Part shown: one piece after another, positions 1-51,574 of the stretch
How positions within the stretch are numbered: the first letter of the stretch is position 1
How the letters are laid out: every line of letters begins with the position of its first letter
DNA from: a bacterium
Lineage (GTDB): Bacteria > Oederibacteriota > Muellerivitia > Muellerivitales > Muellerivitaceae
Assembly: GCA_035549195.1 (NCBI GenBank)
Contig: DASZRK010000029.1
Location: 1 to 51,574, forward strand
Length of the DNA: 51,574 nucleotides
Reading direction: 5' to 3'
The notes under the pieces: model-generated
Database searches by the model: none
The model's input: only the letters and a program-made list of their open reading frames with translations
What the model was told of the DNA's origin: nothing
Program-made: the position numbers and the translations under genes

Positions 1-1440
1 CCTTCTTCCACCGCGACCTCCACGTCCACGGCCACCGCGACCCGGACGAGCACCTTCACCTTTACCCCGTCCAGCACCCCGACGGTCACGAACACCTCCA
101 CTTCGACCAATACCCGGACCATCACCCCCACCCCGACCGACACCAGCACCGGGACCCTTCCGCCGACGGCCACGCCGACCTCCACCGCCTCGAACACGCC
201 GACTTCCACGAACAGCTTCACGTCCACCCCGACCAACACCCTGGCCAATACGGCGACGGCCTCGATGACGCCTAGTGCGACAGCCTCCAGCACTCCAACG
301 GCTTCATGGACATCGAGCTGGACCGCGTCCCCCACCGCTACCCCTACGGCTTCACCCTCGTCCACTCCAACGGTCACCCGGACCTTCACGAACACCGATG
401 TGATCACCCCCACGCCCACCGGAACGCCGACGGCTTCGATGACGCCTACGGCCTCCCTTACCGCTACGCCTTCGGCGACGCCGACCGCCAGTTCCACGTC
501 CACGAACACCGCCACGCCGCCCTTCACCTCGACCTTCACCCATACTCCCACGGCCACTTTCACCTTCACCTCGACGCCGACCGCCACCCCCACGGCGCCG
601 GTCATCACGCTGAGCCTGGGCGGATCCCAACCCGGCGGGGCGACCTTGTTGCCGGGGACCTCGGGTGTGCCGGTCCTTCAGGTGCAGTTGACCAACCCCA
701 GTTCTTCCGCCGCGACCTTGACGGGACTTCAATTGACCGCCTCGGGGACGGGGGATAGCGACACGGGGATCGGCGGCGTGAGCGTTTACCGGGACGGCAA
801 CGGGAACGGGATCGTGGATGGAGGGGATAGCCTGCTGGGAAGCGGGACCTTCAGTTCCGGGATACTGACCATGACCTTTTCGACCTCGACCCTCGTATAC
901 GCGGCTTCGTCCGGGGACCTTTTGGTGGTCTATGACTTCTCCGGCGCCGCTTCCGCGGGGACCTATCAGGGTGGGATCATGACCAACACCTCGGTCTATG
1001 GGACGGGCGGGAACAACCAGGCCCTGCAATTCACCGGCGCGGCGGTCAGCAGCCCTTCCTTCACGATCGTCCTCCCGACCCCCACCTCCACTTCCACGCC
1101 GCTGCCCACGGCCACGCCGACCATGACCTTCACGGGAACGCCCACGCCCATCCTGAAGACCACCATCTGCCCGGCCCAGCCGAACCCCGCCACCGGATCC
1201 GGGGAGATCAATGTTTGCGTGAGCGTACCGGGACCTTCCACGGTCGCGCTGGAGGTCTATACGGCCGCCTTCCGGAAGGTCTATTCGAAGTCGGCCCTGG
1301 TGGCCGGCGCGGGCACCCTTTCCTGGGACCAACGGGACCAGTGGGGAACCCCGGTGTCCAACGGCCTCTATTACATCCGCATGGAAGTCTCGGGGCCGGC
1401 GCCCACCGCGAAGGTCCTGAAGGTGCTGGTCCTCCACTGA
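1..1440 (+). CDS. Secreted Thr/Pro-rich protein, 3' part, with the shared C-terminal domain
   Basis: The frame is open from base 1, so the gene begins upstream of the window; the first in-frame ATG (265) lies inside the low-complexity region and is not the start. The visible part has about 200 residues of Thr/Pro/Ser linker, then a globular beta-rich domain (about 600-1070) with a Ca-binding-looking [12 protein letters not shown] loop. A second short Thr/Pro linker follows, then a C-terminal domain of about 90 residues containing [20 protein letters not shown] and [14 protein letters not shown], ending KVLKVLVLH. That last domain recurs in the next four secreted enzymes and resembles FlgD Ig-like or type IX-like C-terminal domains. 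The function of the missing N-terminus is unknown. Export and surface location are inferred from the architecture. Confidence 0.85.
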
Positions 1441-1513
1441 CCCTTTTGGCCGGGTGACCTTTCCAAAATTCCAGGCGGTGGAACCTGAAGGGCCCGTTCC
1501 TTCCATGAGGCCG

Positions 1514-1527
1514 TTTGACCGGTTCAA
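1514..1527. promoter_or_regulatory. Operator-like palindrome upstream of the GH18 gene
   Basis: TTTGACCGGTTCAA is a two-base variant of the perfect palindrome TTGAACCGGTTCAA found before two other enzyme genes here. It lies about 105 bases before the GH18 start. The CG-centred dyad has the shape of a LacI-family operator (inference). Confidence 0.55.
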
Positions 1528-1631
1528 CGGATAAAGTGACATCAGAATCGCCGGAAATGGACATCGCTATTTTCGGCTTCTGGTAACGTTTCCTCGTCGG
1601 GACCGATCCATTTTCCTTTGAAGAGGGGAAC

Positions 1632-3950
1632 GTGAGAGAGCTTCGCGTGGGTGCTTTGGGGCGCGGCCTACTGAAAACGATTTCAAGACGTCCGGCGATC
1701 TTCCCCTTCCTTCTGTTCATTTCTTGCGTGATCCCGAAGGCCTGGGCCGCCCCGCCCTACCAGGTGGTTTGTTACGCCCTGCAGGACACCAAGTCCAGCA
1801 CCTCCAGCCTCACCGGGAGCGCCGGGGCCATCAACTGGAACAGCGACGTGCCTTGGGGCGACCTGACGGTCATCGCGGACGCCTTTTACCAGCCCAACGC
1901 CAACAAGACCTTCACCAACGTGGGGGCCAAGGGGAACACCCTCATTACGGCCGCCCACAGCCACGGGGTGCGCTGCATCGTGTCCCTGGGCGGGGCAGGG
2001 CAGGATGGGGCCTTCGCCACCCTCTGTTCCTCGGCCAACCGGGCGGCCTTCGCCTCGGCGGTCAGCAACCTAGTGGCGACCAACGGCTACGACGGCGTGG
2101 ACATCGACTGGGAGACCCCCGGGGCCGCGCCCCAGGCGGACGCCACCGCGATGATGCAGCTCATCTACCAGGACATCAAAGCCCTGCCCAATTCCACTTT
2201 CGACAACCAGCCCCGGACGGTCTCCTTCGCGACGGTGGATTACGTGCGGGACATCTACAACATGACCACCCTGGGGAGCTACACCGACTGGTGCTTCTAC
2301 ATGGGTTACGATTGGTACGACTGTCCCAACAAGTACAACGGTCCCCTGAACCTCATCAAGAACGGGATCGCGGCCATGACCAATGGGAGCCATTGGGCCT
2401 ATCCCCTCTCCAAGATGGTCCTGGGATGTCCCCTTTACACCAACGATTACGACGGCGGTTGCGGGGCCCAGGAATACCAGACCCTTTCCACCCTCCATTT
2501 GGGGACGGCCGGGGCCTACAACGCGACCTATGCGGAGCAGTCCTACACGGCGAACGGCCATCAGGTCTATGTGGACACGGCCCAGAGCTATTGCGACAAG
2601 ATCAATTGGGCCGTCGGGTCGGGTTTGCGGGGTATCGGCATGTGGGACCTGGGCCAGGGCCTGCCCTATACCGACAGCCTGATGTCGCCCATCTGGGACG
2701 TCATCGGCGGCAACAGCGCCTGTCTGACGGTCGTGGGCTCGACGCCCACCCCGACCCGGACGGCTTCGATGACGCCTACGGCGTCCCTCACCGCTACACC
2801 TTCGGCTACGCCAACGCGGACTTCGACGGCCACCGCCACCGCGACGAATTCGGCCACCCGCACGAATACTTCCACGGAGACCGCTACGTCCACCTTCACG
2901 CGGACGGCTTCGATGACACCTACGGCCTCCCTCACCGCTACGCCTTCGGCTACGCCAACCCGCACTTTCACGGCCACTTCGACCAACACGGCCGCCAACA
3001 CTTCGACCCATACCGCGACGGCCACCGCCACCCGGACGAACACTTCCACTGGGACCGCCACCGCTACCTTTACGCGGACGGTTTCGATGACGCCTTCGGC
3101 GTCCCTCACCGCTTCGCCTTCGGCTACGCCAACTCGCACTTTCACGGCGACTTCCACCAACACGGCCACCAATACCGCGACCTCTACGGTGACTTCGACC
3201 CCGACGGTGACCTCGACCTCCACGAATACTTCGGTCATTACGCCGACCCCGACGGATTCGATGACGCCTACGGCGTCCCTCACCGCTTCGCCTTCGGCTA
3301 CGCCAACACGCACGTTCACCGGGACTTCCACCGTGACTTCGACCCCGACGATGACGTCCACTCCAACGCTGTCGCCTACCGCGACCGCGTCTTCGACGTC
3401 CACAAGGACGGCGACGGATTCGATGACGGCTACGCCGTCCCTCACCGCTTCGCCTTCGGCTTCGCCCACGCACACGCCGATGCAGCCCACGAATACCTTC
3501 ACCTCGACCGCGACGCCCACGGCTACTTCGACATTCACCCTGACGAGGACATCCACCCCCAGTTCCACGCCGACCACCACGTCAACTCCGACCCATACCT
3601 TCACTCGAACCTTTACTCCGACGGCGACGAGGACCTCGACCGCCACGGCGACTTCGACCCCGACCCCGAACGGCAATGGACGGCCCGTCGTTTATCCCAA
3701 CCCGGCTCCGGGTCCCACGGTGAACCTCTTGCCGCCGCCCTATCCGGGGATCGGGACGGTCGAAGTGGATGTCTTCACCGGCGCTTTCCGAATGGCGGCC
3801 CATTGGGAGTTCGCCAATGTTCCATCGGGGGTTTCCGTGGTCGTTCCCTTGACCGATGGCCGTGGTTCTCCTCTGGCCAACGGGATCTATTACCTGAGGG
3901 TCCGTACTCCGGCGGGTCACTTCCTGACCAAGTTGCTGGTCCTTCGCTGA
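1632..3950 (+). CDS. GH18 chitinase-like secreted enzyme
   Basis: This is a predicted secreted glycoside hydrolase of family 18, acting on chitin or another GlcNAc polymer. The GTG start is preceded by AGAGGGG. A signal peptide covers roughly residues 1-40 and ends ...IPKAWA|APP. The GH18 barrel (about 41-370) contains the DxxDxDxE motif as DGVDIDWE, D154 to E161, with E161 the expected acid/base. The barrel ends with LRGIGMWDLGQGLP. A Thr/Pro/Ser linker of about 310 residues follows, then the shared C-terminal domain (VYPNPAPGPTV ... FTGAFRMA ... LANGIYYLRV ... KLLVLR). At 772 residues it is long for the family because of the linker. An operator-like palindrome lies upstream. Substrate is not proven by sequence; endo-beta-N-acetylglucosaminidase is an alternative. 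Confidence 0.9.
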   Translation: MRELRVGALGRGLLKTISRRPAIFPFLLFISCVIPKAWAAPPYQVVCYALQDTKSSTSSLTGSAGAINWNSDVPWGDLTVIADAFYQPNANKTFTNVGAKGNTLITAAHSHGVRCIVSLGGAGQDGAFATLCSSANRAAFASAVSNLVATNGYDGVDIDWETPGAAPQADATAMMQLIYQDIKALPNSTFDNQPRTVSFATVDYVRDIYNMTTLGSYTDWCFYMGYDWYDCPNKYNGPLNLIKNGIAAMTNGSHWAYPLSKMVLGCPLYTNDYDGGCGAQEYQTLSTLHLGTAGAYNATYAEQSYTANGHQVYVDTAQSYCDKINWAVGSGLRGIGMWDLGQGLPYTDSLMSPIWDVIGGNSACLTVVGSTPTPTRTASMTPTASLTATPSATPTRTSTATATATNSATRTNTSTETATSTFTRTASMTPTASLTATPSATPTRTFTATSTNTAANTSTHTATATATRTNTSTGTATATFTRTVSMTPSASLTASPSATPTRTFTATSTNTATNTATSTVTSTPTVTSTSTNTSVITPTPTDSMTPTASLTASPSATPTRTFTGTSTVTSTPTMTSTPTLSPTATASSTSTRTATDSMTATPSLTASPSASPTHTPMQPTNTFTSTATPTATSTFTLTRTSTPSSTPTTTSTPTHTFTRTFTPTATRTSTATATSTPTPNGNGRPVVYPNPAPGPTVNLLPPPYPGIGTVEVDVFTGAFRMAAHWEFANVPSGVSVVVPLTDGRGSPLANGIYYLRVRTPAGHFLTKLLVLR

Positions 3951-4057
3951 TCGGGACGGTCCATCGAACGGATCGAACCTCGCTTGGCTTGAACGAGAAA
4001 GAGAACGCCAGTCCTCCAGCCGCAGAAAAAACCCGAAAAAAGTTTTAGAGAGTTCCG

Positions 4058-4077
4058 GGATCCATTGGGTCCTTTTT
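4058..4077 (+). terminator. Weak rho-independent terminator-like hairpin
   Basis: GGATCC, loop ATT, GGGTCC, then five T. The stem is only 6 bp with one wobble, about 108 bases after the GH18 stop codon. It may end the GH18 transcript. Confidence 0.3.
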
Positions 4078-4088
4078 GAGCCAATTTC

Positions 4089-4117
4089 TTGTCCCTTTTG
4101 GTCCCGGGCGGTATATT
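4089..4117 (+). promoter_or_regulatory. Sigma70-type promoter for the GH51-like gene
   Basis: The -35 TTGTCC (4089-4094) and -10 TATATT (4112-4117) are separated by exactly 17 bases. The operator-like palindrome lies about 80 bases downstream, between this promoter and the start codon, where a bound repressor could block elongation. Confidence 0.5.
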
Positions 4118-4197
4118 TTTTCCGAAGTTCCAGTGTTTGAACGTCTTTCCACCCCACCAACACAGGACCTTGCCCGGCTAAATAAATTGCAATTTCA

Positions 4198-4211
4198 TTG
4201 AACCGGTTCAA
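4198..4211. promoter_or_regulatory. Perfect operator palindrome TTGAACCGGTTCAA
   Basis: This is a perfect 14-base palindrome centred on CCGG, 20-26 bases before the possible start codons of the next gene. An identical copy lies at 8601-8614, and near copies lie at 1514, 17092 and 20633. Confidence 0.65.
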
Positions 4212-4231
4212 GAAAACGATTTAAACGACAG

Positions 4232-7200
4232 GTGAGCATGCCCGTTCTCCGGTTCAAGTACCTTTCCTTCTATATTCTCCTCCCGATCGTCCTTTTCCTC
4301 ATCGCCGCTCCTTCCATGGCCGCCGGTGTTTCCGTCACCGTCAACGCCGCCTCGGCCATCCGGACCATTCCGGACACCCTTTTCGGCCAGAACATGTCCG
4401 TCTATGACGGTTCCGCGACGGCGGGCAACACGAACTATGTGAATGCCCTGAGCGCCATGGGGACCTACAACCTTCGCTTCCCGGGTGGGAGCTGGTCCGA
4501 CGGCGTGGACTGGAGCAACCTGGAGAACGGGCCGGCCCCGGGCTGTTCCTCCGGCTCCTACATCATCAACATCAGCGAGGGGATCGCCTTCGCCAAGGCC
4601 GCCAACGTTCCACTCCAATGCATCGTGAACTACGGGGGCTATTGGTGTCCCGGGGGCGCCACCAGCCATGGCCACGCGGCGGCGGTGTCGCTGGCGTCGG
4701 CCTGGGTCAATTACATGAACAAGGGAGCGGGGAACTACAAGGTCACCTATTGGGAAGTGGGGAACGAGATCTTCGGGAGCTGGGAGAACGGCTACGAGAC
4801 GAACGGCACCAATTACGGGAACAACTTCGTGGACTTCTACAACGCCATGAAGGCCGTGGACAGCACCATCAAGGTCGGGGCCATCTGCCAGGACGAGTCG
4901 GGATGGATGCCCTGGTCGGAGGCGGCCCTTTCCGCCATCAAGGCCAAGGGCGTCACGCCGGACTACCTCATCTCCCACGCCTATCCCATCGGGAACGCCG
5001 CGGACAACACGACCGTGGACAACCAACTGCTCACCACCGAAGTGGACGCCGCCACGACCCGCACCAGCGAGATGAACACCATCCTGTCCACGGCGGGTTT
5101 CACCCCCGGCAGCATCCCCTATTGGATGACCGAATACCGTAGCACTGCGCCCGAGCAGAAGACGGTGGAGTGGGTGGACGCCATGTGGAGCGCCCAATAC
5201 CTGCTGGAACTCGGCCGGAACGGTTGGCAGGGCGCGAACATCTGGGCCATCAAGAACGGGTTCAGCTCGGCGGTCACCTCGGACTTCGGGCTTTTGCGCG
5301 GCGGCAGCGCTAATTCGGACGACACCCCCGCCAACAACCCCCGGCCGGCCTGGTACATCTTCCCCTACCTCTCCAAGGTCTTCGGGCGGAACCTGGTCTC
5401 CGCCACGACCAGCCTGGCGGCCCAACGCTGCTGGGCCTCGAAGGACGCGTCGGGCAACCTAACGGTCTTCACCGTGAACAATACGGCCACCAGCAATACG
5501 GTCACCATCACCGTCTCGGGCTTCTCGCCGGGGACCTCGGGCAACATCTGGACCCTGGCCCCGGCGGGCACGACCAAGTCGGGGGCTTCCACCCCGGCCC
5601 AGGAACTCCGTTGGATCAGCGTCAACGGCACCACGAACCCGGCGGTCTCCGCCGTGCCTGGAACGGGCAACTCCATCACTACGGGGGCCAGCTTCCCGGT
5701 GACGGTCCCGGCCTACAACATGGTCTTGGTCAAGGTCCCGCCCGGCGGCACGCCGGTCCCCACCTCCACCCCGACCCGTACCGTGACGCCCACGCCCACC
5801 CAGTGCACGATCCTCCTGAACGGGACGAACTCCCTGACCGAGAACGGGACCTGGAGCGGGGTGAACGCCACCCGGAGCATCGCGACCTCGGGCCTGCCGT
5901 CGGGCATGCCCTCGGAGGGGTCGGGGGCCCTGCAGGTCCATATCACGACCGGGTCCGCCTATAACGCCGACATCGCCAACCTGGCGGGGTTCTCCCCGGC
6001 GGTCTTCGGGTCCGCGGTGCAGCTCCAAATGGAGGTGAACGCCGCCGCCACGCTGGTCTCGGCCTTGGGCGGCTGGCATAGCCTCGTCCTGGTGGCCGAT
6101 TCCTCCGCCGGACCGGTCACGACCTGGCAGTCCATCTCCTCCGATTCCCCGACCTTGGTGGCGGGCCAGCAGACCCTGACCTTCAACCTGGACTATCCCC
6201 AGGCCATCACTTCCGCCTCCGCCCTGAGCACCCTGCGGATCGTCCTCAACGCCCAGAACGCGGCCGTCGGCGACCTTTTCATCGACAACATCCGGCTGGT
6301 CAATTCCTGCGGGATCGCCACCCCGACCTTCACCCCGACCCGCACCCCCACGCCCTGCTCAGCGCTTTTCAACGGCTGCCAGAGCGCCGTCGAGAACGGG
6401 ACTTGGAGCGGGAACAACGCGACCCGGACCTTCGTGAATTCCGCCGGGGCGGTGGCCGGGATGCCCTCCCAAGGGACGACCTGCATGAAGGTCCAGGTGA
6501 CCACCCCCAGCGGTTACAACAACGACCTCTTCAACCTGAGCGGCTTCACCCCGACCGATCTCTATGGGACCACCCGTATCTCCATGGACCTCTACGCCGA
6601 TGCCGCCCTGGTCGGCGGCGGCTACAACCAGTTGATCCTTTTCGCCGACTCCGGCCCGAACGGCATTTCCTACCAGGGCCTGTCCTCCACGGTCCCCACG
6701 GTGGTGGCAGGTCTACAGACCCTGACCTGGACCATCGATTTCCAGAACCCCGGGGGAGGGGCCAGCTCCCTCACCTCGGCCATGCCCATCACCAAGCTCT
6801 ATTTCGTCTACAACACCGGCGCCCCGACGGCCCTGGGGAACTTCTACGTGGACAACATCCAGTTCCTCCACGACGGGTGCATCCCGACCCACACGCCCGT
6901 CCCGACGGCTACGCCCACCCGCACGGCCACTTCGACCCCCACCAACAGCCCCACGCGGACGCCTTCGTCCACGCCCACGAGCACCAGTAGCCCGACCGCC
7001 TCGCCCAGCATGACCCTTACGTCCTCGCCCACGGCGACGCGCACTTCGACCCCCACGGCTTCGATGACGCCGACGGCGTCCCTTACGGCTACGCCTTCGG
7101 CTTCGCCAACCCGTACCTCCACCTCGACAGCGGCCAGTACGGCGACTTCCACCCCGTCTTCCACGGCAAGCCGCACGGCCACTTCCACCGCCTCCAATAG

Positions 7201-8443
7201 CCCGACGGCGAGCGCCACCTCCAGCTTCACCCCGACCTCCACGCCTACCCGGACGGCTTCGATGACGTCCACGGCTTCGCCCTCCTCGACCCCAACGGTC
7301 ACCCGTACCTTCACGAATACCGATGTCATCACGCCCACCCCGACCTCGACCCCCACGGTCACCGTGACCTCCACGGCCAGCGGTACTCCGACGTCCACTT
7401 TCACGAATACCCCGACCGCGACGGCTTCGCCCTCTCGGACATCCACTTCGACCTCGACGGCGACCGCCACCTTCACCATGACCCTCACCGGGACCCCCAC
7501 CTCCACTCCGACGATCACCCCGACCCCCACTAACACCGATGTGATCACCCCGACGCCGACTTCGACGGGGACGATGACCTTCACACCTTCCCCGACCGCC
7601 ACTTATTCACCGACCCCGACCTTTACGTCGACTTCGACGGATTCGATGACGCCTAGCGCGACAGCCTCCAGCACTCCAACGCCTTCATCGACATCAAGCT
7701 GGACGGCGTCCCTCACCGCTTCGCCTTCGGCTACGCCAACACGAACGTTCACCGGGACTTCCACCGTGACTTCGACCCCGACGGTGACGGCGACTTTCAC
7801 GAACACCAATGTCATCACGCCCACCCCGACCTCCACGGGGACTTCGACCGGAACCTCGACGGCTTCGACTACGGCGACTACGTCGCCTAGCGCGACAGCC
7901 TCCAGCACTCCAACGGCTTCATCGACATCGAGCTGGACCCTCACCGCTTCGCCTTCGGCTACGCCAACTTGGACCTCCACTTCGACCCCGATGGTGACCT
8001 TCACCCCATCCGCTACCGCTACTCGGACCCCTACATCGACCTCCACGGTCACTTTCACCCCAACCTTCACCCTGACCCCTTCTTTCACCCCGACGGTCAC
8101 GCTGACCCCGACGCCCAGTTCAACATCCACCAAGACCTCTACGGCCACCGGCGTTCCCAAAAAGGGCGGGGTCGTTCCTTATCCCAATCCGGTGTCCGGG
8201 CCTGGCCCCATTTCGGTCCAGATCACCCTGATCCAGCCGGAAAGCGATGTGAAGCTCACGGTCTTCACGACGGCTTTCCGGAAAGTGAATGAAATGGACC
8301 TGGGCGCACTGCCGATCGGGGTCTATCAAGTCGGTCTGTCCCTCAGGGACAAAGCGGGTGCGGACCTGGCCAATGGCCTTTATTACATCGTGGTCCATAG
8401 TTCGGAAGGCCGGTTTATCGGAAAACTCCTGATCTCCCGCTAG
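4232..8443 (+). CDS. Secreted clan GH-A (GH51-like) arabinofuranosidase-type enzyme with duplicated binding domains
   Basis: This is a predicted secreted enzyme cutting plant hemicellulose or pectin side chains. GTG 4232 or ATG 4238 could start it; AGGTGA lies very close, so the choice is unsure. The signal peptide ends ...APSMAAG. The barrel (about 35-400) has YWEVGNE with E179 as likely acid/base and YWMTEYRS with E301 as likely nucleophile, the spacing of clan GH-A. A beta-sandwich follows to about 505. Two homologous domains of about 180 residues come next (each begins C-x-L-x-NG and carries ENGTWSG-N-ATR, ending in F-I/V-DNI); they are probably carbohydrate-binding. A Thr/Pro linker of about 420 residues and the shared C-terminal domain (PYPNPVSG ... 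[11 protein letters not shown] ... LANGLYYIVV ... KLLISR) finish the 1403 residues. The family assignment is by motif only; GH39 or GH30-like families remain possible. Confidence 0.85.
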   Translation: MSMPVLRFKYLSFYILLPIVLFLIAAPSMAAGVSVTVNAASAIRTIPDTLFGQNMSVYDGSATAGNTNYVNALSAMGTYNLRFPGGSWSDGVDWSNLENGPAPGCSSGSYIINISEGIAFAKAANVPLQCIVNYGGYWCPGGATSHGHAAAVSLASAWVNYMNKGAGNYKVTYWEVGNEIFGSWENGYETNGTNYGNNFVDFYNAMKAVDSTIKVGAICQDESGWMPWSEAALSAIKAKGVTPDYLISHAYPIGNAADNTTVDNQLLTTEVDAATTRTSEMNTILSTAGFTPGSIPYWMTEYRSTAPEQKTVEWVDAMWSAQYLLELGRNGWQGANIWAIKNGFSSAVTSDFGLLRGGSANSDDTPANNPRPAWYIFPYLSKVFGRNLVSATTSLAAQRCWASKDASGNLTVFTVNNTATSNTVTITVSGFSPGTSGNIWTLAPAGTTKSGASTPAQELRWISVNGTTNPAVSAVPGTGNSITTGASFPVTVPAYNMVLVKVPPGGTPVPTSTPTRTVTPTPTQCTILLNGTNSLTENGTWSGVNATRSIATSGLPSGMPSEGSGALQVHITTGSAYNADIANLAGFSPAVFGSAVQLQMEVNAAATLVSALGGWHSLVLVADSSAGPVTTWQSISSDSPTLVAGQQTLTFNLDYPQAITSASALSTLRIVLNAQNAAVGDLFIDNIRLVNSCGIATPTFTPTRTPTPCSALFNGCQSAVENGTWSGNNATRTFVNSAGAVAGMPSQGTTCMKVQVTTPSGYNNDLFNLSGFTPTDLYGTTRISMDLYADAALVGGGYNQLILFADSGPNGISYQGLSSTVPTVVAGLQTLTWTIDFQNPGGGASSLTSAMPITKLYFVYNTGAPTALGNFYVDNIQFLHDGCIPTHTPVPTATPTRTATSTPTNSPTRTPSSTPTSTSSPTASPSMTLTSSPTATRTSTPTASMTPTASLTATPSASPTRTSTSTAASTATSTPSSTASRTATSTASNSPTASATSSFTPTSTPTRTASMTSTASPSSTPTVTRTFTNTDVITPTPTSTPTVTVTSTASGTPTSTFTNTPTATASPSRTSTSTSTATATFTMTLTGTPTSTPTITPTPTNTDVITPTPTSTGTMTFTPSPTATYSPTPTFTSTSTDSMTPSATASSTPTPSSTSSWTASLTASPSATPTRTFTGTSTVTSTPTVTATFTNTNVITPTPTSTGTSTGTSTASTTATTSPSATASSTPTASSTSSWTLTASPSATPTWTSTSTPMVTFTPSATATRTPTSTSTVTFTPTFTLTPSFTPTVTLTPTPSSTSTKTSTATGVPKKGGVVPYPNPVSGPGPISVQITLIQPESDVKLTVFTTAFRKVNEMDLGALPIGVYQVGLSLRDKAGADLANGLYYIVVHSSEGRFIGKLLISR

Positions 8444-8550
8444 CCTCAGAGCGCGGGAAGGTCTTGGAAAAGTTGCGGGATGTTCCGTCCCCGGAAAGCC
8501 TTTACCCAAAATTCCCCTGTAACCTTTGGCGGCCGCTCACGATAGTTCGG

Positions 8551-8556
8551 TATGAT
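8551..8556 (+). promoter_or_regulatory. Candidate -10 box TATGAT before the PL4 gene
   Basis: TATGAT lies about 100 bases before the PL4 start and 45 bases before the operator palindrome. No good -35 box was found at 16-18 bases, so this is weak. Confidence 0.3.
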
Positions 8557-8600
8557 TTGAACATCGGACGTTCCCTTGAAGGGGTTTCCACGCCCGGATG

Positions 8601-8614
8601 TTGAACCGGTTCAA
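8601..8614. promoter_or_regulatory. Perfect operator palindrome TTGAACCGGTTCAA
   Basis: Identical over all 14 bases to the site at 4198-4211. It lies 38 bases before the PL4-type lyase gene, whose stop overlaps the GH28 gene, so it may control both. Confidence 0.65.
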
Positions 8615-8652
8615 TTAAAAAGTTTTCCAAAGACTCCGCGCCTGAAAGCCGG

Positions 8653-11600
8653 ATGAGGTCGATGATCGCGAAACGCTTAAAACAATTTTTCTTTCTGCTT
8701 TCCTTCCTATTCTTGGAAGCGCTTCCGCTTTGGGCCAATGTCCCCGGCGGGGGCACGGGGACCGGCGGCAACGTCACGGTCACCGACAACGGCGGCACCG
8801 TGGTCCTGGCCAACGGCATCGTGTCCGTCACCATCAATAAATCCAACGGCAACATCACCAATTTCACCTACAACGGGACCAATCTGCTCTCGGGGGGGCA
8901 CGGGGGCGGTTACTTCTATTGGGATGGTTCCGGTGGGCCGACGCTCTCGAGCGCCGTTTACACCTTGAGCGTCAATCCGTCCGGTAACGGAGGGAACCAG
9001 GCGGAGGTCTGGCTCCAATCGACCGCCGATCCGATGGATATGGCCGTCTATTACGACCTCAACCGCGGCCAGCAGGGCATCTACGTGACCATGATCCTCA
9101 CCCACCAATCCGGTTATGCCGACTATCCGGGGGCGGAACTGCGGTCGAACGTCTATGTTGGTTCCATCTTCGACTGGCTTTGCGTGGATCCTTACCGTTT
9201 CCGTCAGATGGCCTCGCCCAACGACAGTTCGGTGGCCGTGGCGGGCGCGCCCGCCGAGGTCACCCAATGGACCAGCGGGATCTACAACGGTCTCACGGAA
9301 TGCAAATACGCCTATAGCGCTCCCCTTGGCCAATTGGACACCTGGGGCTGGGCTTCCAGCAGTTCGGTCGACGGCATCTGGCAAGTGCTCCCGAGCCATG
9401 AGTATTACGATGGCGGGCCCATGCACCGGGAACTCACCGAGCACATCGGCAACACGCTCCTGAACATGTTCGGCGGCGGGCACTATGGATTCGGATCGAC
9501 CCAGGACCAACCGGCCGGGACCTTCTCCTCCAAGACCTTTGGCCCGGCTTTTATTTACGCCAACAAGTACACGGGATCCGCCGGCGACCCCGTCTCCCTC
9601 AAGGCCCGGACCCTTTGGGCCGACGCCCAGGCCCAGGCCGCCGCCGAACAGGGCGCTTGGCCCTATACCTGGTTCCATCCCCAGACGCCCAGCGGAATGA
9701 GCGGCTCCCCCTATCCCCAGGACAGCGGGCGGGGGACCGTGAGCGGGACCCTGGCCATCAACGATCCCAACAACCCCGGCGCCTCACCGGTGAGTCTCTG
9801 GATCGGTTTGGCGCCGGATAACGGCGGGACCGATTTCCAGCAGCAATACCTGACCTACCAGTTCTGGGTGCGCACCGGGGCCGGAGGGAGCTTCTCCATC
9901 CCGCACGTTTTGCCCGGCGCCTACAACCTCTGGGCCTTCGGTCCGGGCGCCATCGGTACCTTCAAGCGGACCGGGGTCAATGTGAACGCGGGTTCCACCG
10001 TCAACCTGGGCACGGTCACCTGGGGCCCGTTGCGCTTGGGCCCCACCGTCTGGGAGATCGGGACGCCGGACCGGGATTCCAACGAATTCTTCAACGGGGA
10101 ACATTCGCTCACGCCCTATAACGGCGCCCTTCCGCGCTACGCGGGCGGCGCTCCCTATAACAGCCCCACCGCCTGGGGCGCCTTCCTGGATTACGCGAAC
10201 CAGTTCCCGGGCGGGGTCAGCTTCACGGTGGGGAGCAGCAACCCGGGGACCGATTGGAACTACTGCCAACCCACCACCTATACGGGATCCGCCTACACCG
10301 GGACGACTTCCCGGATCTATTTCAACCTTGCCTCCGCGCCCTCGGCGGCCCAGACCGCCCGGCTTTATATCGCCTTTGCCTCGAATTACAGTTCCGCCTG
10401 CATCTTGACGGTCAATGGGACCGTCCAGACCGCCGCGGTCATGGGGTCCACCAACGGCCAATACGCGTCCATCACCAATCCGGCGACGGGTTTTTATCCC
10501 CCGGCCCACAGTTTTGACAGCATTGTCCGCCTGGGTTCGCAGGGTGCCTGGGGGGACGCCTACCTGGACTTCGCGGCCAACAAGCTCCACGCGGGGACGA
10601 ACGAGATCGATATCGGCATGCGGCCCGCCGGCGGCGCGGGCAATGGGAACGGGTTCGAATACGACTATTTGCGCCTGGAAATGACGGGATACAGTTCTTC
10701 GTCCTCACCGACGGCTACGCCCACCAGGACGTCGACGGCGACATGGACCGCGTCATCGTCCCCGACGGCCACGGCTTCGACTACGCCGACTCCGTCGGCT
10801 ACGCTCACCGCTACGCCTTCGGCTTCGCCCACCAAAACCTTCACGGCGTCGGGGACTCCGACAGCCACTTCGACCCGGACCTTTACGGCGACGGCCTCGA
10901 ACACGTCTTCGTCCACGGCGACGGCCACGCGCACCCATACCCCGGTGCCGCCTACGAACACTCCCACCATCACGGCGTCTTCCACGTCCACGGCGACGAG
11001 GACGGCCACGGCTTCGACTACGCCGACTCCGTCGGCTACGCCCACAAAGACCAATACCATGACGGCCACGTTCACCTGGACCAGCACCCCGACGGCTTCG
11101 ACTACGGCGACTCCGTCGCCTACGCTCACCGCTACGCCTTCGGCTTCGCCAACGCCCACGCCGGTTCCACCCACGAATACCTTCACCTCGACCGTAACGT
11201 CCACCGCCACGATGACGCCGACGGCTTCGATGACGCCTAGCGCGACAGCCTCCAGCACTCCAACGCCTTCATCGACATCAAGCAGTTCGATGACGGCTAC
11301 GCCTTCCCTCACTGCGAGCTGGACGCCGTCCCTCACCGCTTCGCCTACGCACACGCCCGTGCCGCCAACAGCCACTTTCACGAACACGAATAGTCCTGTT
11401 CCGCCGACGGCTACCTTCACAAATACCAATAGTCCGGTGCCGCCCACGTCTACCTCGACCCGTACCTTTACGGAAACCTCCACAAATACACCCACGAACA
11501 CCGCCGTTCCTCCGACGGCCACCATGACCCGGACCTTCACTTCCACAGCCTCGGGAACCCCCACCCCGACGAACAGCTTCACTGCCACCTGGACCTTGCC

Positions 11601-11976
11601 CCCCACCTTTAGCTACACGCCGACGGTTACCCCGACATTGACCTGGACTTCAACTCCTACCTTCCCACTCCTCACTCCTACCTTCACGCCGGGGACCGGC
11701 GTGACCGCGGTGATCTATCCGAACCCGGCGACCGGGGATGGCTTCAACATCCAGGTGACGGGGATGACCACGGTGGACAAGGTCCAGGTGCAGGTGGAGA
11801 CAACGGCCTTCCGCAAGGTGAACGAGATGACCTTCCATAGCCAAGGGCCGGGGACGGCGATCCTGGCCGTGCCCGCGACGGACGCTTCGGGCGCGCCGCT
11901 GGCCAACGGGGTCTATTACGTGATCGTCCGCACCGAAGGCGCACGGATCACCCTGAAATTGATGGTGCTACGTTGA
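8653..11976 (+). CDS. PL4-type rhamnogalacturonan lyase, secreted
   Basis: This enzyme is predicted to cleave the rhamnogalacturonan I backbone of pectin by beta-elimination. ATG 8653 was taken; ATG 8662 is an alternative. The signal peptide ends near residue 29 (...[10 protein letters not shown]). The order fits three-domain PL4 lyases: an N-terminal beta-sandwich catalytic domain opening with [15 protein letters not shown] (about 35-350), a carboxypeptidase-regulatory/FnIII-like domain (GTVSGTLAI ... [20 protein letters not shown], about 355-460), and a CBM-like domain beginning [17 protein letters not shown] (about 465-680). A Thr/Pro linker of about 330 residues and the shared C-terminal domain ([12 protein letters not shown] ... 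[12 protein letters not shown] ... [10 protein letters not shown] ... KLMVLR) follow. The TGA overlaps the ATG of the GH28 gene, so the two pectinases are probably co-translated. The last 235 bases are almost identical to the end of that gene. Confidence 0.88.
10926..11222 (+). repeat. Linker-coding repeat, copy 1
   Basis: About 297 bases within the PL4 Thr/Pro linker match 13421-13717 in the GH28 linker without gaps and with only scattered substitutions. The match runs from the [10 protein letters not shown] coding segment to the codons before SMTPSATAS. It marks recent recombination or duplication between the two genes. Confidence 0.8.
11740..11976 (+). repeat. C-terminal-domain repeat, copy 1
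   Basis: Near-identical to 14298-14534. In the first 205 bases only two substitutions were counted by eye, both silent (AC[A] to AC[G], GC[A] to GC[G]); the last 30 bases diverge more. Such DNA identity in an otherwise diverged pair suggests gene conversion. Confidence 0.85.
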
Positions 11977-14534
11977 TGCACTGGGTCCCCAAACCGCCCG
12001 CTTTCGCCGTTTTCCTGTTCCTTGGCGCCTCGGTCCAGGCTCAGACCCTCAACATCACTTCCGCTCCCTACAACGCCACCACGGGCAGCACGGACAACCG
12101 GGCCGCCATCCAGGCGGCCATCAACGCGGTGGGGAGCGGCGGGACCGTGCTGGTCCCCTCGGGGACCTTCCTTTCCGGCCCCTTGACATTGAAGAGCAAC
12201 ATGACCTTCCAGATCGCCTCGGGCGGGACCCTCAAGATGACCGCTTTCGGGACCTTCCCCCAGAACACGAGTTTCGTCTATGGGACCAACCTCACCAACC
12301 TCACCCTGAACGGGTCGGGGACCATGGACGGCCAAGGCGCGGCCTGGTGGACGGATTTCAACAACGGCAATCCGGACAACCGGCCCCCAGCCATGATCTA
12401 CCTCTCCAAGTCTTCCAACGTGACCCTGATGGGGATCACGGTCAAGGATTCGCCCAAGTTCCACATCCAAACCCTGGGGTCCATGAACGGGGTCTATTGC
12501 TCGGGCTTGAGCATCACGGCGGCCTGGCCTTCGCCCAACACCGACGGCATCGACCTGAGGGGGAAGAACTACCTGATCGAGAACTGCTACATCAGCGACG
12601 GGGACGACGTCATCCAGATCGGGGGCAGTTCGGACAACTGCCAGGCCATCACCATCCGCAACTGCACCTTCGGCACCGGCCACGGCCTTTCCATCGGGGG
12701 TTACACCCAGGGCGGGGTGAGCGACCTGTTGGTGGACAACTGCACCTTCAACGGCACCCAGTACGGCATCCGGTGGAAGACGGGCCGGGACCGGGGCGGG
12801 GTCATCACCAACCTGACCTACTCCAACATCACCATGACCAACATCCTGCTCTATCCCTTCTTCCTGACCAGCTTCTACCCGAATCCCTCGTCCCTGCCGC
12901 CCACCACCGACGACACCCAGGCCATCACCAGCACCACGCCCTTCTGGAGCAATATCACGCTCCGGAACATCACGGCCACCACGGCTTCCAGCGGCGCCAA
13001 GAGCCCGGGAATTATGTGGGCGGTGGCGGAGGCTCCGGTCTCCAATGTGACGCTCGACGGCGTCACCGTGACGGGTCCCAGTGGGAAGAACTTCGAGTTC
13101 CACCACGCCAGGAACGTGACCATCCTGTGCAATGTCCGGGTGGACGGACAGGCGCCCCCGACCGACATCGGGTCCTTCGACGCGACCATCACCTACCCGC
13201 CCTGCGGGAGCGCCACCAATACCTTCACCCCGACCCGGACGAACACGCCGGTGCCGCCGACGGCGACCTTGACCCGGACCAACAGCCCGACCTCAACCCC
13301 TACTTTCACAGCCACTTCGACCCGGACGGCTTCGATGACGCCTAGCGCGACAGCCTCCAGCACTCCAACGCCTTCATCGACATCAAGCTGGACGGCGTCC
13401 CTCACCGCTACGCCTTCGGCCACGCGCACCCATACCCCGGTGCCGCCTACGAACACCCCCACCGCCACGGCGTCTTCCACGTCCACGGCGACGAGGACGG
13501 CCACGGCTTCGACTACGCCGACTCCGTCGGCTACGCCCACAAAGACCAATACCATGACGGCCGCGTTCACCTGGACCAGCACCCCGACGGCTTCGACTAC
13601 GGCGACTCCGTCGCCTACGCTCACCGCTACGCCTTCGGCTTCGCCAACGCCCACGCCGGTGCCACCCACGAATACCTTCACCTCGACCGCAACGTCCACC
13701 GCCACGATGACGCCGACCAGGACCTTCACGGTGACGGCGGTCCCACCCACCGCTACCGCGACGGCCTCCTCCACGGCGACTTCCACTTCGACCCCTTCGG
13801 GAACGCCCACGAATACGGCGGTCATCACTCCCACGGCGACCTCCACCGCCACCAGAACGGGGACCCCGACCGCCTCTTCCACCTTTACGGTCTCATCGAC
13901 GCCCAGTTCCACCCCCACCCCGAGCTTCACCGCCTCTTTCACGCCCTCGAGCACCGCCACGAGAACCTTCACGGCGACGGCGGTCCCACCCACGGCTACC
14001 GCGACGGCTTCGATGACGCCTAGCGCGACAGCCTCCAGCACTCCAACGCCTTCATCGACATCAAGCTGGACGGCGTCCCTCACCGCTTCGCCTTCGGCTA
14101 CGCCCACCCGGACTTTCACCCCGACGAACAGTTCCACCGCCACCTGGACCTGGACCCCCACGGGGACGCCCACCCCCACCCTGTCACAGACGCCTACGGC
14201 GACGCAGACAGGGACTCCGTCCTTCAGCCCCACCCTCACGCCCACGGCGGGGAACGGGATCCAGGCGGTGATCTACCCGAACCCGGTGTCAGGGGACGGC
14301 TTCAACATCCAGGTGACGGGGATGACCACGGTGGACAAGGTCCAGGTGCAGGTGGAGACGACGGCCTTCCGCAAGGTGAACGAGATGACCTTCCATAGCC
14401 AAGGGCCGGGGACGGCGATCCTGGCCGTGCCCGCGACGGACGCTTCGGGCGCGCCGCTGGCCAACGGGGTCTATTACGTGATCGTCCGCACCGAAGGCGC
14501 GCGGATCATCCTCAAATTGATGGTCTTGCGATGA
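11976..14534 (+). CDS. GH28 polygalacturonase, secreted
   Basis: This enzyme is predicted to hydrolyse polygalacturonan (pectin). The ATG overlaps the previous stop as TGATG, which is why it is preferred over an upstream TTG. The signal peptide ends about residue 17 (...GASVQAQ). The right-handed beta-helix covers about 18-410 and carries all GH28 signatures: NTDGID (D190), DGDD (D210, D211), GTGHGLSIG (H236) and R266-W-K268, so the catalytic and substrate-binding residues look intact. A Thr/Pro linker of about 350 residues and the shared C-terminal domain ([12 protein letters not shown] ... [10 protein letters not shown] ... [10 protein letters not shown] ... KLMVLR) follow. It forms a pectin-degrading pair with the PL4 lyase just upstream. 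Its exact mode (endo or exo) cannot be read from the sequence. Confidence 0.92.
13421..13717 (+). repeat. Linker-coding repeat, copy 2
   Basis: Gapless near-copy of 10926-11222, here in the GH28 gene. A shorter cassette reading [14 protein letters not shown] recurs on both sides of it and in other linkers of the block. Confidence 0.8.
14298..14534 (+). repeat. C-terminal-domain repeat, copy 2
   Basis: Near-identical to 11740-11976; see that entry. Confidence 0.85.
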
Positions 14535-14677
14535 ATGGTCGCCCTGTCGTTTTTTGATCGTGGATCGCTGAAAAAGAGCGATTTCTAACGGGTCGGTCAG
14601 GTCTTGGTGGCCTGAGAAAGGGCCAAGTTCGTTCCAACATAGGCGCTTTATCATTAAATTATTTGCCCCGTGGATGG

Positions 14678-14716
14678 CACTGAAAATGCACCTGGAACCA
14701 GGCAATATTTTCAGTG
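14678..14716. promoter_or_regulatory. Nested inverted repeat before the Kelch-type gene
   Basis: Outer arms CACTGAAAAT (14678-14687) and ATTTTCAGTG (14707-14716) are perfect complements. They enclose inner arms CCTGG (14691-14695) and CCAGG (14698-14702). The structure ends 18 bases before the ATG and is followed by TTTT. It could be a leader hairpin, an operator or a terminator. Confidence 0.5.
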
Positions 14717-14734
14717 TTTTCCGAGTGGGGTCCA

Positions 14735-16195
14735 ATGCGTTCTTCCTTCAAGGTCCTGGGGTGTCTAGGGTGGATGATCTTGTCCTGGGTGGCGGGGTGT
14801 AACAGGCCCTTTTCAGGCCCGGCCGCTCCTGGCATTTCGAACTCCTTGTCGACCCCGACGGATACCCAATTTCCATCCAAGACCTGGACGCCCACGATCA
14901 CGGATACCCACACCCCGTCCCCGACCATGACCGCTTCACCCTCGTCCACGCCCGTCCCCTCCGATACTTGCACGGGGACGCCGTCCATGACACGGACCGC
15001 TTCCTTTACCTGCACGGAGACGCCCACTTCCAGCCCGACTTCCACCTTTTCTGCCACCCTTACCCCGACTGCGACTGATCCGAATACGGCGACCTCGACG
15101 TCGACCGTGAGCTGGACCCCGTCGCCGACGCTCACCGCGTCGCCATCCGCCACCCCTTCGGGGACCTCCACTTCGTCCCCGACCCCCAGCGCCACCGGGA
15201 CCCCCACTCCCTCCGCGACCGCCACGGCCTCGGCTACCGCCACGCCGACCCAGAAGCCCTTGGGGTGGGTGCAGGCCACCGCTTCGGCGTCTTTTGGTCC
15301 CCGGATGTTCTCGGGGTACGCCGTCTTCAACAATAAGATGTGGCTGATCGGAGGTGGGACCGATTGCTCCATCCAAGGCGGGGTCAAGGCGGACGTCTGG
15401 TCCTCGACCGATGGGATCACCTGGACCGAGGTCCTGGCCAATCCTCCTTTCGGAACCCGGTGGGGATGCGGGACGGTGGTATTCAACGGCAAATTGTGGG
15501 TCATCGGCGGAGTGGTCACAGGTGGTTTCGGGAATGATGTCTGGAATTCCAGCGATGGGGTCCAGTGGACCCAAGTCACGGCCGCCGCGCCTTTCGCAGC
15601 CCGGGAGGATTTTGGTTGCGTGGTCTTCAATGGACGCATTTGGGTCATCGGCGGGGACAATAGCCTAGGGCTGGCCGCGATGTCGGATGTCTGGAGTTCG
15701 GCCGACGGTGCGAATTGGAAAAGGGAGGCTGATTTTCCCTCGGCTCGGGCCGGTGCTTCCTGTGTGGTGTTCAATGGGGCCATCTGGGTCATCGCCGGGG
15801 GAAAGGCCACTCCGGCGGGTGGGAACGCCTATTACGTTAACTCTTATTCGGATGCCTGGTATTCCAATGACGGGACCCATTGGACCCAGGCCACGGCCAA
15901 CGCGGGTTTTTCAGGACGGGTCTATGCTTCCGCCCAGGTCTATTACAACCAGATCTGGCTCATGGGTGGGGCCGGTAGTTCCTATATGCCGACCATCCCC
16001 AACACGGGTGTGGATGATGACGTGTGGGTCACCAACGATGGGACGACCTGGACGCAAAAGTATGCGACCCTACCCTTCGCCAAACGATTCGCCGCTGAAA
16101 GCTACGCCTATAACAATTCCTTTTGGGTCGCGGGGGGCGGGGCCTTCTGGCCCGGGAGCGGCGCCTACTATCCTGACGTCTGGCATAACCCTTAA
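14735..16195 (+). CDS. Lipoprotein with Thr/Pro linker and six-bladed Kelch-type propeller
   Basis: The ATG at 14735 is preferred over an upstream GTG (14714), because it directly begins a lipoprotein signal peptide with lipobox WVAGC (Cys22). A Thr/Pro/Ser linker (about 30-178) follows, then a propeller built from six repeats. Each has a strand of the type FNGKLWVIGG (six variants, from FNNKMWLIGG to YNNSFWVAGG) and a turn of the type DVWSSTDGITWTEV. The last ends at DVWHNP at the stop codon. Unlike the four upstream enzymes and the protein at the window start, it lacks the FRKV/KLLVLR C-terminal domain, so lipid anchoring seems to replace it. No catalytic residues were recognised; a carbohydrate- or protein-binding surface role is inference. 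It is convergent with otsB, 5 bases away. Confidence 0.85.
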   Translation: MRSSFKVLGCLGWMILSWVAGCNRPFSGPAAPGISNSLSTPTDTQFPSKTWTPTITDTHTPSPTMTASPSSTPVPSDTCTGTPSMTRTASFTCTETPTSSPTSTFSATLTPTATDPNTATSTSTVSWTPSPTLTASPSATPSGTSTSSPTPSATGTPTPSATATASATATPTQKPLGWVQATASASFGPRMFSGYAVFNNKMWLIGGGTDCSIQGGVKADVWSSTDGITWTEVLANPPFGTRWGCGTVVFNGKLWVIGGVVTGGFGNDVWNSSDGVQWTQVTAAAPFAAREDFGCVVFNGRIWVIGGDNSLGLAAMSDVWSSADGANWKREADFPSARAGASCVVFNGAIWVIAGGKATPAGGNAYYVNSYSDAWYSNDGTHWTQATANAGFSGRVYASAQVYYNQIWLMGGAGSSYMPTIPNTGVDDDVWVTNDGTTWTQKYATLPFAKRFAAESYAYNNSFWVAGGGAFWPGSGAYYPDVWHNP

Positions 16196-16200
16196 GGGGC

Positions 16201-16935
16201 TCAGCCCCGGGTGAAGCCGGCCAGCCACTCCAGGAGGGCCTTGGGGGAAGGGAAGCGCAGGTCCGAGTAACGCTTGGGGATACGGGTCCCCACGGCCACC
16301 TTCAAACCTTTTTTCCCGAGCGACTTGAAGACCGACAGGTCCGTGATGTCGTCCCCCGCATAGACCACCCGGTGGTCGGGAAAATGCCGGACGATCTTTT
16401 TCACCGCCTTGCCCTTGTTGAACCCCCTCGGCTTCGCCTCCAGCATCATCTTGCCCGCCATCAGGTCCCAGCGTTCCAAGGTGACGCTCCGCCGGAAGAT
16501 CGCCCGGAATCCGCGCTCCAAAGACCGGACCTGGGCGGGGGACAGGGCAACGCCCCGGTAATGGAGGGTCGAGGAATAGGGTTTGTGCTCGATATGGATG
16601 CCGGGGAACCGGCGCAGGAGCGGCTGGACCGCTTTCCAAAGCCCTTGGGCCTCCTTGGCGTAGAAACGTTCCTGGGCCGGGCTGGCCAAGCGGAGGTGCT
16701 TGGGCAGGTTCCGGCTTTCAAAGCCGTGGGTCCCCACCATGGGGAAGTGGGGGAGGCCGGAGACCTTCCGGAGGCTTTTCAGGTAACGCCCGCTGATGAA
16801 GATGACCGGGTATCGCTTGCGCAGTCCCTGAAGGACCTTCTTCGCCCGGGGTGAAAGCAGGGAACGCTCCGGGTCCCGTTCGAAGTCAGTGAGGGTGCCG
16901 TCGTAGTCCAGCAAGAATAGGTGGGGTCGATCCAT
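16201..16935 (-). CDS. otsB: Trehalose-6-phosphate phosphatase
   Basis: This enzyme removes phosphate from trehalose 6-phosphate to give trehalose, normally an osmoprotectant. It is a HAD-superfamily protein of 244 residues, typical for OtsB. Motif I is LLDYDGTLTD with D10 (nucleophile) and D12; motif II is IFISGR; the metal-binding motif IV is VYAGDDITD with D195-D196. No OtsA synthase is present in the window, so the substrate must come from elsewhere. TATAAT lies only 6 bases before the ATG, so the transcript may be leaderless. The gene is on the opposite strand to all its neighbours. Confidence 0.88.
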   Translation of the reverse strand: MDRPHLFLLDYDGTLTDFERDPERSLLSPRAKKVLQGLRKRYPVIFISGRYLKSLRKVSGLPHFPMVGTHGFESRNLPKHLRLASPAQERFYAKEAQGLWKAVQPLLRRFPGIHIEHKPYSSTLHYRGVALSPAQVRSLERGFRAIFRRSVTLERWDLMAGKMMLEAKPRGFNKGKAVKKIVRHFPDHRVVYAGDDITDLSVFKSLGKKGLKVAVGTRIPKRYSDLRFPSPKALLEWLAGFTRG

Positions 16936-16941
16936 GGGGGG

Positions 16942-16947
16942 ATTATA
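16942..16947 (-). promoter_or_regulatory. TATAAT -10 box giving a possibly leaderless otsB transcript
   Basis: On the minus strand TATAAT is followed by CCCCCC and the otsB ATG. With usual spacing, transcription would start at or next to the A of ATG. No consensus -35 box was found. Confidence 0.4.
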
Positions 16948-16970
16948 GCCAATCCCACTGCGGGACCTTG

Positions 16971-17022
16971 GAACAGGGATGGACAGCGATGGACCCGGAT
17001 GGGCATCCCGTTGATCCGTCCT
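16971..17022. repeat. Probable dispersed GGATGGAC-type repeat remnant
   Basis: The stretch contains GGGATGGACAGCGATGGAC and then CATCCCGTTGATCCGTCC, an imperfect inverted pattern like the 'acaggatggacaggatgg' repeats common in environmental genomes. Only one copy is in the window. Confidence 0.3.
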
Positions 17023-17091
17023 GAAGGCAGGTGGGTTCCCCCTTCGGAGGATCGATATCGGCGTTCGTCCTTGTTCCTTCGAGCTCCATAT

Positions 17092-17105
17092 TTTGACCGG
17101 TTAGA
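17092..17105. promoter_or_regulatory. Operator-like half palindrome before the AraC gene
   Basis: TTTGACCGGTTAGA matches the first 11 bases of the 1514 site and lies 93 bases before the regulator's start codon. It would place the regulator in the same regulon as the enzymes. Confidence 0.45.
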
Positions 17106-17198
17106 CCCATATCAAATTCTTGCCCTAGCCCTTACTCCCGGGGGACCCCCGTGATAAACTTGTAAAGTTATTGTCGAACCCCTATCAATGGATTGCGC

Positions 17199-19028
17199 AT
17201 GAAACGCCCCAGGATCGACCTAAGGACCGGGACCGCCAGCGAGGCCGCCACGCCTCCTTGGCTTTCGCGCGTGCTTTCCAACAATGCGGTCATCAACCTT
17301 TTCACCGACTATGTCTCCTTGCCGTGCTACGTCGTGGACCGTCGCCAGCCCGACCTCTGGTACACCCTGGCCGCCCCCTCGGGCGATCCCTCGCCCTTCC
17401 AGTTCGAGCTCTATTTCGGGAAGAAGGCGGATCGCCTTCGGTACAACCATGATTGTTTCGAGAAGGCCGCCCATTTGAAAAAGGGCGTCCTGGAACAGCA
17501 TTCGGGACTTTGGGATTACTTCGCCCCCGTGCTGCAGAACGGCAAATGCGTGGCCTATGTGGTGTCCGGTTCCTTCCAGCGGACCATCCCATCCTTCGAG
17601 GCCTTGTCCAAGCAATTCAGCCTTTTGGCCGGGAAGGCGCCGGGCCTGGCGGACCCCATCTTCAACGATTACGCCCGGATCCTCCTGCAGACCTCCCTGA
17701 TCTCCGATCAGGCCCTCCCCGACTACCGGAAGCTCATCGACGCGCTGGCGAAGTTCGTGGCCGAGGAAAGGCCCGACCCGGGTTTCCTGGGCCAGGTGGA
17801 GAAAATGAAGGCCCAGGTCTTCTCGCAGCACATGGCCAACCGCATGTGGCATTACAGCCAGGTCAAGCGTAACCGCCTCCTTTGGGGGCCCTGGCAGGGG
17901 AGCGAACTGGCGCCCTGGGACCGGGATGAATTCCACCTGACCCGCCATCCCAACACGGTGCTGGCGGTCATGCTGGGCCGGGAGGGCGCGGTGGCCACCA
18001 GCGAGGTGCGGTCCATGGTCCAGTCGGCCCAGATGCAATGGGCCTGCTTCGAGATGGTGCGGCAACTTCCCGAGACGGTCTGCGGCAAGATGGAGAACCA
18101 GGGGGCCTTCTTCCTGACCTCCACCGATCCGAAGCGGAACGCCGCCCAAGCCCGCCTGCAGGTCCGGGACATGGCCATGGCCATCGAGGAACAATTGCGC
18201 AAGAAGTTCAAGACCTCGGTCTTCGTGGGCATCTCCCGTCTGGACCACGCCACCGAGGAACTGCCCGAGGCCTTCCAGGAATCCACCCTGGCCCTCCACC
18301 TGGGCCTGCACCATCAGAAGTCCCAGGTCTTCTACCAGGACCAATACGAGGCCAAACCCGAGAACACCGAGTTCACGGTCCTTCATTGGGCGGTGAAGCT
18401 GGTGGAGGCCTGCGGCCGGGCGGAGGAGAAGGAGATCCGGCTCATGCGGGAGGAATACGTGCGGGAAGCCCTGCGGGCCTCGGCGGAGAAAGCGGAGGTC
18501 CTGCGGGTCCATCTCATCCAGCTGCTCTTCATGCTGATGGAGACGGTCCAGAAACGGGCTCTGGTGGTGGAACCCCAATTCACCACCCTTTCGAAGGAAT
18601 TGTCGGAGAAATACACCGGGGCCCTGACCTCGGCCGAGCTGTTGGGCCTTTTCCGCTCCCACCTGGAGTTCTTCTCGAACCTTTTCCAATCCCCCCTGAG
18701 GGGGGAGCGCAACTTCCGCTTGGAGCGGGCCAAGGATTACATCGCCCAGAACTTCCAAAGGTCCCTTTCCCTGACCGAGGTGGCCTCCCGGACGGGCTTT
18801 TCGGTCTCCCGTTTCAGCCGCTGCTTCAAGGAGTCCTTCGGCATGGGTTTCTCCGACTACCTGCTCCAACTGCGCTGTGACCACGCCCGGCGCCTGTTGG
18901 AGACCACCCGCCTTTCCATCGGCCAGATCGCCCAGGACTGCGGCTTCCAGTCCGCCAGCTATTTCATCCAGCAGTTCAAGCGCCGGTCGGGTCAGACCCC
19001 CCAGGCCTTCCGCCAGCAAAAGGGATGA
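17199..19028 (+). CDS. AraC-family transcription regulator with large N-terminal sensor
   Basis: This is a DNA-binding regulator, 609 residues from the ATG; an upstream in-frame TTG at 17193 is less likely. The C-terminal 100 residues are an AraC/XylS double helix-turn-helix: first helix pair SLTEVASRTGFSVSRFSRCFK, second LSIGQIAQDCGFQSASYFIQQFKRRSGQTP. The N-terminal part (about 25-130) has the look of a PocR-type ligand-sensing domain (INLFTDYVSLPCYVVDR ... HDCFEKA ... YVVSGSF), although this was not tested. The middle (about 160-480) is helical and resembles the GGDEF-like/coiled region of YesN-type regulators. No kinase or permease partner adjoins it. It sits between the pectin block and the amino-sugar cassette and could control either. 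Confidence 0.85.
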   Translation: MKRPRIDLRTGTASEAATPPWLSRVLSNNAVINLFTDYVSLPCYVVDRRQPDLWYTLAAPSGDPSPFQFELYFGKKADRLRYNHDCFEKAAHLKKGVLEQHSGLWDYFAPVLQNGKCVAYVVSGSFQRTIPSFEALSKQFSLLAGKAPGLADPIFNDYARILLQTSLISDQALPDYRKLIDALAKFVAEERPDPGFLGQVEKMKAQVFSQHMANRMWHYSQVKRNRLLWGPWQGSELAPWDRDEFHLTRHPNTVLAVMLGREGAVATSEVRSMVQSAQMQWACFEMVRQLPETVCGKMENQGAFFLTSTDPKRNAAQARLQVRDMAMAIEEQLRKKFKTSVFVGISRLDHATEELPEAFQESTLALHLGLHHQKSQVFYQDQYEAKPENTEFTVLHWAVKLVEACGRAEEKEIRLMREEYVREALRASAEKAEVLRVHLIQLLFMLMETVQKRALVVEPQFTTLSKELSEKYTGALTSAELLGLFRSHLEFFSNLFQSPLRGERNFRLERAKDYIAQNFQRSLSLTEVASRTGFSVSRFSRCFKESFGMGFSDYLLQLRCDHARRLLETTRLSIGQIAQDCGFQSASYFIQQFKRRSGQTPQAFRQQKG

Positions 19029-19080
19029 TCGGGGCTCGTGATGATTTACAAGATGAAAAATAAGATCCGATAATGACTTT

Positions 19081-19100
19081 TGAAAATCAATTTATTTTCA
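19081..19100. promoter_or_regulatory. AT-rich inverted repeat in the AraC-SIS gap
   Basis: TGAAAAT, spacer CAATTT, ATTTTCA: perfect 7-base arms, 27 bases before a small membrane-protein ORF. Possible operator or hairpin. Confidence 0.35.
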
Positions 19101-19127
19101 CGACGAGAATGATGAGGATCGAACGTA

Positions 19128-19298
19128 ATGAGATTATCCAGTTTTGATAATCTGTGGTTGTACCAAATCGTTATGTACATATTCGTTCCGATTTTATTTT
19201 TGCTTGGGATTTATGCTATTGGGCTCTTGGTCAAATTTAGGGAGAAGGGAATTAAAAAACTTAGAAAACTAATAAAGTTCAGAAAGCGAAATTTTTAA
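19128..19298 (+). CDS. Small single-span membrane protein, hypothetical
   Basis: A 56-codon ORF in the AT-rich gap between the AraC and SIS genes. The product begins MRLSSFDNLWLYQIVMYIF, has one hydrophobic segment (about residues 12-35, through PILFLLGIYAIGLLV) and ends in a strongly basic tail (KFREKG ... KFRKRNF). GAGGA lies about 10 bases before the ATG. Base composition is far more AT-rich than the neighbours, pointing to foreign origin or an unusual small protein. Positively charged inside suggests an N-out topology. No family was recognised. The rest of this 436-base gap holds the inverted repeat at 19081 and nothing else I can identify. Confidence 0.45.
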   Translation: MRLSSFDNLWLYQIVMYIFVPILFLLGIYAIGLLVKFREKGIKKLRKLIKFRKRNF

Positions 19299-19464
19299 CC
19301 ACCATTTAGTACCGTTGCTGTAGCAACCTTGATGTTTTGCTTTGAGGAATGTGCCTGTAAAGTCGATTTTCATTGACGATAAAAAACTGATATTAAAAAG
19401 TGTATAAAACGATATACCCCTTTTTCCTTTTCGGCGAAGCTAAGGCCGAAAGAAAGGGGTTCCC

Positions 19465-20511
19465 TTGAACACCACCCAAACCCTGATGGAAAAAGAGATC
19501 CAGGAAAGCCCCCGGGTGCTCCGGAGGTTCCTGGTCCGCCAGTGGAAGGCCCTGGCCGACGCAGCCGAGGCCGTGGCGGCGCGCCGCCCCAAGTTCGTCA
19601 TCCTGGCCGCCCGCGGCACCTCCGACAACGCCGGCACCTATGCCCGCTACCTGATCGAGAAGGAATGGGGCATCCCCGTCTCCCTGGCCGCTCCCTCCAT
19701 CATGACCCTCTATGGCGGCAAGGTGGACTACGAGGGCGGGCTGGTCCTGGGCGTCTCCCAATCGGGCGAGGGGCCGGACGTCTGCTCCATCATCCAGAAG
19801 GCCCGCTCCCAGGGGGCGCTGACCATCGGCATCACCAACAACCCCAAGTCCCGGCTGGCCCGGGAAGCGGAGTTCGCCATCGACATGATGGCCGGCCCGG
19901 AAAAGAGCGTGGCCGCCACCAAGACCTACACGGCCGAACTGCTGGTCCTCTACGGCCTCATCGAATGCGTGGTCAAGGGCCGCAAGGTCCGCGCCGAACT
20001 GGCCCAGGTGCCCCGCCTGGTCGAGGAAGGCTGCCGCCTGTCGCGGGCGGTCTGGGAATCCTCCTACCGTTTCCTCCATCTCTCCTCCTGCGTGGTCGTG
20101 GGCCGCGGTTTCCACTACGGACTCGCCCAGGAAGCCGCCCTGAAGCTCAAGGAATGCGCCCAGGTCATGGCCCATGCCTACTCGACCGCCGATTTCCACC
20201 ACGGTCCCAAGACCCTGGCGGGGAAGGATTTCCCGGTCATCCTCCTGGCGCCCCCGGGACAGACCCTGAAGGGGACCCTGGAACTTTTGGACGAGCTCAA
20301 CGAACGCCAGGCCCTGGTCATGGCCTTCAGCCCGGTCAAGGCGGTGCTCAACAAGGCGGCCATCCCCCTGGAAACGCCGGCGGGGAGCGAGATCCTCAAT
20401 CCGATCGGAATGGCGCCCATGCTACAGACCCTCGCTTTGGCGGTGGCGACGGCGAAGGGATTGAACCCGGACCAGCCGCCCTATTTGAAGAAGGTGACGC
20501 AAACGCACTAA
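19465..20511 (+). CDS. SIS-type glucosamine-6-phosphate deaminase/isomerase (NagB-II/GlmD-like)
   Basis: Two sugar isomerase (SIS) domains without the glutaminase half of GlmS. It probably converts glucosamine 6-P to fructose 6-P plus ammonia in the cytoplasm. TTG 19465 is the start because AAAGGGG stands 5 bases before it; the next ATG (19486) has no ribosome site. SIS motifs seen: ILAARGTSDNAGTYARYL, LVLGVSQSGEGPDV and SVAATKTYTAEL in the first domain, then VVGRGFHYGLAQEAALKLKE and AYSTADFHHGPKTL in the second. The 348-residue length fits NagB-II. Neighbouring ROK kinase, PIG-L deacetylase and GH18 genes support a role in GlcNAc/GlcN use. AgaS-like tagatose-6-P isomerase is an alternative. 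Confidence 0.85.
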   Translation: MNTTQTLMEKEIQESPRVLRRFLVRQWKALADAAEAVAARRPKFVILAARGTSDNAGTYARYLIEKEWGIPVSLAAPSIMTLYGGKVDYEGGLVLGVSQSGEGPDVCSIIQKARSQGALTIGITNNPKSRLAREAEFAIDMMAGPEKSVAATKTYTAELLVLYGLIECVVKGRKVRAELAQVPRLVEEGCRLSRAVWESSYRFLHLSSCVVVGRGFHYGLAQEAALKLKECAQVMAHAYSTADFHHGPKTLAGKDFPVILLAPPGQTLKGTLELLDELNERQALVMAFSPVKAVLNKAAIPLETPAGSEILNPIGMAPMLQTLALAVATAKGLNPDQPPYLKKVTQTH

Positions 20512-20526
20512 GGAGTATTTGAAGAA

Positions 20527-20553
20527 CTCTCGAATTCCAGTGGAATTTGAGAG
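20527..20553. terminator. Hairpin after the SIS gene
   Basis: Arms CTCTCGAATTCC (20527-20538) and GGAATTTGAGAG (20542-20553), 12 bp with one G-T pair and a 3-base loop, 15 bases after the stop. There is no T-run, so factor-independent termination is doubtful; it may be an attenuating or stabilising hairpin. Confidence 0.35.
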
Positions 20554-20581
20554 CCGTCGGCTGAGGGTGGAGTTGATAGAA

Positions 20582-20617
20582 GATCTTTCAGCCGGCCGGG
20601 TGACGCAGACACACTGA
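20582..20617 (+). pseudogene. Possible 3' remnant of a second SIS gene
   Basis: Read in frame this gives ...DLSAGRVTQTH-stop, echoing the end of the intact SIS gene just upstream (YLKKVTQTH-stop). The bases GTGACGCAGACACACTGAG differ from GTGACGCAAACGCACTAAG at only a few positions. It is short, so chance or a short tandem copy cannot be excluded. Confidence 0.3.
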
Positions 20618-20632
20618 GCGGGATTTTTACAA

Positions 20633-20646
20633 GCTGACCGGTTCAA
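20633..20646. promoter_or_regulatory. Operator-like site before the TIM-barrel/ABC-binding operon
   Basis: GCTGACCGGTTCAA shares TGACCGGTTCAA with the 1514 site and lies 54 bases before the ATG at 20700. It links the amino-sugar operon to the same putative regulon. Confidence 0.55.
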
Positions 20647-20699
20647 TGGTATTGGGTGCTGTAACTCGGCCTGCGGTGCGGGCGTAACAGGAGAAGCGA

Positions 20700-21755
20700 A
20701 TGAAATTCGGAACGGCCTACTTCGGCAACATCATCCTCAAACATTTCATCGAGGACATGAAGGAAGTGAAGCGCCAGGGTTGCTCGGTCATCGTCCTTTG
20801 CTTCGCCGAGAACGACCTGGCCTTCCACAAGGAGACCTTCAAGAACATGACCAAGGAAGCCCAAAAGCTGGGGCTCACCGTCCTCATCGACCCTTGGGCC
20901 ATCGCCGGGGTCTTCGGCGGGGAATCCATGACCCAGGTGCCCCTTTGGCACACCGACGAGCGCCAGGTGCGCAGTGACGGAAAGGTGGCTCCGGCCCTTT
21001 GCCTGAACGGCCCCTCCTTGACCGTTTATTTGAAGAAATGGATCGACGCCGCCTCCACCTTCAACGCCGATTACCTGCTTTGGGACGAGCCCCACTTCTA
21101 CCTGAATTGGCTGGACGCCTACGGCTCCTGGGCCCCGAACCCTTCCGCTTGGTCCTGCCGCTGCGACTTCTGCCAGAAGAAGTTCAAGAAAGAGACGGGG
21201 AAGGCCCTGCCCAAGGAGCACACCGAGGAAGTGAAGGAGTTCAAGCGCCGCTCCACGCGCGATTTCCTGCTGGGACTGACCCGCTACGCGGCCTCCAAGG
21301 GCCAGAAGAACGCCATGACCTTCCTGCCGGGGGAGAAGGCCTGGTTCCTCAAGGATATGTGCTCGGAAAAGAGCATCCACGTGATGGGCGGCGAGACCTA
21401 TTTCGAATACGACGCCTCCCGCCCGAAGGACGTCCACAAGCACGCCCTGGAACATACAAGGGAAATGAAGATCTGGTCCCGCAAGTACAAGAAGCCCCTG
21501 CTGATGTGGGTGAAGGGCTTCCTGGTGCCCAAGGGCTACGAACAAGACGTCCCCGATGCCATTCGGGGGGCCGTGGATGGCGGCGCCGACTGGGTCGCCA
21601 TGTGGGGTTTCGAGGGCACCAAGCACGTTTCGGACAAGGCTTGCGGGGATTCGGACAAGGTTTGGGAATTGATGGGGCGCTCCTTCAACGGGTACCTGAA
21701 GGAAACCTCCAAAAGGGCGCATGCGTCCAAAGTCAAGAAAGGGGTGACGGTATGA
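20700..21755 (+). CDS. Putative cytoplasmic TIM-barrel glycosidase-like protein
   Basis: A 351-residue protein with no signal peptide. AGGAG stands upstream of the ATG. Alternating strands and helices suggest an alpha/beta barrel of the kind seen in GH42-like or hypothetical glycosyl hydrolase families. Examples are MKFGTAYFGNIILKHF, GCSVIVLCFAENDL, GLTVLIDPWAIAGVFGG, ADYLLWDEPHFYLN (carboxylates DEP on a strand end), MTFLPGE, IHVMGGETYFEYDA, PLLMWVKGF and ADWVAMWGFEGT. A CRCDFCQKKFKKETG segment resembles the Cys loop seen in such families. It overlaps the downstream binding-protein gene by ATGA and heads the operon behind the operator-like site. It may process the imported oligosaccharide. 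The activity is unproven. Confidence 0.7.
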   Translation: MKFGTAYFGNIILKHFIEDMKEVKRQGCSVIVLCFAENDLAFHKETFKNMTKEAQKLGLTVLIDPWAIAGVFGGESMTQVPLWHTDERQVRSDGKVAPALCLNGPSLTVYLKKWIDAASTFNADYLLWDEPHFYLNWLDAYGSWAPNPSAWSCRCDFCQKKFKKETGKALPKEHTEEVKEFKRRSTRDFLLGLTRYAASKGQKNAMTFLPGEKAWFLKDMCSEKSIHVMGGETYFEYDASRPKDVHKHALEHTREMKIWSRKYKKPLLMWVKGFLVPKGYEQDVPDAIRGAVDGGADWVAMWGFEGTKHVSDKACGDSDKVWELMGRSFNGYLKETSKRAHASKVKKGVTV

Positions 21756-23065
21756 GGAAGATCCAAGGGATGGGGAAGGGGTTCCTGGGGGCGCTGCTGC
21801 TCCTGGGGATGCTGGTCCAGGGCTGTTCCAAGACGAGCGACGCCCTGAAGATCTCCTCCTGGGGGGACATCAAGGAGAACACGATCCTCCAGGGCCTGAT
21901 CGACGATTTCCAGAAGGCCAACCCGGACATCAAGGTCGAATTGCAGCGGGTGCCCTGGGGAGAGTACAACACCAAGCTCCTGACCCAGTTCGCCGGCGGA
22001 CTGGCCCCGGACGTGATCTTCGCCTCCACCGACAACATCGGGGACCTCTATTTCCGGAACGTGCTGGAACCGTTGGATCCCTATATCCAATCCGATCCCG
22101 CCTACGCTTCCACCCTGAAGGACTTCTATCCCACCCTCATGAACCGATTCACGGTGAACGGCAGCCTTTACGTCCTGCCCCGGGACATCTCCCCGGTCTG
22201 CGTGCTCTACTACAACAAGAAGGAGTTCCAGGAAGCGGGCCTTCCCATGCCCTCGGACGACTGGGACTGGACCGACTTCCTGAAGGCCGCCAAGGCCCTG
22301 ACCAAGGTCGATCAGGCCGGACGGACCACCCAATGGGGCATCACCGAGGACTGGGCCATGATCGAGCCCTGGGTCTATTCGGCCGGCGGCCGCTGGGTCG
22401 ATAACCCGCAGAAGCCCACTAAGTGGGCCTTCGATACCCCCGAGTTCATCAAGGGCCTGCAGTTCCGCGCCGACCTGATGAACAAGTACAAGGTCATGCC
22501 TTCCCCGGCCAACATGACGGCCATGGGCGGCGTGGGCGCCTCCGACATGTTCGTGAACGGCACCGCCGCCATGTTCATCTCGGGCATCTGGAAGACCCCG
22601 CAGTTCCGCGACATCAAGACCTTCGACTGGGACGTCGCCTTGTTCCCCAAGGGGCCGGGCGGCACCCGCGGCTACCAGAGCGGCGGGTCGGGCTACGGCA
22701 TCCTTTCCACCTCCAAGCACAAGAAGGAAGCCTGGAAACTGGTCTCCTTCCTGGCCGGCCCCGAGGGCGAGAAGAAGATGGCCTCCACCGGACTGGTGCA
22801 GCCCGCGCTCATGAGCGTGGCCAACTCCCCCGTGTTCCTCGACGGCCAGAAGCCCTTGAACAAGAAGATCCTCCTCAAGGCCGAGCCCTACGGCATCTTC
22901 ATGCCGCTCATGGTGAACTGGCAGGAGGTCTACCAAGGCAACGTGATCCCGACCTTCGATAACCTCTGGCTGGGCAAGACCGACGCCGCCGGCGCCGTCT
23001 CCCAGCTCTGGAAGAAGATCAAGGACCGTTCCTTCGGCACGGACCAAAAAGGAGGGGCGAAATGA
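21752..23065 (+). CDS. ABC sugar-binding lipoprotein (extracellular solute-binding family 1)
   Basis: This is a predicted periplasmic, lipid-anchored sugar-binding protein of an ABC importer, 437 residues. The start overlaps the previous stop (ATGA). The signal peptide has lipobox LVQGC near residue 25. Family features: LKISSWGDIKENTILQGLI, FQKANPDIKVELQRVPWGEY, LAPDVIFASTDNIGDLY, VLPRDISPVCVLYYNK, TQWGITEDWAMIEPWVYSAGG and NGTAAMFISGIWKTP. No permease or ATPase gene is in the window, so the importer must be completed from elsewhere. Its stop overlaps the GH18 start, so it is co-transcribed with sugar-degrading genes; chito-oligosaccharide is a reasonable guess for the ligand. Confidence 0.9.
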   Translation: MRKIQGMGKGFLGALLLLGMLVQGCSKTSDALKISSWGDIKENTILQGLIDDFQKANPDIKVELQRVPWGEYNTKLLTQFAGGLAPDVIFASTDNIGDLYFRNVLEPLDPYIQSDPAYASTLKDFYPTLMNRFTVNGSLYVLPRDISPVCVLYYNKKEFQEAGLPMPSDDWDWTDFLKAAKALTKVDQAGRTTQWGITEDWAMIEPWVYSAGGRWVDNPQKPTKWAFDTPEFIKGLQFRADLMNKYKVMPSPANMTAMGGVGASDMFVNGTAAMFISGIWKTPQFRDIKTFDWDVALFPKGPGGTRGYQSGGSGYGILSTSKHKKEAWKLVSFLAGPEGEKKMASTGLVQPALMSVANSPVFLDGQKPLNKKILLKAEPYGIFMPLMVNWQEVYQGNVIPTFDNLWLGKTDAAGAVSQLWKKIKDRSFGTDQKGGAK

Positions 23066-24813
23066 TGAAAAGCCAAAGTCCCCTCCATCACGGAGGCACG
23101 GAGACACGGAGAAAGGCGGGGGGGATACTCCTCGCCGCCCTTCTTTTGTTGCCGGTTTGTCTTCACGCTCAAACACAGGTTGCGGGACCCAAGAAAAAAG
23201 GTCCGGTGGCCATTTCAGGTTGGGTCACGTTTTGGGACCAAGGTCACAAATCGGTGGCCAGTTTTGTCAAACACGCGAATCAAATCGATCGTGCTTACTT
23301 CGAATGGTATCACCTGTCGCCGGATGGCATGCCAGCGCCTGTTACTGATGCGACCGGGGATTTGAAAGCCCAGGTTATGGCCGCCGCCAAAAAAGGAGGT
23401 TGTGAGACTTGGTGGATGATCGGTAACTATAACGTCGCCATCGGGGCTCATGATGCCGGATGGGTCGAAAAGTTCCTGAATGACGGTGATCTCCGCAAAC
23501 GCCATATCCAGCAGTTGATCGACTATGGGAAAGCCGACGGAGTCGAAGGGATCCAGATCGACTATGAGGAACTTAAGGCTGAGGATAAGGCAGGGTTCTC
23601 AAATTTCATGGCGGAATTGGGCAAGGCTTGCCAGGCCAATGGTTTCAAACTGGGGATCGCCGCCCATGCAAAGGTGGATGCCAATGGAACTTGGGGTGGG
23701 CCACAGGCTCAGGATTATCACGCAATTGGCGGGGTGGTCCAGCAATTCATGCCCATGACCTACGATCTTCATTGGTCTACCAGCGGGCCGGGATGCGTGA
23801 CTGCTCCCGAGTGGGCCGAGACTTGCATCAAATATGCGGCATCCGTTATTCCTGCCCCTGAACTGGAAATAGGTTATCCAGTTTATGGTTACGATTGGGT
23901 CGGAACACATGGTGATACTTTGACTTGGTCCGGCTTCCAGGACCTGTTGCAAAAATATAAACTTACTCCCGTCCGTGACAACGACTACAGTCAAGAATTG
24001 AAGATCAATTACACGGATGACAAAAACCAACAACATGAAGCGTGGATCCCGGATTCCCAATGTCTGGAAGCCCAAGCCAATGTGGTAAAGCGAAACAAGC
24101 TTTATGGGTTGGGGGTTTGGTATTTTGGGGCCGAAGATGAAAGTTTTTGGACCACTATGGCCAAGATCAACGGAACAACCGAGGAAACGCATTTTTTCAC
24201 CTCCGGAAGTCCCAACGTTGTGGCGGAAACTTCTGCGGGGCCTTTGCCGGTCAAAGATTTGATCTCAGAAAAGGCGGCGGCTGATTATTCCTATGCCTAT
24301 CCTGAAGGTTCCAAGATTGTCATTGTGGATAAGCAAGGCAAACGTTGGGTGGATGTTTCCCTGAAGGGCACGGCTTGGTCTGGATTTGGGGTGGGCATGT
24401 CCCGCAAGAATCTGCTTCCTTATCGACAATCAGGGGCTCTTCAATTTTATATACGCGGGGCTAAGGGCGGAGAAACTAATTCAGTTTGTTTCATTATGGA
24501 AAAAGGAATGCAGGCCGACGAGAAATATAACCTGGTTTCTGAAGTTCAGTTATCGGACTATTGTAAGGTCACGACCCAATGGCAATTGGTGACCATACCC
24601 CTTTCGGATTTTCCGGAGAACGGTTATCACCATGATGATGCGACCGGCGCTAAGATCACGGGTCCCTTTAAATGGGAACGAGTCCTGGAATTCGGGGGGA
24701 ATCATACCCCGACAGCCGACGCGAATTGCGAAATGTTTTTTTCCTCCGTCCGAATTATTCCGTCTTATGACGCCAAAGCCGTGGAAAAAGCCAAGTTCCG
24801 GGCTCTGCAGTAG
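23062..24813 (+). CDS. Secreted GH18-family protein with C-terminal binding domain, atypical base composition
   Basis: A 583-residue predicted secreted enzyme. The start overlaps the previous stop; GGAGGGG stands upstream. The n-region of the signal peptide (HHGGTETRRKAGG) is encoded by a dispersed 'cacggag' repeat; the h-region LLAALLLLPVCLHA follows. The barrel (about 50-385) resembles the spore-germination/SleL-like branch of GH18: ISGWVTFWDQ, then GVEGIQIDYEEL carrying the catalytic Glu, then FMPMTYDLHWST and GLGVWYFGAEDESFW. The first Asp of DxxDxDxE is replaced (V-E-G-I-Q-I-D-Y-E). The C-terminal 175 residues look like a CBM11-type beta-sandwich (YSYAYPEGSK ... FYIRGAKGG ... CEMFFSSVRI). 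Codons are markedly AT-richer than in flanking genes, which suggests transfer. Confidence 0.8.
   Translation: MMKSQSPLHHGGTETRRKAGGILLAALLLLPVCLHAQTQVAGPKKKGPVAISGWVTFWDQGHKSVASFVKHANQIDRAYFEWYHLSPDGMPAPVTDATGDLKAQVMAAAKKGGCETWWMIGNYNVAIGAHDAGWVEKFLNDGDLRKRHIQQLIDYGKADGVEGIQIDYEELKAEDKAGFSNFMAELGKACQANGFKLGIAAHAKVDANGTWGGPQAQDYHAIGGVVQQFMPMTYDLHWSTSGPGCVTAPEWAETCIKYAASVIPAPELEIGYPVYGYDWVGTHGDTLTWSGFQDLLQKYKLTPVRDNDYSQELKINYTDDKNQQHEAWIPDSQCLEAQANVVKRNKLYGLGVWYFGAEDESFWTTMAKINGTTEETHFFTSGSPNVVAETSAGPLPVKDLISEKAAADYSYAYPEGSKIVIVDKQGKRWVDVSLKGTAWSGFGVGMSRKNLLPYRQSGALQFYIRGAKGGETNSVCFIMEKGMQADEKYNLVSEVQLSDYCKVTTQWQLVTIPLSDFPENGYHHDDATGAKITGPFKWERVLEFGGNHTPTADANCEMFFSSVRIIPSYDAKAVEKAKFRALQ
23089..23115 (+). 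repeat. Dispersed 'cacggag' repeat inside the GH18 N-terminus
   Basis: CACGGAGGCACGGAGACACGGAGAAAG-type unit, related to the repeats at 26448 and 31867. It lies in the coding region and encodes the charged n-region of the signal peptide. Confidence 0.6.
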
Positions 24814-24830
24814 AAGAAGGATCGATCTTT

Positions 24831-24981
24831 TGTCATCGCGAGGAGTGCTCCGCGAACTGCGGGGCGTACACGACGTGGCGATCTCAGTCCAAGATAGGTC
24901 TTTTCCAAGGAAGTTTATCTGGAACTGAGGTTGCTTCGTCATCAACGTCCGCCTATTTGGCGGCCATTCCTCGCAATGACA
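24831..24981. repeat. Dispersed palindromic repeat, 'TGTCATCGCGAGGAG' type
   Basis: Begins TGTCATCGCGAGGAG, contains GACGTGGCGATCTC and GAGGTTGCTTCGTCATC, and ends CCTCGCAATGACA; the ends form an inverted repeat. The same kind of element (tgtcattgcgagg ... cctcgcaatgaca) is widespread in environmental bacterial genomes. It fills the gap between the GH18 and ROK genes. Confidence 0.65.
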
Positions 24982-25016
24982 CCCAAAAATGGTTCAACCC
25001 TTTATAAGGAGGGCCC

Positions 25017-26435
25017 ATGACCACCCAAGCCGCCGAAAGCCTCCTGCAAGTCGCCCCGGCCCTCGCGCCGCCCCTGGACCCGGTCTATCGTCCGGCCGTG
25101 CTGGGGCACCGCCGCTTCGTGGAGGCGGTCCTCAAGAGCGGCCAAGGCGTTCCCTTGAAGCTGGGGTTGGAGCGTTCCGGCGGGCAGATCGGGGTCTTCG
25201 AGACCGTCTGTTTCCCCGAGGGCCACGCCCAGTCCGGAACCTCCTACCGTTACGCCGAGCGGCTGGTCAAGTTCCTGCTCTGGCAAAGGGGCGGGTCCAA
25301 GGTTTATGTGGCGGGGCCCAAGTCCATCGCCGACCGCCTCAAGAAGGACTATGCCCCGGGCGGCGCGCGGGCCTTCGACGCCGACTTCATGGCCAAGGTC
25401 TATGAGCGCCCCTCCTTCGAGGTGGTCCACGTGGCCGACCGGGATTTCCCCAAGGCCCAGGAGGTCTCGGCCCCCGTGGGCCGGCACCTGGAGGGCTGCC
25501 GCATCGGCTTCGACGCGGGGGGCTCCGACCGCAAGGTGGCGGCGGTCATCGACGGCAAGGAGGTCTTCTCCTGCGAGGTGGTCTGGGAACCCAAGATCAC
25601 CAGCGACCCCCAATACCACTTCGACGGCATCGACGATTCCATCCGCCGCGCGGCGGAGCACCTGCCCCGCATCGACGCCATCGGGGTGAGCTCGGCGGGC
25701 ATCTTCATCGACAACAAGACCCGGGTGGCCTCGCTCTTCCGCAAGGTGCCCCAGGACCTCTTCGAGAAGCGCATCAAGACCATCTACACCGACATCGCCA
25801 AGAAGTGGGGCGATGTGCCCATCGAGGTCTGCAATGACGGCGACGTGACGGCCCTGGCCGGGGCCATGAGCCTGAACGACCAGCCCGTGCTGGGCATCGC
25901 CATGGGCACCAGCCAGGCGGTGGGCTACGTGGACCACCAGGGCTACATCACGGGCTGGCTCAACGAACTGGCCTTCGCCCCCGTGGATTACGCCGACAAG
26001 GCGCCGGTGGACGTGGAGTGGTCGGGGGACCAGGGCACGGGCGTCAACTATTTCTCCCAGGACGCGGTCATCCGCCTGGCCCCGGCCGCGGGCATCGAGC
26101 TGGACCCCAAGCTCTCGCCCGGCGACAAGCTCAAGGTGGTGCAGAACCTGCTCAAGGCCGGCGACAAGCGGCCCATCCCCATCTATGAGAGCATCGGGGT
26201 CTACCTGGGATATGCCCTGGCCCATTACGCCGAATTCTACGAGCTCAAGCAGGTGCTCATCCTGGGCCGGGTCACCTCGGGCGAGGGCGGCACGATCCTC
26301 CTGGAGAAGGCCAAGCAGGTGTTGGCCTCCGTGGCGCCCGACCTGGCGAAGAAGGTGAAGGTCAACCTGCCGGACGAGGCCAGCCGCCGGGTGGGCCAGG
26401 CCATCGCCGCCGCGAGCCTTCCTTCAATTAAATAG
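25017..26435 (+). CDS. ROK-family sugar kinase
   Basis: This is predicted to phosphorylate a hexose or hexosamine (glucosamine or GlcNAc is likely from context) with ATP in the cytoplasm. AAGGAGG stands 5 bases before the ATG. About 165 residues precede a ROK/actin-fold core. The phosphate-1 loop is IGFDAGGSDRKVAAV (usually DxGGT), then IGVSSAGIFIDN, EVCNDGDVTALAGAM (the catalytic-Asp motif) and LGIAMGTSQAVGYV; the usual ROK Cys-rich zinc motif is not visible. At 472 residues it is longer than typical ROK kinases (about 300) because of the N-terminal extension, which may be a separate domain. It lies between the GH18 and PIG-L genes, separated from each by dispersed repeats. Confidence 0.75.
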   Translation: MTTQAAESLLQVAPALAPPLDPVYRPAVLGHRRFVEAVLKSGQGVPLKLGLERSGGQIGVFETVCFPEGHAQSGTSYRYAERLVKFLLWQRGGSKVYVAGPKSIADRLKKDYAPGGARAFDADFMAKVYERPSFEVVHVADRDFPKAQEVSAPVGRHLEGCRIGFDAGGSDRKVAAVIDGKEVFSCEVVWEPKITSDPQYHFDGIDDSIRRAAEHLPRIDAIGVSSAGIFIDNKTRVASLFRKVPQDLFEKRIKTIYTDIAKKWGDVPIEVCNDGDVTALAGAMSLNDQPVLGIAMGTSQAVGYVDHQGYITGWLNELAFAPVDYADKAPVDVEWSGDQGTGVNYFSQDAVIRLAPAAGIELDPKLSPGDKLKVVQNLLKAGDKRPIPIYESIGVYLGYALAHYAEFYELKQVLILGRVTSGEGGTILLEKAKQVLASVAPDLAKKVKVNLPDEASRRVGQAIAAASLPSIK

Positions 26436-26447
26436 TAAAAGCCTTAT

Positions 26448-26536
26448 AACCACAGAGAGCACAGAGGGCACGAAGAAGACTTCCTCCTGGGAATCATTTT
26501 GATTTACTCTGTGATCTCTGTGTACTCTGTGGTTCG
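26448..26536. repeat. Dispersed palindromic repeat, 'AACCACAGAG ... CTCTGTGGTT' type
   Basis: Left arm AACCACAGAG (26448-26457) continues as AGCACAGAGGGCAC. The right half reads CTCTGTGATCTCTGTGTACTCTGTGGTT, with its outer arm at 26525-26534. It lies just before the PIG-L start; its right arm resembles the one that encodes the hydrophobic stretch of the second M16 protein. Confidence 0.75.
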
Positions 26537-26560
26537 ATCTTGGTTTTTAAGGGGTTTTTC

Positions 26561-27427
26561 ATGGCTTCCATCTCGTTCAAAGCGGGCGGCGCCGAACTCT
26601 TCGTCCCGGACGGCAAGTCCCTGCCCGACGCCCTTTCCCGCACCACCCACCTGGGGCTTTGCGCCCACCAGGACGACCTGGAGTTCATGGCCTACCACGG
26701 CATCCTGGAATGCTTCGGGCATCCCAACGGCCAATGGTTCACCGGAGTCACCGTCACCAACGGCGCGGGCAGCGCCCGGGACGCCCACTACAAGGACTAC
26801 AGCGACGAGCGCATGATGGAGGTCCGCAAGCTCGAGCAGAAGAAGGCGGCCATGATCGGGGAATACGCGGCCCACTTCCTGCTGAACTTCCCCAGTGGGG
26901 CCGTGAAGGACGCCAAGAACGCCGACGTGGCGGCCGACCTGGACCAGGTCCTGGCCCAGACCCGGCCCCGGGTGGTCTATACCCACAACTTCCAGGACAA
27001 GCATGACACCCACGTGGCGGTGGCCCTCCGGGTCATCGCGGCCATCCGCCGCATGCCCAAGGCGGACCGGCCCCAGCGGGTCATCGGGTGCGAGGTCTGG
27101 CGGTCGCTGGACTGGCTCTGCGACAAGGACAAGGTGGTCATGCCGGTGGACGATCACGAGAACCTGGCCGACGCCCTGATGGGGGTCTTCGATTCCCAGA
27201 TCTGCGGGGGCAAGCGCTACGACCTGGCCACCCGGGGCCGCCGCCTGGCCAACGCCACCTATTTCGAGAGCCACGCGGTGGACAAGCACAAGGCCCTGGC
27301 CTGGGGCATGGACCTCACGCCCCTGGTCCTGGACGACAAGTTGGACCCCTTCGAACTGACCCAGGCCCATATCCAGCGCTTTTCCGACGAGGTCAAGGAC
27401 CGCGTCAAGCGCATGGGCACGGCTTAA
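26561..27427 (+). CDS. PIG-L/LmbE-family deacetylase (GlcNAc or chitobiose deacetylase-like)
   Basis: This is a zinc-dependent N-deacetylase of the PIG-L family, expected to remove acetyl from GlcNAc-containing sugars. ATG 26561 follows AAGGGG by 6 bases; the upstream TTG in frame lies at the repeat's edge and is rejected. The family motif (A/P)HxDD(E) appears as LCAHQDDLEFM, followed by GVTVTNGAG. The downstream His motif is THNFQDKHDTHVAVALRVIAAI. At 288 residues it is of normal length. No signal peptide is seen, so it acts in the cytoplasm. Together with the SIS deaminase and ROK kinase it suggests deacetylation before phosphorylation and deamination, as in archaeal chitin use. Detoxification of other N-acyl sugars is an alternative. 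Confidence 0.82.
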   Translation: MASISFKAGGAELFVPDGKSLPDALSRTTHLGLCAHQDDLEFMAYHGILECFGHPNGQWFTGVTVTNGAGSARDAHYKDYSDERMMEVRKLEQKKAAMIGEYAAHFLLNFPSGAVKDAKNADVAADLDQVLAQTRPRVVYTHNFQDKHDTHVAVALRVIAAIRRMPKADRPQRVIGCEVWRSLDWLCDKDKVVMPVDDHENLADALMGVFDSQICGGKRYDLATRGRRLANATYFESHAVDKHKALAWGMDLTPLVLDDKLDPFELTQAHIQRFSDEVKDRVKRMGTA

Positions 27428-27439
27428 GGCCGGCCATTG

Positions 27440-27606
27440 GCCGCAAATTGGCGCGGATCTTCGCGAATAAGATCATTCCAAAAAATCCGCCGGAAAAAGA
27501 AATTCGATCCCGATGGGAGCGTCCATCCTCCCGGGTGCCTTTTGCCCCGGTGAACGTTGGTTGTCGTCGGATGGTTCATTGGCGCCCATTTGCGTCGATT
27601 TGCGGC
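27440..27606. repeat. Dispersed palindromic repeat with GCCGCAAATTGGCGC ends
   Basis: Ends GCCGCAAATTGGCGC (27440-27454) and GCGTCGATTTGCGGC (27592-27606) are inverted with two mismatches. GGATCTTCGCGAATAAGATC is an internal dyad. This matches the style of repeats that read 'gcgaatcttcgcgaat' in many genomes. It fills most of the 278-base gap before the cupredoxin gene. Confidence 0.55.
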
Positions 27607-27669
27607 GAACCGCTTGGGTTTTTCTTTCTTTTTACCCCCTGTAACTTTCCTTTGCCCTTCCGCCTTAAA

Positions 27670-27675
27670 TATAAT
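27670..27675 (+). promoter_or_regulatory. TATAAT -10 box before the cupredoxin-cyclase operon
   Basis: TATAAT lies 31 bases before the ATG at 27706, with AAGGA between. The sequence 17 bases upstream (TTTCCT) is a poor -35 box. Confidence 0.45.
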
Positions 27676-27705
27676 GACAAGCCACCACTCCTCTTAAGGA
27701 ACCCT

Positions 27706-28404
27706 ATGCCCCGCTCTCCACGGACCCTGGCCGGATGTCTTTTCGCCCTTTTGTTCCTGCTAGCGCCATCCCTCCAAGCCGCCCCCAAGGGAGGCACCTT
27801 GACCGGCACCCTGACGGTCACGGCCCCGCCCCGCAAGGCGCCGCCCAGTTCCACCAATTATGCCGGCTATGGGAACGAGAACCCCGAACCCGCCCGCGAG
27901 ACCCACACCCTGCCCGAAGAGGTGGTGTTCTTCCTCAAGAAGGTCCCCGGCCATTACAAGGCCCCCAAGAAGCACGTGCAATTGGACCAGCATTTCCTCC
28001 AGTTCACCACCCGGGTCCTGCCCATCCTGAAGGGGACCACCGTCGACTTCACCAACAACGACCGGGTCTACCACAACGTCTTCACCAATTCCCAGGACAA
28101 CAAGTTCGACCTGGGCCGCCGCAAGAACGGGGACAAGGCCTCGGTGACCTTCAAGCGCGCCGAGGTGCCGGTCAAGGTCTTCTGCGAGATCCACAACGCC
28201 ATGAAGGCCTACATCCTGGTGCTGGACAATCCCTACTTCACCAAGTGCGGCCCCAACCAGCATTTCCGCATCAAGGACATCCCGCCCGGCACCTACACCC
28301 TGGTGGCCTGGCACGACCTCTGGGAACCCGTCGAGCAAAAGGTGACCATCAAGCGCGGCAAGACCACCGACGTGGACGTCACCCTGGACAAGACCCAGGA
28401 ATGA
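27706..28404 (+). CDS. Secreted cupredoxin-like (type 1 copper) protein
   Basis: A 232-residue exported protein; AAGGA stands 5 bases before the ATG and the signal peptide ends ...APSLQA|APK. The core has a plastocyanin/methylamine-utilisation-like pattern: VDFTNNDRVYHNVFTNS (His), VTFKRAEVPVKVFCEIHNAMKAYILVL (Cys, His and Met in C-x-x-H-x-x-M order) and DNPYFT. Together these supply the His-Cys-His-Met set of a type 1 copper site. A carboxypeptidase-regulatory-like strand pattern (IPPGTYTLVAWHD) ends it. The stop overlaps the start of the cyclase gene, so the two are one operon; a periplasmic copper or redox sensor feeding the cyclase is possible but only inference. Confidence 0.8.
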   Translation: MPRSPRTLAGCLFALLFLLAPSLQAAPKGGTLTGTLTVTAPPRKAPPSSTNYAGYGNENPEPARETHTLPEEVVFFLKKVPGHYKAPKKHVQLDQHFLQFTTRVLPILKGTTVDFTNNDRVYHNVFTNSQDNKFDLGRRKNGDKASVTFKRAEVPVKVFCEIHNAMKAYILVLDNPYFTKCGPNQHFRIKDIPPGTYTLVAWHDLWEPVEQKVTIKRGKTTDVDVTLDKTQE

Positions 28405-30230
28405 ACCCGCCCCTCAAGCCCCGCCTGCGCCTGCGGGACAAACTGCTCTTCGCCGTGGCCCTTCTGGTGGTGGTCCTGACCGGGGCCATCCTGCTGATCC
28501 TCAGCACCCGCATCCGCTCCGAGGAGGACGCCACCCTCCTGACCGACATCCAGCGCACCTTCTCGGTCTTCGAGAGCTTCGTGAGCTCCGAGCGGGAGAA
28601 CCTGCGGGACAAGGCGGTCCTCATGTCGGGCCTGCCGCGCCTGACGGCGGCGCTCGACGTCAAGAAACCCAAGTTCGCCGACATGGCCAACACCGTCAGC
28701 GAGCTCTGCCTGGACCTGAGCGACTCGGTCAAGGCCCCGCCCCTCTTCATCGTGACCGACAAGAAGGGGAACATCCTTTACGACTCCCATCATCCCCCCC
28801 AGGCCATCCTGGACCTGCGCGCGGGGAAGGACCCGGCCCCAGGGCCCGAACCCACCCCCCTCCCCGCGGGCGGTTGGCCCAACATCCAGGCGGCCCTTTC
28901 GGGCAAGGACAGCCAGGGAGCCTTCCTCTATGTGGACCCGGGCGCGGCCAAGCCCGTGACCACCACCTACCAGGCCGTGACCTACCCCATCTTCAGCCCG
29001 GGCCGCAACATCCTGGGCGCCCTGGTGCTGGGCTTCTCCCTGGACAAGGAACTGGCCGAGCATATGAAGCAGATGACCAAGAGCGAGATCGCCTTCCTGG
29101 TCCGGGACCGGGTCATGGCCTCCACCTGGCCCGAGGACAAGAGCGACTACCTGGCGGGCCAGCTCAAACCCTTCCTGCCCACCGAGGCCATGTGGAAGGA
29201 GAAGAGCCTTTCCCCCTACACGCCCATTTCGCTCGGGAACGAGGAGTACCGGGCCGAATTCGCGCCCATCAAGGACAGCCTGGGAACGGCCATCGGCTCC
29301 TACGCCATCCTCCGTTCCGAGGACCAGGCCCTGGCCTTCCAGAAGAACCTCCAGCAGACCATCGTGATCATCGGGGTGGGCGGGGTGACCTTCGCCATCG
29401 TCATGGCCCTCTTCATCGCCCGCCGCATCACCCACCCCCTGACGGCCCTGCTTTCGGGGGTCCAGGAAGTGGGGAAGGGCAACCTGCAGGTGCAGGTGAA
29501 GCCCGAGACCCACGACGAACTGGGGGTGCTGGCCCGGTCCTTCAACGACATGATCCAGGGCCTGCGCGAGAAGGAGCGGGTCACCAACATCCTGGGCAAG
29601 TACATCTCGCCCGAGGTGGCCAAGAAGGTCCTGGGCGATACGGAAGGGCTGGCCCTGCGGGGGGAACGGCGCGAATGCGTGGTGATGTTCACCGACATCC
29701 GGGGTTTCACCGCCTTCTCCGAGAACATGGCCCCGGAAAAACTGGTCAAGGACCTGAACGAGTACTTCACCCTGATGGTCGACGTGGTCTTCAAGTACGA
29801 GGGGACCCTGGACAAGTTCATCGGCGACGCCATCATGGCCGTCTGGGGGGCGCCGGTGCCCTTCGAGGACAAGGAACTGCGGGCGGTGAAGGCGGCCCTC
29901 GACATGCAATACGCCCTGGGGCAATACAACAAGGCCCGCATCGACCGCAACCAGCCGCCCCTGACCATGGGCGTGGGGCTCAACAGCGGGGTGGTGGTCT
30001 CGGGGAACCTGGGGTCGGACAAGCGCACCGACTACACCGTCATCGGGGAAGAGGTGAACCTGGCTTCCCGGCTCTGCTCCAAGGCGGCCCCGGGCCAGGT
30101 GCTCATCTCCGAATCCATGTTCCGCAAGTTGAAGGGCCTGGTGGAGATGCGGGCGCTGGAGCCCATCGTCTTGAAGGGCTTCTCCGAAGCGGTTAAAGTC
30201 TACGAGGTCACGGGCCTGTCCAAGTCCTGA
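28401..30230 (+). CDS. Membrane adenylate/guanylate cyclase with sensor and HAMP domains
   Basis: This is predicted to make cAMP or cGMP from ATP or GTP at the inner membrane. The start overlaps the upstream stop (ATGA). Order: TM1 (about 15-37), a periplasmic Cache-like sensor region (about 40-310), TM2 (about 318-340), HAMP (about 341-395, ARRITHPLTALLSGVQEVGKG), then a class III catalytic domain (about 425-600). Metal-binding Asp residues are D432 in FTDIRGFTAF and D476 in KFIGDAIMAVWG. The segment RTDYTVIGEEVNLASRL is the nucleotide- and base-contacting region typical of class III cyclases. The 609-residue length is normal for this architecture. Nucleotide preference cannot be decided from these motifs alone. 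Confidence 0.9.
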   Translation: MNPPLKPRLRLRDKLLFAVALLVVVLTGAILLILSTRIRSEEDATLLTDIQRTFSVFESFVSSERENLRDKAVLMSGLPRLTAALDVKKPKFADMANTVSELCLDLSDSVKAPPLFIVTDKKGNILYDSHHPPQAILDLRAGKDPAPGPEPTPLPAGGWPNIQAALSGKDSQGAFLYVDPGAAKPVTTTYQAVTYPIFSPGRNILGALVLGFSLDKELAEHMKQMTKSEIAFLVRDRVMASTWPEDKSDYLAGQLKPFLPTEAMWKEKSLSPYTPISLGNEEYRAEFAPIKDSLGTAIGSYAILRSEDQALAFQKNLQQTIVIIGVGGVTFAIVMALFIARRITHPLTALLSGVQEVGKGNLQVQVKPETHDELGVLARSFNDMIQGLREKERVTNILGKYISPEVAKKVLGDTEGLALRGERRECVVMFTDIRGFTAFSENMAPEKLVKDLNEYFTLMVDVVFKYEGTLDKFIGDAIMAVWGAPVPFEDKELRAVKAALDMQYALGQYNKARIDRNQPPLTMGVGLNSGVVVSGNLGSDKRTDYTVIGEEVNLASRLCSKAAPGQVLISESMFRKLKGLVEMRALEPIVLKGFSEAVKVYEVTGLSKS

Positions 30231-30236
30231 GGCCTT

Positions 30237-30389
30237 CACCGCGAAGAAAACCGTTCCCGTGATGACACCAAAAACACGGAGTAACGTCAAAAGATCGTTA
30301 TCTTCTTCCGAGCAAAGGATCCCTCCCCGTGCCTTCCCAAAACAATAGGTCCTTCCGGTCTTTCTTCGCCTCTTCGCTTCTTCGCGGTG
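30237..30389. repeat. Inverted 'CACCGCGAAGAA' repeat spanning the M16 start
   Basis: CACCGCGAAGAA (30237-30248) and TTCTTCGCGGTG (30378-30389) are perfect 12-base inverted ends. The right part TTCTTCGCCTCTTCGCTTC (30362-30380) is of the 'cttcgcgtcttcgc' repeat type. The right end lies in the coding region of the M16 peptidase and encodes FFASSLLRGG of its leader. Confidence 0.6.
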
Positions 30390-31861
30390 GGATCGGGGCC
30401 TCCTTTTTCCTTTGTCTGGGTGTTCTGCGGGCCGCCGGGACCCTGGACCTGCCGGTCGTCGAGAAGACCCTCAAGAACGGGATGAAGGTGCTCATCGTGG
30501 AGCGCCCCGGCGTCCCGGTCGTCTCCTTCTCCTATATGGTCCCCGTGGGGGCCCAGGACGCGCCCAAGGGCAAGACGGGCCTGCCCCACATGCTCGAGCA
30601 CATGATGTTCAAGGGCACCGAGACCATCGGCACCCGGGACTACGCCAAGGAGCGGACCATCCTCGACACCCTGGACCGGATCGCCGAGGCGATGAACGCC
30701 GAGAAGGCCAAGCTCCAGCCCTCGGCGGACCGGCTGAAGGAACTGGCGGCCAAGATGAAGAAGCTCGAGGACGACGCCCGGCAGGTGGTGGTGAAGGACG
30801 AACTTTCGGCCATCTATACCCGCAACGGCGGCCAGAGCCTGAACGCCTGGACCAGCCAGGACGTGACCAACTACCACATCACCCTTCCGGCCAACAAGGT
30901 CCTGCTCTATTGCACGGTGGAGAAGGACCGGCTGGCCCACCCGGTCTTCCGCGAGTTCTATTCGGAAAGGAACGTGGTGGCCCAGGAGCGTCGCTGGCGC
31001 ACCGAGTCGAGCCCCCAAGGAGCCCTCTATGAGGCGCTGGAGTCCACGGCCTTCCAAGGCAGTCCTTATAAAGACCCTTCCATCGGCTGGATGTCCGACA
31101 TCTTCAAATTGACCCGCCCCGACGCCGTGGCCTTCTACCGCCAATGTTACCGGCCCGACCACGGGGTGCTGGCGGTGGTGGGGGGCGTGAAGGCCAAGGA
31201 GATCCTGCCCATCCTGGAATCCACCCTGGGCCAAGTGCCCAACCCGAAAGCGCCGCCCCTGAAGAAGGAATGGACGGTGGAGCCGCCCCAAAAGGGGCCC
31301 CGCACGGTGGTGGCCCGCTTCGACGCCGACCCCATGGCCATCCTGGCCTGGCACGTGCCGAACTTCCCGCACCAGGAATCGGTGGTGCTGGACGTGCTTT
31401 CGACCATCCTGACCTCGGGCAACACCTCGCGGTTGATGAAAAGCCTCATCTTCACCGCCAAGAAGGCCACCTCGGTGTCCTCCTCCACGGGCTTTCCGGG
31501 GGACCGGGACCCGAACCTTTTCACGATCGATTTCACGCCGGCCCCCGGCACGGACACGGGAACGGTGGCCGATTCCATCGAAGGGACCCTGAAGGACATC
31601 CAAAAGAACGGGGTGACCCTGGAGGAACTGGAAAGGGCCCGCCGGGCCGCCGAATCCTCCTATCTCTGGGGCAAGACCTCGGCGGAGGGCCTGGCCCAGG
31701 ACCTGGCCTATAACCAGGCGGTCCACGGCGACTGGCGCTACCTGACCCGCTACCTGGACATGGTCCGCTCGGTGACCTCCAAGGACATCCAGGACGTGGT
31801 GGCCCGCTACCTGACGGAGGACAACCGGACCCTGGCCACCCTCGAGAGGCCGACCCCATGA
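30329..31861 (+). CDS. M16-family zinc metallopeptidase, catalytic subunit
   Basis: This is a predicted exported zinc peptidase, 510 residues. GTG 30329 is used, giving a leader whose n-region is partly repeat-encoded (SFFASSLLRGG) and an h-region ASFFLCLGVLRAA. The inverted zinc motif HxxEH is present as PHMLEHMMFKGT (H87, E90, H91). The distal Glu of the M16 site lies in NVVAQERRWR, after a charged insertion of about 40 residues (about 118-155, rich in K/E/L, coiled-coil-like) that lengthens the usual spacing. The C-terminal half carries the second M16 fold (AWHVPNFPHQES, TSGNTSRLMKSLI). It overlaps the next gene (ATGA), which encodes its non-catalytic partner, a common M16 arrangement. Confidence 0.88.
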   Translation: MPSQNNRSFRSFFASSLLRGGIGASFFLCLGVLRAAGTLDLPVVEKTLKNGMKVLIVERPGVPVVSFSYMVPVGAQDAPKGKTGLPHMLEHMMFKGTETIGTRDYAKERTILDTLDRIAEAMNAEKAKLQPSADRLKELAAKMKKLEDDARQVVVKDELSAIYTRNGGQSLNAWTSQDVTNYHITLPANKVLLYCTVEKDRLAHPVFREFYSERNVVAQERRWRTESSPQGALYEALESTAFQGSPYKDPSIGWMSDIFKLTRPDAVAFYRQCYRPDHGVLAVVGGVKAKEILPILESTLGQVPNPKAPPLKKEWTVEPPQKGPRTVVARFDADPMAILAWHVPNFPHQESVVLDVLSTILTSGNTSRLMKSLIFTAKKATSVSSSTGFPGDRDPNLFTIDFTPAPGTDTGTVADSIEGTLKDIQKNGVTLEELERARRAAESSYLWGKTSAEGLAQDLAYNQAVHGDWRYLTRYLDMVRSVTSKDIQDVVARYLTEDNRTLATLERPTP

Positions 31862-33615
31862 AAATCGATCGAACCACGGAGAGCACGGAGATCACGGAGG
31901 CCGACAAGGATCTTGGGTCGAGGACCCAGGCCATTTCTTCTTGGGGATCGATGATCGAAGGATACGAGCGGTTTTTCTCGGAGGGATATCGCGGAATGAT
32001 GAATGCCTTGAAGGTGGGTGGTTCCAGAACAAAGGGTCTCTTTCTTTTGAGAACCGATCGAACCACTGAGAGCACAGAGGACAACAAGGACTTTGGGTCG
32101 AAGACAAAGGCCATGCTTTCTTGGGGATCGAAAATTGAAGATCGCGGACAGCTTTTCTCTAAAAGTCATTACGAAATATTGAATTTCTTGAAGTTTAGTC
32201 GTTTTAGAACAAAAGGTCTCTTTCTCTGTGCTCTCTGTGTCCTCTGTGGTTCGGATGCGCTTTGGGGAAGGCCTCCTCAGCTGCCCGAGGCGCCGCCGCT
32301 GGACATCCAGGTCCCCGCCTTCTCGTCGGTGACCCTCGGATGCGGCATGAAGGTGGTCTTCCTGCCCGACCCGTCCCTGCCCCTGGTCTCGGGCCAGCTC
32401 CTGATCCCCGGCGGCAAGGTGGCCGACCCGGTGGGCAAGGAAGGGTTGGGCGAATGGCTCTGCGGAGGATTGCGGGACGCGGGCGCGGGGGACCTTTCCC
32501 CCGAGGCCTTCGACGCGGCCCTGGAGAACAAGGCGGCCTCCATGGGCGCTTCGGCCGAGATGGAGGATTACACGGCTTCCTTCAAATGTCTTTCCAAGGA
32601 CCTGACGGAGGTCCTGGGGCTCTTCACGGACATGCTCCGCAAGCCCCGGTTCGATGAGAAGCGCATGGCGACCGAACGGGACCAGGATATGGACGGGCTC
32701 GACCGCCTGGAGGACACGCCCGACGCCCTATCCCGCGTGGTGTTCTACAAGGCCCTCTATCCGGGCAGCCCCTATGGCCGTTGGGCCTCGCCCAAGACGG
32801 TCGGCGCCTTCACCCGGGGGGATGCGGTGAGGCAGTACGAGGACCATTTCGGCCCCCAGGGGTCCGTGCTGGTGCTGGCGGGCAACTTCGACCAGGCCCA
32901 GGTCACGGCGGACCTGGAAAAGGCCTTCGCCGGTTGGGCCCGGAAGGCGCCGAAGGTCATGGCGCCGGAGGAAAAGCCCCAGGGCCCGGTCATTTATTTC
33001 TACCCGAAGGATGTGACCCAGGTCTTCGTCCGCTGGGGTGTCCAGGGCCTCCCCCGGCATGACGCCATGGACGTCCCCCTGCAGGTGGCCAACTACATCC
33101 TGGGCGGTTCGGGCTTCACCTCGCACTTGATGCGGGAGATCCGCTCCAACCGGGGCCTGGCCTATTTCGTGGACAGCGTGGCCCAGCCCTTCGACGGGAG
33201 GGGATTGTTCGAGGTCATCGGCGGCACCCGGCCCGATTCGGTGAAGGAGTTCCTGGAGCAGATGTTCGGCATCCTGGAGGACTTCGATAAGAACGGCCCG
33301 ACGGAAGGGGAAGTGGCGGAGGCGCAAAGGTCCATGATCGAGGAGTTCGCCTACAACTTCGAATCGGTCTTCTCGCTGGCCGGCTACAAGGGCTCCCTGG
33401 ATTTCCACGGCTACCCGGACGATTACCTGGCGGGCTACCGCGACCGCATCCGGGCGGTCACCCGCGACCAGGCGGCCGCAGCGGCCAAGAGGATCTTGGA
33501 TCAGAAGCAGTGGGTGCTGGTCATCTGCGGTCCTCAGGACCTGCAGAAGGACCTGGAGGGATTCGGGAAAGTGATCCCGGTCACCTCGATCTTCGATCCT
33601 TTGCCGAAACCTTAG
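31858..33615 (+). CDS. M16-family partner subunit, non-catalytic, with repeat-derived N-terminus
   Basis: It overlaps the upstream M16 gene by ATGA. The M16 domains begin near residue 150 (FSSVTLGCGMKVVFLPDPSLP). The HxxEH motif is absent: at its place stands GLGEWLCGG, so this is probably a structural partner. Later motifs are normal (GGSGFTSHLMREIRSNRGLAYFVDS). The first ~130 residues are unusual. They are encoded by two tandem 189-base units of a dispersed repeat (TTESTEITE and TTESTEDN are the translated left arms), and the right arm supplies the only hydrophobic stretch, GLFLCALCVLCGSDALWG, which may act as an internal signal sequence. The true start may lie later, for example within or after the repeats; no good ribosome site was found there. 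Confidence 0.8.
   Translation: MKIDRTTESTEITEADKDLGSRTQAISSWGSMIEGYERFFSEGYRGMMNALKVGGSRTKGLFLLRTDRTTESTEDNKDFGSKTKAMLSWGSKIEDRGQLFSKSHYEILNFLKFSRFRTKGLFLCALCVLCGSDALWGRPPQLPEAPPLDIQVPAFSSVTLGCGMKVVFLPDPSLPLVSGQLLIPGGKVADPVGKEGLGEWLCGGLRDAGAGDLSPEAFDAALENKAASMGASAEMEDYTASFKCLSKDLTEVLGLFTDMLRKPRFDEKRMATERDQDMDGLDRLEDTPDALSRVVFYKALYPGSPYGRWASPKTVGAFTRGDAVRQYEDHFGPQGSVLVLAGNFDQAQVTADLEKAFAGWARKAPKVMAPEEKPQGPVIYFYPKDVTQVFVRWGVQGLPRHDAMDVPLQVANYILGGSGFTSHLMREIRSNRGLAYFVDSVAQPFDGRGLFEVIGGTRPDSVKEFLEQMFGILEDFDKNGPTEGEVAEAQRSMIEEFAYNFESVFSLAGYKGSLDFHGYPDDYLAGYRDRIRAVTRDQAAAAAKRILDQKQWVLVICGPQDLQKDLEGFGKVIPVTSIFDPLPKP
31867..32253 (+). repeat. Two tandem 189-base units of the 'GAACCACGGAG' dispersed repeat, in coding sequence
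   Basis: Units start at 31867 and 32056 (GATCGAACCAC in both) and share the order GGATCT/GGACTT-TGGGTCGA, TTCTTGGGGATCGA, CAGAACAAAGGGTCTC-like blocks. The last unit ends with CTCTGTGGTTCG (32242-32253), inverse of the left arm. The 189-base period keeps the reading frame. Confidence 0.75.
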
Positions 33616-33635
33616 ATCCTCGACAGCCCACCAAT

Positions 33636-33670
33636 AAAAAAACCCAGATCCGCTGATGCGGACCTGGGTT
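33636..33670 (-). terminator. Rho-independent terminator of tRNA-Glu
   Basis: On the minus strand: AACCCAGGTCCGC, loop ATCA, GCGGATCTGGGTT, then a run of T. The stem is 13 bp with one mismatch and directly follows the tRNA. Confidence 0.85.
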
Positions 33671-33674
33671 CGGT

Positions 33675-33749
33675 TGGTAGCCCCACGGGGAATCGAACCC
33701 CGATTTAATGGCTGAGAACCATCCGTCCTAACCGTTAGACGATGAGGCC
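33675..33749 (-). tRNA. tRNA-Glu (anticodon CTC)
   Basis: The minus-strand sequence folds as a full cloverleaf. It begins GGCCTCATCGTCTAACGG, has anticodon stem GATGG/CCATT around loop TTCTCAG (CTC anticodon), T arm CGGGGTTCGAATCCCCG and an encoded CCA end. It has its own promoter and terminator. Confidence 0.95.
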
Positions 33750-33768
33750 AACTGACGAAAGTGGCAGG

Positions 33769-33797
33769 ATTCTAAGGGAAATAAGCCGTTTTTTCAA
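33769..33797 (-). promoter_or_regulatory. Sigma70 promoter of tRNA-Glu
   Basis: On the minus strand, -35 TTGAAA (33792-33797) and -10 TAGAAT (33769-33774) are separated by 17 bases, about 20 bases from the tRNA 5' end. Confidence 0.75.
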
Positions 33798-33812
33798 CTT
33801 CTTTGGACCCGT

Positions 33813-34685
33813 GTGAAAGCGTCTTTCCGGTTCTTTTGGGAGGGAAGTTTGGATCTTGCCTGCCGACTTTGCGGCGCCGCGACCCAGCCTTTCCACACCC
33901 AAGCCGGCCGGCGCAAGTACTACCTTTGCCCTTCCTGCCGTTTCATCCTGCTCGATCCCGCCCTTCATCCCACACTTGCGGCGCAGAAGGAACGCTATCT
34001 CCAGCACCAGAACAGCCCGGACCATCCGGGCTACGTGGCCATGTTCCGCCAATTCCTGGGGGATTGCGTGACGCCCTATGTCCGGACGGGCTGCCGGGCG
34101 CTGGACCTGGGCTGTGGGCCTAGTCCGGTCCTGGCGGGTTTGCTGAAAGAAGCGGGCCATCCCACGGAGATCTACGATCCGATCTTCTTCCCGGAGGAAC
34201 CCCGGGGGACCTTCGGCTTGGTGACCTGCACCGAGGTCCTGGAACACTTGGGCGACCCGGTGGCGGTCCTTCGGCCTTGGGTAGGGCACCTGTCCAACGG
34301 CCCTTCCCCGGCCATTGGGGACAAGCCAATGGCCACGAATGGGTCATCCCGGATCGAGGCGCCGTCCGAAGGAAAGGCGCCAAAAGGGGATCCGGGACAA
34401 GCCGGTGGACAAGTCTTGGTTGTGCCGAGCCAAGGTGCGGACCGTATGGGAGGCACCAAACCGGGCTCGGCCAGATTGGAGCCGGGAGGGATCCTGGCAG
34501 GGCTCACCCTCTTCCATCCGGACGATCCGGTGAAATTCTCCGAATGGTCCTATCCCCGTGACTTCACCCATGTCTCCTTTTACACGGCCCATACCCTGGA
34601 GGTGCTGGCCAAGGCCCTGGGGCTTTCCCTGGTCTTCACCGACGGCAAGCGGGGTTTCGTGATGAAGGCTTCCGGGGAAGGTTGA
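33813..34685 (+). CDS. SAM-dependent methyltransferase with zinc-ribbon N-terminus and in-frame repeat insertion
   Basis: A class I methyltransferase of the Methyltransf_23 type. GTG 33813 gives the longest product; TTG 33849 has a much better ribosome site (GGGAGG, 6 bases) and may be the true start. An N-terminal CxxC...CxxC knuckle (CRLCGAATQPFH ... YYLCPSCRF) precedes the SAM motif ALDLGCGPSPVLAGLLKEAG and the later strand LVTCTEVLEHLGDP. Between VAVLRPWV and LEPGGILAGLTLFHPDD, which are normally almost adjacent, lie about 65 extra residues low in complexity (PAIGDKPMATN ... APKGDPGQAGG). They are encoded by palindromic repeat DNA also found at the window's end. The core motifs remain, so the enzyme may still work. 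The substrate is unknown. Confidence 0.8.
   Translation: MKASFRFFWEGSLDLACRLCGAATQPFHTQAGRRKYYLCPSCRFILLDPALHPTLAAQKERYLQHQNSPDHPGYVAMFRQFLGDCVTPYVRTGCRALDLGCGPSPVLAGLLKEAGHPTEIYDPIFFPEEPRGTFGLVTCTEVLEHLGDPVAVLRPWVGHLSNGPSPAIGDKPMATNGSSRIEAPSEGKAPKGDPGQAGGQVLVVPSQGADRMGGTKPGSARLEPGGILAGLTLFHPDDPVKFSEWSYPRDFTHVSFYTAHTLEVLAKALGLSLVFTDGKRGFVMKASGEG
34307..34341 (+). repeat. In-frame palindromic element, copy 1 (methyltransferase)
   Basis: A 35-base segment with 9-base arms GGCCATTGG and CCAATGGCC around a 7-base loop. It matches 51540-51574 at 34 of 35 positions and is read in the same frame (PAIGDKPMATN). It is followed by more dyads (TCCCGGATC at 34347-34355 with GATCCGGGA at 34389-34397). 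Confidence 0.8.
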
Positions 34686-34730
34686 GCCTCTTTCCCTGGT
34701 TTTTCGACGATCCCAATATGACCTACCTCA

Positions 34731-34756
34731 TATAGCACTTTGCCATGAATGCTATA
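34731..34756. promoter_or_regulatory. Inverted repeat TATAGCA/TGCTATA before the hybrid kinase
   Basis: Perfect 7-base arms (34731-34737 and 34750-34756) with a 12-base spacer, 25 bases before the kinase's first ATG. Possible operator. Confidence 0.4.
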
Positions 34757-34781
34757 CCTATAAGAAATATGAAGTTGGCCC

Positions 34782-38057
<3,276 letters not shown>

Positions 38058-38081
38058 CGGGCCATCCACGGGAGGTGGAAA

Positions 38082-38501
38082 ATGATGGCGAACGGAACGG
38101 AAGCGGCGAAAGGGTACCGGGTCTTCATCGTCGATGATGATCCTGTGTTCCTGTCCCTTTATACCCGGGTCCTGCGGAAGAACGGTCATTTCACCTATCC
38201 GGCGGAATGCGCCCAGGACGCTTTGCAGATCATCGAGCGCGGCTTGACCAAGATCGACCTCATCATCACCGATGTGAACATGCCCGGATTGAGCGGGCTG
38301 GAATTCCACCAAAAGGTCAAGGAGCGGCGGCCCGAGCTGGCGGACCGGATGATCTTCATCACCGGCGACCCGGAGAGCGACCGGGTCGTCGAATTCACCC
38401 GGGGCCTGCCCAATTGGGTCCTGGGAAAACCCTTCCTCACCTCGGACCTATTGCAGGCCATCGAGAGTTTGAGGATACCCCCGCCTTCCGAGGGGTTTTA
38501 A
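38082..38501 (+). CDS. Single-domain response regulator (receiver only)
   Basis: A CheY-like receiver of 139 residues without output domain. GGGAGGTGG stands before the ATG. Acidic pair VDDDPVFL, phospho-acceptor Asp in IDLIITDVNMPG, Thr in MIFITGDPESD and Lys in VLGKPFL are all present. It directly follows the hybrid histidine kinase and probably receives phosphate from it, signalling by protein interaction. Confidence 0.9.
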   Translation: MMANGTEAAKGYRVFIVDDDPVFLSLYTRVLRKNGHFTYPAECAQDALQIIERGLTKIDLIITDVNMPGLSGLEFHQKVKERRPELADRMIFITGDPESDRVVEFTRGLPNWVLGKPFLTSDLLQAIESLRIPPPSEGF

Positions 38502-38588
38502 GCCCCCGGCCGCACGGATCACTTGTGGGTTGAGTGACAAAACCTTAATATCCTCCAACGAAATAAGGCGAATGCTCCCGGAGACTAT

Positions 38589-39017
38589 GTGGAACTGGAA
38601 CGGGTCTTAAAACAACTCAAGGAAAAAGGGCACAAGCTGACGCCCCAGCGGCAAGGCATCTTGAGGATCCTGATGGCGTCCAAGGTCCCCATGACCGCCC
38701 TGGAAGTCCGCCAAAAGGTCCAAAAAGATCATCCCCGGGTGAGCTTGAACACGGTCTACCTGAACCTGCTGATGCTCACCAAGATGGGTTTGGTGATCCA
38801 AACCCATCTCCAAAACCGGACGGCCTCGAGGTTCGAGTACCAGGCGGAAGGAAGCCACCACCATCACGCCATTTGTCTTTCCTGCGGCAAGAGCCTTTGT
38901 CTGGACCATGTGCCGGAGCCCAAGGCCGGGAAACCCGGGGAGGACCCGGGTTTCCGGATCCTGGGGCACACCCTGGAATTCTACGGTTACTGCAGTTCCT
39001 GCCAAAAGGCCTCTTAA
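38589..39017 (+). CDS. Fur-family metal-responsive repressor
   Basis: A 142-residue winged-helix repressor of the Fur/Zur/PerR family. GTG start with GGAGA 5 bases upstream. N-terminal DNA-binding part: KLTPQRQGILRILMAS, EVRQKVQKDHPRVSLNTVYLNLLML. C-terminal metal part: EGSHHHHAICLSCGKSLCLDH supplies a His cluster and the first CxxC; YCSSCQ supplies the second CxxC of the structural zinc site. Which metal it senses (iron, zinc, or peroxide through PerR) is not clear. It lies directly upstream of a promoter flanked by two AT-rich dyads and of a likely metal-uptake cluster, so it is the probable regulator of that cluster. Confidence 0.9.
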   Translation: MELERVLKQLKEKGHKLTPQRQGILRILMASKVPMTALEVRQKVQKDHPRVSLNTVYLNLLMLTKMGLVIQTHLQNRTASRFEYQAEGSHHHHAICLSCGKSLCLDHVPEPKAGKPGEDPGFRILGHTLEFYGYCSSCQKAS

Positions 39018-39056
39018 CCCCTCCTTCAAGCATTCCCCCTTCCGGACCTTTGATCT

Positions 39057-39134
39057 GTAATTAGTAATAAAACTATTTACGGATCGGCAGAGCTTGGGTA
39101 TATTTTCCCCCGCAATTAGTAAAATTATTAATAG
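39057..39134 (+). promoter_or_regulatory. Promoter with two Fur-box-like dyads
   Basis: -35 TTTACG (39076-39081) and -10 TATATT (39099-39104) with 17-base spacing. A dyad GTAATTAGT-AATAAA-ACTATTTAC (39057-39080) overlaps the -35; a second (AATTAGTAAAATTATTAATAG, 39114-39134) lies downstream of the -10. Both share AATTAGTAA. The layout is typical of a Fur-family-repressed promoter. Confidence 0.6.
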
Positions 39135-39196
39135 AGTTCCGGCTTGTTCCCCGCCGAACGGATCAAGCGGCATCAACCAACTTGGAGGGCGATGGC

Positions 39197-39394
39197 ATGG
39201 CTTTTGGGAATCATAAACGCAAACGATCCGTTCCGGGAAATGACGGAAAGGCGGTCGGCGCCGTTCGGGACGGCTTTTGTTGCGGGGGAAAGTGTGAAGA
39301 CCGCAAACCTTCAGCGGATGTGGAACGGAAGGACATGCGCACTTTGGCCCCGGGCCAAAAGGACCATCCGGAAGAAGGTCATGGATCCAATTAG
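39197..39394 (+). CDS. Small Cys-containing hydrophilic protein, hypothetical
   Basis: A 65-residue ORF beginning MAFGNHKRKRSVPGNDG. It has GGAGGG 8 bases before the ATG and a CC-x3-C motif (DGFCCGGKCEDRK) followed by a charged His-ending tail. It is the first gene after the Fur-type promoter and its stop overlaps the start of the next gene by 14 bases in another frame, which favours coupling. The Cys pattern suggests metal binding. A longer ORF in the third frame runs over the same DNA (from 39144); its first 79 residues look like shadow coding. Confidence 0.5.
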   Translation: MAFGNHKRKRSVPGNDGKAVGAVRDGFCCGGKCEDRKPSADVERKDMRTLAPGQKDHPEEGHGSN

Positions 39395-39707
39395 GATCAA
39401 GAGCGGGATCGTACCCATTGATTCCTTGGATCTGTACATCGAGAGGTTCCTGGGAACGAAGGCCATGGGACGGGTCCCCGAATGGGTGGGAAAGGCCTTC
39501 GGGTTGGAGAGGGGGGCCTTGGTGCAGGTCAACGCGATCGAGGCTTGCCCCAAGTGCGGATCGTCGCTGGGAACGGAGATCCTGATCATCCGGGAGCAAG
39601 GGATCGAGCGGTACCGGATCCCCAAGCCGCCCCACAAGCTGGTCTTGAGGGACTTGCGCAAGGCCTGCGGAATAGAAACGGGGCACAAGCCGGTACCCAA
39701 ATGCTAA
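39381..39707 (+). CDS. Hypothetical protein with CxxC motif, 108 residues
   Basis: Starts at ATG 39381 behind GAAGAAGG. The product begins MDPIRIKSGIVPIDSLDLY and contains VQVNAIEACPKCGSSL, a CxxC knuckle that could bind zinc, and a C-terminal Cys (KPVPKC). No family was recognised. It lies between the small Cys protein and the MerC-like gene, 9 bases before the latter, within a cluster that appears metal-controlled, so a cytoplasmic metal-related role is a guess. Confidence 0.55.
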   Translation: MDPIRIKSGIVPIDSLDLYIERFLGTKAMGRVPEWVGKAFGLERGALVQVNAIEACPKCGSSLGTEILIIREQGIERYRIPKPPHKLVLRDLRKACGIETGHKPVPKC

Positions 39708-39716
39708 GGAGGACAC

Positions 39717-40160
39717 ATGCAATTGATGACTGAAAAACTCAAAGGGACCTTTTGGGACGGATTGGGGACCACGCTCTCCATGGCCTGCGCCGTCCATTGC
39801 GCCCTGTTGCCCTTCGTGTTGACGCTCTTGCCCCTGGCGGGCATGGCGTTCCTCAAGGACGAACGGTTCGAAACGGGCATGATCGTGACCAGCCTGTCCG
39901 TGGCCGCTTTTGCCCTGAGCCGGGGCTTCGGCTGGCATCGCGATCGGCGTGTCCCCGCCTTGGGCCTGCTGGGGGCCGTGATCTGGGGGTGCGGACACTT
40001 CTTCCTTGAACAACCCTGGGAAGGATGGGCCATGGGTCTGGGTGGATGTCACTTCGCGGCGGCCCATTGGCTGAACTTGCGTTTGTGCAGGCACTGCGAT
40101 GCCTGTCAAGACGGGGAAGTGAATAAAAGTCTCCAGGCTCAAAATTCGGCGGAAGGATGA
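39717..40160 (+). CDS. MerC-domain membrane protein
   Basis: A 147-residue inner-membrane protein. AAGGAGG stands before the ATG. It resembles the MerC family: a first helix with TLSMACAVHCALLPFVLTLLPLAGM carrying the Cys-x3-Cys-like metal site, then TSLSVAAFALSRGFGWH, a third helix LGLLGAVIWGCGHFFLE, and a His-rich fourth segment GLGGCHFAAAHWLNLRLCRHCDAC. Known MerC proteins move mercuric ion, but distant MerC-domain proteins occur beside TonB systems and Zur/Fur genes, which fits here. The metal is not determined. Confidence 0.8.
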   Translation: MQLMTEKLKGTFWDGLGTTLSMACAVHCALLPFVLTLLPLAGMAFLKDERFETGMIVTSLSVAAFALSRGFGWHRDRRVPALGLLGAVIWGCGHFFLEQPWEGWAMGLGGCHFAAAHWLNLRLCRHCDACQDGEVNKSLQAQNSAEG

Positions 40161-40281
40161 CTAGCCTTTGGGCGTGGGTCAGTGTCAAAAGGAGGAAAGA
40201 TGAATCTCCAATGCCGGAAAGGGTCAAGAAATTGAACGGGCAAAAACGTCGCGGCCGTCGGTTTTGGGGGGGCCTGGATCG

Positions 40282-40575
40282 ATGAGGTTTTTTCGTAAAA
40301 ATCCTTTTTTATTCATGAAGTTCTCGTTGCTGGCGCTCTTTTTGGTGCTGGCGATGGAGGCTTTCCATCATCATGACGATCTTGAAAGTCATGACGATTG
40401 CCCGCTTTGCGCCTGGCAATTGACCGCTTCCAACGCGGCCTCCACACCCAAGCTCCCTACCCTGTTCCATTCACTGTTCTTCGTCTCGGTCGTGGTTTTT
40501 ACGCCGCTTTCATTCGTCCCTTCGATCGTATCCTTTCCGTCGGTTGGAAGGGCCCCGCCTTCCATCCTCCTGTAA
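40282..40575 (+). CDS. Small His/Cys motif membrane-anchored protein (DUF2946-like)
   Basis: ATG 40282 begins MRFFRKNPFLFMKFSLL, a signal or anchor helix, followed by EAFHHHDDLESHDDCPLCAWQL. This His/Asp cluster ending in CxxC is typical of small proteins found beside outer-membrane metal or cofactor receptors. A second hydrophobic segment (FHSLFFVSVVVFTPLSFV) follows. It precedes the TonB-dependent receptor by 180 bases, and the Cys/His site suggests periplasmic metal handling. That gap contains short dyads (GGGC/GCCC) but no clear gene. Confidence 0.6.
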   Translation: MRFFRKNPFLFMKFSLLALFLVLAMEAFHHHDDLESHDDCPLCAWQLTASNAASTPKLPTLFHSLFFVSVVVFTPLSFVPSIVSFPSVGRAPPSILL

Positions 40576-40755
40576 CGGTCACTTCAGCCCCGTCTCATTT
40601 CGGCTGAATTCCGCTGATCGGGGGATCTTTCCATTGGGCTTCGCCCGATCGCAACCATTCCATCGCAACAAAACCGATTTTCCATGGAATAGCTCCATTC
40701 CTCCGCATGGATCGAATGGTCGCCAGGCCATGAATTGCATTTACAGGAGAGAAGG

Positions 40756-43182
40756 ATGACCATTCATAAGAAGTTTGTTTTCCTGTTGTTAGCGCTTTTT
40801 TGCCTTTCCACTGGGCGTGTCTTGGCGACGGTGGATGGCGCTTTATCGGGGACCGTTCTGGACGATCAGGGTACGGCGGTGCCCAACGCCAAGGTGACCG
40901 TCAAGGGCGATGGGTTCGAGAAAGACCTGACGACCTCGGCCACGGGGACCTTCCAGGTCTTTCCGCTGACGCTGGGGGATTACCAGGTCACGGTCCAGGC
41001 GGATGGGTTCACCCCCTATCAGGGGACGGTGGCGGTTTCCAGTGATACCGCCTCCCTCGAGGTCCGTTTGTCGGCGGGAGGGGATATGCAAATGACGGTG
41101 AAGGCCAAACGCCATCTCGTCACTTCCGCCTCCAACAGCAGCCGGGACCTGAACAAGGACGAGATCGCCCAACTTCCGGGGGGAGCGACCGCCGACGTGC
41201 GCCGGTTGTTGTACACCACCACGGCCGGTTTCGTGGAGGGGGCGCTGGGGCAGGTCTTCACCCGGGGCAACCACGCCAACTTGCAGTACCAGATCGACGG
41301 GATCCAACTGCCGGATTCGGTGGGCGGTTCTTTCGGGGAGGCCTTCACTCCCGTCAATATCGACCACATGGAGATCCTGACCGGCGGGCTTCCCGCTGAG
41401 TTCGGGAACCGCTTGGCCGGGGTGGTCAACATCGTGACCAAGTCCGGGAGCACGGAGTCGGGAGGGGAGATCGGGGCCAGCTACGGCTCTTACAACCAGA
41501 CATCGGGCTACGCCCATTACGGGGGCGCCGACGCGTCGGGGGCCTTCCATTACCTGCTTTCGGTCGATTCCTTCTCGACCGACCGGGGCCTGGACACTCC
41601 CGCGCCCGCCGATATCAACAACGACCAGAACGGCGGAAGCGAACTGGCGAACCACGACAAGAGCTATGGGACGGACCGGTTCGTGAAATTCGATTGGGTC
41701 GCGGATAACTCGAACAAATTGGGCCTCACGGCTTATAGCGAGGACAAATTCAACCAGATCCCCGACTATGACGGTTCCTTCGATCCGAGCGGCCCCCATT
41801 TCACTTATTTCACCGGGCTGACGGACACTTATGGGAACGGCCCCTTCAACTATGTGCCTTCCACCACCAACGACACCCAAACCGAAGCCAATCGATACGT
41901 GGGACTGTCGTGGAAGCATACCTTCGATGAGAATTCCTTCGTCCAGATCGCGCCTTATTGGAAGGAATCCAACCTGACCTTCACCAACGATCTGGCGAAC
42001 GACCTGGCCTTTTCCCAAAGCCAGTTCAACTCCCTGGCCGGCTCCTTGGGAGGCATCACCGAGTCTTCCTATTCCCAGGACCGGACCAGTGACAACTACG
42101 GGACGCAGGTGGATCTCAGCTGGCGCGCGGACCCCAATAACCTGATCAAGATGGGCGGCCAGGTCCTCTTGACCCAATCGTCGGGTCCGGTCTCCATCGT
42201 CGAGGTTTCCAACGACGGAAGCGGCCCGGTGACCACGGCCAGCGGGGACAGCTCCACCGATGTCGGCTATGAGGAAGGGGTCTATCTCCAGGACGAACTC
42301 ACCCTGGCCAAATGGCTGGTCGTGAACGCGGGGATCCGTTTTGACGCCACCCAGTTCGTCTTCCCGGGCTCCACGGACAACGACAGCAACTGGGGACCGA
42401 GGGTGGGGATCAGCTTCCTGCCGGCGGAGACCACCAAGTTCCATGTGTTCTACGGCAAGCTTTTCATGCCCGCCCCGGCGGAAGACCTCCGGCAGACCTT
42501 CATCGATCTGGGGGTGGGGGACGCGTCGGTCCCTTACAACATCAAGGCCGAGAAGGACGATTACTTCGAGGCCGGGATCTCCCAGCAGGCGGGCAGCCAG
42601 CTGTTCACCCTCAACGGCTATTACAAGGACGCCGTGAACATGCTGGATGAGACCCAGCTGTTGAACACCGGGATCGACCAGCCCTTCAATTACGCGACCG
42701 GCTACGCCTATGGGGTGGAATTTTCCATGCGCGGCGCCCTCGACAAGGATTGGTCGGATTTCGCCAACTATACCTTCGAGATCGCCGAAGGCCAGGGGAT
42801 CAGCGGCGGCGACTTCGCCGTCACGGGCGGCGACATCCCGCCGGCCGGGGTCTACCAATACCTGGACCATTGCCAGATCCATACGGCCAATGTGGGTCTG
42901 ACCTACGACCCGGGCGACCTGTGGATCACCGCCGAAGGACTTTACGGGGGTGGGTTGAGCACCGGGGACGGCAATAGTTTGAGGCTGCCGAGCCATTTCA
43001 CGGCGGATGTCACCCTGGGTTATGCCTTCAAAAAGGACAGCGGCCTTTCCGGCATGAAAGCCAGCCTGGATGTCCTGAACGTCCTGGATAACCCCTACGC
43101 CATCTTCATCAACAACGGCTACAACGGGAATCACTACGAGAACGGCCGGGAATTCATCTTCCGTTTGTCGAAAACGCTTTGA
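40756..43182 (+). CDS. TonB-dependent outer-membrane receptor
   Basis: An outer-membrane transporter of 808 residues, energised by TonB. AGGAGA stands 6 bases before ATG 40756; the upstream TTG is rejected. A signal peptide (about 1-24) is followed by a carboxypeptidase-regulatory-like domain (GALSGTVLDDQGTAVPNAKVTVKG ... DYQVTVQADGF, about 27-110). The plug has VFTRGNHANLQYQIDGIQLPDSVGGSFGEAFTPVNIDHMEILTGGLPAEFGNRLAGVVNIVTKSG in order, then a barrel of about 600 residues ends at FIFRLSKTL. The ligand is unknown; the Fur-family gene, MerC-like gene and ExbBD-TonB nearby favour a metal or metal complex. Confidence 0.9.
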   Translation: MTIHKKFVFLLLALFCLSTGRVLATVDGALSGTVLDDQGTAVPNAKVTVKGDGFEKDLTTSATGTFQVFPLTLGDYQVTVQADGFTPYQGTVAVSSDTASLEVRLSAGGDMQMTVKAKRHLVTSASNSSRDLNKDEIAQLPGGATADVRRLLYTTTAGFVEGALGQVFTRGNHANLQYQIDGIQLPDSVGGSFGEAFTPVNIDHMEILTGGLPAEFGNRLAGVVNIVTKSGSTESGGEIGASYGSYNQTSGYAHYGGADASGAFHYLLSVDSFSTDRGLDTPAPADINNDQNGGSELANHDKSYGTDRFVKFDWVADNSNKLGLTAYSEDKFNQIPDYDGSFDPSGPHFTYFTGLTDTYGNGPFNYVPSTTNDTQTEANRYVGLSWKHTFDENSFVQIAPYWKESNLTFTNDLANDLAFSQSQFNSLAGSLGGITESSYSQDRTSDNYGTQVDLSWRADPNNLIKMGGQVLLTQSSGPVSIVEVSNDGSGPVTTASGDSSTDVGYEEGVYLQDELTLAKWLVVNAGIRFDATQFVFPGSTDNDSNWGPRVGISFLPAETTKFHVFYGKLFMPAPAEDLRQTFIDLGVGDASVPYNIKAEKDDYFEAGISQQAGSQLFTLNGYYKDAVNMLDETQLLNTGIDQPFNYATGYAYGVEFSMRGALDKDWSDFANYTFEIAEGQGISGGDFAVTGGDIPPAGVYQYLDHCQIHTANVGLTYDPGDLWITAEGLYGGGLSTGDGNSLRLPSHFTADVTLGYAFKKDSGLSGMKASLDVLNVLDNPYAIFINNGYNGNHYENGREFIFRLSKTL

Positions 43183-43420
43183 ACGGGAGAGCTTGAAGCG
43201 CAAGAACGGCGATCGGAGCACCGGTCGGTCCTCAGGGGCCGGCCGGCGTCTTGGTCCTGTCCTTGGCAAGGACGGTCGTTGTTCCATCCGCGCGGCGGGT
43301 CTTAAGGACAATAGGAAAGAGGTCCAAAGACCTGGTTGGCCCGTATCGATCCATCAAGCGAATGGTATCGGGTGAGTGAAAGTGTAGGATCACTTCAATT
43401 CAAGATCGGAGCGAGGGCGC

Positions 43421-44122
43421 ATGAAAAAGTTCGATCCCCTGTCGGTGAGCATGGTTTTCGCGGCCGTTTTGATGATGGCGTTCTTTTCGTCCGGTTGCCG
43501 GAACGATCGGTCTTCTTTGGAGGCCCCGGGGACCATTTTTATCCGCCAAAAGGCCGCGGACCCCAAGGCTTATCTTCGGGCATTTTTCGAGGAGGGGCCG
43601 AAGCTAAAGGCCCATGGATTTTCCGCCTACAGTCTGCACCGCGACCTGAACGACCGCGGAACCTTCATCATCACCCTGAAATGCGCCCGTTTGGGCGAGG
43701 GAGTGGATCTGGTCCGGTCGCCCGAGTTCATGGCCGCCATGGACAAGGCCGACACCCAGGTCCCCATGGTCTGGTACGGGTTGGACACGACCGAGCGAAG
43801 ATACACGGAACAGCCCCGGATGACCGGTGGCATTGTGATCGCCCGAAATGAGGTGCGGGACTACGGATTTTGGCTGGATTGTTTTTACAAGGAGGACGGC
43901 GGGAAACACAACCATCCGGGAAGGAAGTACAAGAACAGCAACTACAGTATCCACCACCTGCCGGGAAAGCCGGAGATCGCCATCGTGGCCCATGAGGCGT
44001 CCGATGTCTCGAAGGCCCCCGCTTTCATGCGATCGGAGCCGATGAAAGGCGAGATGGAATCCACGGGAGTAACGGGCCTGGATATCTGGTACGGGGTCAA
44101 TGTCCAAGAAGGCCTGTTCTAG
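43421..44122 (+). CDS. Lipoprotein with two ABM-like (dimeric alpha/beta barrel) domains
   Basis: A 233-residue lipoprotein with lipobox FSSGC (Cys26); GGAGCGAGG stands upstream. Two similar halves follow. The first (about 37-125, GTIFIRQKAADPKAYLRAF ... GFSAYSLHRDLNDRGTFIITLKCA ... VPMVWYGLD) and second (about 135-230, GGIVIARNEVRDYGFWLDCF ... YSIHHLPGKPEIAIVAHEA ... TGLDIWYGV) each have the strand/helix pattern of antibiotic-biosynthesis-monooxygenase-like domains. Such domains may bind heme-like or quinone ligands, but no specific site is evident. The gene lies between the TonB-dependent receptor and the ExbB-ExbD-TonB genes. Confidence 0.7.
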   Translation: MKKFDPLSVSMVFAAVLMMAFFSSGCRNDRSSLEAPGTIFIRQKAADPKAYLRAFFEEGPKLKAHGFSAYSLHRDLNDRGTFIITLKCARLGEGVDLVRSPEFMAAMDKADTQVPMVWYGLDTTERRYTEQPRMTGGIVIARNEVRDYGFWLDCFYKEDGGKHNHPGRKYKNSNYSIHHLPGKPEIAIVAHEASDVSKAPAFMRSEPMKGEMESTGVTGLDIWYGVNVQEGLF

Positions 44123-44166
44123 GTCGGCGCCGGACGGCCCGGGCCATGCCTTCCAGAAGGAAAGGG

Positions 44167-44185
44167 GCCTTCAGGGCCTGAAGGC
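44167..44185. other. Hairpin GCCTTCAG-GGC-CTGAAGGC
   Basis: A perfect 8-base inverted repeat with a 3-base loop, between the lipoprotein gene and the receptor remnant. There is no T-run; the function is unknown. Confidence 0.4.
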
Positions 44186-44197
44186 GGGCCGGACAGG

Positions 44198-44314
44198 TTG
44201 AATGTTTTCGATGATCGATATCCCATCTTCATCGCCAATGGACCCAACGGCGATCACCCTGGAGCGGGACGGCAATTCATTTTCCGTTCGGCCAAGGTCC
44301 TCGAAGCGGGGAAA
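44198..44314 (+). pseudogene. C-terminal remnant of a second TonB-dependent receptor
   Basis: Translates as NVFDDRYPIFIANGPNGD-HPGAGRQFIFRSAKVL, which aligns with the end of the intact receptor (NVLDNPYAIFINNGYNGN-HYENGREFIFRLSKTL) with about half of positions identical and no gaps. No barrel sequence precedes it, because the lipoprotein gene lies immediately upstream. It is a leftover of a deleted or recombined receptor gene. Confidence 0.65.
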
Positions 44315-44408
44315 AAGGGATGCAAAAGCGGCTGGGAAGATGCCGGATGGCCGTCCGGGGCTGCCCGGCGTCCTGCCTTTTTTAATTCAGGAATGGAAAG
44401 GAACGGAA

Positions 44409-45044
44409 ATGAGCGGTTTATTCGAGGGGTTCAAATTCATTTTCAGGGGTGGATTCATGATGGCCCCGCTCCTGGGATCGTCATTGATCGCCTTAACGGT
44501 CATCGTCGAACGGTGGAAAGCGCTCCACCAGCAATATGTGACCCCGCCCGATCTTACCCAAGATGTCCTGCAGAAAGTTCAAGAAGGCAGAACGGCCGAG
44601 GCTCTCAAGCTTTGCGCGGGCAAGGCCACTCCTGTCGCGGCGGTGCTAAAAGCCGGTCTTGAGCATTTCAAGAATCCGACGGCGGAAATGGAGATCGCCA
44701 TGAAGAACGAGGGGGAAAGCTGGGTCCCCATCCTTGAAAAAAGGGTCCATGTCCTGGACACGACCATCACCATCGCTCCCTTAATGGGCCTTTTGGGGAC
44801 CATCATTGGCATGATGGGATCCTTCAAGGTCTTGACCCAAAGCGGGGTGGATGACCCCTATTCCATTACCGGCGGGATCGCGGAAGCCCTGATCGCCACC
44901 GCGACCGGGTTGGTGATCGCCCTGATCTGCGTCATCGCCAATAATTACTTCAACAACGACATCAAGAACTTCATTTATGAAATGGAATCGGCGGCTTCCC
45001 GTCTATTGGAGGCCCGGATGGGCGCGGAAAGAAGGAAGAACTGA
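44409..45044 (+). CDS. exbB: ExbB-type proton-channel protein (MotA/TolQ/ExbB)
   Basis: Inner-membrane proton-channel subunit that powers TonB. ATG 44409 has AAGGA 7 bases upstream; a longer frame back to 44202 would read through the receptor remnant and is rejected. At 211 residues, three TM segments are seen: GGFMMAPLLGSSLIALTVIV (about 10-32), the APLMGLLGTIIGMMGSFKVL segment (about 120-145, the most conserved ExbB motif) and EALIATATGLVIALICVIANNYF (about 160-185). The stop overlaps the exbD start (TGATG). Confidence 0.92.
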   Translation: MSGLFEGFKFIFRGGFMMAPLLGSSLIALTVIVERWKALHQQYVTPPDLTQDVLQKVQEGRTAEALKLCAGKATPVAAVLKAGLEHFKNPTAEMEIAMKNEGESWVPILEKRVHVLDTTITIAPLMGLLGTIIGMMGSFKVLTQSGVDDPYSITGGIAEALIATATGLVIALICVIANNYFNNDIKNFIYEMESAASRLLEARMGAERRKN

Positions 45045-45454
45045 TGCAGATCCGACAAAGACCGGCCAAGCGCGTCAGGATCGAGATCATCCCCATGATC
45101 GACGTTATTTTTTTCCTTTTGGTCTTCTTTATGGTGTCCTCCCTGGCCATGACCCGGATCAATAGCGTCAAGGTGCTCCTCCCCAAAATGTCGGGAAAGG
45201 CCGAGAACATGAAGCAAAACATCATCCTCACGGTCAAAAAGGACGGGACCCTTTTGGTCAATAAGACCCAAGTGAACTTGGGAACATTGGGGGCCCAATT
45301 GACCTACCAGATGCAGGCCAACCCCCAGGAGGTGGTCATCGTGAATGCGGATCAGGCCGCCGGTTACGGTTTGGTCGTTCAGGCCATGGACAAGGCCAAA
45401 GAAGTGGGTGTGCGAAAGTTCGCTTTGGTCGCCGAGGCGGGTGAAGAAAAATGA
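45044..45454 (+). CDS. exbD: ExbD-type energy-transduction protein
   Basis: Partner of ExbB, 136 residues. It has an N-terminal basic segment and one TM helix with the functional Asp: KRVRIEIIPMIDVIFFLLVFFMVSS (D of PMIDVIFFL). A periplasmic domain follows (TRINSVKVLLPKMSG ... VVIVNADQAAGYGLVVQAMDKAKEVGV). The start overlaps exbB and the stop overlaps tonB. Confidence 0.93.
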   Translation: MQIRQRPAKRVRIEIIPMIDVIFFLLVFFMVSSLAMTRINSVKVLLPKMSGKAENMKQNIILTVKKDGTLLVNKTQVNLGTLGAQLTYQMQANPQEVVIVNADQAAGYGLVVQAMDKAKEVGVRKFALVAEAGEEK

Positions 45455-46053
45455 CGATCGCGGGCACCCTGTTAAGATCGGGAGCCGACGAAAAAAGACT
45501 CCGCCAAGCGGCCGGGATCGCCTTGGCCTTGGAATTCCTTTTTTTCCTCGCGCTGGGATCGGGGCATTGGTCCTTTTTGAGGGATACCTTCGATCCGGCC
45601 GGCTATGTGGAGGCCCAGATCGTCCAATTGCCCGCCAATGCCCACTTGACCGGAGCTGAAGCCGTCCAGGTCGAGGAAGAAGTGATATTCAGCCGGAAGC
45701 AAAGCCGCAAAAAAAGGGTCGAAAAAAAAGAACTTCCCAAAGCCCCGGAGAAGAACCAAGTGGATGCCGGACCCGATTTGGGGCCGACCCATGGACCGGT
45801 AGCGATCTATGCCCCGGCCCCGGTCATTCCCGCTTATTTAAGGGACCAAAACCTTAAAACCCATGTGGTCATTGAATTTCTGATCACGGCCCAAGGTGTC
45901 GTGACACCACGGCTTTTGGATCCGAGCGGCAATGATGAGTTGGACGCCATCGCCTTAAAAACAGCGTCGAAGTGGCGATTTAAACCGGCGACCAATGCGA
46001 ATGTCGCCATCGATTCCAAGACCCGGCTTCGGATCTTATTCGAAGTTTATTAA
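45451..46053 (+). CDS. tonB: TonB-family energy transducer
   Basis: Links the ExbBD proton channel to outer-membrane receptors, 200 residues. An N-terminal anchor helix (LRQAAGIALALEFLFFLALGSG, about 17-38) precedes a charged proline/lysine-bearing periplasmic stretch (SRKKRVEKKELPKAPEK). The C-terminal TonB domain is VVIEFLITAQGVVTPRLLDPSGNDELDAIALKTASKWRFKPA. The start overlaps exbD (ATGA). It is the last gene before a strong terminator. Confidence 0.92.
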   Translation: MTIAGTLLRSGADEKRLRQAAGIALALEFLFFLALGSGHWSFLRDTFDPAGYVEAQIVQLPANAHLTGAEAVQVEEEVIFSRKQSRKKRVEKKELPKAPEKNQVDAGPDLGPTHGPVAIYAPAPVIPAYLRDQNLKTHVVIEFLITAQGVVTPRLLDPSGNDELDAIALKTASKWRFKPATNANVAIDSKTRLRILFEVY

Positions 46054-46067
46054 AGGCGCCTTTGAAC

Positions 46068-46132
46068 AAAGGGGCCGGGCCGGACCGGGCCTGAGGCTCT
46101 CGTGCCCGGTCCCTACGAATGGCCCCTTTTTT
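46068..46132 (+). terminator. Strong rho-independent terminator after tonB
   Basis: Outer arms AAAGGGGCC (46068-46076) and GGCCCCTTT (46121-46129) run into TTT. They enclose a second stem, GGACCGGGC with GCCCGGTCC. It ends the ExbB-ExbD-TonB operon. Confidence 0.8.
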
Positions 46133-46240
46133 GGGCCGGGGAGGCCCTGATCCTGGCAGGGATCCTTGGGTATTGGCGAAGAAGCCGTGGTAGCCTGTGA
46201 TCGGTTGGTGGGTCCCTGGATAGGGTCCGAAAAGAGGGTT

Positions 46241-47413
46241 ATGAAACGTCCTGTATCGATCCTTGGGCTGGCCTTGTTCCTCCTGGCGGGGAACCCGGCC
46301 CGATCCGCCTCCCCCGACCTGGCCTTGGTCCTCCAGAAAATGAGCCGCCTCAAGGATGTCCGGTTCTTCGTCACCCCGACCCTTTACGACCAACTGACCC
46401 CCGAGGACCTGCAGGCCTTCGGCCGGGGCCAGGTGCGCCGCCTGGAAGCACCCTTCGATCTTTGGCCCAACTATTCCAAGCTCTATTGGCGCACCGGATT
46501 CCTTTTGGACCCGGGGAAAAGGGCCAGCCTCCAGCTCCTCAAGGACATCATGGACTACAACAAGCAGACCAACCGACGGCCCCAGCCGGAGGAGGAATGG
46601 AAGAACGGGAAGGGGGAGACGGTCGCTTATTTTTATCCCATCCGGAACGTGGATGTTCACCAGCAAAGGGGCTTTTGGGCCTTCTATGACACCTTGAAGG
46701 ATCCGGACCGGCTCTCGGAAACCCTGACCGCCTGGTTCCATCCGCCCCAAGCGGGGGTTTATCAGTTCTTCATCCAGGGCGGCCCCGTGACCCTCCAGGT
46801 CGACCGGAAGACCGTCCGGGACCGGGACAAGCTGGACCTGGAGGTGAATGACTATCCGATCCTCATTTATTCCACCTGCCCTTACGATCCAAAAGGGAAA
46901 AAGAAATACGATTGGCCCAAGTCCACCGAGACCTTCCAGGGTCCGGATGGGAAGGTCCGGGCCCTGGATGAGGGTTGCCTGAAGAGCTACGGATTCTTCT
47001 GTGGGGTGGAAGGGACCTTCTACCCGACCCCGGACCTGAAAGGCCCTCCCACCGCCCGCCACCAAGTGGCTTTCCTGGATGTGACGAGCGAAGGGGATCT
47101 CGGGGCGCCCGGGCCCGTCTTGAGCGCGTCGTGGAAAGGGGAATTCGACGCCGAGGAGGAGGGAAGCTATTCCTTCCGGGTGCAAAGTTCGGACCCGGTT
47201 TCCTTGACCATCGATGGAAAGAGGGTCCTCACGGCGCCGGGAACAACGGAGGGAAAGATGGCCTTGAAGGCCGGTCCGCACCGCCTGGCGATGGTTTGGC
47301 GCCGAAAGCTGGGGGATAAGGCCCCTCCGCAATTGCATCTTCTTTGGAAGGGCCCCAAGGCGGCGGATCATAAGCTCTTCCTGATGGTCAAAAAGTCGTT
47401 CAACTACAGTTGA
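46241..47413 (+). CDS. Secreted protein with two PA14-like domains
   Basis: A 390-residue exported protein; AGAGGG stands before ATG 46241 (an upstream TTG frame is rejected). The signal peptide ends ...NPARSA|SP. Two PA14-like beta-barrel segments: the first about 160-210 (TAWFHPPQAGVYQFFIQGGPVTLQVDRKTV), the second about 295-375 (ASWKGEFDAEEEGSYSFRVQSSDPVSLTIDGKRVL ... GPHRLAMVWRRK ... LHLLWKGP). PA14 domains generally bind sugars. No catalytic motif was found. It follows the tonB terminator and probably starts its own unit. Confidence 0.7.
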   Translation: MKRPVSILGLALFLLAGNPARSASPDLALVLQKMSRLKDVRFFVTPTLYDQLTPEDLQAFGRGQVRRLEAPFDLWPNYSKLYWRTGFLLDPGKRASLQLLKDIMDYNKQTNRRPQPEEEWKNGKGETVAYFYPIRNVDVHQQRGFWAFYDTLKDPDRLSETLTAWFHPPQAGVYQFFIQGGPVTLQVDRKTVRDRDKLDLEVNDYPILIYSTCPYDPKGKKKYDWPKSTETFQGPDGKVRALDEGCLKSYGFFCGVEGTFYPTPDLKGPPTARHQVAFLDVTSEGDLGAPGPVLSASWKGEFDAEEEGSYSFRVQSSDPVSLTIDGKRVLTAPGTTEGKMALKAGPHRLAMVWRRKLGDKAPPQLHLLWKGPKAADHKLFLMVKKSFNYS

Positions 47414-47442
47414 GGGCGGATCGGCCGGAAGGGTGAAACTAT

Positions 47443-47661
47443 TTGAGGTCAAAAAATAGAAGATCGGGGAAAAATTCCAGGTCCCGGAGGCGCGCTTTTC
47501 CACCGCCCACTTGGAAGGATCTTTGGTTCGTCCTTCTGCTCGTGATCCTATGGGGAGGCGAATTCGCGACCTTGACCACCCCGTACCATGGATATTATCT
47601 GCTGTTCGTAGTGATGCTCACGGTGACCCTCCTTTTGTTTCGGTCCATAAAAAGGAAATAG
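47443..47661 (+). CDS. Small two-span membrane protein, hypothetical
   Basis: A 72-residue protein from a TTG start (AAGGGTG upstream, weak). A very basic N-terminus (RSKNRRSGKNSRSRRRAF) is followed by two hydrophobic helices (DLWFVLLLVILWGGEFATL and YYLLFVVMLTVTLLLF) and a basic end SIKRK. Both termini would face the cytoplasm. No family was recognised. Confidence 0.55.
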   Translation: MRSKNRRSGKNSRSRRRAFPPPTWKDLWFVLLLVILWGGEFATLTTPYHGYYLLFVVMLTVTLLLFRSIKRK

Positions 47662-47791
47662 CTGTCCACGCCGGGGAGGCTTTTGACCGGAGGGCCCTGG
47701 CCTTTCCCTGGCCCGGCAATGTCCCAGGATGTTTCGCGGTCAGGGCCCCGCTGGCCTGTTAGAATGGCCCGATCTTCCCCCGGAGGCCCTA

Positions 47792-48622
47792 TTGAACAAG
47801 GTATGGCGATCCCCGATCCTTTTGTCCCTCCTCTTCCTGCTCCACCCGGCCCTGGCCGGGACCGATCCCAAGACGGCGAAGATCCTGGAAGGCATCAATT
47901 CGGTCTATTACAACCTCCCGCGGGAGGGGCTCCGGAGGCTTCATGGCGAGTTCCGGAGCGACCTGATCGACAAGATCCGCGATAAGGCGGTGGAAAAGTT
48001 CGGCAAGAAGGCGCCCGTCGTCAAGGCTTTGGATGGGTTCGGGGTCTCCCTTGACTGGGACCCGTCGACGGGATGGGAGATCGAAAGCCCGTCCATCCCC
48101 CGGTCGGGGGAGGACCGTTTCGATTCGGGGATGGACGACCTGGGCAAGGCCATGCGGTCATTGGCGGCACGGATCATCAACCTTTGGTCGGGATTCATGG
48201 TGGAAGAGGTCTTTACGGCCGGGGATCTTCAAAAATTCGACGCCCGGATCGGGGACGGCGGCGACAACCTCCTGGTCGACCTGGGGGACAAGCAGGAAGC
48301 CCATCATTTTGTCCTGGATACGGGGTTCAAGATCCATTCGGTCCGGGGGGAAAGGACCGACGGCTCCAAATTCGCCATGGATACGATCTTTGACCGCTCC
48401 CCCCGGGGTTATGTCCTGACGGGTTGGACCGATCAAGCCGGGGAGGAACGCGAGGTCCGGATCGCCTATAAGGCCGTGGAAGGTTTCCTGCTCCCGTCCG
48501 AAATGGCGGTCCTGATATGGGACCCGAAGACCGGAAGGAGCCTGGAACAGGCCTGTCATTTCATGAATTACAAGGTCGAAGGCGCGGCAACTGACGGCGA
48601 CGCTTCGGCGGGGGACCGGTAG
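47792..48622 (+). CDS. Secreted hypothetical protein, lipoprotein-carrier-like size
   Basis: TTG 47792 with GGAGG 6 bases before it is chosen, because it gives a clean signal peptide (NKVWRSPILLSLLFLLHPALA|GTD). A longer frame from 47729 would precede the signal peptide with 21 residues. The mature part of about 255 residues is mixed alpha/beta, with a helical start (ILEGINSVYYNLPREGLRRLH) and beta-rich C-terminal half (VDLGDKQEAHHFVLDTGFKIHSV ... GYVLTGWTDQAG). The pattern is a little like LolA-type or DUF-type periplasmic proteins, but no clear family was recognised. Confidence 0.65.
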   Translation: MNKVWRSPILLSLLFLLHPALAGTDPKTAKILEGINSVYYNLPREGLRRLHGEFRSDLIDKIRDKAVEKFGKKAPVVKALDGFGVSLDWDPSTGWEIESPSIPRSGEDRFDSGMDDLGKAMRSLAARIINLWSGFMVEEVFTAGDLQKFDARIGDGGDNLLVDLGDKQEAHHFVLDTGFKIHSVRGERTDGSKFAMDTIFDRSPRGYVLTGWTDQAGEEREVRIAYKAVEGFLLPSEMAVLIWDPKTGRSLEQACHFMNYKVEGAATDGDASAGDR

Positions 48623-48666
48623 TCCTTCAGGGAATTGGCGGTGGGATCATAACGATCGGAGACAAG

Positions 48667-49116
48667 ATGACCGGAAAGAACAACCTGCGGCGGATGGACA
48701 ACGTCGGGATCGTGGTGGAGTCGCTCGAGGAGGCCATCGCTTTTTTCACCGAGCTGGGCCTGAAGCTCGAGGGCCGGGCCATGATCGAGGGGGAATGGGC
48801 CGGGCGGGTGACCGGGCTGGGCGACCAGTCCGTCGAGATCGCCATGATGGCCACCCCCGACGGACACAGTCGGCTCGAGCTCTCGCGGTTCCTGCGCCCC
48901 GCCGTCGCCGCCGACCACCGCCGGGCCCCGGTGAACGCCCTGGGCTACCTGCGCGTCATGTTCACCGTGGAGGACATCGAGGGCACGCTCACCCGCCTCC
49001 GCGCGCGCGGCGCCCAGCTCGTCGGCGAGGTGGTCCGATACGAGAACAGCTACAAGCTCTGTTATCTGCGGGGTCCCGAGGGGATCCTCCTCGGGCTCGC
49101 CCAAGAGCTCGGCTGA
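48667..49116 (+). CDS. VOC-family (glyoxalase/dioxygenase fold) protein
   Basis: A 149-residue metalloenzyme-fold protein; GGAG stands before the ATG. Two beta-alpha-beta-beta-beta modules: MDNVGIVVESLEEAIAFFTELGLKLEG with SRLELSRF, and ALGYLRVMFTVEDIEGTLTRLRARGAQLVGE with KLCYLRGPEGILLGLAQ. The terminal Glu (GPEGILL) fits the usual metal ligand; the first-His position is occupied by Asn/Val. Its codons are even richer in G and C at third positions than its neighbours (cgcctccgcgcgcgcggc), so recent acquisition is possible. The reaction is unknown. Confidence 0.82.
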   Translation: MTGKNNLRRMDNVGIVVESLEEAIAFFTELGLKLEGRAMIEGEWAGRVTGLGDQSVEIAMMATPDGHSRLELSRFLRPAVAADHRRAPVNALGYLRVMFTVEDIEGTLTRLRARGAQLVGEVVRYENSYKLCYLRGPEGILLGLAQELG

Positions 49117-49149
49117 CGCCCGTCCGGTCCAGGCTGTCCTTGGCCCTGG

Positions 49150-49569
49150 TCATTGGGGGTTCGGTTCATTCCCGGTCCGGCTCGAGGGGTGGGTCATTTC
49201 GATCTTTCGAATGAGCCCATCTTCCGCGTGGGTCGTCTTCAGGGTGCCTTGGATCGGGGCGAGGGGCGGGGGCAGGACCAGGTAATACTTGAAATAGACC
49301 AGGTTGTTCTCCAAGGCCTCGGTCGTCCGATCCAACTTCTCCAGGTCGGCGAAAGCCTTCGTGTAGATCCCCAAAAAACTCTCCCGGCCATGCACCTCGC
49401 CGGCGGGCCCCACGAAATGAAGGTCGGGATGGAGCGTCCTGCCGATCGCCGTCAGATCGCGGGCGTTCACGGCCGCCCGGTATTCCTCGGCGATCCTCGT
49501 ATATTCGCGGGTCTCGGCCAGTGCCCGGCTAGCCTGGATCCCTGCGATCCGAATGTCCTCGTCCATCAT
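49150..49569 (-). CDS. SnoaL-like/DUF4440 (NTF2-fold) protein
   Basis: A 139-residue protein of the NTF2-like fold. The start is the ATG at 49569, because AAGGAG stands 4-5 bases upstream on the minus strand; a longer frame to 49629 has no such site. Recognisable pattern: EYTRIAEEYRAAVNARDLTAIGRTLHPDLHFVGPAGEVHGRESFLGIYTKAF, then LEKLDRTTEALENNLVYFKYYLVL and IRKIEMTHPS. These small pockets serve varied isomerases, cyclases or binding roles. It is convergent with the VOC gene. Confidence 0.75.
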   Translation of the reverse strand: MMDEDIRIAGIQASRALAETREYTRIAEEYRAAVNARDLTAIGRTLHPDLHFVGPAGEVHGRESFLGIYTKAFADLEKLDRTTEALENNLVYFKYYLVLPPPLAPIQGTLKTTHAEDGLIRKIEMTHPSSRTGNEPNPQ

Positions 49570-49818
49570 CGGCTCCTTTCCTTCAAGGCTCCTTGGGTCG
49601 GAACGGGGCCAAGCCCCTCTCTTCCCCATACGGCCGGGTCTTGAACGAGGTTACCTGCCTGGGTCCGTGATCCGATGGGGTCCAGGCCCCGCGAAAGCTT
49701 CCCCTGAAAATGTAACTTTCGCCCGCTTGGCGCCGTATCTGCGTTTTGGACCGGTTCCAGGCCGGCCGATGGGTCTTCAAGGGCGGTCGACCGCTCTTTC
49801 AATTTCAAGGAGGGTCTC

Positions 49819-50097
49819 ATGAAGCGTTTTTTTGTGGTCTTGATGTCGGTGTTGTTCCTCGGCGCGGCCGGGATGACCTTGGCGGATGAAGCCATGATGT
49901 CGTCCACGCCTGCGGCCACCCCGGGAAAAATGATGAAAAGTAAGAAGAAAATGAAGAAAAAGAAGATGATGAAGAAGGCCGTGATGAAGAAGGACGACAC
50001 GATGAAGGACGACATGAAGAAAGATGACTCGATGAAGAAGGACGATATGAAGACCGACATGAAGGACGACATGAAGAAGGACGACATGTCGAAGTAA
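49819..50097 (+). CDS. Secreted Met/Lys/Asp-rich repeat peptide
   Basis: A 92-residue product with a clean signal peptide (FFVVLMSVLFLGAAGMTLA|DEA) and strong ribosome site (AAGGAGG). After a short Thr/Pro-bearing hinge (SSTPAATPGK) come a Lys/Met block (MMKSKKKMKKKKMMKKAVMKK) and then repeated MKKDD/MKDD units to the end. Met-Asp-Lys patterns of this sort occur in 'pentapeptide MXKDX' type secreted peptides, which are thought to bind metal; this is memory-based. A gap of 249 bases upstream contains a weak copy-like TTGGACCGGTTCCA at 49746. Confidence 0.75.
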   Translation: MKRFFVVLMSVLFLGAAGMTLADEAMMSSTPAATPGKMMKSKKKMKKKKMMKKAVMKKDDTMKDDMKKDDSMKKDDMKTDMKDDMKKDDMSK

Positions 50098-50183
50098 GAC
50101 GCTTCAGCCGCGCCTTTGGCATCCGCCAAGGGATCGCTGGCGGAGCCTCCTTGGGTCCCGGGTTCTCCGCCCGGGGCCCTGAA

Positions 50184-50212
50184 AGATCGGGGGGACCTTG
50201 TCCCCCCGGCTT
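50184..50212 (+). terminator. GC-rich hairpin after the Met/Lys/Asp-rich gene
   Basis: GGGGGGAC, loop CTT, GTCCCCCC, followed by GGCTTTCGGTT rather than a T-run. It may be a weak terminator. Coordinates are approximate to a few bases. Confidence 0.35.
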
Positions 50213-50253
50213 TCGGTTCTCCCCCCCGGTTTCAAAACCGCCCAAAGACTGAC

Positions 50254-50288
50254 CGGAAAACAATTTTCGACTGCACAATTATTTTCCG
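50254..50288. other. Inverted repeat upstream of the ParB-like gene
   Basis: CGGAAAACAATT (50254-50265) and AATTATTTTCCG (50277-50288) pair with one mismatch across 11 bases. It lies 80 bases before the ParB-like start and is followed by GAACGTTTTTTTAAG. It may be a terminator, an operator or a ParB-binding site. Confidence 0.4.
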
Positions 50289-50367
50289 TTTTTCAAAATT
50301 CCTGGAAGCCCCCCGAACGTTTTTTTAAGATTTGCCCGGCCGTCACCCTATAAGCCGGAGGTATCGA

Positions 50368-51574
50368 ATGAGTCCCGTCGCCAATGCCGTCGCCCAGATC
50401 GTTGACATTCCCTTAGGCCAGATCCTGGCCAATCCGGAAAACCCCCGGGGCCCGGTGGACCCTCAGGCCGCCCAGGCCATGGCCGAGTCCCTTCAGGCCA
50501 AAGGCCAACAGGTCGAGATCCGGGTCCGCGCACTGACGGAAGCCGAAAAGACCAAATACCCCGGCTATGAATACCTGCTCATCGGGGGCCACGTGCGCCT
50601 GGCGGGGGCCAAGCTGGCCGGGCTGGCGATCCTGCGGGCAGTGGTGCTGGAGGGGTTGAGCGAGGATGAGGAGGAGCTGGCGGCCATCCTGGATAACAGG
50701 TGGGAGCCTATGTCCTGGTGGCGGTGGGACCTGGCCATCGAGCGGCGGATGAAGCGGTACACGGGACAGACCCAAAGGAAGGTCGCGGCGGAATTGGGAT
50801 TGTCGGCGGCCAAGGTGAACAACGCCTGGAAGATCACCCGGGTCTTAACCCCCGAGGCCCGAAAAACCCTTGAAAAGAGTGTTCAGGCTCTGAACACCGA
50901 AAATAAGGGTTTTTCTATTACCGAGGTCCATCTGCTGGTCCTGGCCGAACTGGGGGACGCCGAACAGGTCGAAAGGGCCCTGGGGGCGGTCTTGGACGAC
51001 TACCTGACCCCCGACCAATGCAAGAAGCTGGTGGCCTGGGTCAAGGCCGGCAACCCGGTCGATAGCTTTAAGGTGGGGCAGGTCCAGAAGGCGCCAGCCG
51101 TGGTCAGCCCGGAACCTAAGACCGAAAGCCAAGTCAAAGAGGATAGGAAAGCGGTGGTCGACCCTGGGGACGCGGATTCGGGGGATAGGGCCTCCGGTTC
51201 CATGTCTAAACCCTCGCCACTTGGGGGAGAAGGTGGGGTGAGGGGTGCTTCAGCAGGGCATACTCCGTTGCAAGAGCTCTACCTCTACCTGACCTCGGAC
51301 CCCCTGCGGAAGTTCCTGGCCGCTAACCTGAAGCGAGCCTTGGGGACCCTGACTAGGCGTTGGATGGTCCATGGGATCCTGGCCCTAGGCCTGTTGCTGT
51401 TGCTGGGCCGTAGCTGGATCGGGAAGCTCTTGGCGGCCAAGCCCCTGGCTCCGGCGGTCTCCCAAACCCAACCCGCCCCAACACAATCCCAGACAGCGTC
51501 AGACACTGAGACTTCTCAAAATCAACCAGCCAGCCCATACCCGGCCATTGGGCACAAGCCAATGGCCACGAATG
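50368..51574 (+). CDS. ParB-like nuclease-fold protein with predicted membrane segment, 5' part
   Basis: Open to the window's end, at least 402 residues; GGAGG stands 6 bases before the ATG. An N-terminal ParB fold (about 9-110) has VDIPLGQILANPENPRGPVD and GGHVRLAGAKLAGLAILRAVVLEG; the usual GERR-type box is GGHVR. A helix-turn-helix-like part follows (about 130-165, TQRKVAAELGLSAAKVNNAWKI). After a linker (about 230-310) comes a short helix (LQELYLYLTSDPLRKFL) and then a strongly hydrophobic span, about 332-351 (MVHGILALGLLLLLGRSWIG). Two repeat-derived segments lie in the linkers (PSPLGGEGGVRG and PAIGHKPMATN). Membrane anchoring of a ParB-type DNA-binding protein is unusual. Whether it segregates DNA or regulates is unknown. 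Confidence 0.75.
   Translation, partial: MSPVANAVAQIVDIPLGQILANPENPRGPVDPQAAQAMAESLQAKGQQVEIRVRALTEAEKTKYPGYEYLLIGGHVRLAGAKLAGLAILRAVVLEGLSEDEEELAAILDNRWEPMSWWRWDLAIERRMKRYTGQTQRKVAAELGLSAAKVNNAWKITRVLTPEARKTLEKSVQALNTENKGFSITEVHLLVLAELGDAEQVERALGAVLDDYLTPDQCKKLVAWVKAGNPVDSFKVGQVQKAPAVVSPEPKTESQVKEDRKAVVDPGDADSGDRASGSMSKPSPLGGEGGVRGASAGHTPLQELYLYLTSDPLRKFLAANLKRALGTLTRRWMVHGILALGLLLLLGRSWIGKLLAAKPLAPAVSQTQPAPTQSQTASDTETSQNQPASPYPAIGHKPMATN
51211..51246 (+). repeat. 'CCCTCGCC ... GGTGAGGGG' dispersed repeat in coding sequence
   Basis: CCCTCGCCACTTGGGGGAGA then AGGTGGGGTGAGGGG is of the widespread 'ccctctccc ... gggtgaggg' type and is read in frame as PSPLGGEGGVRG in the ParB-like protein. Confidence 0.5.
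51540..51574 (+). repeat. In-frame palindromic element, copy 2 (ParB-like protein)
   Basis: Matches 34307-34341 at 34 of 35 positions and keeps the same reading frame (PAIGHKPMATN). It is cut by the window's end, so its full extent is not visible. Confidence 0.8.

Follow-up and report, generated by a model that had tools for sequence, protein, structure and literature searches.

Introduction

Regulators of the LacI family bind operators of a characteristic form: of the 1303 LacI motifs examined in one study, 1173 are even palindromes with a central CG, and sites are typically placed between -140 and -30, with less than 1% of those known located in coding regions (PMC4052901). Global members of the family, defined by control over more than 15 genes in at least seven operons of several pathways, include CcpA, FruR, PckR, GapR and GluR (PMC4052901). 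A published recognition code links Arg-20 of the protein to a G in position 6 of the half-site; positions 5-4 depend on residues 15-16, and position 2 is linked to residue 55 (PMC2978694).

The closest printed operator that we found to the palindrome analyzed here is TGAAACCGGTTTCA, bound by the LacI-family regulator PtxS (2-ketogluconate, Pseudomonas), which is likewise a 14-base even palindrome with a AACCGGTT centre and has its sites near the transcription start of a sugar-acid regulon. The two differ at half-site position 6 (G for PtxS vs. T here) and in the outer half-site, and PtxS serves few local operons, whereas many scattered secreted hydrolases are concerned here. Membership in the PtxS type, i.e., TGAAACCGGTTTCA before ketogluconate operons and ptxS, does not apply, as both half-site and target genes differ, and the present palindrome, TTGAACCGGTTCAA, was not found as a printed operator in the literature searched.

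Results

Candidate operators and adjacent genes in the window

The window, i.e., the whole analyzed stretch of 51,574 nucleotides, is contig C29 of an 80-contig, 3.2 Mb genome. The original prediction described a CCGG-centred palindrome of LacI-type geometry with two perfect and three near copies. Its geometry (even, with a central CG) is as stated, and the window scan finds exact TTGAACCGGTTCAA at 4198-4211 and 8601-8614, in agreement with the two perfect copies. The near copy at 1514 has two mismatches; those at 17092 and 20633 have four each, which makes the label generous for them; the latter two have the TGACCGGTT / ACCGGTT core in common, plus one good half-site each. A copy with two mismatches at 49746, TTGGACCGGTTCCA, is an addition to the earlier set. 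The features are as follows.

1514..1527: candidate operator TTTGACCGGTTCAA, two mismatches, ~104 bp upstream of GTG 1632 (GH18)
1632..3950, + strand: GH18 glycosidase gene behind the 1514 site (Pfam PF00704, E 5e-28)
4198..4211: perfect candidate operator TTGAACCGGTTCAA, 20-26 bp upstream of the start of the next gene
4232..8443, + strand: 1403-aa secreted-type protein, N-terminal part of GH39/GH51 type (weak PDB sequence match)
8601..8614: perfect candidate operator TTGAACCGGTTCAA, 38 bp upstream of ATG 8653
8653..11976, + strand: PL4 (rhamnogalacturonan lyase) gene, overlapping with the gene that follows
11973..14534, + strand: GH28 (polygalacturonase/rhamnogalacturonase) gene, 4 bp overlap with the PL4 gene
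17092..17105: weak site TTTGACCGGTTAGA, four mismatches, ~93 bp upstream of AraC-gene ATG 17199
17193..19028, + strand: AraC-family regulator gene, C-terminal HTH
20633..20646: weak site GCTGACCGGTTCAA, four mismatches, right half perfect, 53 bp upstream of ATG 20700
20700..24813, + strand: operon of a 351-aa protein, a solute-binding protein and a GH18/CBM30 protein
49746..49759: candidate site TTGGACCGGTTCCA, two mismatches, between divergent genes, relevance uncertain

The predicted gene identities (GH18, GH51-like, PL4-GH28, AraC and a binding-protein operon) hold, with the GH51-like protein better described as GH39/GH51-type: its sequence matches in PDB are a GH39 beta-xylosidase (5e-10) and GH51 arabinofuranosidases (6e-4), and it ends in a FlgD_ig domain. 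For the 351-aa protein encoded at 20700, which the original prediction labelled a TIM-barrel, neither Pfam nor PDB gave a sequence match, leaving the label a tentative one, and the minus-strand gene beside the 49746 site encodes a SnoaL-like protein. The sites share further details with each other and with one upstream of a LacI gene on contig C39: the CGTTTGACCGGTTCAACGG flanks are the same at 1514 and C39, the left half of the 17092 site is the same as in both of these, and the 20633 site is one of 16 occurrences of the ten-mer ACCGGTTCAA outside called genes (see below).

As a separate observation, a C-terminal FlgD_ig domain is common to the secreted enzymes encoded at 265-1440, 4232-8443 and 8653-14534 of the window, and CHU_C or Por_Secre_tail domains are present elsewhere, which suggests a common sorting signal of the type IX secretion kind.

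Genome-wide enrichment and placement

At up to three mismatches, the window holds seven copies vs. a shuffle mean of 2.4, and one of 100 shuffles reaches seven; this excess is only modest, and a genome-wide test was therefore needed. A matrix refined iteratively on intergenic sequence converged on generic AT-rich DNA, and fixed patterns were used with 131 permuted half-palindromes as controls. Genes were called with a simple codon model on 75% of the genome, by a caller that trims signal peptides.

The scan of the whole genome yielded nine sites with at most one mismatch vs. a permuted mean of 0.16 (max 3, n=131), far from chance; at up to two mismatches, the count is 45 vs. 3.1 (max 27, n=131). 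Start-proximal sites (-200 to +60, at most two mismatches) number 26 vs. a permuted mean of 0.69 (max 7). The ten-mer ACCGGTTCAA occurs 23 times, 16 of them outside called genes, vs. 0.4 for shuffled ten-mers. Placed between YTNR...YNAR flanks, ACCGGT as core matches 13 sites, 10 of which are outside called genes; none of 20 other palindromic cores in these flanks exceeds nine sites, or one site outside genes. Sites equally common inside genes and before unrelated genes would have spoken against the original prediction; instead, 14 of the 23 ACCGGTTCAA occurrences are start-proximal, a class covering 20% of the genome. Given the enrichment over permuted, shuffled and other-core controls, the palindrome is a real, selected DNA element. 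Its motif, enrichment, position and adjacent genes are all matters of direct observation.

Relative to the start codon, the nine best sites all fall between about -150 and +60. Of these, six are non-coding, 26-142 bp upstream (4198, 8601, KorA, Icd, and sites on C66 and C67). The claim that sites precede genes fails for the other three, which fall in signal-peptide codons of GH5 (LNRFRQ), GH8 (WTGSM) and lipoprotein (LTGSI) genes, a departure from the LacI family, in which fewer than 1% of sites are coding (PMC4052901). These three, in segments trimmed by the gene caller, are a reason to consider that AACCGGTT-type palindromes arise by chance or because signal peptides favor certain codons (LNRF, LTGS), and matches outside the taxonomic family, which lie mostly within genes, point the same way. 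Set against this are the six non-coding sites, the far lower counts of the permuted and other-core controls, and the use of two reading frames by the coding sites, which suggests that DNA rather than peptide is constrained. We regard such an artefact as very improbable.

The GH5 and GH8 genes adjoin on C2:242753-249410, with their signal-peptide sites in different frames. A perfect variant palindrome, TTTGACCGGTCAAA, lies at C12:87158-87171 in a stretch without called genes and supports TTTGACC as a second half-site type.

Target genes and conservation in the family

The designation as a sugar regulon is borne out in part. Carbohydrate genes are numerous among the targets. Outside the window, sites with one mismatch are found at the side-by-side GH5 and GH8 genes and at genes for secreted proteins or lipoproteins (C58, C66 and C67), and sites with two mismatches at GH116, at the LacI gene on C39, and at xylA (xylose isomerase), which is followed by LacI and solute-binding protein genes. 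In support of the expected association with CAZymes, GH/PL genes are first behind five of 13 ACCGGTTCAA sites outside called genes vs. one of 29 random large genes (Fisher ~0.007, hand-computed; same-cluster sites are not independent). But sites also occur at genes of other functions, namely NADP-isocitrate dehydrogenase (Icd; one mismatch, at -130), the 2-oxoacid:acceptor oxidoreductase alpha subunit (KorA; one mismatch, at -142), FolD and glutamate synthase (GltB), with two mismatches each, and a lipoprotein.

The search was extended to seven further genomes of the family. With G004 set apart and our own genome included, the pattern TTNAACCGGTTNAA has 24 occurrences in seven genomes vs. five for the reversed control, and in G004 the counts are zero and two, respectively; at two mismatches, a small excess over the reversed pattern is seen in relatives among the matches listed. 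The excess across the family is real, not large. Outside the family, motif matches are mostly inside genes. In the fetched DNA of relatives, AACCGGTT-cored sites lie before or at starts, namely of genes for a secreted protein (G007), a LacI protein of C12 type and a Kelch protein (both G002) and a DPBB-domain protein (G001); in G005, one lies at the gene just behind the ortholog of the C59 LacI gene. The icd, korA and xylA orthologs of relatives, searched by coordinates, have no strict-pattern site, and the assignment of Icd, KorA and XylA as targets is therefore tentative.

A lack of conservation at orthologs of icd, korA, folD and gltB favors a narrower reading, in which a local LacI regulator serves plant-polysaccharide genes only and these four sites are chance or lineage-specific, as does the fact that about 90% of LacI regulators are local (PMC4052901). 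It is opposed by the Icd and KorA sites, which are truly intergenic and belong to a one-mismatch class expected 0.16 times, and by the spread of targets over at least ten contigs. A local regulon of this kind is possible, at clearly less than even odds.

Relatives also contain short LacI-type HTH frames, one of ~72 aa in G007 (C210; L298:1501-1720), too close to the next gene to accommodate a sensor domain, and others of ~100 aa at G007:C210:18249 and on C41 of G002; these would be either stand-alone HTH proteins or decayed genes.

LacI proteins of the genome as candidate binders

All seven LacI genes of the genome are outside the window, as anticipated by the suggestion that the regulator is encoded elsewhere. 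The half-site has T at position 6, G-A at 5-4 and C at 2. By the published code, the T disfavors the Arg-20 proteins of C12, C40, C2 and C65 and leaves those of C39 (recognition residues I,T,F), C80 (H,T,M) and C59 (K,A,M). The T is compatible with their Phe/Met-20 by the LacI code, which was derived from Arg-20 proteins and is here extrapolated. In agreement with the code, most palindromes found upstream of Arg-20 LacI genes in the fetched DNA have G at position 6. The binder is probably among these three non-Arg-20 proteins. The C12 protein, considered as regulator on account of the site beside its gene type in G002, was rejected and, having both Arg-20 and Arg-55, is more likely a target.

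The C80 LacI gene comes after gap, pgk, tpiA and a gene resembling secG (C80:165243-169897; L080:10243-14897), and its product is 91-98% identical among relatives, most other LacI genes being less conserved. An ortholog was not recognized in G004, where the strict motif is absent and one LacI gene could not be typed, and the gap operon with the C80 gene has no site within two mismatches. We tentatively place this protein first as candidate binder, by a narrow margin and at clearly less than even odds.

A LacI gene with its own site, which the original prediction proposed to look for, does exist: the C39 gene has TTTGACCGGTTCAA 123 bp upstream, but its orthologs in four relatives have ACTAAAA-N-TTTTAGT in place of the site, so that an own site alone does not name the regulator. 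In Cra, the recognition residues are R,T,Y, to which those of C39 are close, and the neighbours of C39 encode a branching-enzyme-like GH57 protein and a ROK glucokinase-like protein. C39 was not found in G002, although G002 has the motif. As the binder, C39 is nearly as likely as C80. The ACTAAAA-N-TTTTAGT element or variants of it are found 40-170 bp upstream of C39-type LacI genes in four genomes (L005:1441-1455; L192-L194), confined to this upstream region within 75% of the own genome, and may be the C39-type gene's own control element.

C59 has a two-mismatch variant site 78 bp upstream, in addition to the site behind its G005 ortholog; we consider it the least likely of the three. A wider contig scan returned LacI homologs that are distant only (30-36% identity).

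An operator of another dimeric family that reads even palindromes (e.g., TetR, MarR or IclR) would account for the finding that no link between a LacI type and the motif is conserved across relatives. Yet the central CG, the spacing, the sugar targets and the LacI genes beside sites (the own site of C39, and those next to the C59-type gene in G005 and the C12-type gene in G002) are all LacI-like, and we consider another family rather unlikely.

Discussion

The palindrome is best read as the operator of a dimeric LacI-family factor acting as a broad carbon regulator, to which we assign a probability of roughly 0.6 on the strength of sequence comparisons. We infer the LacI family, the repression and the effector as follows. 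The recognition helix of each monomer would read the half-site TTGAACC (variant TTTGACC), with the hinge helices inserting at the central CG step, and the dimer bound near start codons would block promoter clearance or elongation. In a sigma-70 scan of the region, promoters near sites were no commoner than in shuffles, which leaves repression, presumably released by a sugar or sugar phosphate, as the simplest mode and the default guess from placement. The factor would act at many unlinked loci, on hydrolases and lyases secreted to degrade polysaccharides, on the uptake and isomerization of sugars, on other regulators (the C39 LacI and perhaps the AraC protein) and perhaps on isocitrate dehydrogenase and the 2-oxoacid oxidoreductase. 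The presence of LacI and AraC genes among the targets suggests a level above local regulators. The type of switch is ordinary; it is the reach that makes the factor look like a global carbon regulator.

A more specific version, in which C80 reads glycolytic flux and switches wall-degrading enzymes, local regulators and enzymes of the 2-oxoglutarate node through CCGG-centred operators that often overlap the start codon or lie within codons of the signal peptide, would amount to a CcpA/Cra-like catabolite system that arose independently in an uncultured phylum. This is a speculative proposal, and we think it improbable.

Overall, for carbon control in a lineage known only from genomes, the analysis supplies a predicted binding motif together with a list of targets and three regulator candidates, and it offers a case on which the published LacI recognition code can be tried beyond Arg-20 proteins. 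Should the LacI protein of the glycolytic operon (C80) be the binder, catabolite control would have arisen independently from the LacI family once more.

Among regulators co-located with glycolytic genes, CggR of Bacillus is encoded in the gapA-pgk-tpi operon, where it precedes gapA, and is not a LacI-family protein. The C80 LacI resembles it in its co-location with gap, pgk and tpi and differs in family and in its place behind tpiA/secG. The operators of Cra/FruR and CcpA are centred on AACGTT and GCGC-like sequences vs. CCGG here, and orthology to either regulator is not supported, as both C39 (CcpA, 152 of 442 bits; Cra, 84 of 385) and C80 (181 of 442; 123 of 385) score far below the NCBIfam equivalog cut-offs. 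The likeness to Cra/FruR and CcpA is in architecture, with one motif before many unlinked genes of carbon metabolism, icd-type central metabolism included (PMC4052901). Measured against the definition of a global LacI regulator, good sites are present at at least ten unlinked loci, with the non-sugar targets not conserved in relatives. The best explanation, judged from genome sequences, would be that this system belongs with the known global LacI regulators as a new case in an uncultured lineage.

Follow-up and report, generated by a model that had tools for sequence, protein, structure and literature searches.

The Rickettsia palindromic elements (RPE) were reportedly described by Ogata et al. 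in 2000. They are palindromic repeats of about 100-150 bp that belong to several families and are found both between genes and in frame within conserved genes (PMC2229807, PMC10969869). ERIC/RU-1, Correia/NEMIS and other bacterial MITEs can also contribute ORFs that are fused to genes (PMC2229807, PMC10969869). In YPO1552 of Yersinia, part of the predicted signal peptide was proposed to come from a YPAL/RU-2 element (Delihas 2007, PMC2759123). Precedents thus exist (RPE and RU-2 in YPO1552), and the case described here is an event of the same kind. What is distinctive is that the elements have unique loops and arms with an 8-9-bp period, that they are in conserved protein families, that the event recurs with several arm families and that a series of orthologues is available.

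The window analyzed here is a 51,574-nucleotide stretch from the genome of an uncultured soil bacterium (the source genome, G000; 3.2 Mb, 98% complete), whose relatives, known from metagenome genomes, mostly carry the label candidate division FCPU426. Window features are on the forward strand unless indicated otherwise. The window contains two adjacent genes encoding M16 family proteins. The upstream gene (30329-31861) encodes the catalytic partner, a peptidase of 510 amino acids with HMLEH at residue 87 and an N-terminal hydrophobic leader of its own. The downstream gene (31858-33615, 585 codons) encodes the non-catalytic partner, which has an NRGLAYF motif and lacks the HxxEH sequence that its neighbor has. 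Its conserved fold begins at about residue 140, and it matches both PF00675 (27.1 bits) and PF05193 (96.1 bits) above the cut-off. The TGA of the upstream gene shares bases with the ATG at 31858, and this ATGA start/stop overlap together with an SD-like GAGAGG sequence occupies positions 31843-31861. An AlphaFold model, with a mean pLDDT of 36.8 with 7 sequences, was set aside. Elsewhere in the window, positions 1-15250 hold large ORFs that contain extended tandem repeats of low complexity, rich in Thr, Pro and Ser (periods of 144-174 nt), including near-identical 300-nt copies at 10915/13410 and 11670/14228.

Codons 4-132 of the non-catalytic M16 partner consist of two diverged, in-frame copies of a dispersed palindromic repeat. 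Copy 1 (31867-32055) has a left arm at 31871-31900, a loop and a degenerate right arm, and encodes the polar residues 4-66. Copy 2 (32056-32255) has a left arm at about 32060-32084, a unique loop and the only intact right arm, CTCTGTGCTCTCTGTGTCCTCTGTGGTTC (32224-32252). The two copies are 73% identical over 162 nt without gaps; their left ends, GAACCAC at 31871 and 32060, each preceded by CGATC, are 189 bases apart, and the internal register is 180 rather than 189 because copy 1 has one extra 9-mer. The first-pass annotation had described two tandem units in frame, which these alignments bear out, and had stated that the right arm encodes the only hydrophobic segment before the M16 fold, which also holds. 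The predicted signal-peptide h-region GLFLCALCVLCG (32215-32250, residues 120-131) has 27 of its 36 nt within the right arm. With a Kyte-Doolittle (KD) value of 2.56, it is more hydrophobic than any other 12-mer in the protein; the best 12-mer in residues 1-110 reaches 0.61. As judged by simple hydropathy only, the segment FSRFRTKG-LFLCALCVLC has the positive n-region and the core of 7-15 hydrophobic residues expected of a Sec-type leader. The frame of the M16 ORF has no stop codons over the 115 codons from 31870 to the h-region, as compared to seven and five stops in the other two forward frames, and the probability of no stop over those codons is 0.02 under a first-order Markov null. A dN/dS-like contrast between unit 1 and unit 2, used to look for selection on the whole 130-residue region, is weak (0.61, versus about 0.8 in the other frames).

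The repeat was also said to be dispersed, and it is. When the 389-bp repeat region was compared with the genome, it matched 52 places, and all of them except the query itself matched only through arms of about 30 nt. The arm pattern CTCTGTGNNCTCTGTGG, exact or with one mismatch, occurs 85 times (42+43) in the source genome and 4 to 62 times in each of seven family members; the reversed pattern used as a control gave no matches in either case. The arms occur as inverted pairs with GAACCAC...GTGGTTC ends, which span 60-130 bp in most elements; the 69 paired elements counted are mostly 70-130 bp in length. The arms have a 9-bp period and surround a unique loop (GAACCAC-RGAG-NNCAC-RGAG ... CTCTGTG-NN-CTCTGTG-GTTC); a complete intergenic copy of 83 bp, to which no strand was assigned, is located in the window at 26450-26532. 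When two elements were folded as RNA, they gave hairpins of -49 and -57 kcal/mol, with z-scores of -8.9 and -7.9. The elements are thus short, with inverted-repeat ends and many dispersed copies, as are MITEs and RPE. They resemble ERIC/RU-1 and Correia/NEMIS in being short and non-autonomous, in having inverted repeats and in being translatable within host genes; however, their arms are built from 8-9-bp tandem units and they have no common internal sequence. A search for conserved internal sequence among the copies gave alignments confined to the arms, and 60 loops had only short, sporadic similarities. Copies with common arms but differing loops (L033, L035, L092-L129 and the copy at 26450-26532) do not resemble multiple copies of a single transposon. 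The likeness to RPE is that both are palindromic, comprise several families and are found between genes as well as in frame in conserved genes; whereas RPE have a conserved body and encoded peptide and are inside many proteins, only the arms are common here, and the copies that lie in coding sequence are concentrated at leaders, where the arm comes to encode the predicted signal-peptide core.

The arms are suited to such a position by their base composition. The right arm is pyrimidine-rich and hydrophobic in each of the three frames (mean KD of +1.7, +1.0 and +0.9 over all elements), which read LCVLCVLCG, SVYSVFSVV and LCTLCSLWF. The left arm is purine-rich and encodes polar or charged residues in every frame (mean KD of -1.4, -2.2 and -2.2). 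Therefore, an in-frame copy brings a ready n-region together with an h-region.

As to the wider distribution, a genome of a distant family in the same phylum (G013, family f7) has 122 exact matches to the arm pattern in 2.6 Mb, and the pattern is absent from most other families of the phylum, so the distribution is very patchy. None of the 57 arms examined in that distant genome encodes a leader. A literature search found no paper that describes these arms; their sequence turned up verbatim only as part of a PCR primer at an invertible promoter region, upstream of Bacteroides fragilis BF2782 (PMC3090145), which indicates that similar arms exist in another phylum.

The first-pass annotation had suggested that an alignment with the M16 partners of relatives would check its proposal, and in this alignment ordinary and repeat-derived leaders are found at one and the same start. 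Six orthologues from other FCPU426 genomes (G001-G006), which are 58-62% identical to the window protein, all share the start at the ATGA overlap and the SD-like sequence that precedes it, and each has a hydrophobic leader. Three of them have ordinary leaders (G004, MKLKKLVLALLTLSVLSPALAKPP; G003; G006). Two have a repeat-encoded core in the same codon register (G001, MKTSFTTEGTEITGYEKRFVFKMIKSLLCVLCVLCGSNVFAKAP; G005, MKQLLTTEDTEFTVYGKGSWGKMIQSLLCVLCVLCGSNAFAKAP), with ACC at codon 6 as in the window; in these two, a single 91-bp element encodes ...LCVLCVLCGSN(V/A)FAKAP, and there is no other core. The sixth leader, that of G002, contains other repeats (PHPTLSRKGRG-type and CTTCGTG-type), and its palindrome is no better than those of shuffled sequences. 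A possible decayed arm in the G006 leader (LFFVLCALGG) was dropped, as it scored 8 versus 12 for the shuffles. In total, three of the seven M16 leaders have a palindrome over the core that exceeds all 60 shuffles. The window sequence is on a long branch in the M16 tree, and the number of insertions was not settled by the M16 or rpoB trees.

A second protein family shows the same outcome. The source genome has two tandem DUF1207 genes (PF06727; G000:C2, 137.7-139.5 kb) with leaders within palindromic elements, and in 7 of the 13 DUF1207 leaders tested across the family, the right arm of a palindrome that scores above each of 60 shuffles overlaps the core. The arms in these cores are of several families (CTCTGTG, TTGGTG, TTGGCG and CTTCGTG/CTTTGTG), and several of these arm types are also present elsewhere in the sampled genomes. 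A further DUF1207 copy in G005 has a palindrome score of 25, versus a shuffle maximum of 13. Taking the M16 and DUF1207 families together, 10 of the 20 leaders are built from palindromic arms, and in both families an element is in frame within a conserved protein at the DNA level, as is typical of RPE. The YPO1552 case concerns one hypothetical protein and one element family, whereas here two conserved families and others are involved, the event recurs across several genomes and the arm families number at least four. The M16 pair adds an orthologue series in which ordinary leaders stand beside repeat-derived ones.

The GH18 gene of the window (23062-24813) is a weaker case. It was said to have an n-region encoded by the same type of repeat, and there is indeed an arm in the n-region (23089-23111); however, this arm stands alone and belongs to a related type with an 8-bp period (CACGGAGG CACGGAGA CACGGAG). 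The hydrophobic core and the LHAQ site match those of relatives that do not have the arm, which indicates that the core is ancestral; the repeat encodes part of the n-region and not the core.

How often does this happen? In a sample of 1.64 Mb from four genomes, chosen regardless of repeats and with leaders and genes called by simple heuristics rather than by SignalP or a trained gene finder, strong palindromes were present in 43 of 894 regions upstream of leaderless genes but in none of the 894 N-termini of the same genes and in only one of 1067 gene interiors. A gapped palindrome score of at least 18 was reached by 4 of 352 signal-peptide leaders, as compared to 1 of 1802 other coding windows (p=0.003; 1 of 910 interiors and 0 of 892 non-leader N-termini), and all four positive leaders are in the source genome. 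These tests replaced a first inverted-repeat test (15-mers, two mismatches) that was too noisy, with 9 of 205 versus 6 mirror matches. Of the 124 elements or lone arms, 104 are intergenic, and therefore recruitment is rare. Most overlaps between elements and mechanically called ORFs (LysR, ClpB, MurC-like and others) were put down to 5' extensions of the ORFs, with the true starts downstream, and were discarded.

One more case, a PorV-like protein (L209; G000:C17:380001-400000, position 8184), came from a targeted scan; its leader MKVVLGALASWRLMVVDASAQ is encoded by a CTTGGCG arm, with a palindrome score of 19 versus a shuffle maximum of 11. Short matches to CTTGGCG easily give false positives (L121 and L224) because CTTGGCG encodes LA in ordinary leaders. 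Two more loci were observed on the minus strand of the source genome. At L214 (G000:C2:80001-100000, near 19355), the leader ...SWKAVLGGLAAWRWTCLFIAVPVFAVAAP is within a CTTGGCG-arm palindrome (score of 21, shuffle maximum of 14). L111 (G000:C2:57500-77000, near 3991) is a lipoprotein that has its own leader core, and a complete CTCTGTG element directly behind an ATG may encode its n-region, MVEPQRAQRAQRK.... Recruitment of repeats as leaders is recurrent in the family of the source genome, yet rare per element; repeats do not serve as export signals across the genome as a whole.

We think it probable, from the sequences compared here, that the signal-peptide core of an exported M16 partner was replaced when a dispersed palindromic element entered the gene after its start codon, with translation from 31858 and recognition by the Sec machinery. 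This explanation builds on the observed arms, their frame and their place, on the orthologue series, on the DUF1207 outcome with several repeat families and on the rarity of palindromes in other coding sequence. An element of a kind that is usually intergenic would have entered behind the start codon, and its pyrimidine-rich right arm would have supplied the hydrophobic core, so that loss of the ancestral core need not have abolished export. In the source genome, a tandem duplication and subsequent divergence would have produced the polar extension of about 115 residues before the core. Translation would most likely begin at the conserved ATGA start at 31858, and the Sec machinery would recognize the arm-encoded core, so that the M16 domain would end up in the periplasm beside its catalytic partner. 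We infer the translation start, Sec recognition, cleavage and upkeep by selection rather than tolerance. As for cleavage, the window c-region GSDALWG has, by eye, a weak AxA motif, while those of G001 and G005 (NVFA|K and NAFA|K) are good. Between G001 and G005, the arm-encoded core has 1 nonsynonymous change in 34 sites, as compared to 16 in 49 in the extension before it (p=0.0006), which favors this explanation. Against it, both arms are conserved between these two genomes and their synonymous divergence is also low (2 of 10.7 sites, versus 141 of 206 in the mature part), so that conservation of the arms may be at the DNA level rather than at the protein level. In addition, the h-region is rich in Cys, and an n-region of 115 residues is abnormal if translation starts at 31858. 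The proposal in the first-pass annotation that repeats were exapted as export signals is supported by the orthologue series and the DUF1207 leaders, as a rare event in which export itself is predicted.

The long n-region would disappear if translation started at one of two in-frame TTG codons, 32179 or 32188 (32179-32190), in the loop of copy 2. The leader would then be (M)KFSRFRTKGLFLCALCVLCGSDALWG, with a conventional n-region of 12-15 residues and four positive charges, the rest would be untranslated and the ATG at 31858 would be a relic. G001 and G005 keep an internal ATG directly before the core (MIKSLLCVLC and MIQSLLCVLC), and the extension before the core changes freely at nonsynonymous sites. 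In addition, one DUF1207 gene of the source genome has only one possible in-frame start, a TTG inside the element, giving (M)RKSRRKNFFLSWGLLCELCVLCGSIVVPAFAQ. However, neither TTG in the M16 gene is preceded by an SD sequence, while 31858 retains the SD and ATGA overlap of all of the orthologues, and the 115 upstream codons are free of stops in this frame alone. The conserved SD and ATGA start and the open frame support translation of all 115 residues, and we regard an internal start as possible but less likely. The core is repeat-derived with either start.

It is more doubtful still that the elements are only tolerated, that is, that they survive where leaders are least constrained, with an arm that is hydrophobic by chance, poor or absent export and no functional co-option. 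In favor of this, the great majority of the elements are intergenic and other coding sequence has been cleared of them, GH18 and one lipoprotein have arms in their n-regions only, with the ancestral core intact, and the Rickettsia elements have been read as neutral insertions (PMC2229807). Against tolerance, the M16 and DUF1207 cases have no other hydrophobic core although their mature domains are conserved, the catalytic partner retains its own leader and the pair would be useless with an unexported partner, and G001 and G005 have kept the core through a deep divergence (141 of 206 synonymous sites, or 69%, differ in the mature part).

A gene-calling artefact, with a cytoplasmic protein that starts within the M16 fold, is what most of the other overlaps with mechanical ORFs turned out to be, but it is very improbable here. 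All of the orthologues begin at the ATGA overlap with a hydrophobic leader, and the first in-frame ATG, GTG or TTG past the arm is GTG 32329, which would cut off columns that are invariant in the seven orthologues (P147, L148, I150, P153 and F155); a start after 32250, which the first-pass annotation had named as the outcome that would overturn its proposal, is accordingly unlikely. Although the orthologue genomes are MAGs, the independent genomes G000, G001 and G005 have the same arrangement in the same frame, which makes an assembly or binning artefact scarcely credible.

A broader interpretation can be offered only tentatively: several families of palindromic repeats might act as recurrent, portable donors of signal-peptide cores in a bacterial lineage, with insertions at 5' ends being predisposed to this role, owing to one arm that is hydrophobic and another that is polar in all frames, and then selected, even with a translated extension of 115 residues.

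In conclusion, leaders made from repeats may be genuine coding sequence in genomes of this kind, and annotators should take this into account. The fast evolution of leaders usually hides where new signal peptides come from, and here one bacterial family has, at one start codon, ordinary leaders beside leaders with a core that is plainly a dispersed repeat. This provides a concrete and testable route by which an intergenic palindrome may become an export signal, and the base composition of the arms supplies a reason for it.

Follow-up and report, generated by a model that had tools for sequence, protein, structure and literature searches.

The 51,574-nt contig C29 of the source genome, analysed here over its whole length as the window, raises the question of why one short palindrome should be read in the same frame in two unrelated proteins. 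The first host is a Methyltransf_23-type SAM methyltransferase of 290 amino acids encoded on the forward strand (33813–34685; Pfam PF13489, 2.4e-15). The second, also on the forward strand, is a ParB-like protein (50332–51574; ParB_N / TIGR00180) whose gene is open at the contig end. A reading made from the sequence alone had reported a 35-mer in each gene, at 34307–34341 and 51540–51574, and both were found as described. The 9-bp inverted arms (34310–34318 and 34326–34334) and the common reading frame (PAIGxKPMATN) were confirmed as well. Allowing up to three mismatches, the 25-nt palindrome was found at three places in the 3.2-Mb genome, compared with no occurrence of a reversed-pattern control, and it is therefore not a product of chance. 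A match to its first half at 27430 was discarded as a chance intergenic 11-mer in which the second arm is missing.

The 35-mer is real, and it proved to be only part of a larger element. When the region was searched against the whole genome with BLAST, similarity was found to exceed 35 nt, reaching 114 nt at 89% identity with C56:20176–20289. Moreover, the 3′ half of the methyltransferase insert resembles loci on contigs C77, C17, C2, C44, and C45, which differ in sequence and share the same layout. The sequence-only reading had also proposed that about 65 extra residues split the methyltransferase. The insert exists; its size is 62 codons (186 nt, 34287–34472, forward strand), a length divisible by three, and it consists of two elements of one family. 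It is absent from five homologues, four in genomes G001, G003, G005, and G006 and one in G014, which is more distant; homologues from the same family and distant ones (30% identical) alike lack it.

Element A (34305–34397, forward strand; 93 nt, 31 codons) contains the palindrome first noticed as its hairpin 1 (34310–34334), which is evident in the sequence and in folding. Its stem 2 (34347–34397), indicated by the fold and by covariation within the family, has outer arms at 34347–34355 and 34389–34397 and an inner hairpin at 34358–34363/34376–34381. The final covariance model of the family, R2, matches A at 34305–34396 with 72.1 bits (E=1e-11 genome-wide). Element B lies on either side of A on the same strand. 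Its left part (34287–34304) comprises the CACCTG start, the left arm of hairpin 1, and half of the loop. Its right part (34398–34471, or 34472) holds the right arm of hairpin 1, the CTTGGTTGTGCC core, stem 2 with an inner hairpin, and the GGC end, and is matched by R2 at 34400–34471 with 56.0 bits. Stem 2 of B (34424–34471) folds through pairing of GCCGAGCC (34424–34431) with GGCTCGGC (34464–34471) around an inner hairpin (34434–34438/34453–34457). Hairpin 1 of B (34292–34410; arms 34292–34301 and 34401–34410) is interrupted by A; with A taken out, 9 of its 10 positions pair. The A-excised B folds as the consensus, with a loop identical to that of the family and divided by A at its middle (CCT^CAA). 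Judged from these junctions, A is nested in the hairpin 1 loop of B; B entered the methyltransferase gene first, and A later entered the loop of B.

A third A-type copy, at C56:20181–20272, is identical to A at 87 of 93 nt, and from this identity the A subfamily looks to be the youngest in the source genome. The A-type copy in the ParB-like gene (51538–51574, forward strand) gives a partial R2 match covering model positions 1–38, cut off at its 3′ end, and was truncated by the assembly, since the window ends exactly where contig C29 does. The ParB-like proteins of the window and of C56 are paralogues (blastp 4e-53) with a near-identical C-terminal part that includes the element. Because they share this surrounding sequence, the two ParB copies probably go back to a single insertion that was multiplied by duplication or gene conversion, rather than to two separate events. 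Repeats of other kinds were also seen in the window. Several large open reading frames in positions 1–15300 contain long Thr/Ser/Pro-rich repeats (TPTATxTxTx type, 18–24 nt), and two pairs of 300-nt blocks there (10915/13410 and 11670/14228) are almost identical; these frames probably encode surface proteins in which segments were recently duplicated. At 49939–50101, close to the end of an open reading frame, there are short tandem repeats with many MKKD/KKDD codons.

The consensus element begins with CNCCTG, followed by a 10-bp hairpin 1 (loop CCTCAA), a conserved spacer around CTTTGGTTGTGCC, a stem 2 of the GCCGAGCC/GGCTCGGC type, and a terminal GGC. Its copies fall into two main size classes, about 66 and about 93 nt, each divisible by three; in the long form, stem 2 encloses the inner hairpin. 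R2 was built from 27 unedited copies; among the seeds of an earlier model (A2), three copies were each short of one base and B was used with A cut out. Among these 27, 91.4% of cells are paired compared with 76.0% after shuffling, 19 of 24 pairs show two-sided changes (94 such cells versus 21), and the covariation score is 0.424 versus 0.138 for shuffled and 0.05–0.09 for slid controls. Strong covariation was thus found in all three helices against both kinds of control; kinship of the copies may make the shuffled controls too easy to beat, but the slid controls lie likewise far below. Rfam gave no match above the gathering score at the elements of seven loci.

At E<=0.01, R2 yielded 135 matches, of which 114 also reach E<=0.001. 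All come from eight genomes of family f1 of the candidate phylum FCPU426: 19 in the source genome G000, 42 in G001, 21 in G002, 1 in G003, 24 in G004, 4 in G005, 17 in G006, and 7 in G007. Many of these copies are old and have diverged. The first covariance model found nothing convincing in 35 FCPU426 genomes of other families, where the best match (E 0.065) was treated as chance. A 20-base core pattern searched against 84,980 species genomes was found in three FCPU426 genomes, one of them titled Proteobacteria and nevertheless matching G006, and at one Erythrobacter site, which the covariance model scored at E 0.1 and which was likewise treated as chance. Among the genomes searched, the element is found only in this one family. 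Two clusters of copies deserve mention. At G007:C347:836–967, two 66-nt copies stand head-to-tail without a spacer and in frame inside one gene, an arrangement suggestive of an inserted element that expanded in tandem. In the source genome, where contig C2 ends and C17 starts (loci L017 and L015), an element sits in a 158-nt tandem array within the N-terminal part of a gene for an aldo/keto reductase; the assembly breaks at this point, and the two contigs are probably adjacent.

The relation of the copies to genes was examined with a home-made codon-usage finder applied to draft metagenome assemblies. The copies are not confined to the spaces between genes: 57 of the 135 matches lie fully within predicted genes and 8 fall at a gene edge; the other 70 are outside, and some of these may in fact lie in genes or pseudogenes because the coding coverage of the finder is 73%. 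Nor are the frames mixed at random. One frame on one strand is used by 36 of the 57 genic copies, and after orthologous and duplicated cases were collapsed by hand, 25 of 43 independent genic insertions share one of the six frames (p about 1e-9). The favoured reading runs on the strand opposite to the consensus and is of the AGSPMEPAQPNRGPRLEASAQV / AQPNSGASAGSGTLAGHNQSPPLGVRTEGQV type. Lengths that are multiples of three were found for 35 of 40 antisense genic copies compared with 21 of 70 intergenic ones (Fisher p=3e-9), and 38 of those 40 are open in that frame; in the intergenic copies, each of the six frames is open in a similar number of cases (39–48 of 70). Codon usage is coding-like on both flanks of the insert in 45 of the 57 genic copies. 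As the sequence-only reading had suggested checking, disorder was estimated from composition (TOP-IDP scale), and the insert was more disorder-prone than its host in 57 of 57 cases. Given the open frames and the retention of length and frame, the inserts are likely to be translated.

The genic hosts belong to conserved families, with Pfam or PDB matches flanking the insert on either side. They include, besides the methyltransferase and ParB-like proteins, a TonB receptor, a VOC epimerase, an FAD oxidase, GT4, UmuC, ABC-F, and SDR proteins, a glucuronyl esterase, UvrD-type and AddB-type proteins, and isoleucyl-tRNA synthetase (IleRS). In RimO the element stands between the radical-SAM and TRAM domains, in QueC just before the CxxCxxC end, in the DNA polymerase III alpha subunit (DnaE) between the PHP and polymerase domains, and in a hybrid kinase between HATPase and REC. 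Empty sites were sought by searching with joined flanks, and at least six hosts proved to have relatives without the insert. The IleRS genes of G002 (empty) and G007 differ by exactly 66 nt. DnaE is insert-free in G007 and G002, RimO in G006 and G004, VOC in G003, and the host on G002:C49 in G007, G006, G000, and G001; the comparison at G002:C79 was too diverged for the junction to be placed. In-frame size changes occur among the RimO and VOC copies. The same loop of VOC/glyoxalase is filled in five genomes (G000:C18, G001:C31, G002:C90, G004:C10, and G006:C16), some of which have extra partial copies, and its hairpins are kept by changes on both sides; this may reflect one ancient insertion or a hotspot.

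The best explanation, to which we assign a probability of roughly 0.86, is a dispersed family of non-autonomous palindromic mobile elements that are selfish and are translated, where they lie in genes, as tolerated, disorder-prone inserts. The element inserts both between and within genes, and insertions within genes would survive when the frame is kept and the site is a loop or linker. The survivors would be translated as a hydrophilic, disorder-prone segment of 22 or 31 residues, mostly read antisense to the consensus. The proposal that the source genome holds a coding repeat resembling the Rickettsia palindromic elements (RPEs) is thereby upheld as to behaviour, on the strength of many in-frame copies, unrelated conserved host genes, and insert-free homologues.

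Movement of the element may proceed through a folded single strand, a route suggested by the conserved single-strand fold together with the lack of terminal inverted repeats and target-site duplications. The ends, CNCCTG...GGC, are not inverted repeats, and no repeated flank was seen in most filled/empty comparisons. IleRS has one 8-bp direct repeat, and the start CACCTGG recurs in its 3′ flank; as the repeat equals the element's own end, it may reflect either target preference or duplication. The empty site of RimO contains CACCTGCCC. This likeness of target to element in IleRS and RimO is missing at other sites: a CNCCTG-like sequence was found in the 3′ flank of 8 of 101 copies versus the 5′ flank of 2 of 101, too weak a signal to call, and no flanking target consensus emerged. 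PATE-type non-autonomous derivatives of IS200/IS605 have a hairpin near each end and are expected to lack target-site duplications; the FCPU426 element differs from them in having neither a flanking target consensus nor a matching transposase. A RAYT or IS200 mobiliser was rejected because the distribution of Y1_Tnp does not track the element: Y1_Tnp is present in 34 of 43 genomes irrespective of it, and Y1 transposases were not detected in the copy-rich G001 and G006. The single Y1_Tnp of the source genome was also set aside as a candidate, having its own, different inverted ends. It is a 318-aa protein at C61:25604–25930, between 30-bp inverted ends (CAAAGGGGCCAGGCCTACATTTTACACTTT) and 2 kb from the QueC copy, and looks to be a tyrosine transposase of the TIR type that has no relation to the element.

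The palindromic elements of Rickettsia and Wolbachia are repeats of about 100 bp (Ogata et al. 2000, 2002, 2005; described in PMC2229807, PMC3767692, PMC10969869). RPEs and the FCPU426 element have in common several subfamilies, genic and intergenic copies, in-frame positions in unrelated conserved genes at loops or solvent-exposed sites, insertions that species share at orthologous sites, no assigned mobiliser, and no clear target-site duplication. Hosts overlap as well: DNA polymerase III alpha, IleRS, a RecB-type exonuclease, and a DNA helicase are shared, and a queuosine enzyme is hit in both, QueA by RPEs and QueC by the FCPU426 element (PMC3767692). Conserved genes are invaded in frame without being broken here too (57 genic matches, lengths of 3n, insert-free relatives). 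Both are dispersed palindromic repeats, RPEs of about 100–150 bp and the FCPU426 element slightly shorter at 66–93 nt. Unlike RPEs, the latter has a defined three-helix fold, 66- and 93-nt forms, and a strong bias to one strand and one frame, and it resides in a candidate phylum that lies outside the Rickettsiales and is known from genomes assembled out of metagenomes. Only 6 of 101 copies contain GTCAT/ATGAC, a motif typical of RPE-4/6/7. The likeness is one of behaviour, compared by description, and sequence kinship is not claimed.

Other bacterial palindromes were compared in the same way. REPs tagged with GTAG/CGTC, BIMEs, and REPINs with RAYT transposases are dispersed palindromes, some paired inversely; some intragenic REPs are in frame, and a bias to replication and repair genes has been reported (PMC3733652). 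The FCPU426 element shares the dispersal, the occasional inverse pairing, and some in-frame copies in replication and repair genes. It differs in that its unit is two or three helices of 66–93 nt, that GTAG or CGTC stands at the hairpin foot in 0 of 101 copies, and that its presence does not follow Y1_Tnp; REP identity was rejected for want of the tag and a RAYT link. Like the MITEs known to contain open reading frames (ERIC, Correia/NEMIS, and YPAL; PMC2229807), it is a small non-autonomous repeat able to fuse in frame to genes; classical MITE identity was rejected, as neither terminal inverted repeats nor a consistent target-site duplication was found. Since the GTAG/CGTC tag, terminal inverted repeats, and a RAYT link are absent and GTCAT is rare, the family is classed as a protein-coding palindromic element and not as an RPE. 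A literature search, with most subscription journals outside its reach, returned no paper on FCPU426 mobile repeats.

A more specific version of the selfish-element explanation can be put forward tentatively. Here the element would be lineage-specific, unrelated to RPEs or REPs, mobile by a single-strand mechanism, and independently made coding-compatible, with genes as its normal niche. Its lengths of 3n would let one strand and frame encode a stop-poor, disordered peptide, while the folded strand would stay under selection for movement.

It is improbable that the inserts are instead beneficial modules (linkers, regulators, or RNA thermometers) kept by host selection. The five filled VOC loops, with hairpins maintained by changes on both sides, and the repeated insertions in replication, repair, and tRNA-related genes would suit this idea; the hosts, however, are unrelated, orthologues in sister species are insert-free, nested and tandem copies occur, and half of the copies are intergenic. 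Template switching or re-insertion can also produce such upkeep of hairpins. Very improbable is removal of the insert before or during decoding, by ribosome bypassing or at the RNA level, leaving a protein without it. Bypassed block inserts are known in mitochondrial genes of Magnusiomyces (PMC5009743), bypassed inserts can form strong hairpins as these do, and essential genes (DnaE, IleRS) are invaded. Bypassing requires neither an open frame nor a length of 3n, yet both are the rule among the antisense genic copies, and RimO and VOC copies change size in frame. That the copies are mainly intergenic RNA regulators or terminators, overlapping spurious open reading frames by chance, is scarcely credible: 70 of 135 lie outside predicted genes and open frames are plentiful in GC-rich DNA, but conserved host families match on both sides of the insert, relatives lack it, codon usage is coding-like on both flanks in most genic copies, and the empty and filled IleRS genes contradict it.

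The selfish, coding-compatible palindrome family proposed here bears on how such elements arise. Protein-coding palindromes had been regarded as peculiar to Rickettsia and Wolbachia, which are obligate intracellular bacteria. From the sequences compared, the same behaviour now appears with a different element in a distant uncultured phylum, FCPU426, and partly in the same host genes. Whether the inserts are translated, neutral, or useful can be tested with the covariance model and with the pairs of empty and filled sites (IleRS, DnaE, RimO, VOC, and the methyltransferase). These findings suggest that the in-frame invasion of genes by short palindromes is a recurrent development and a source of new peptide segments for essential enzymes.
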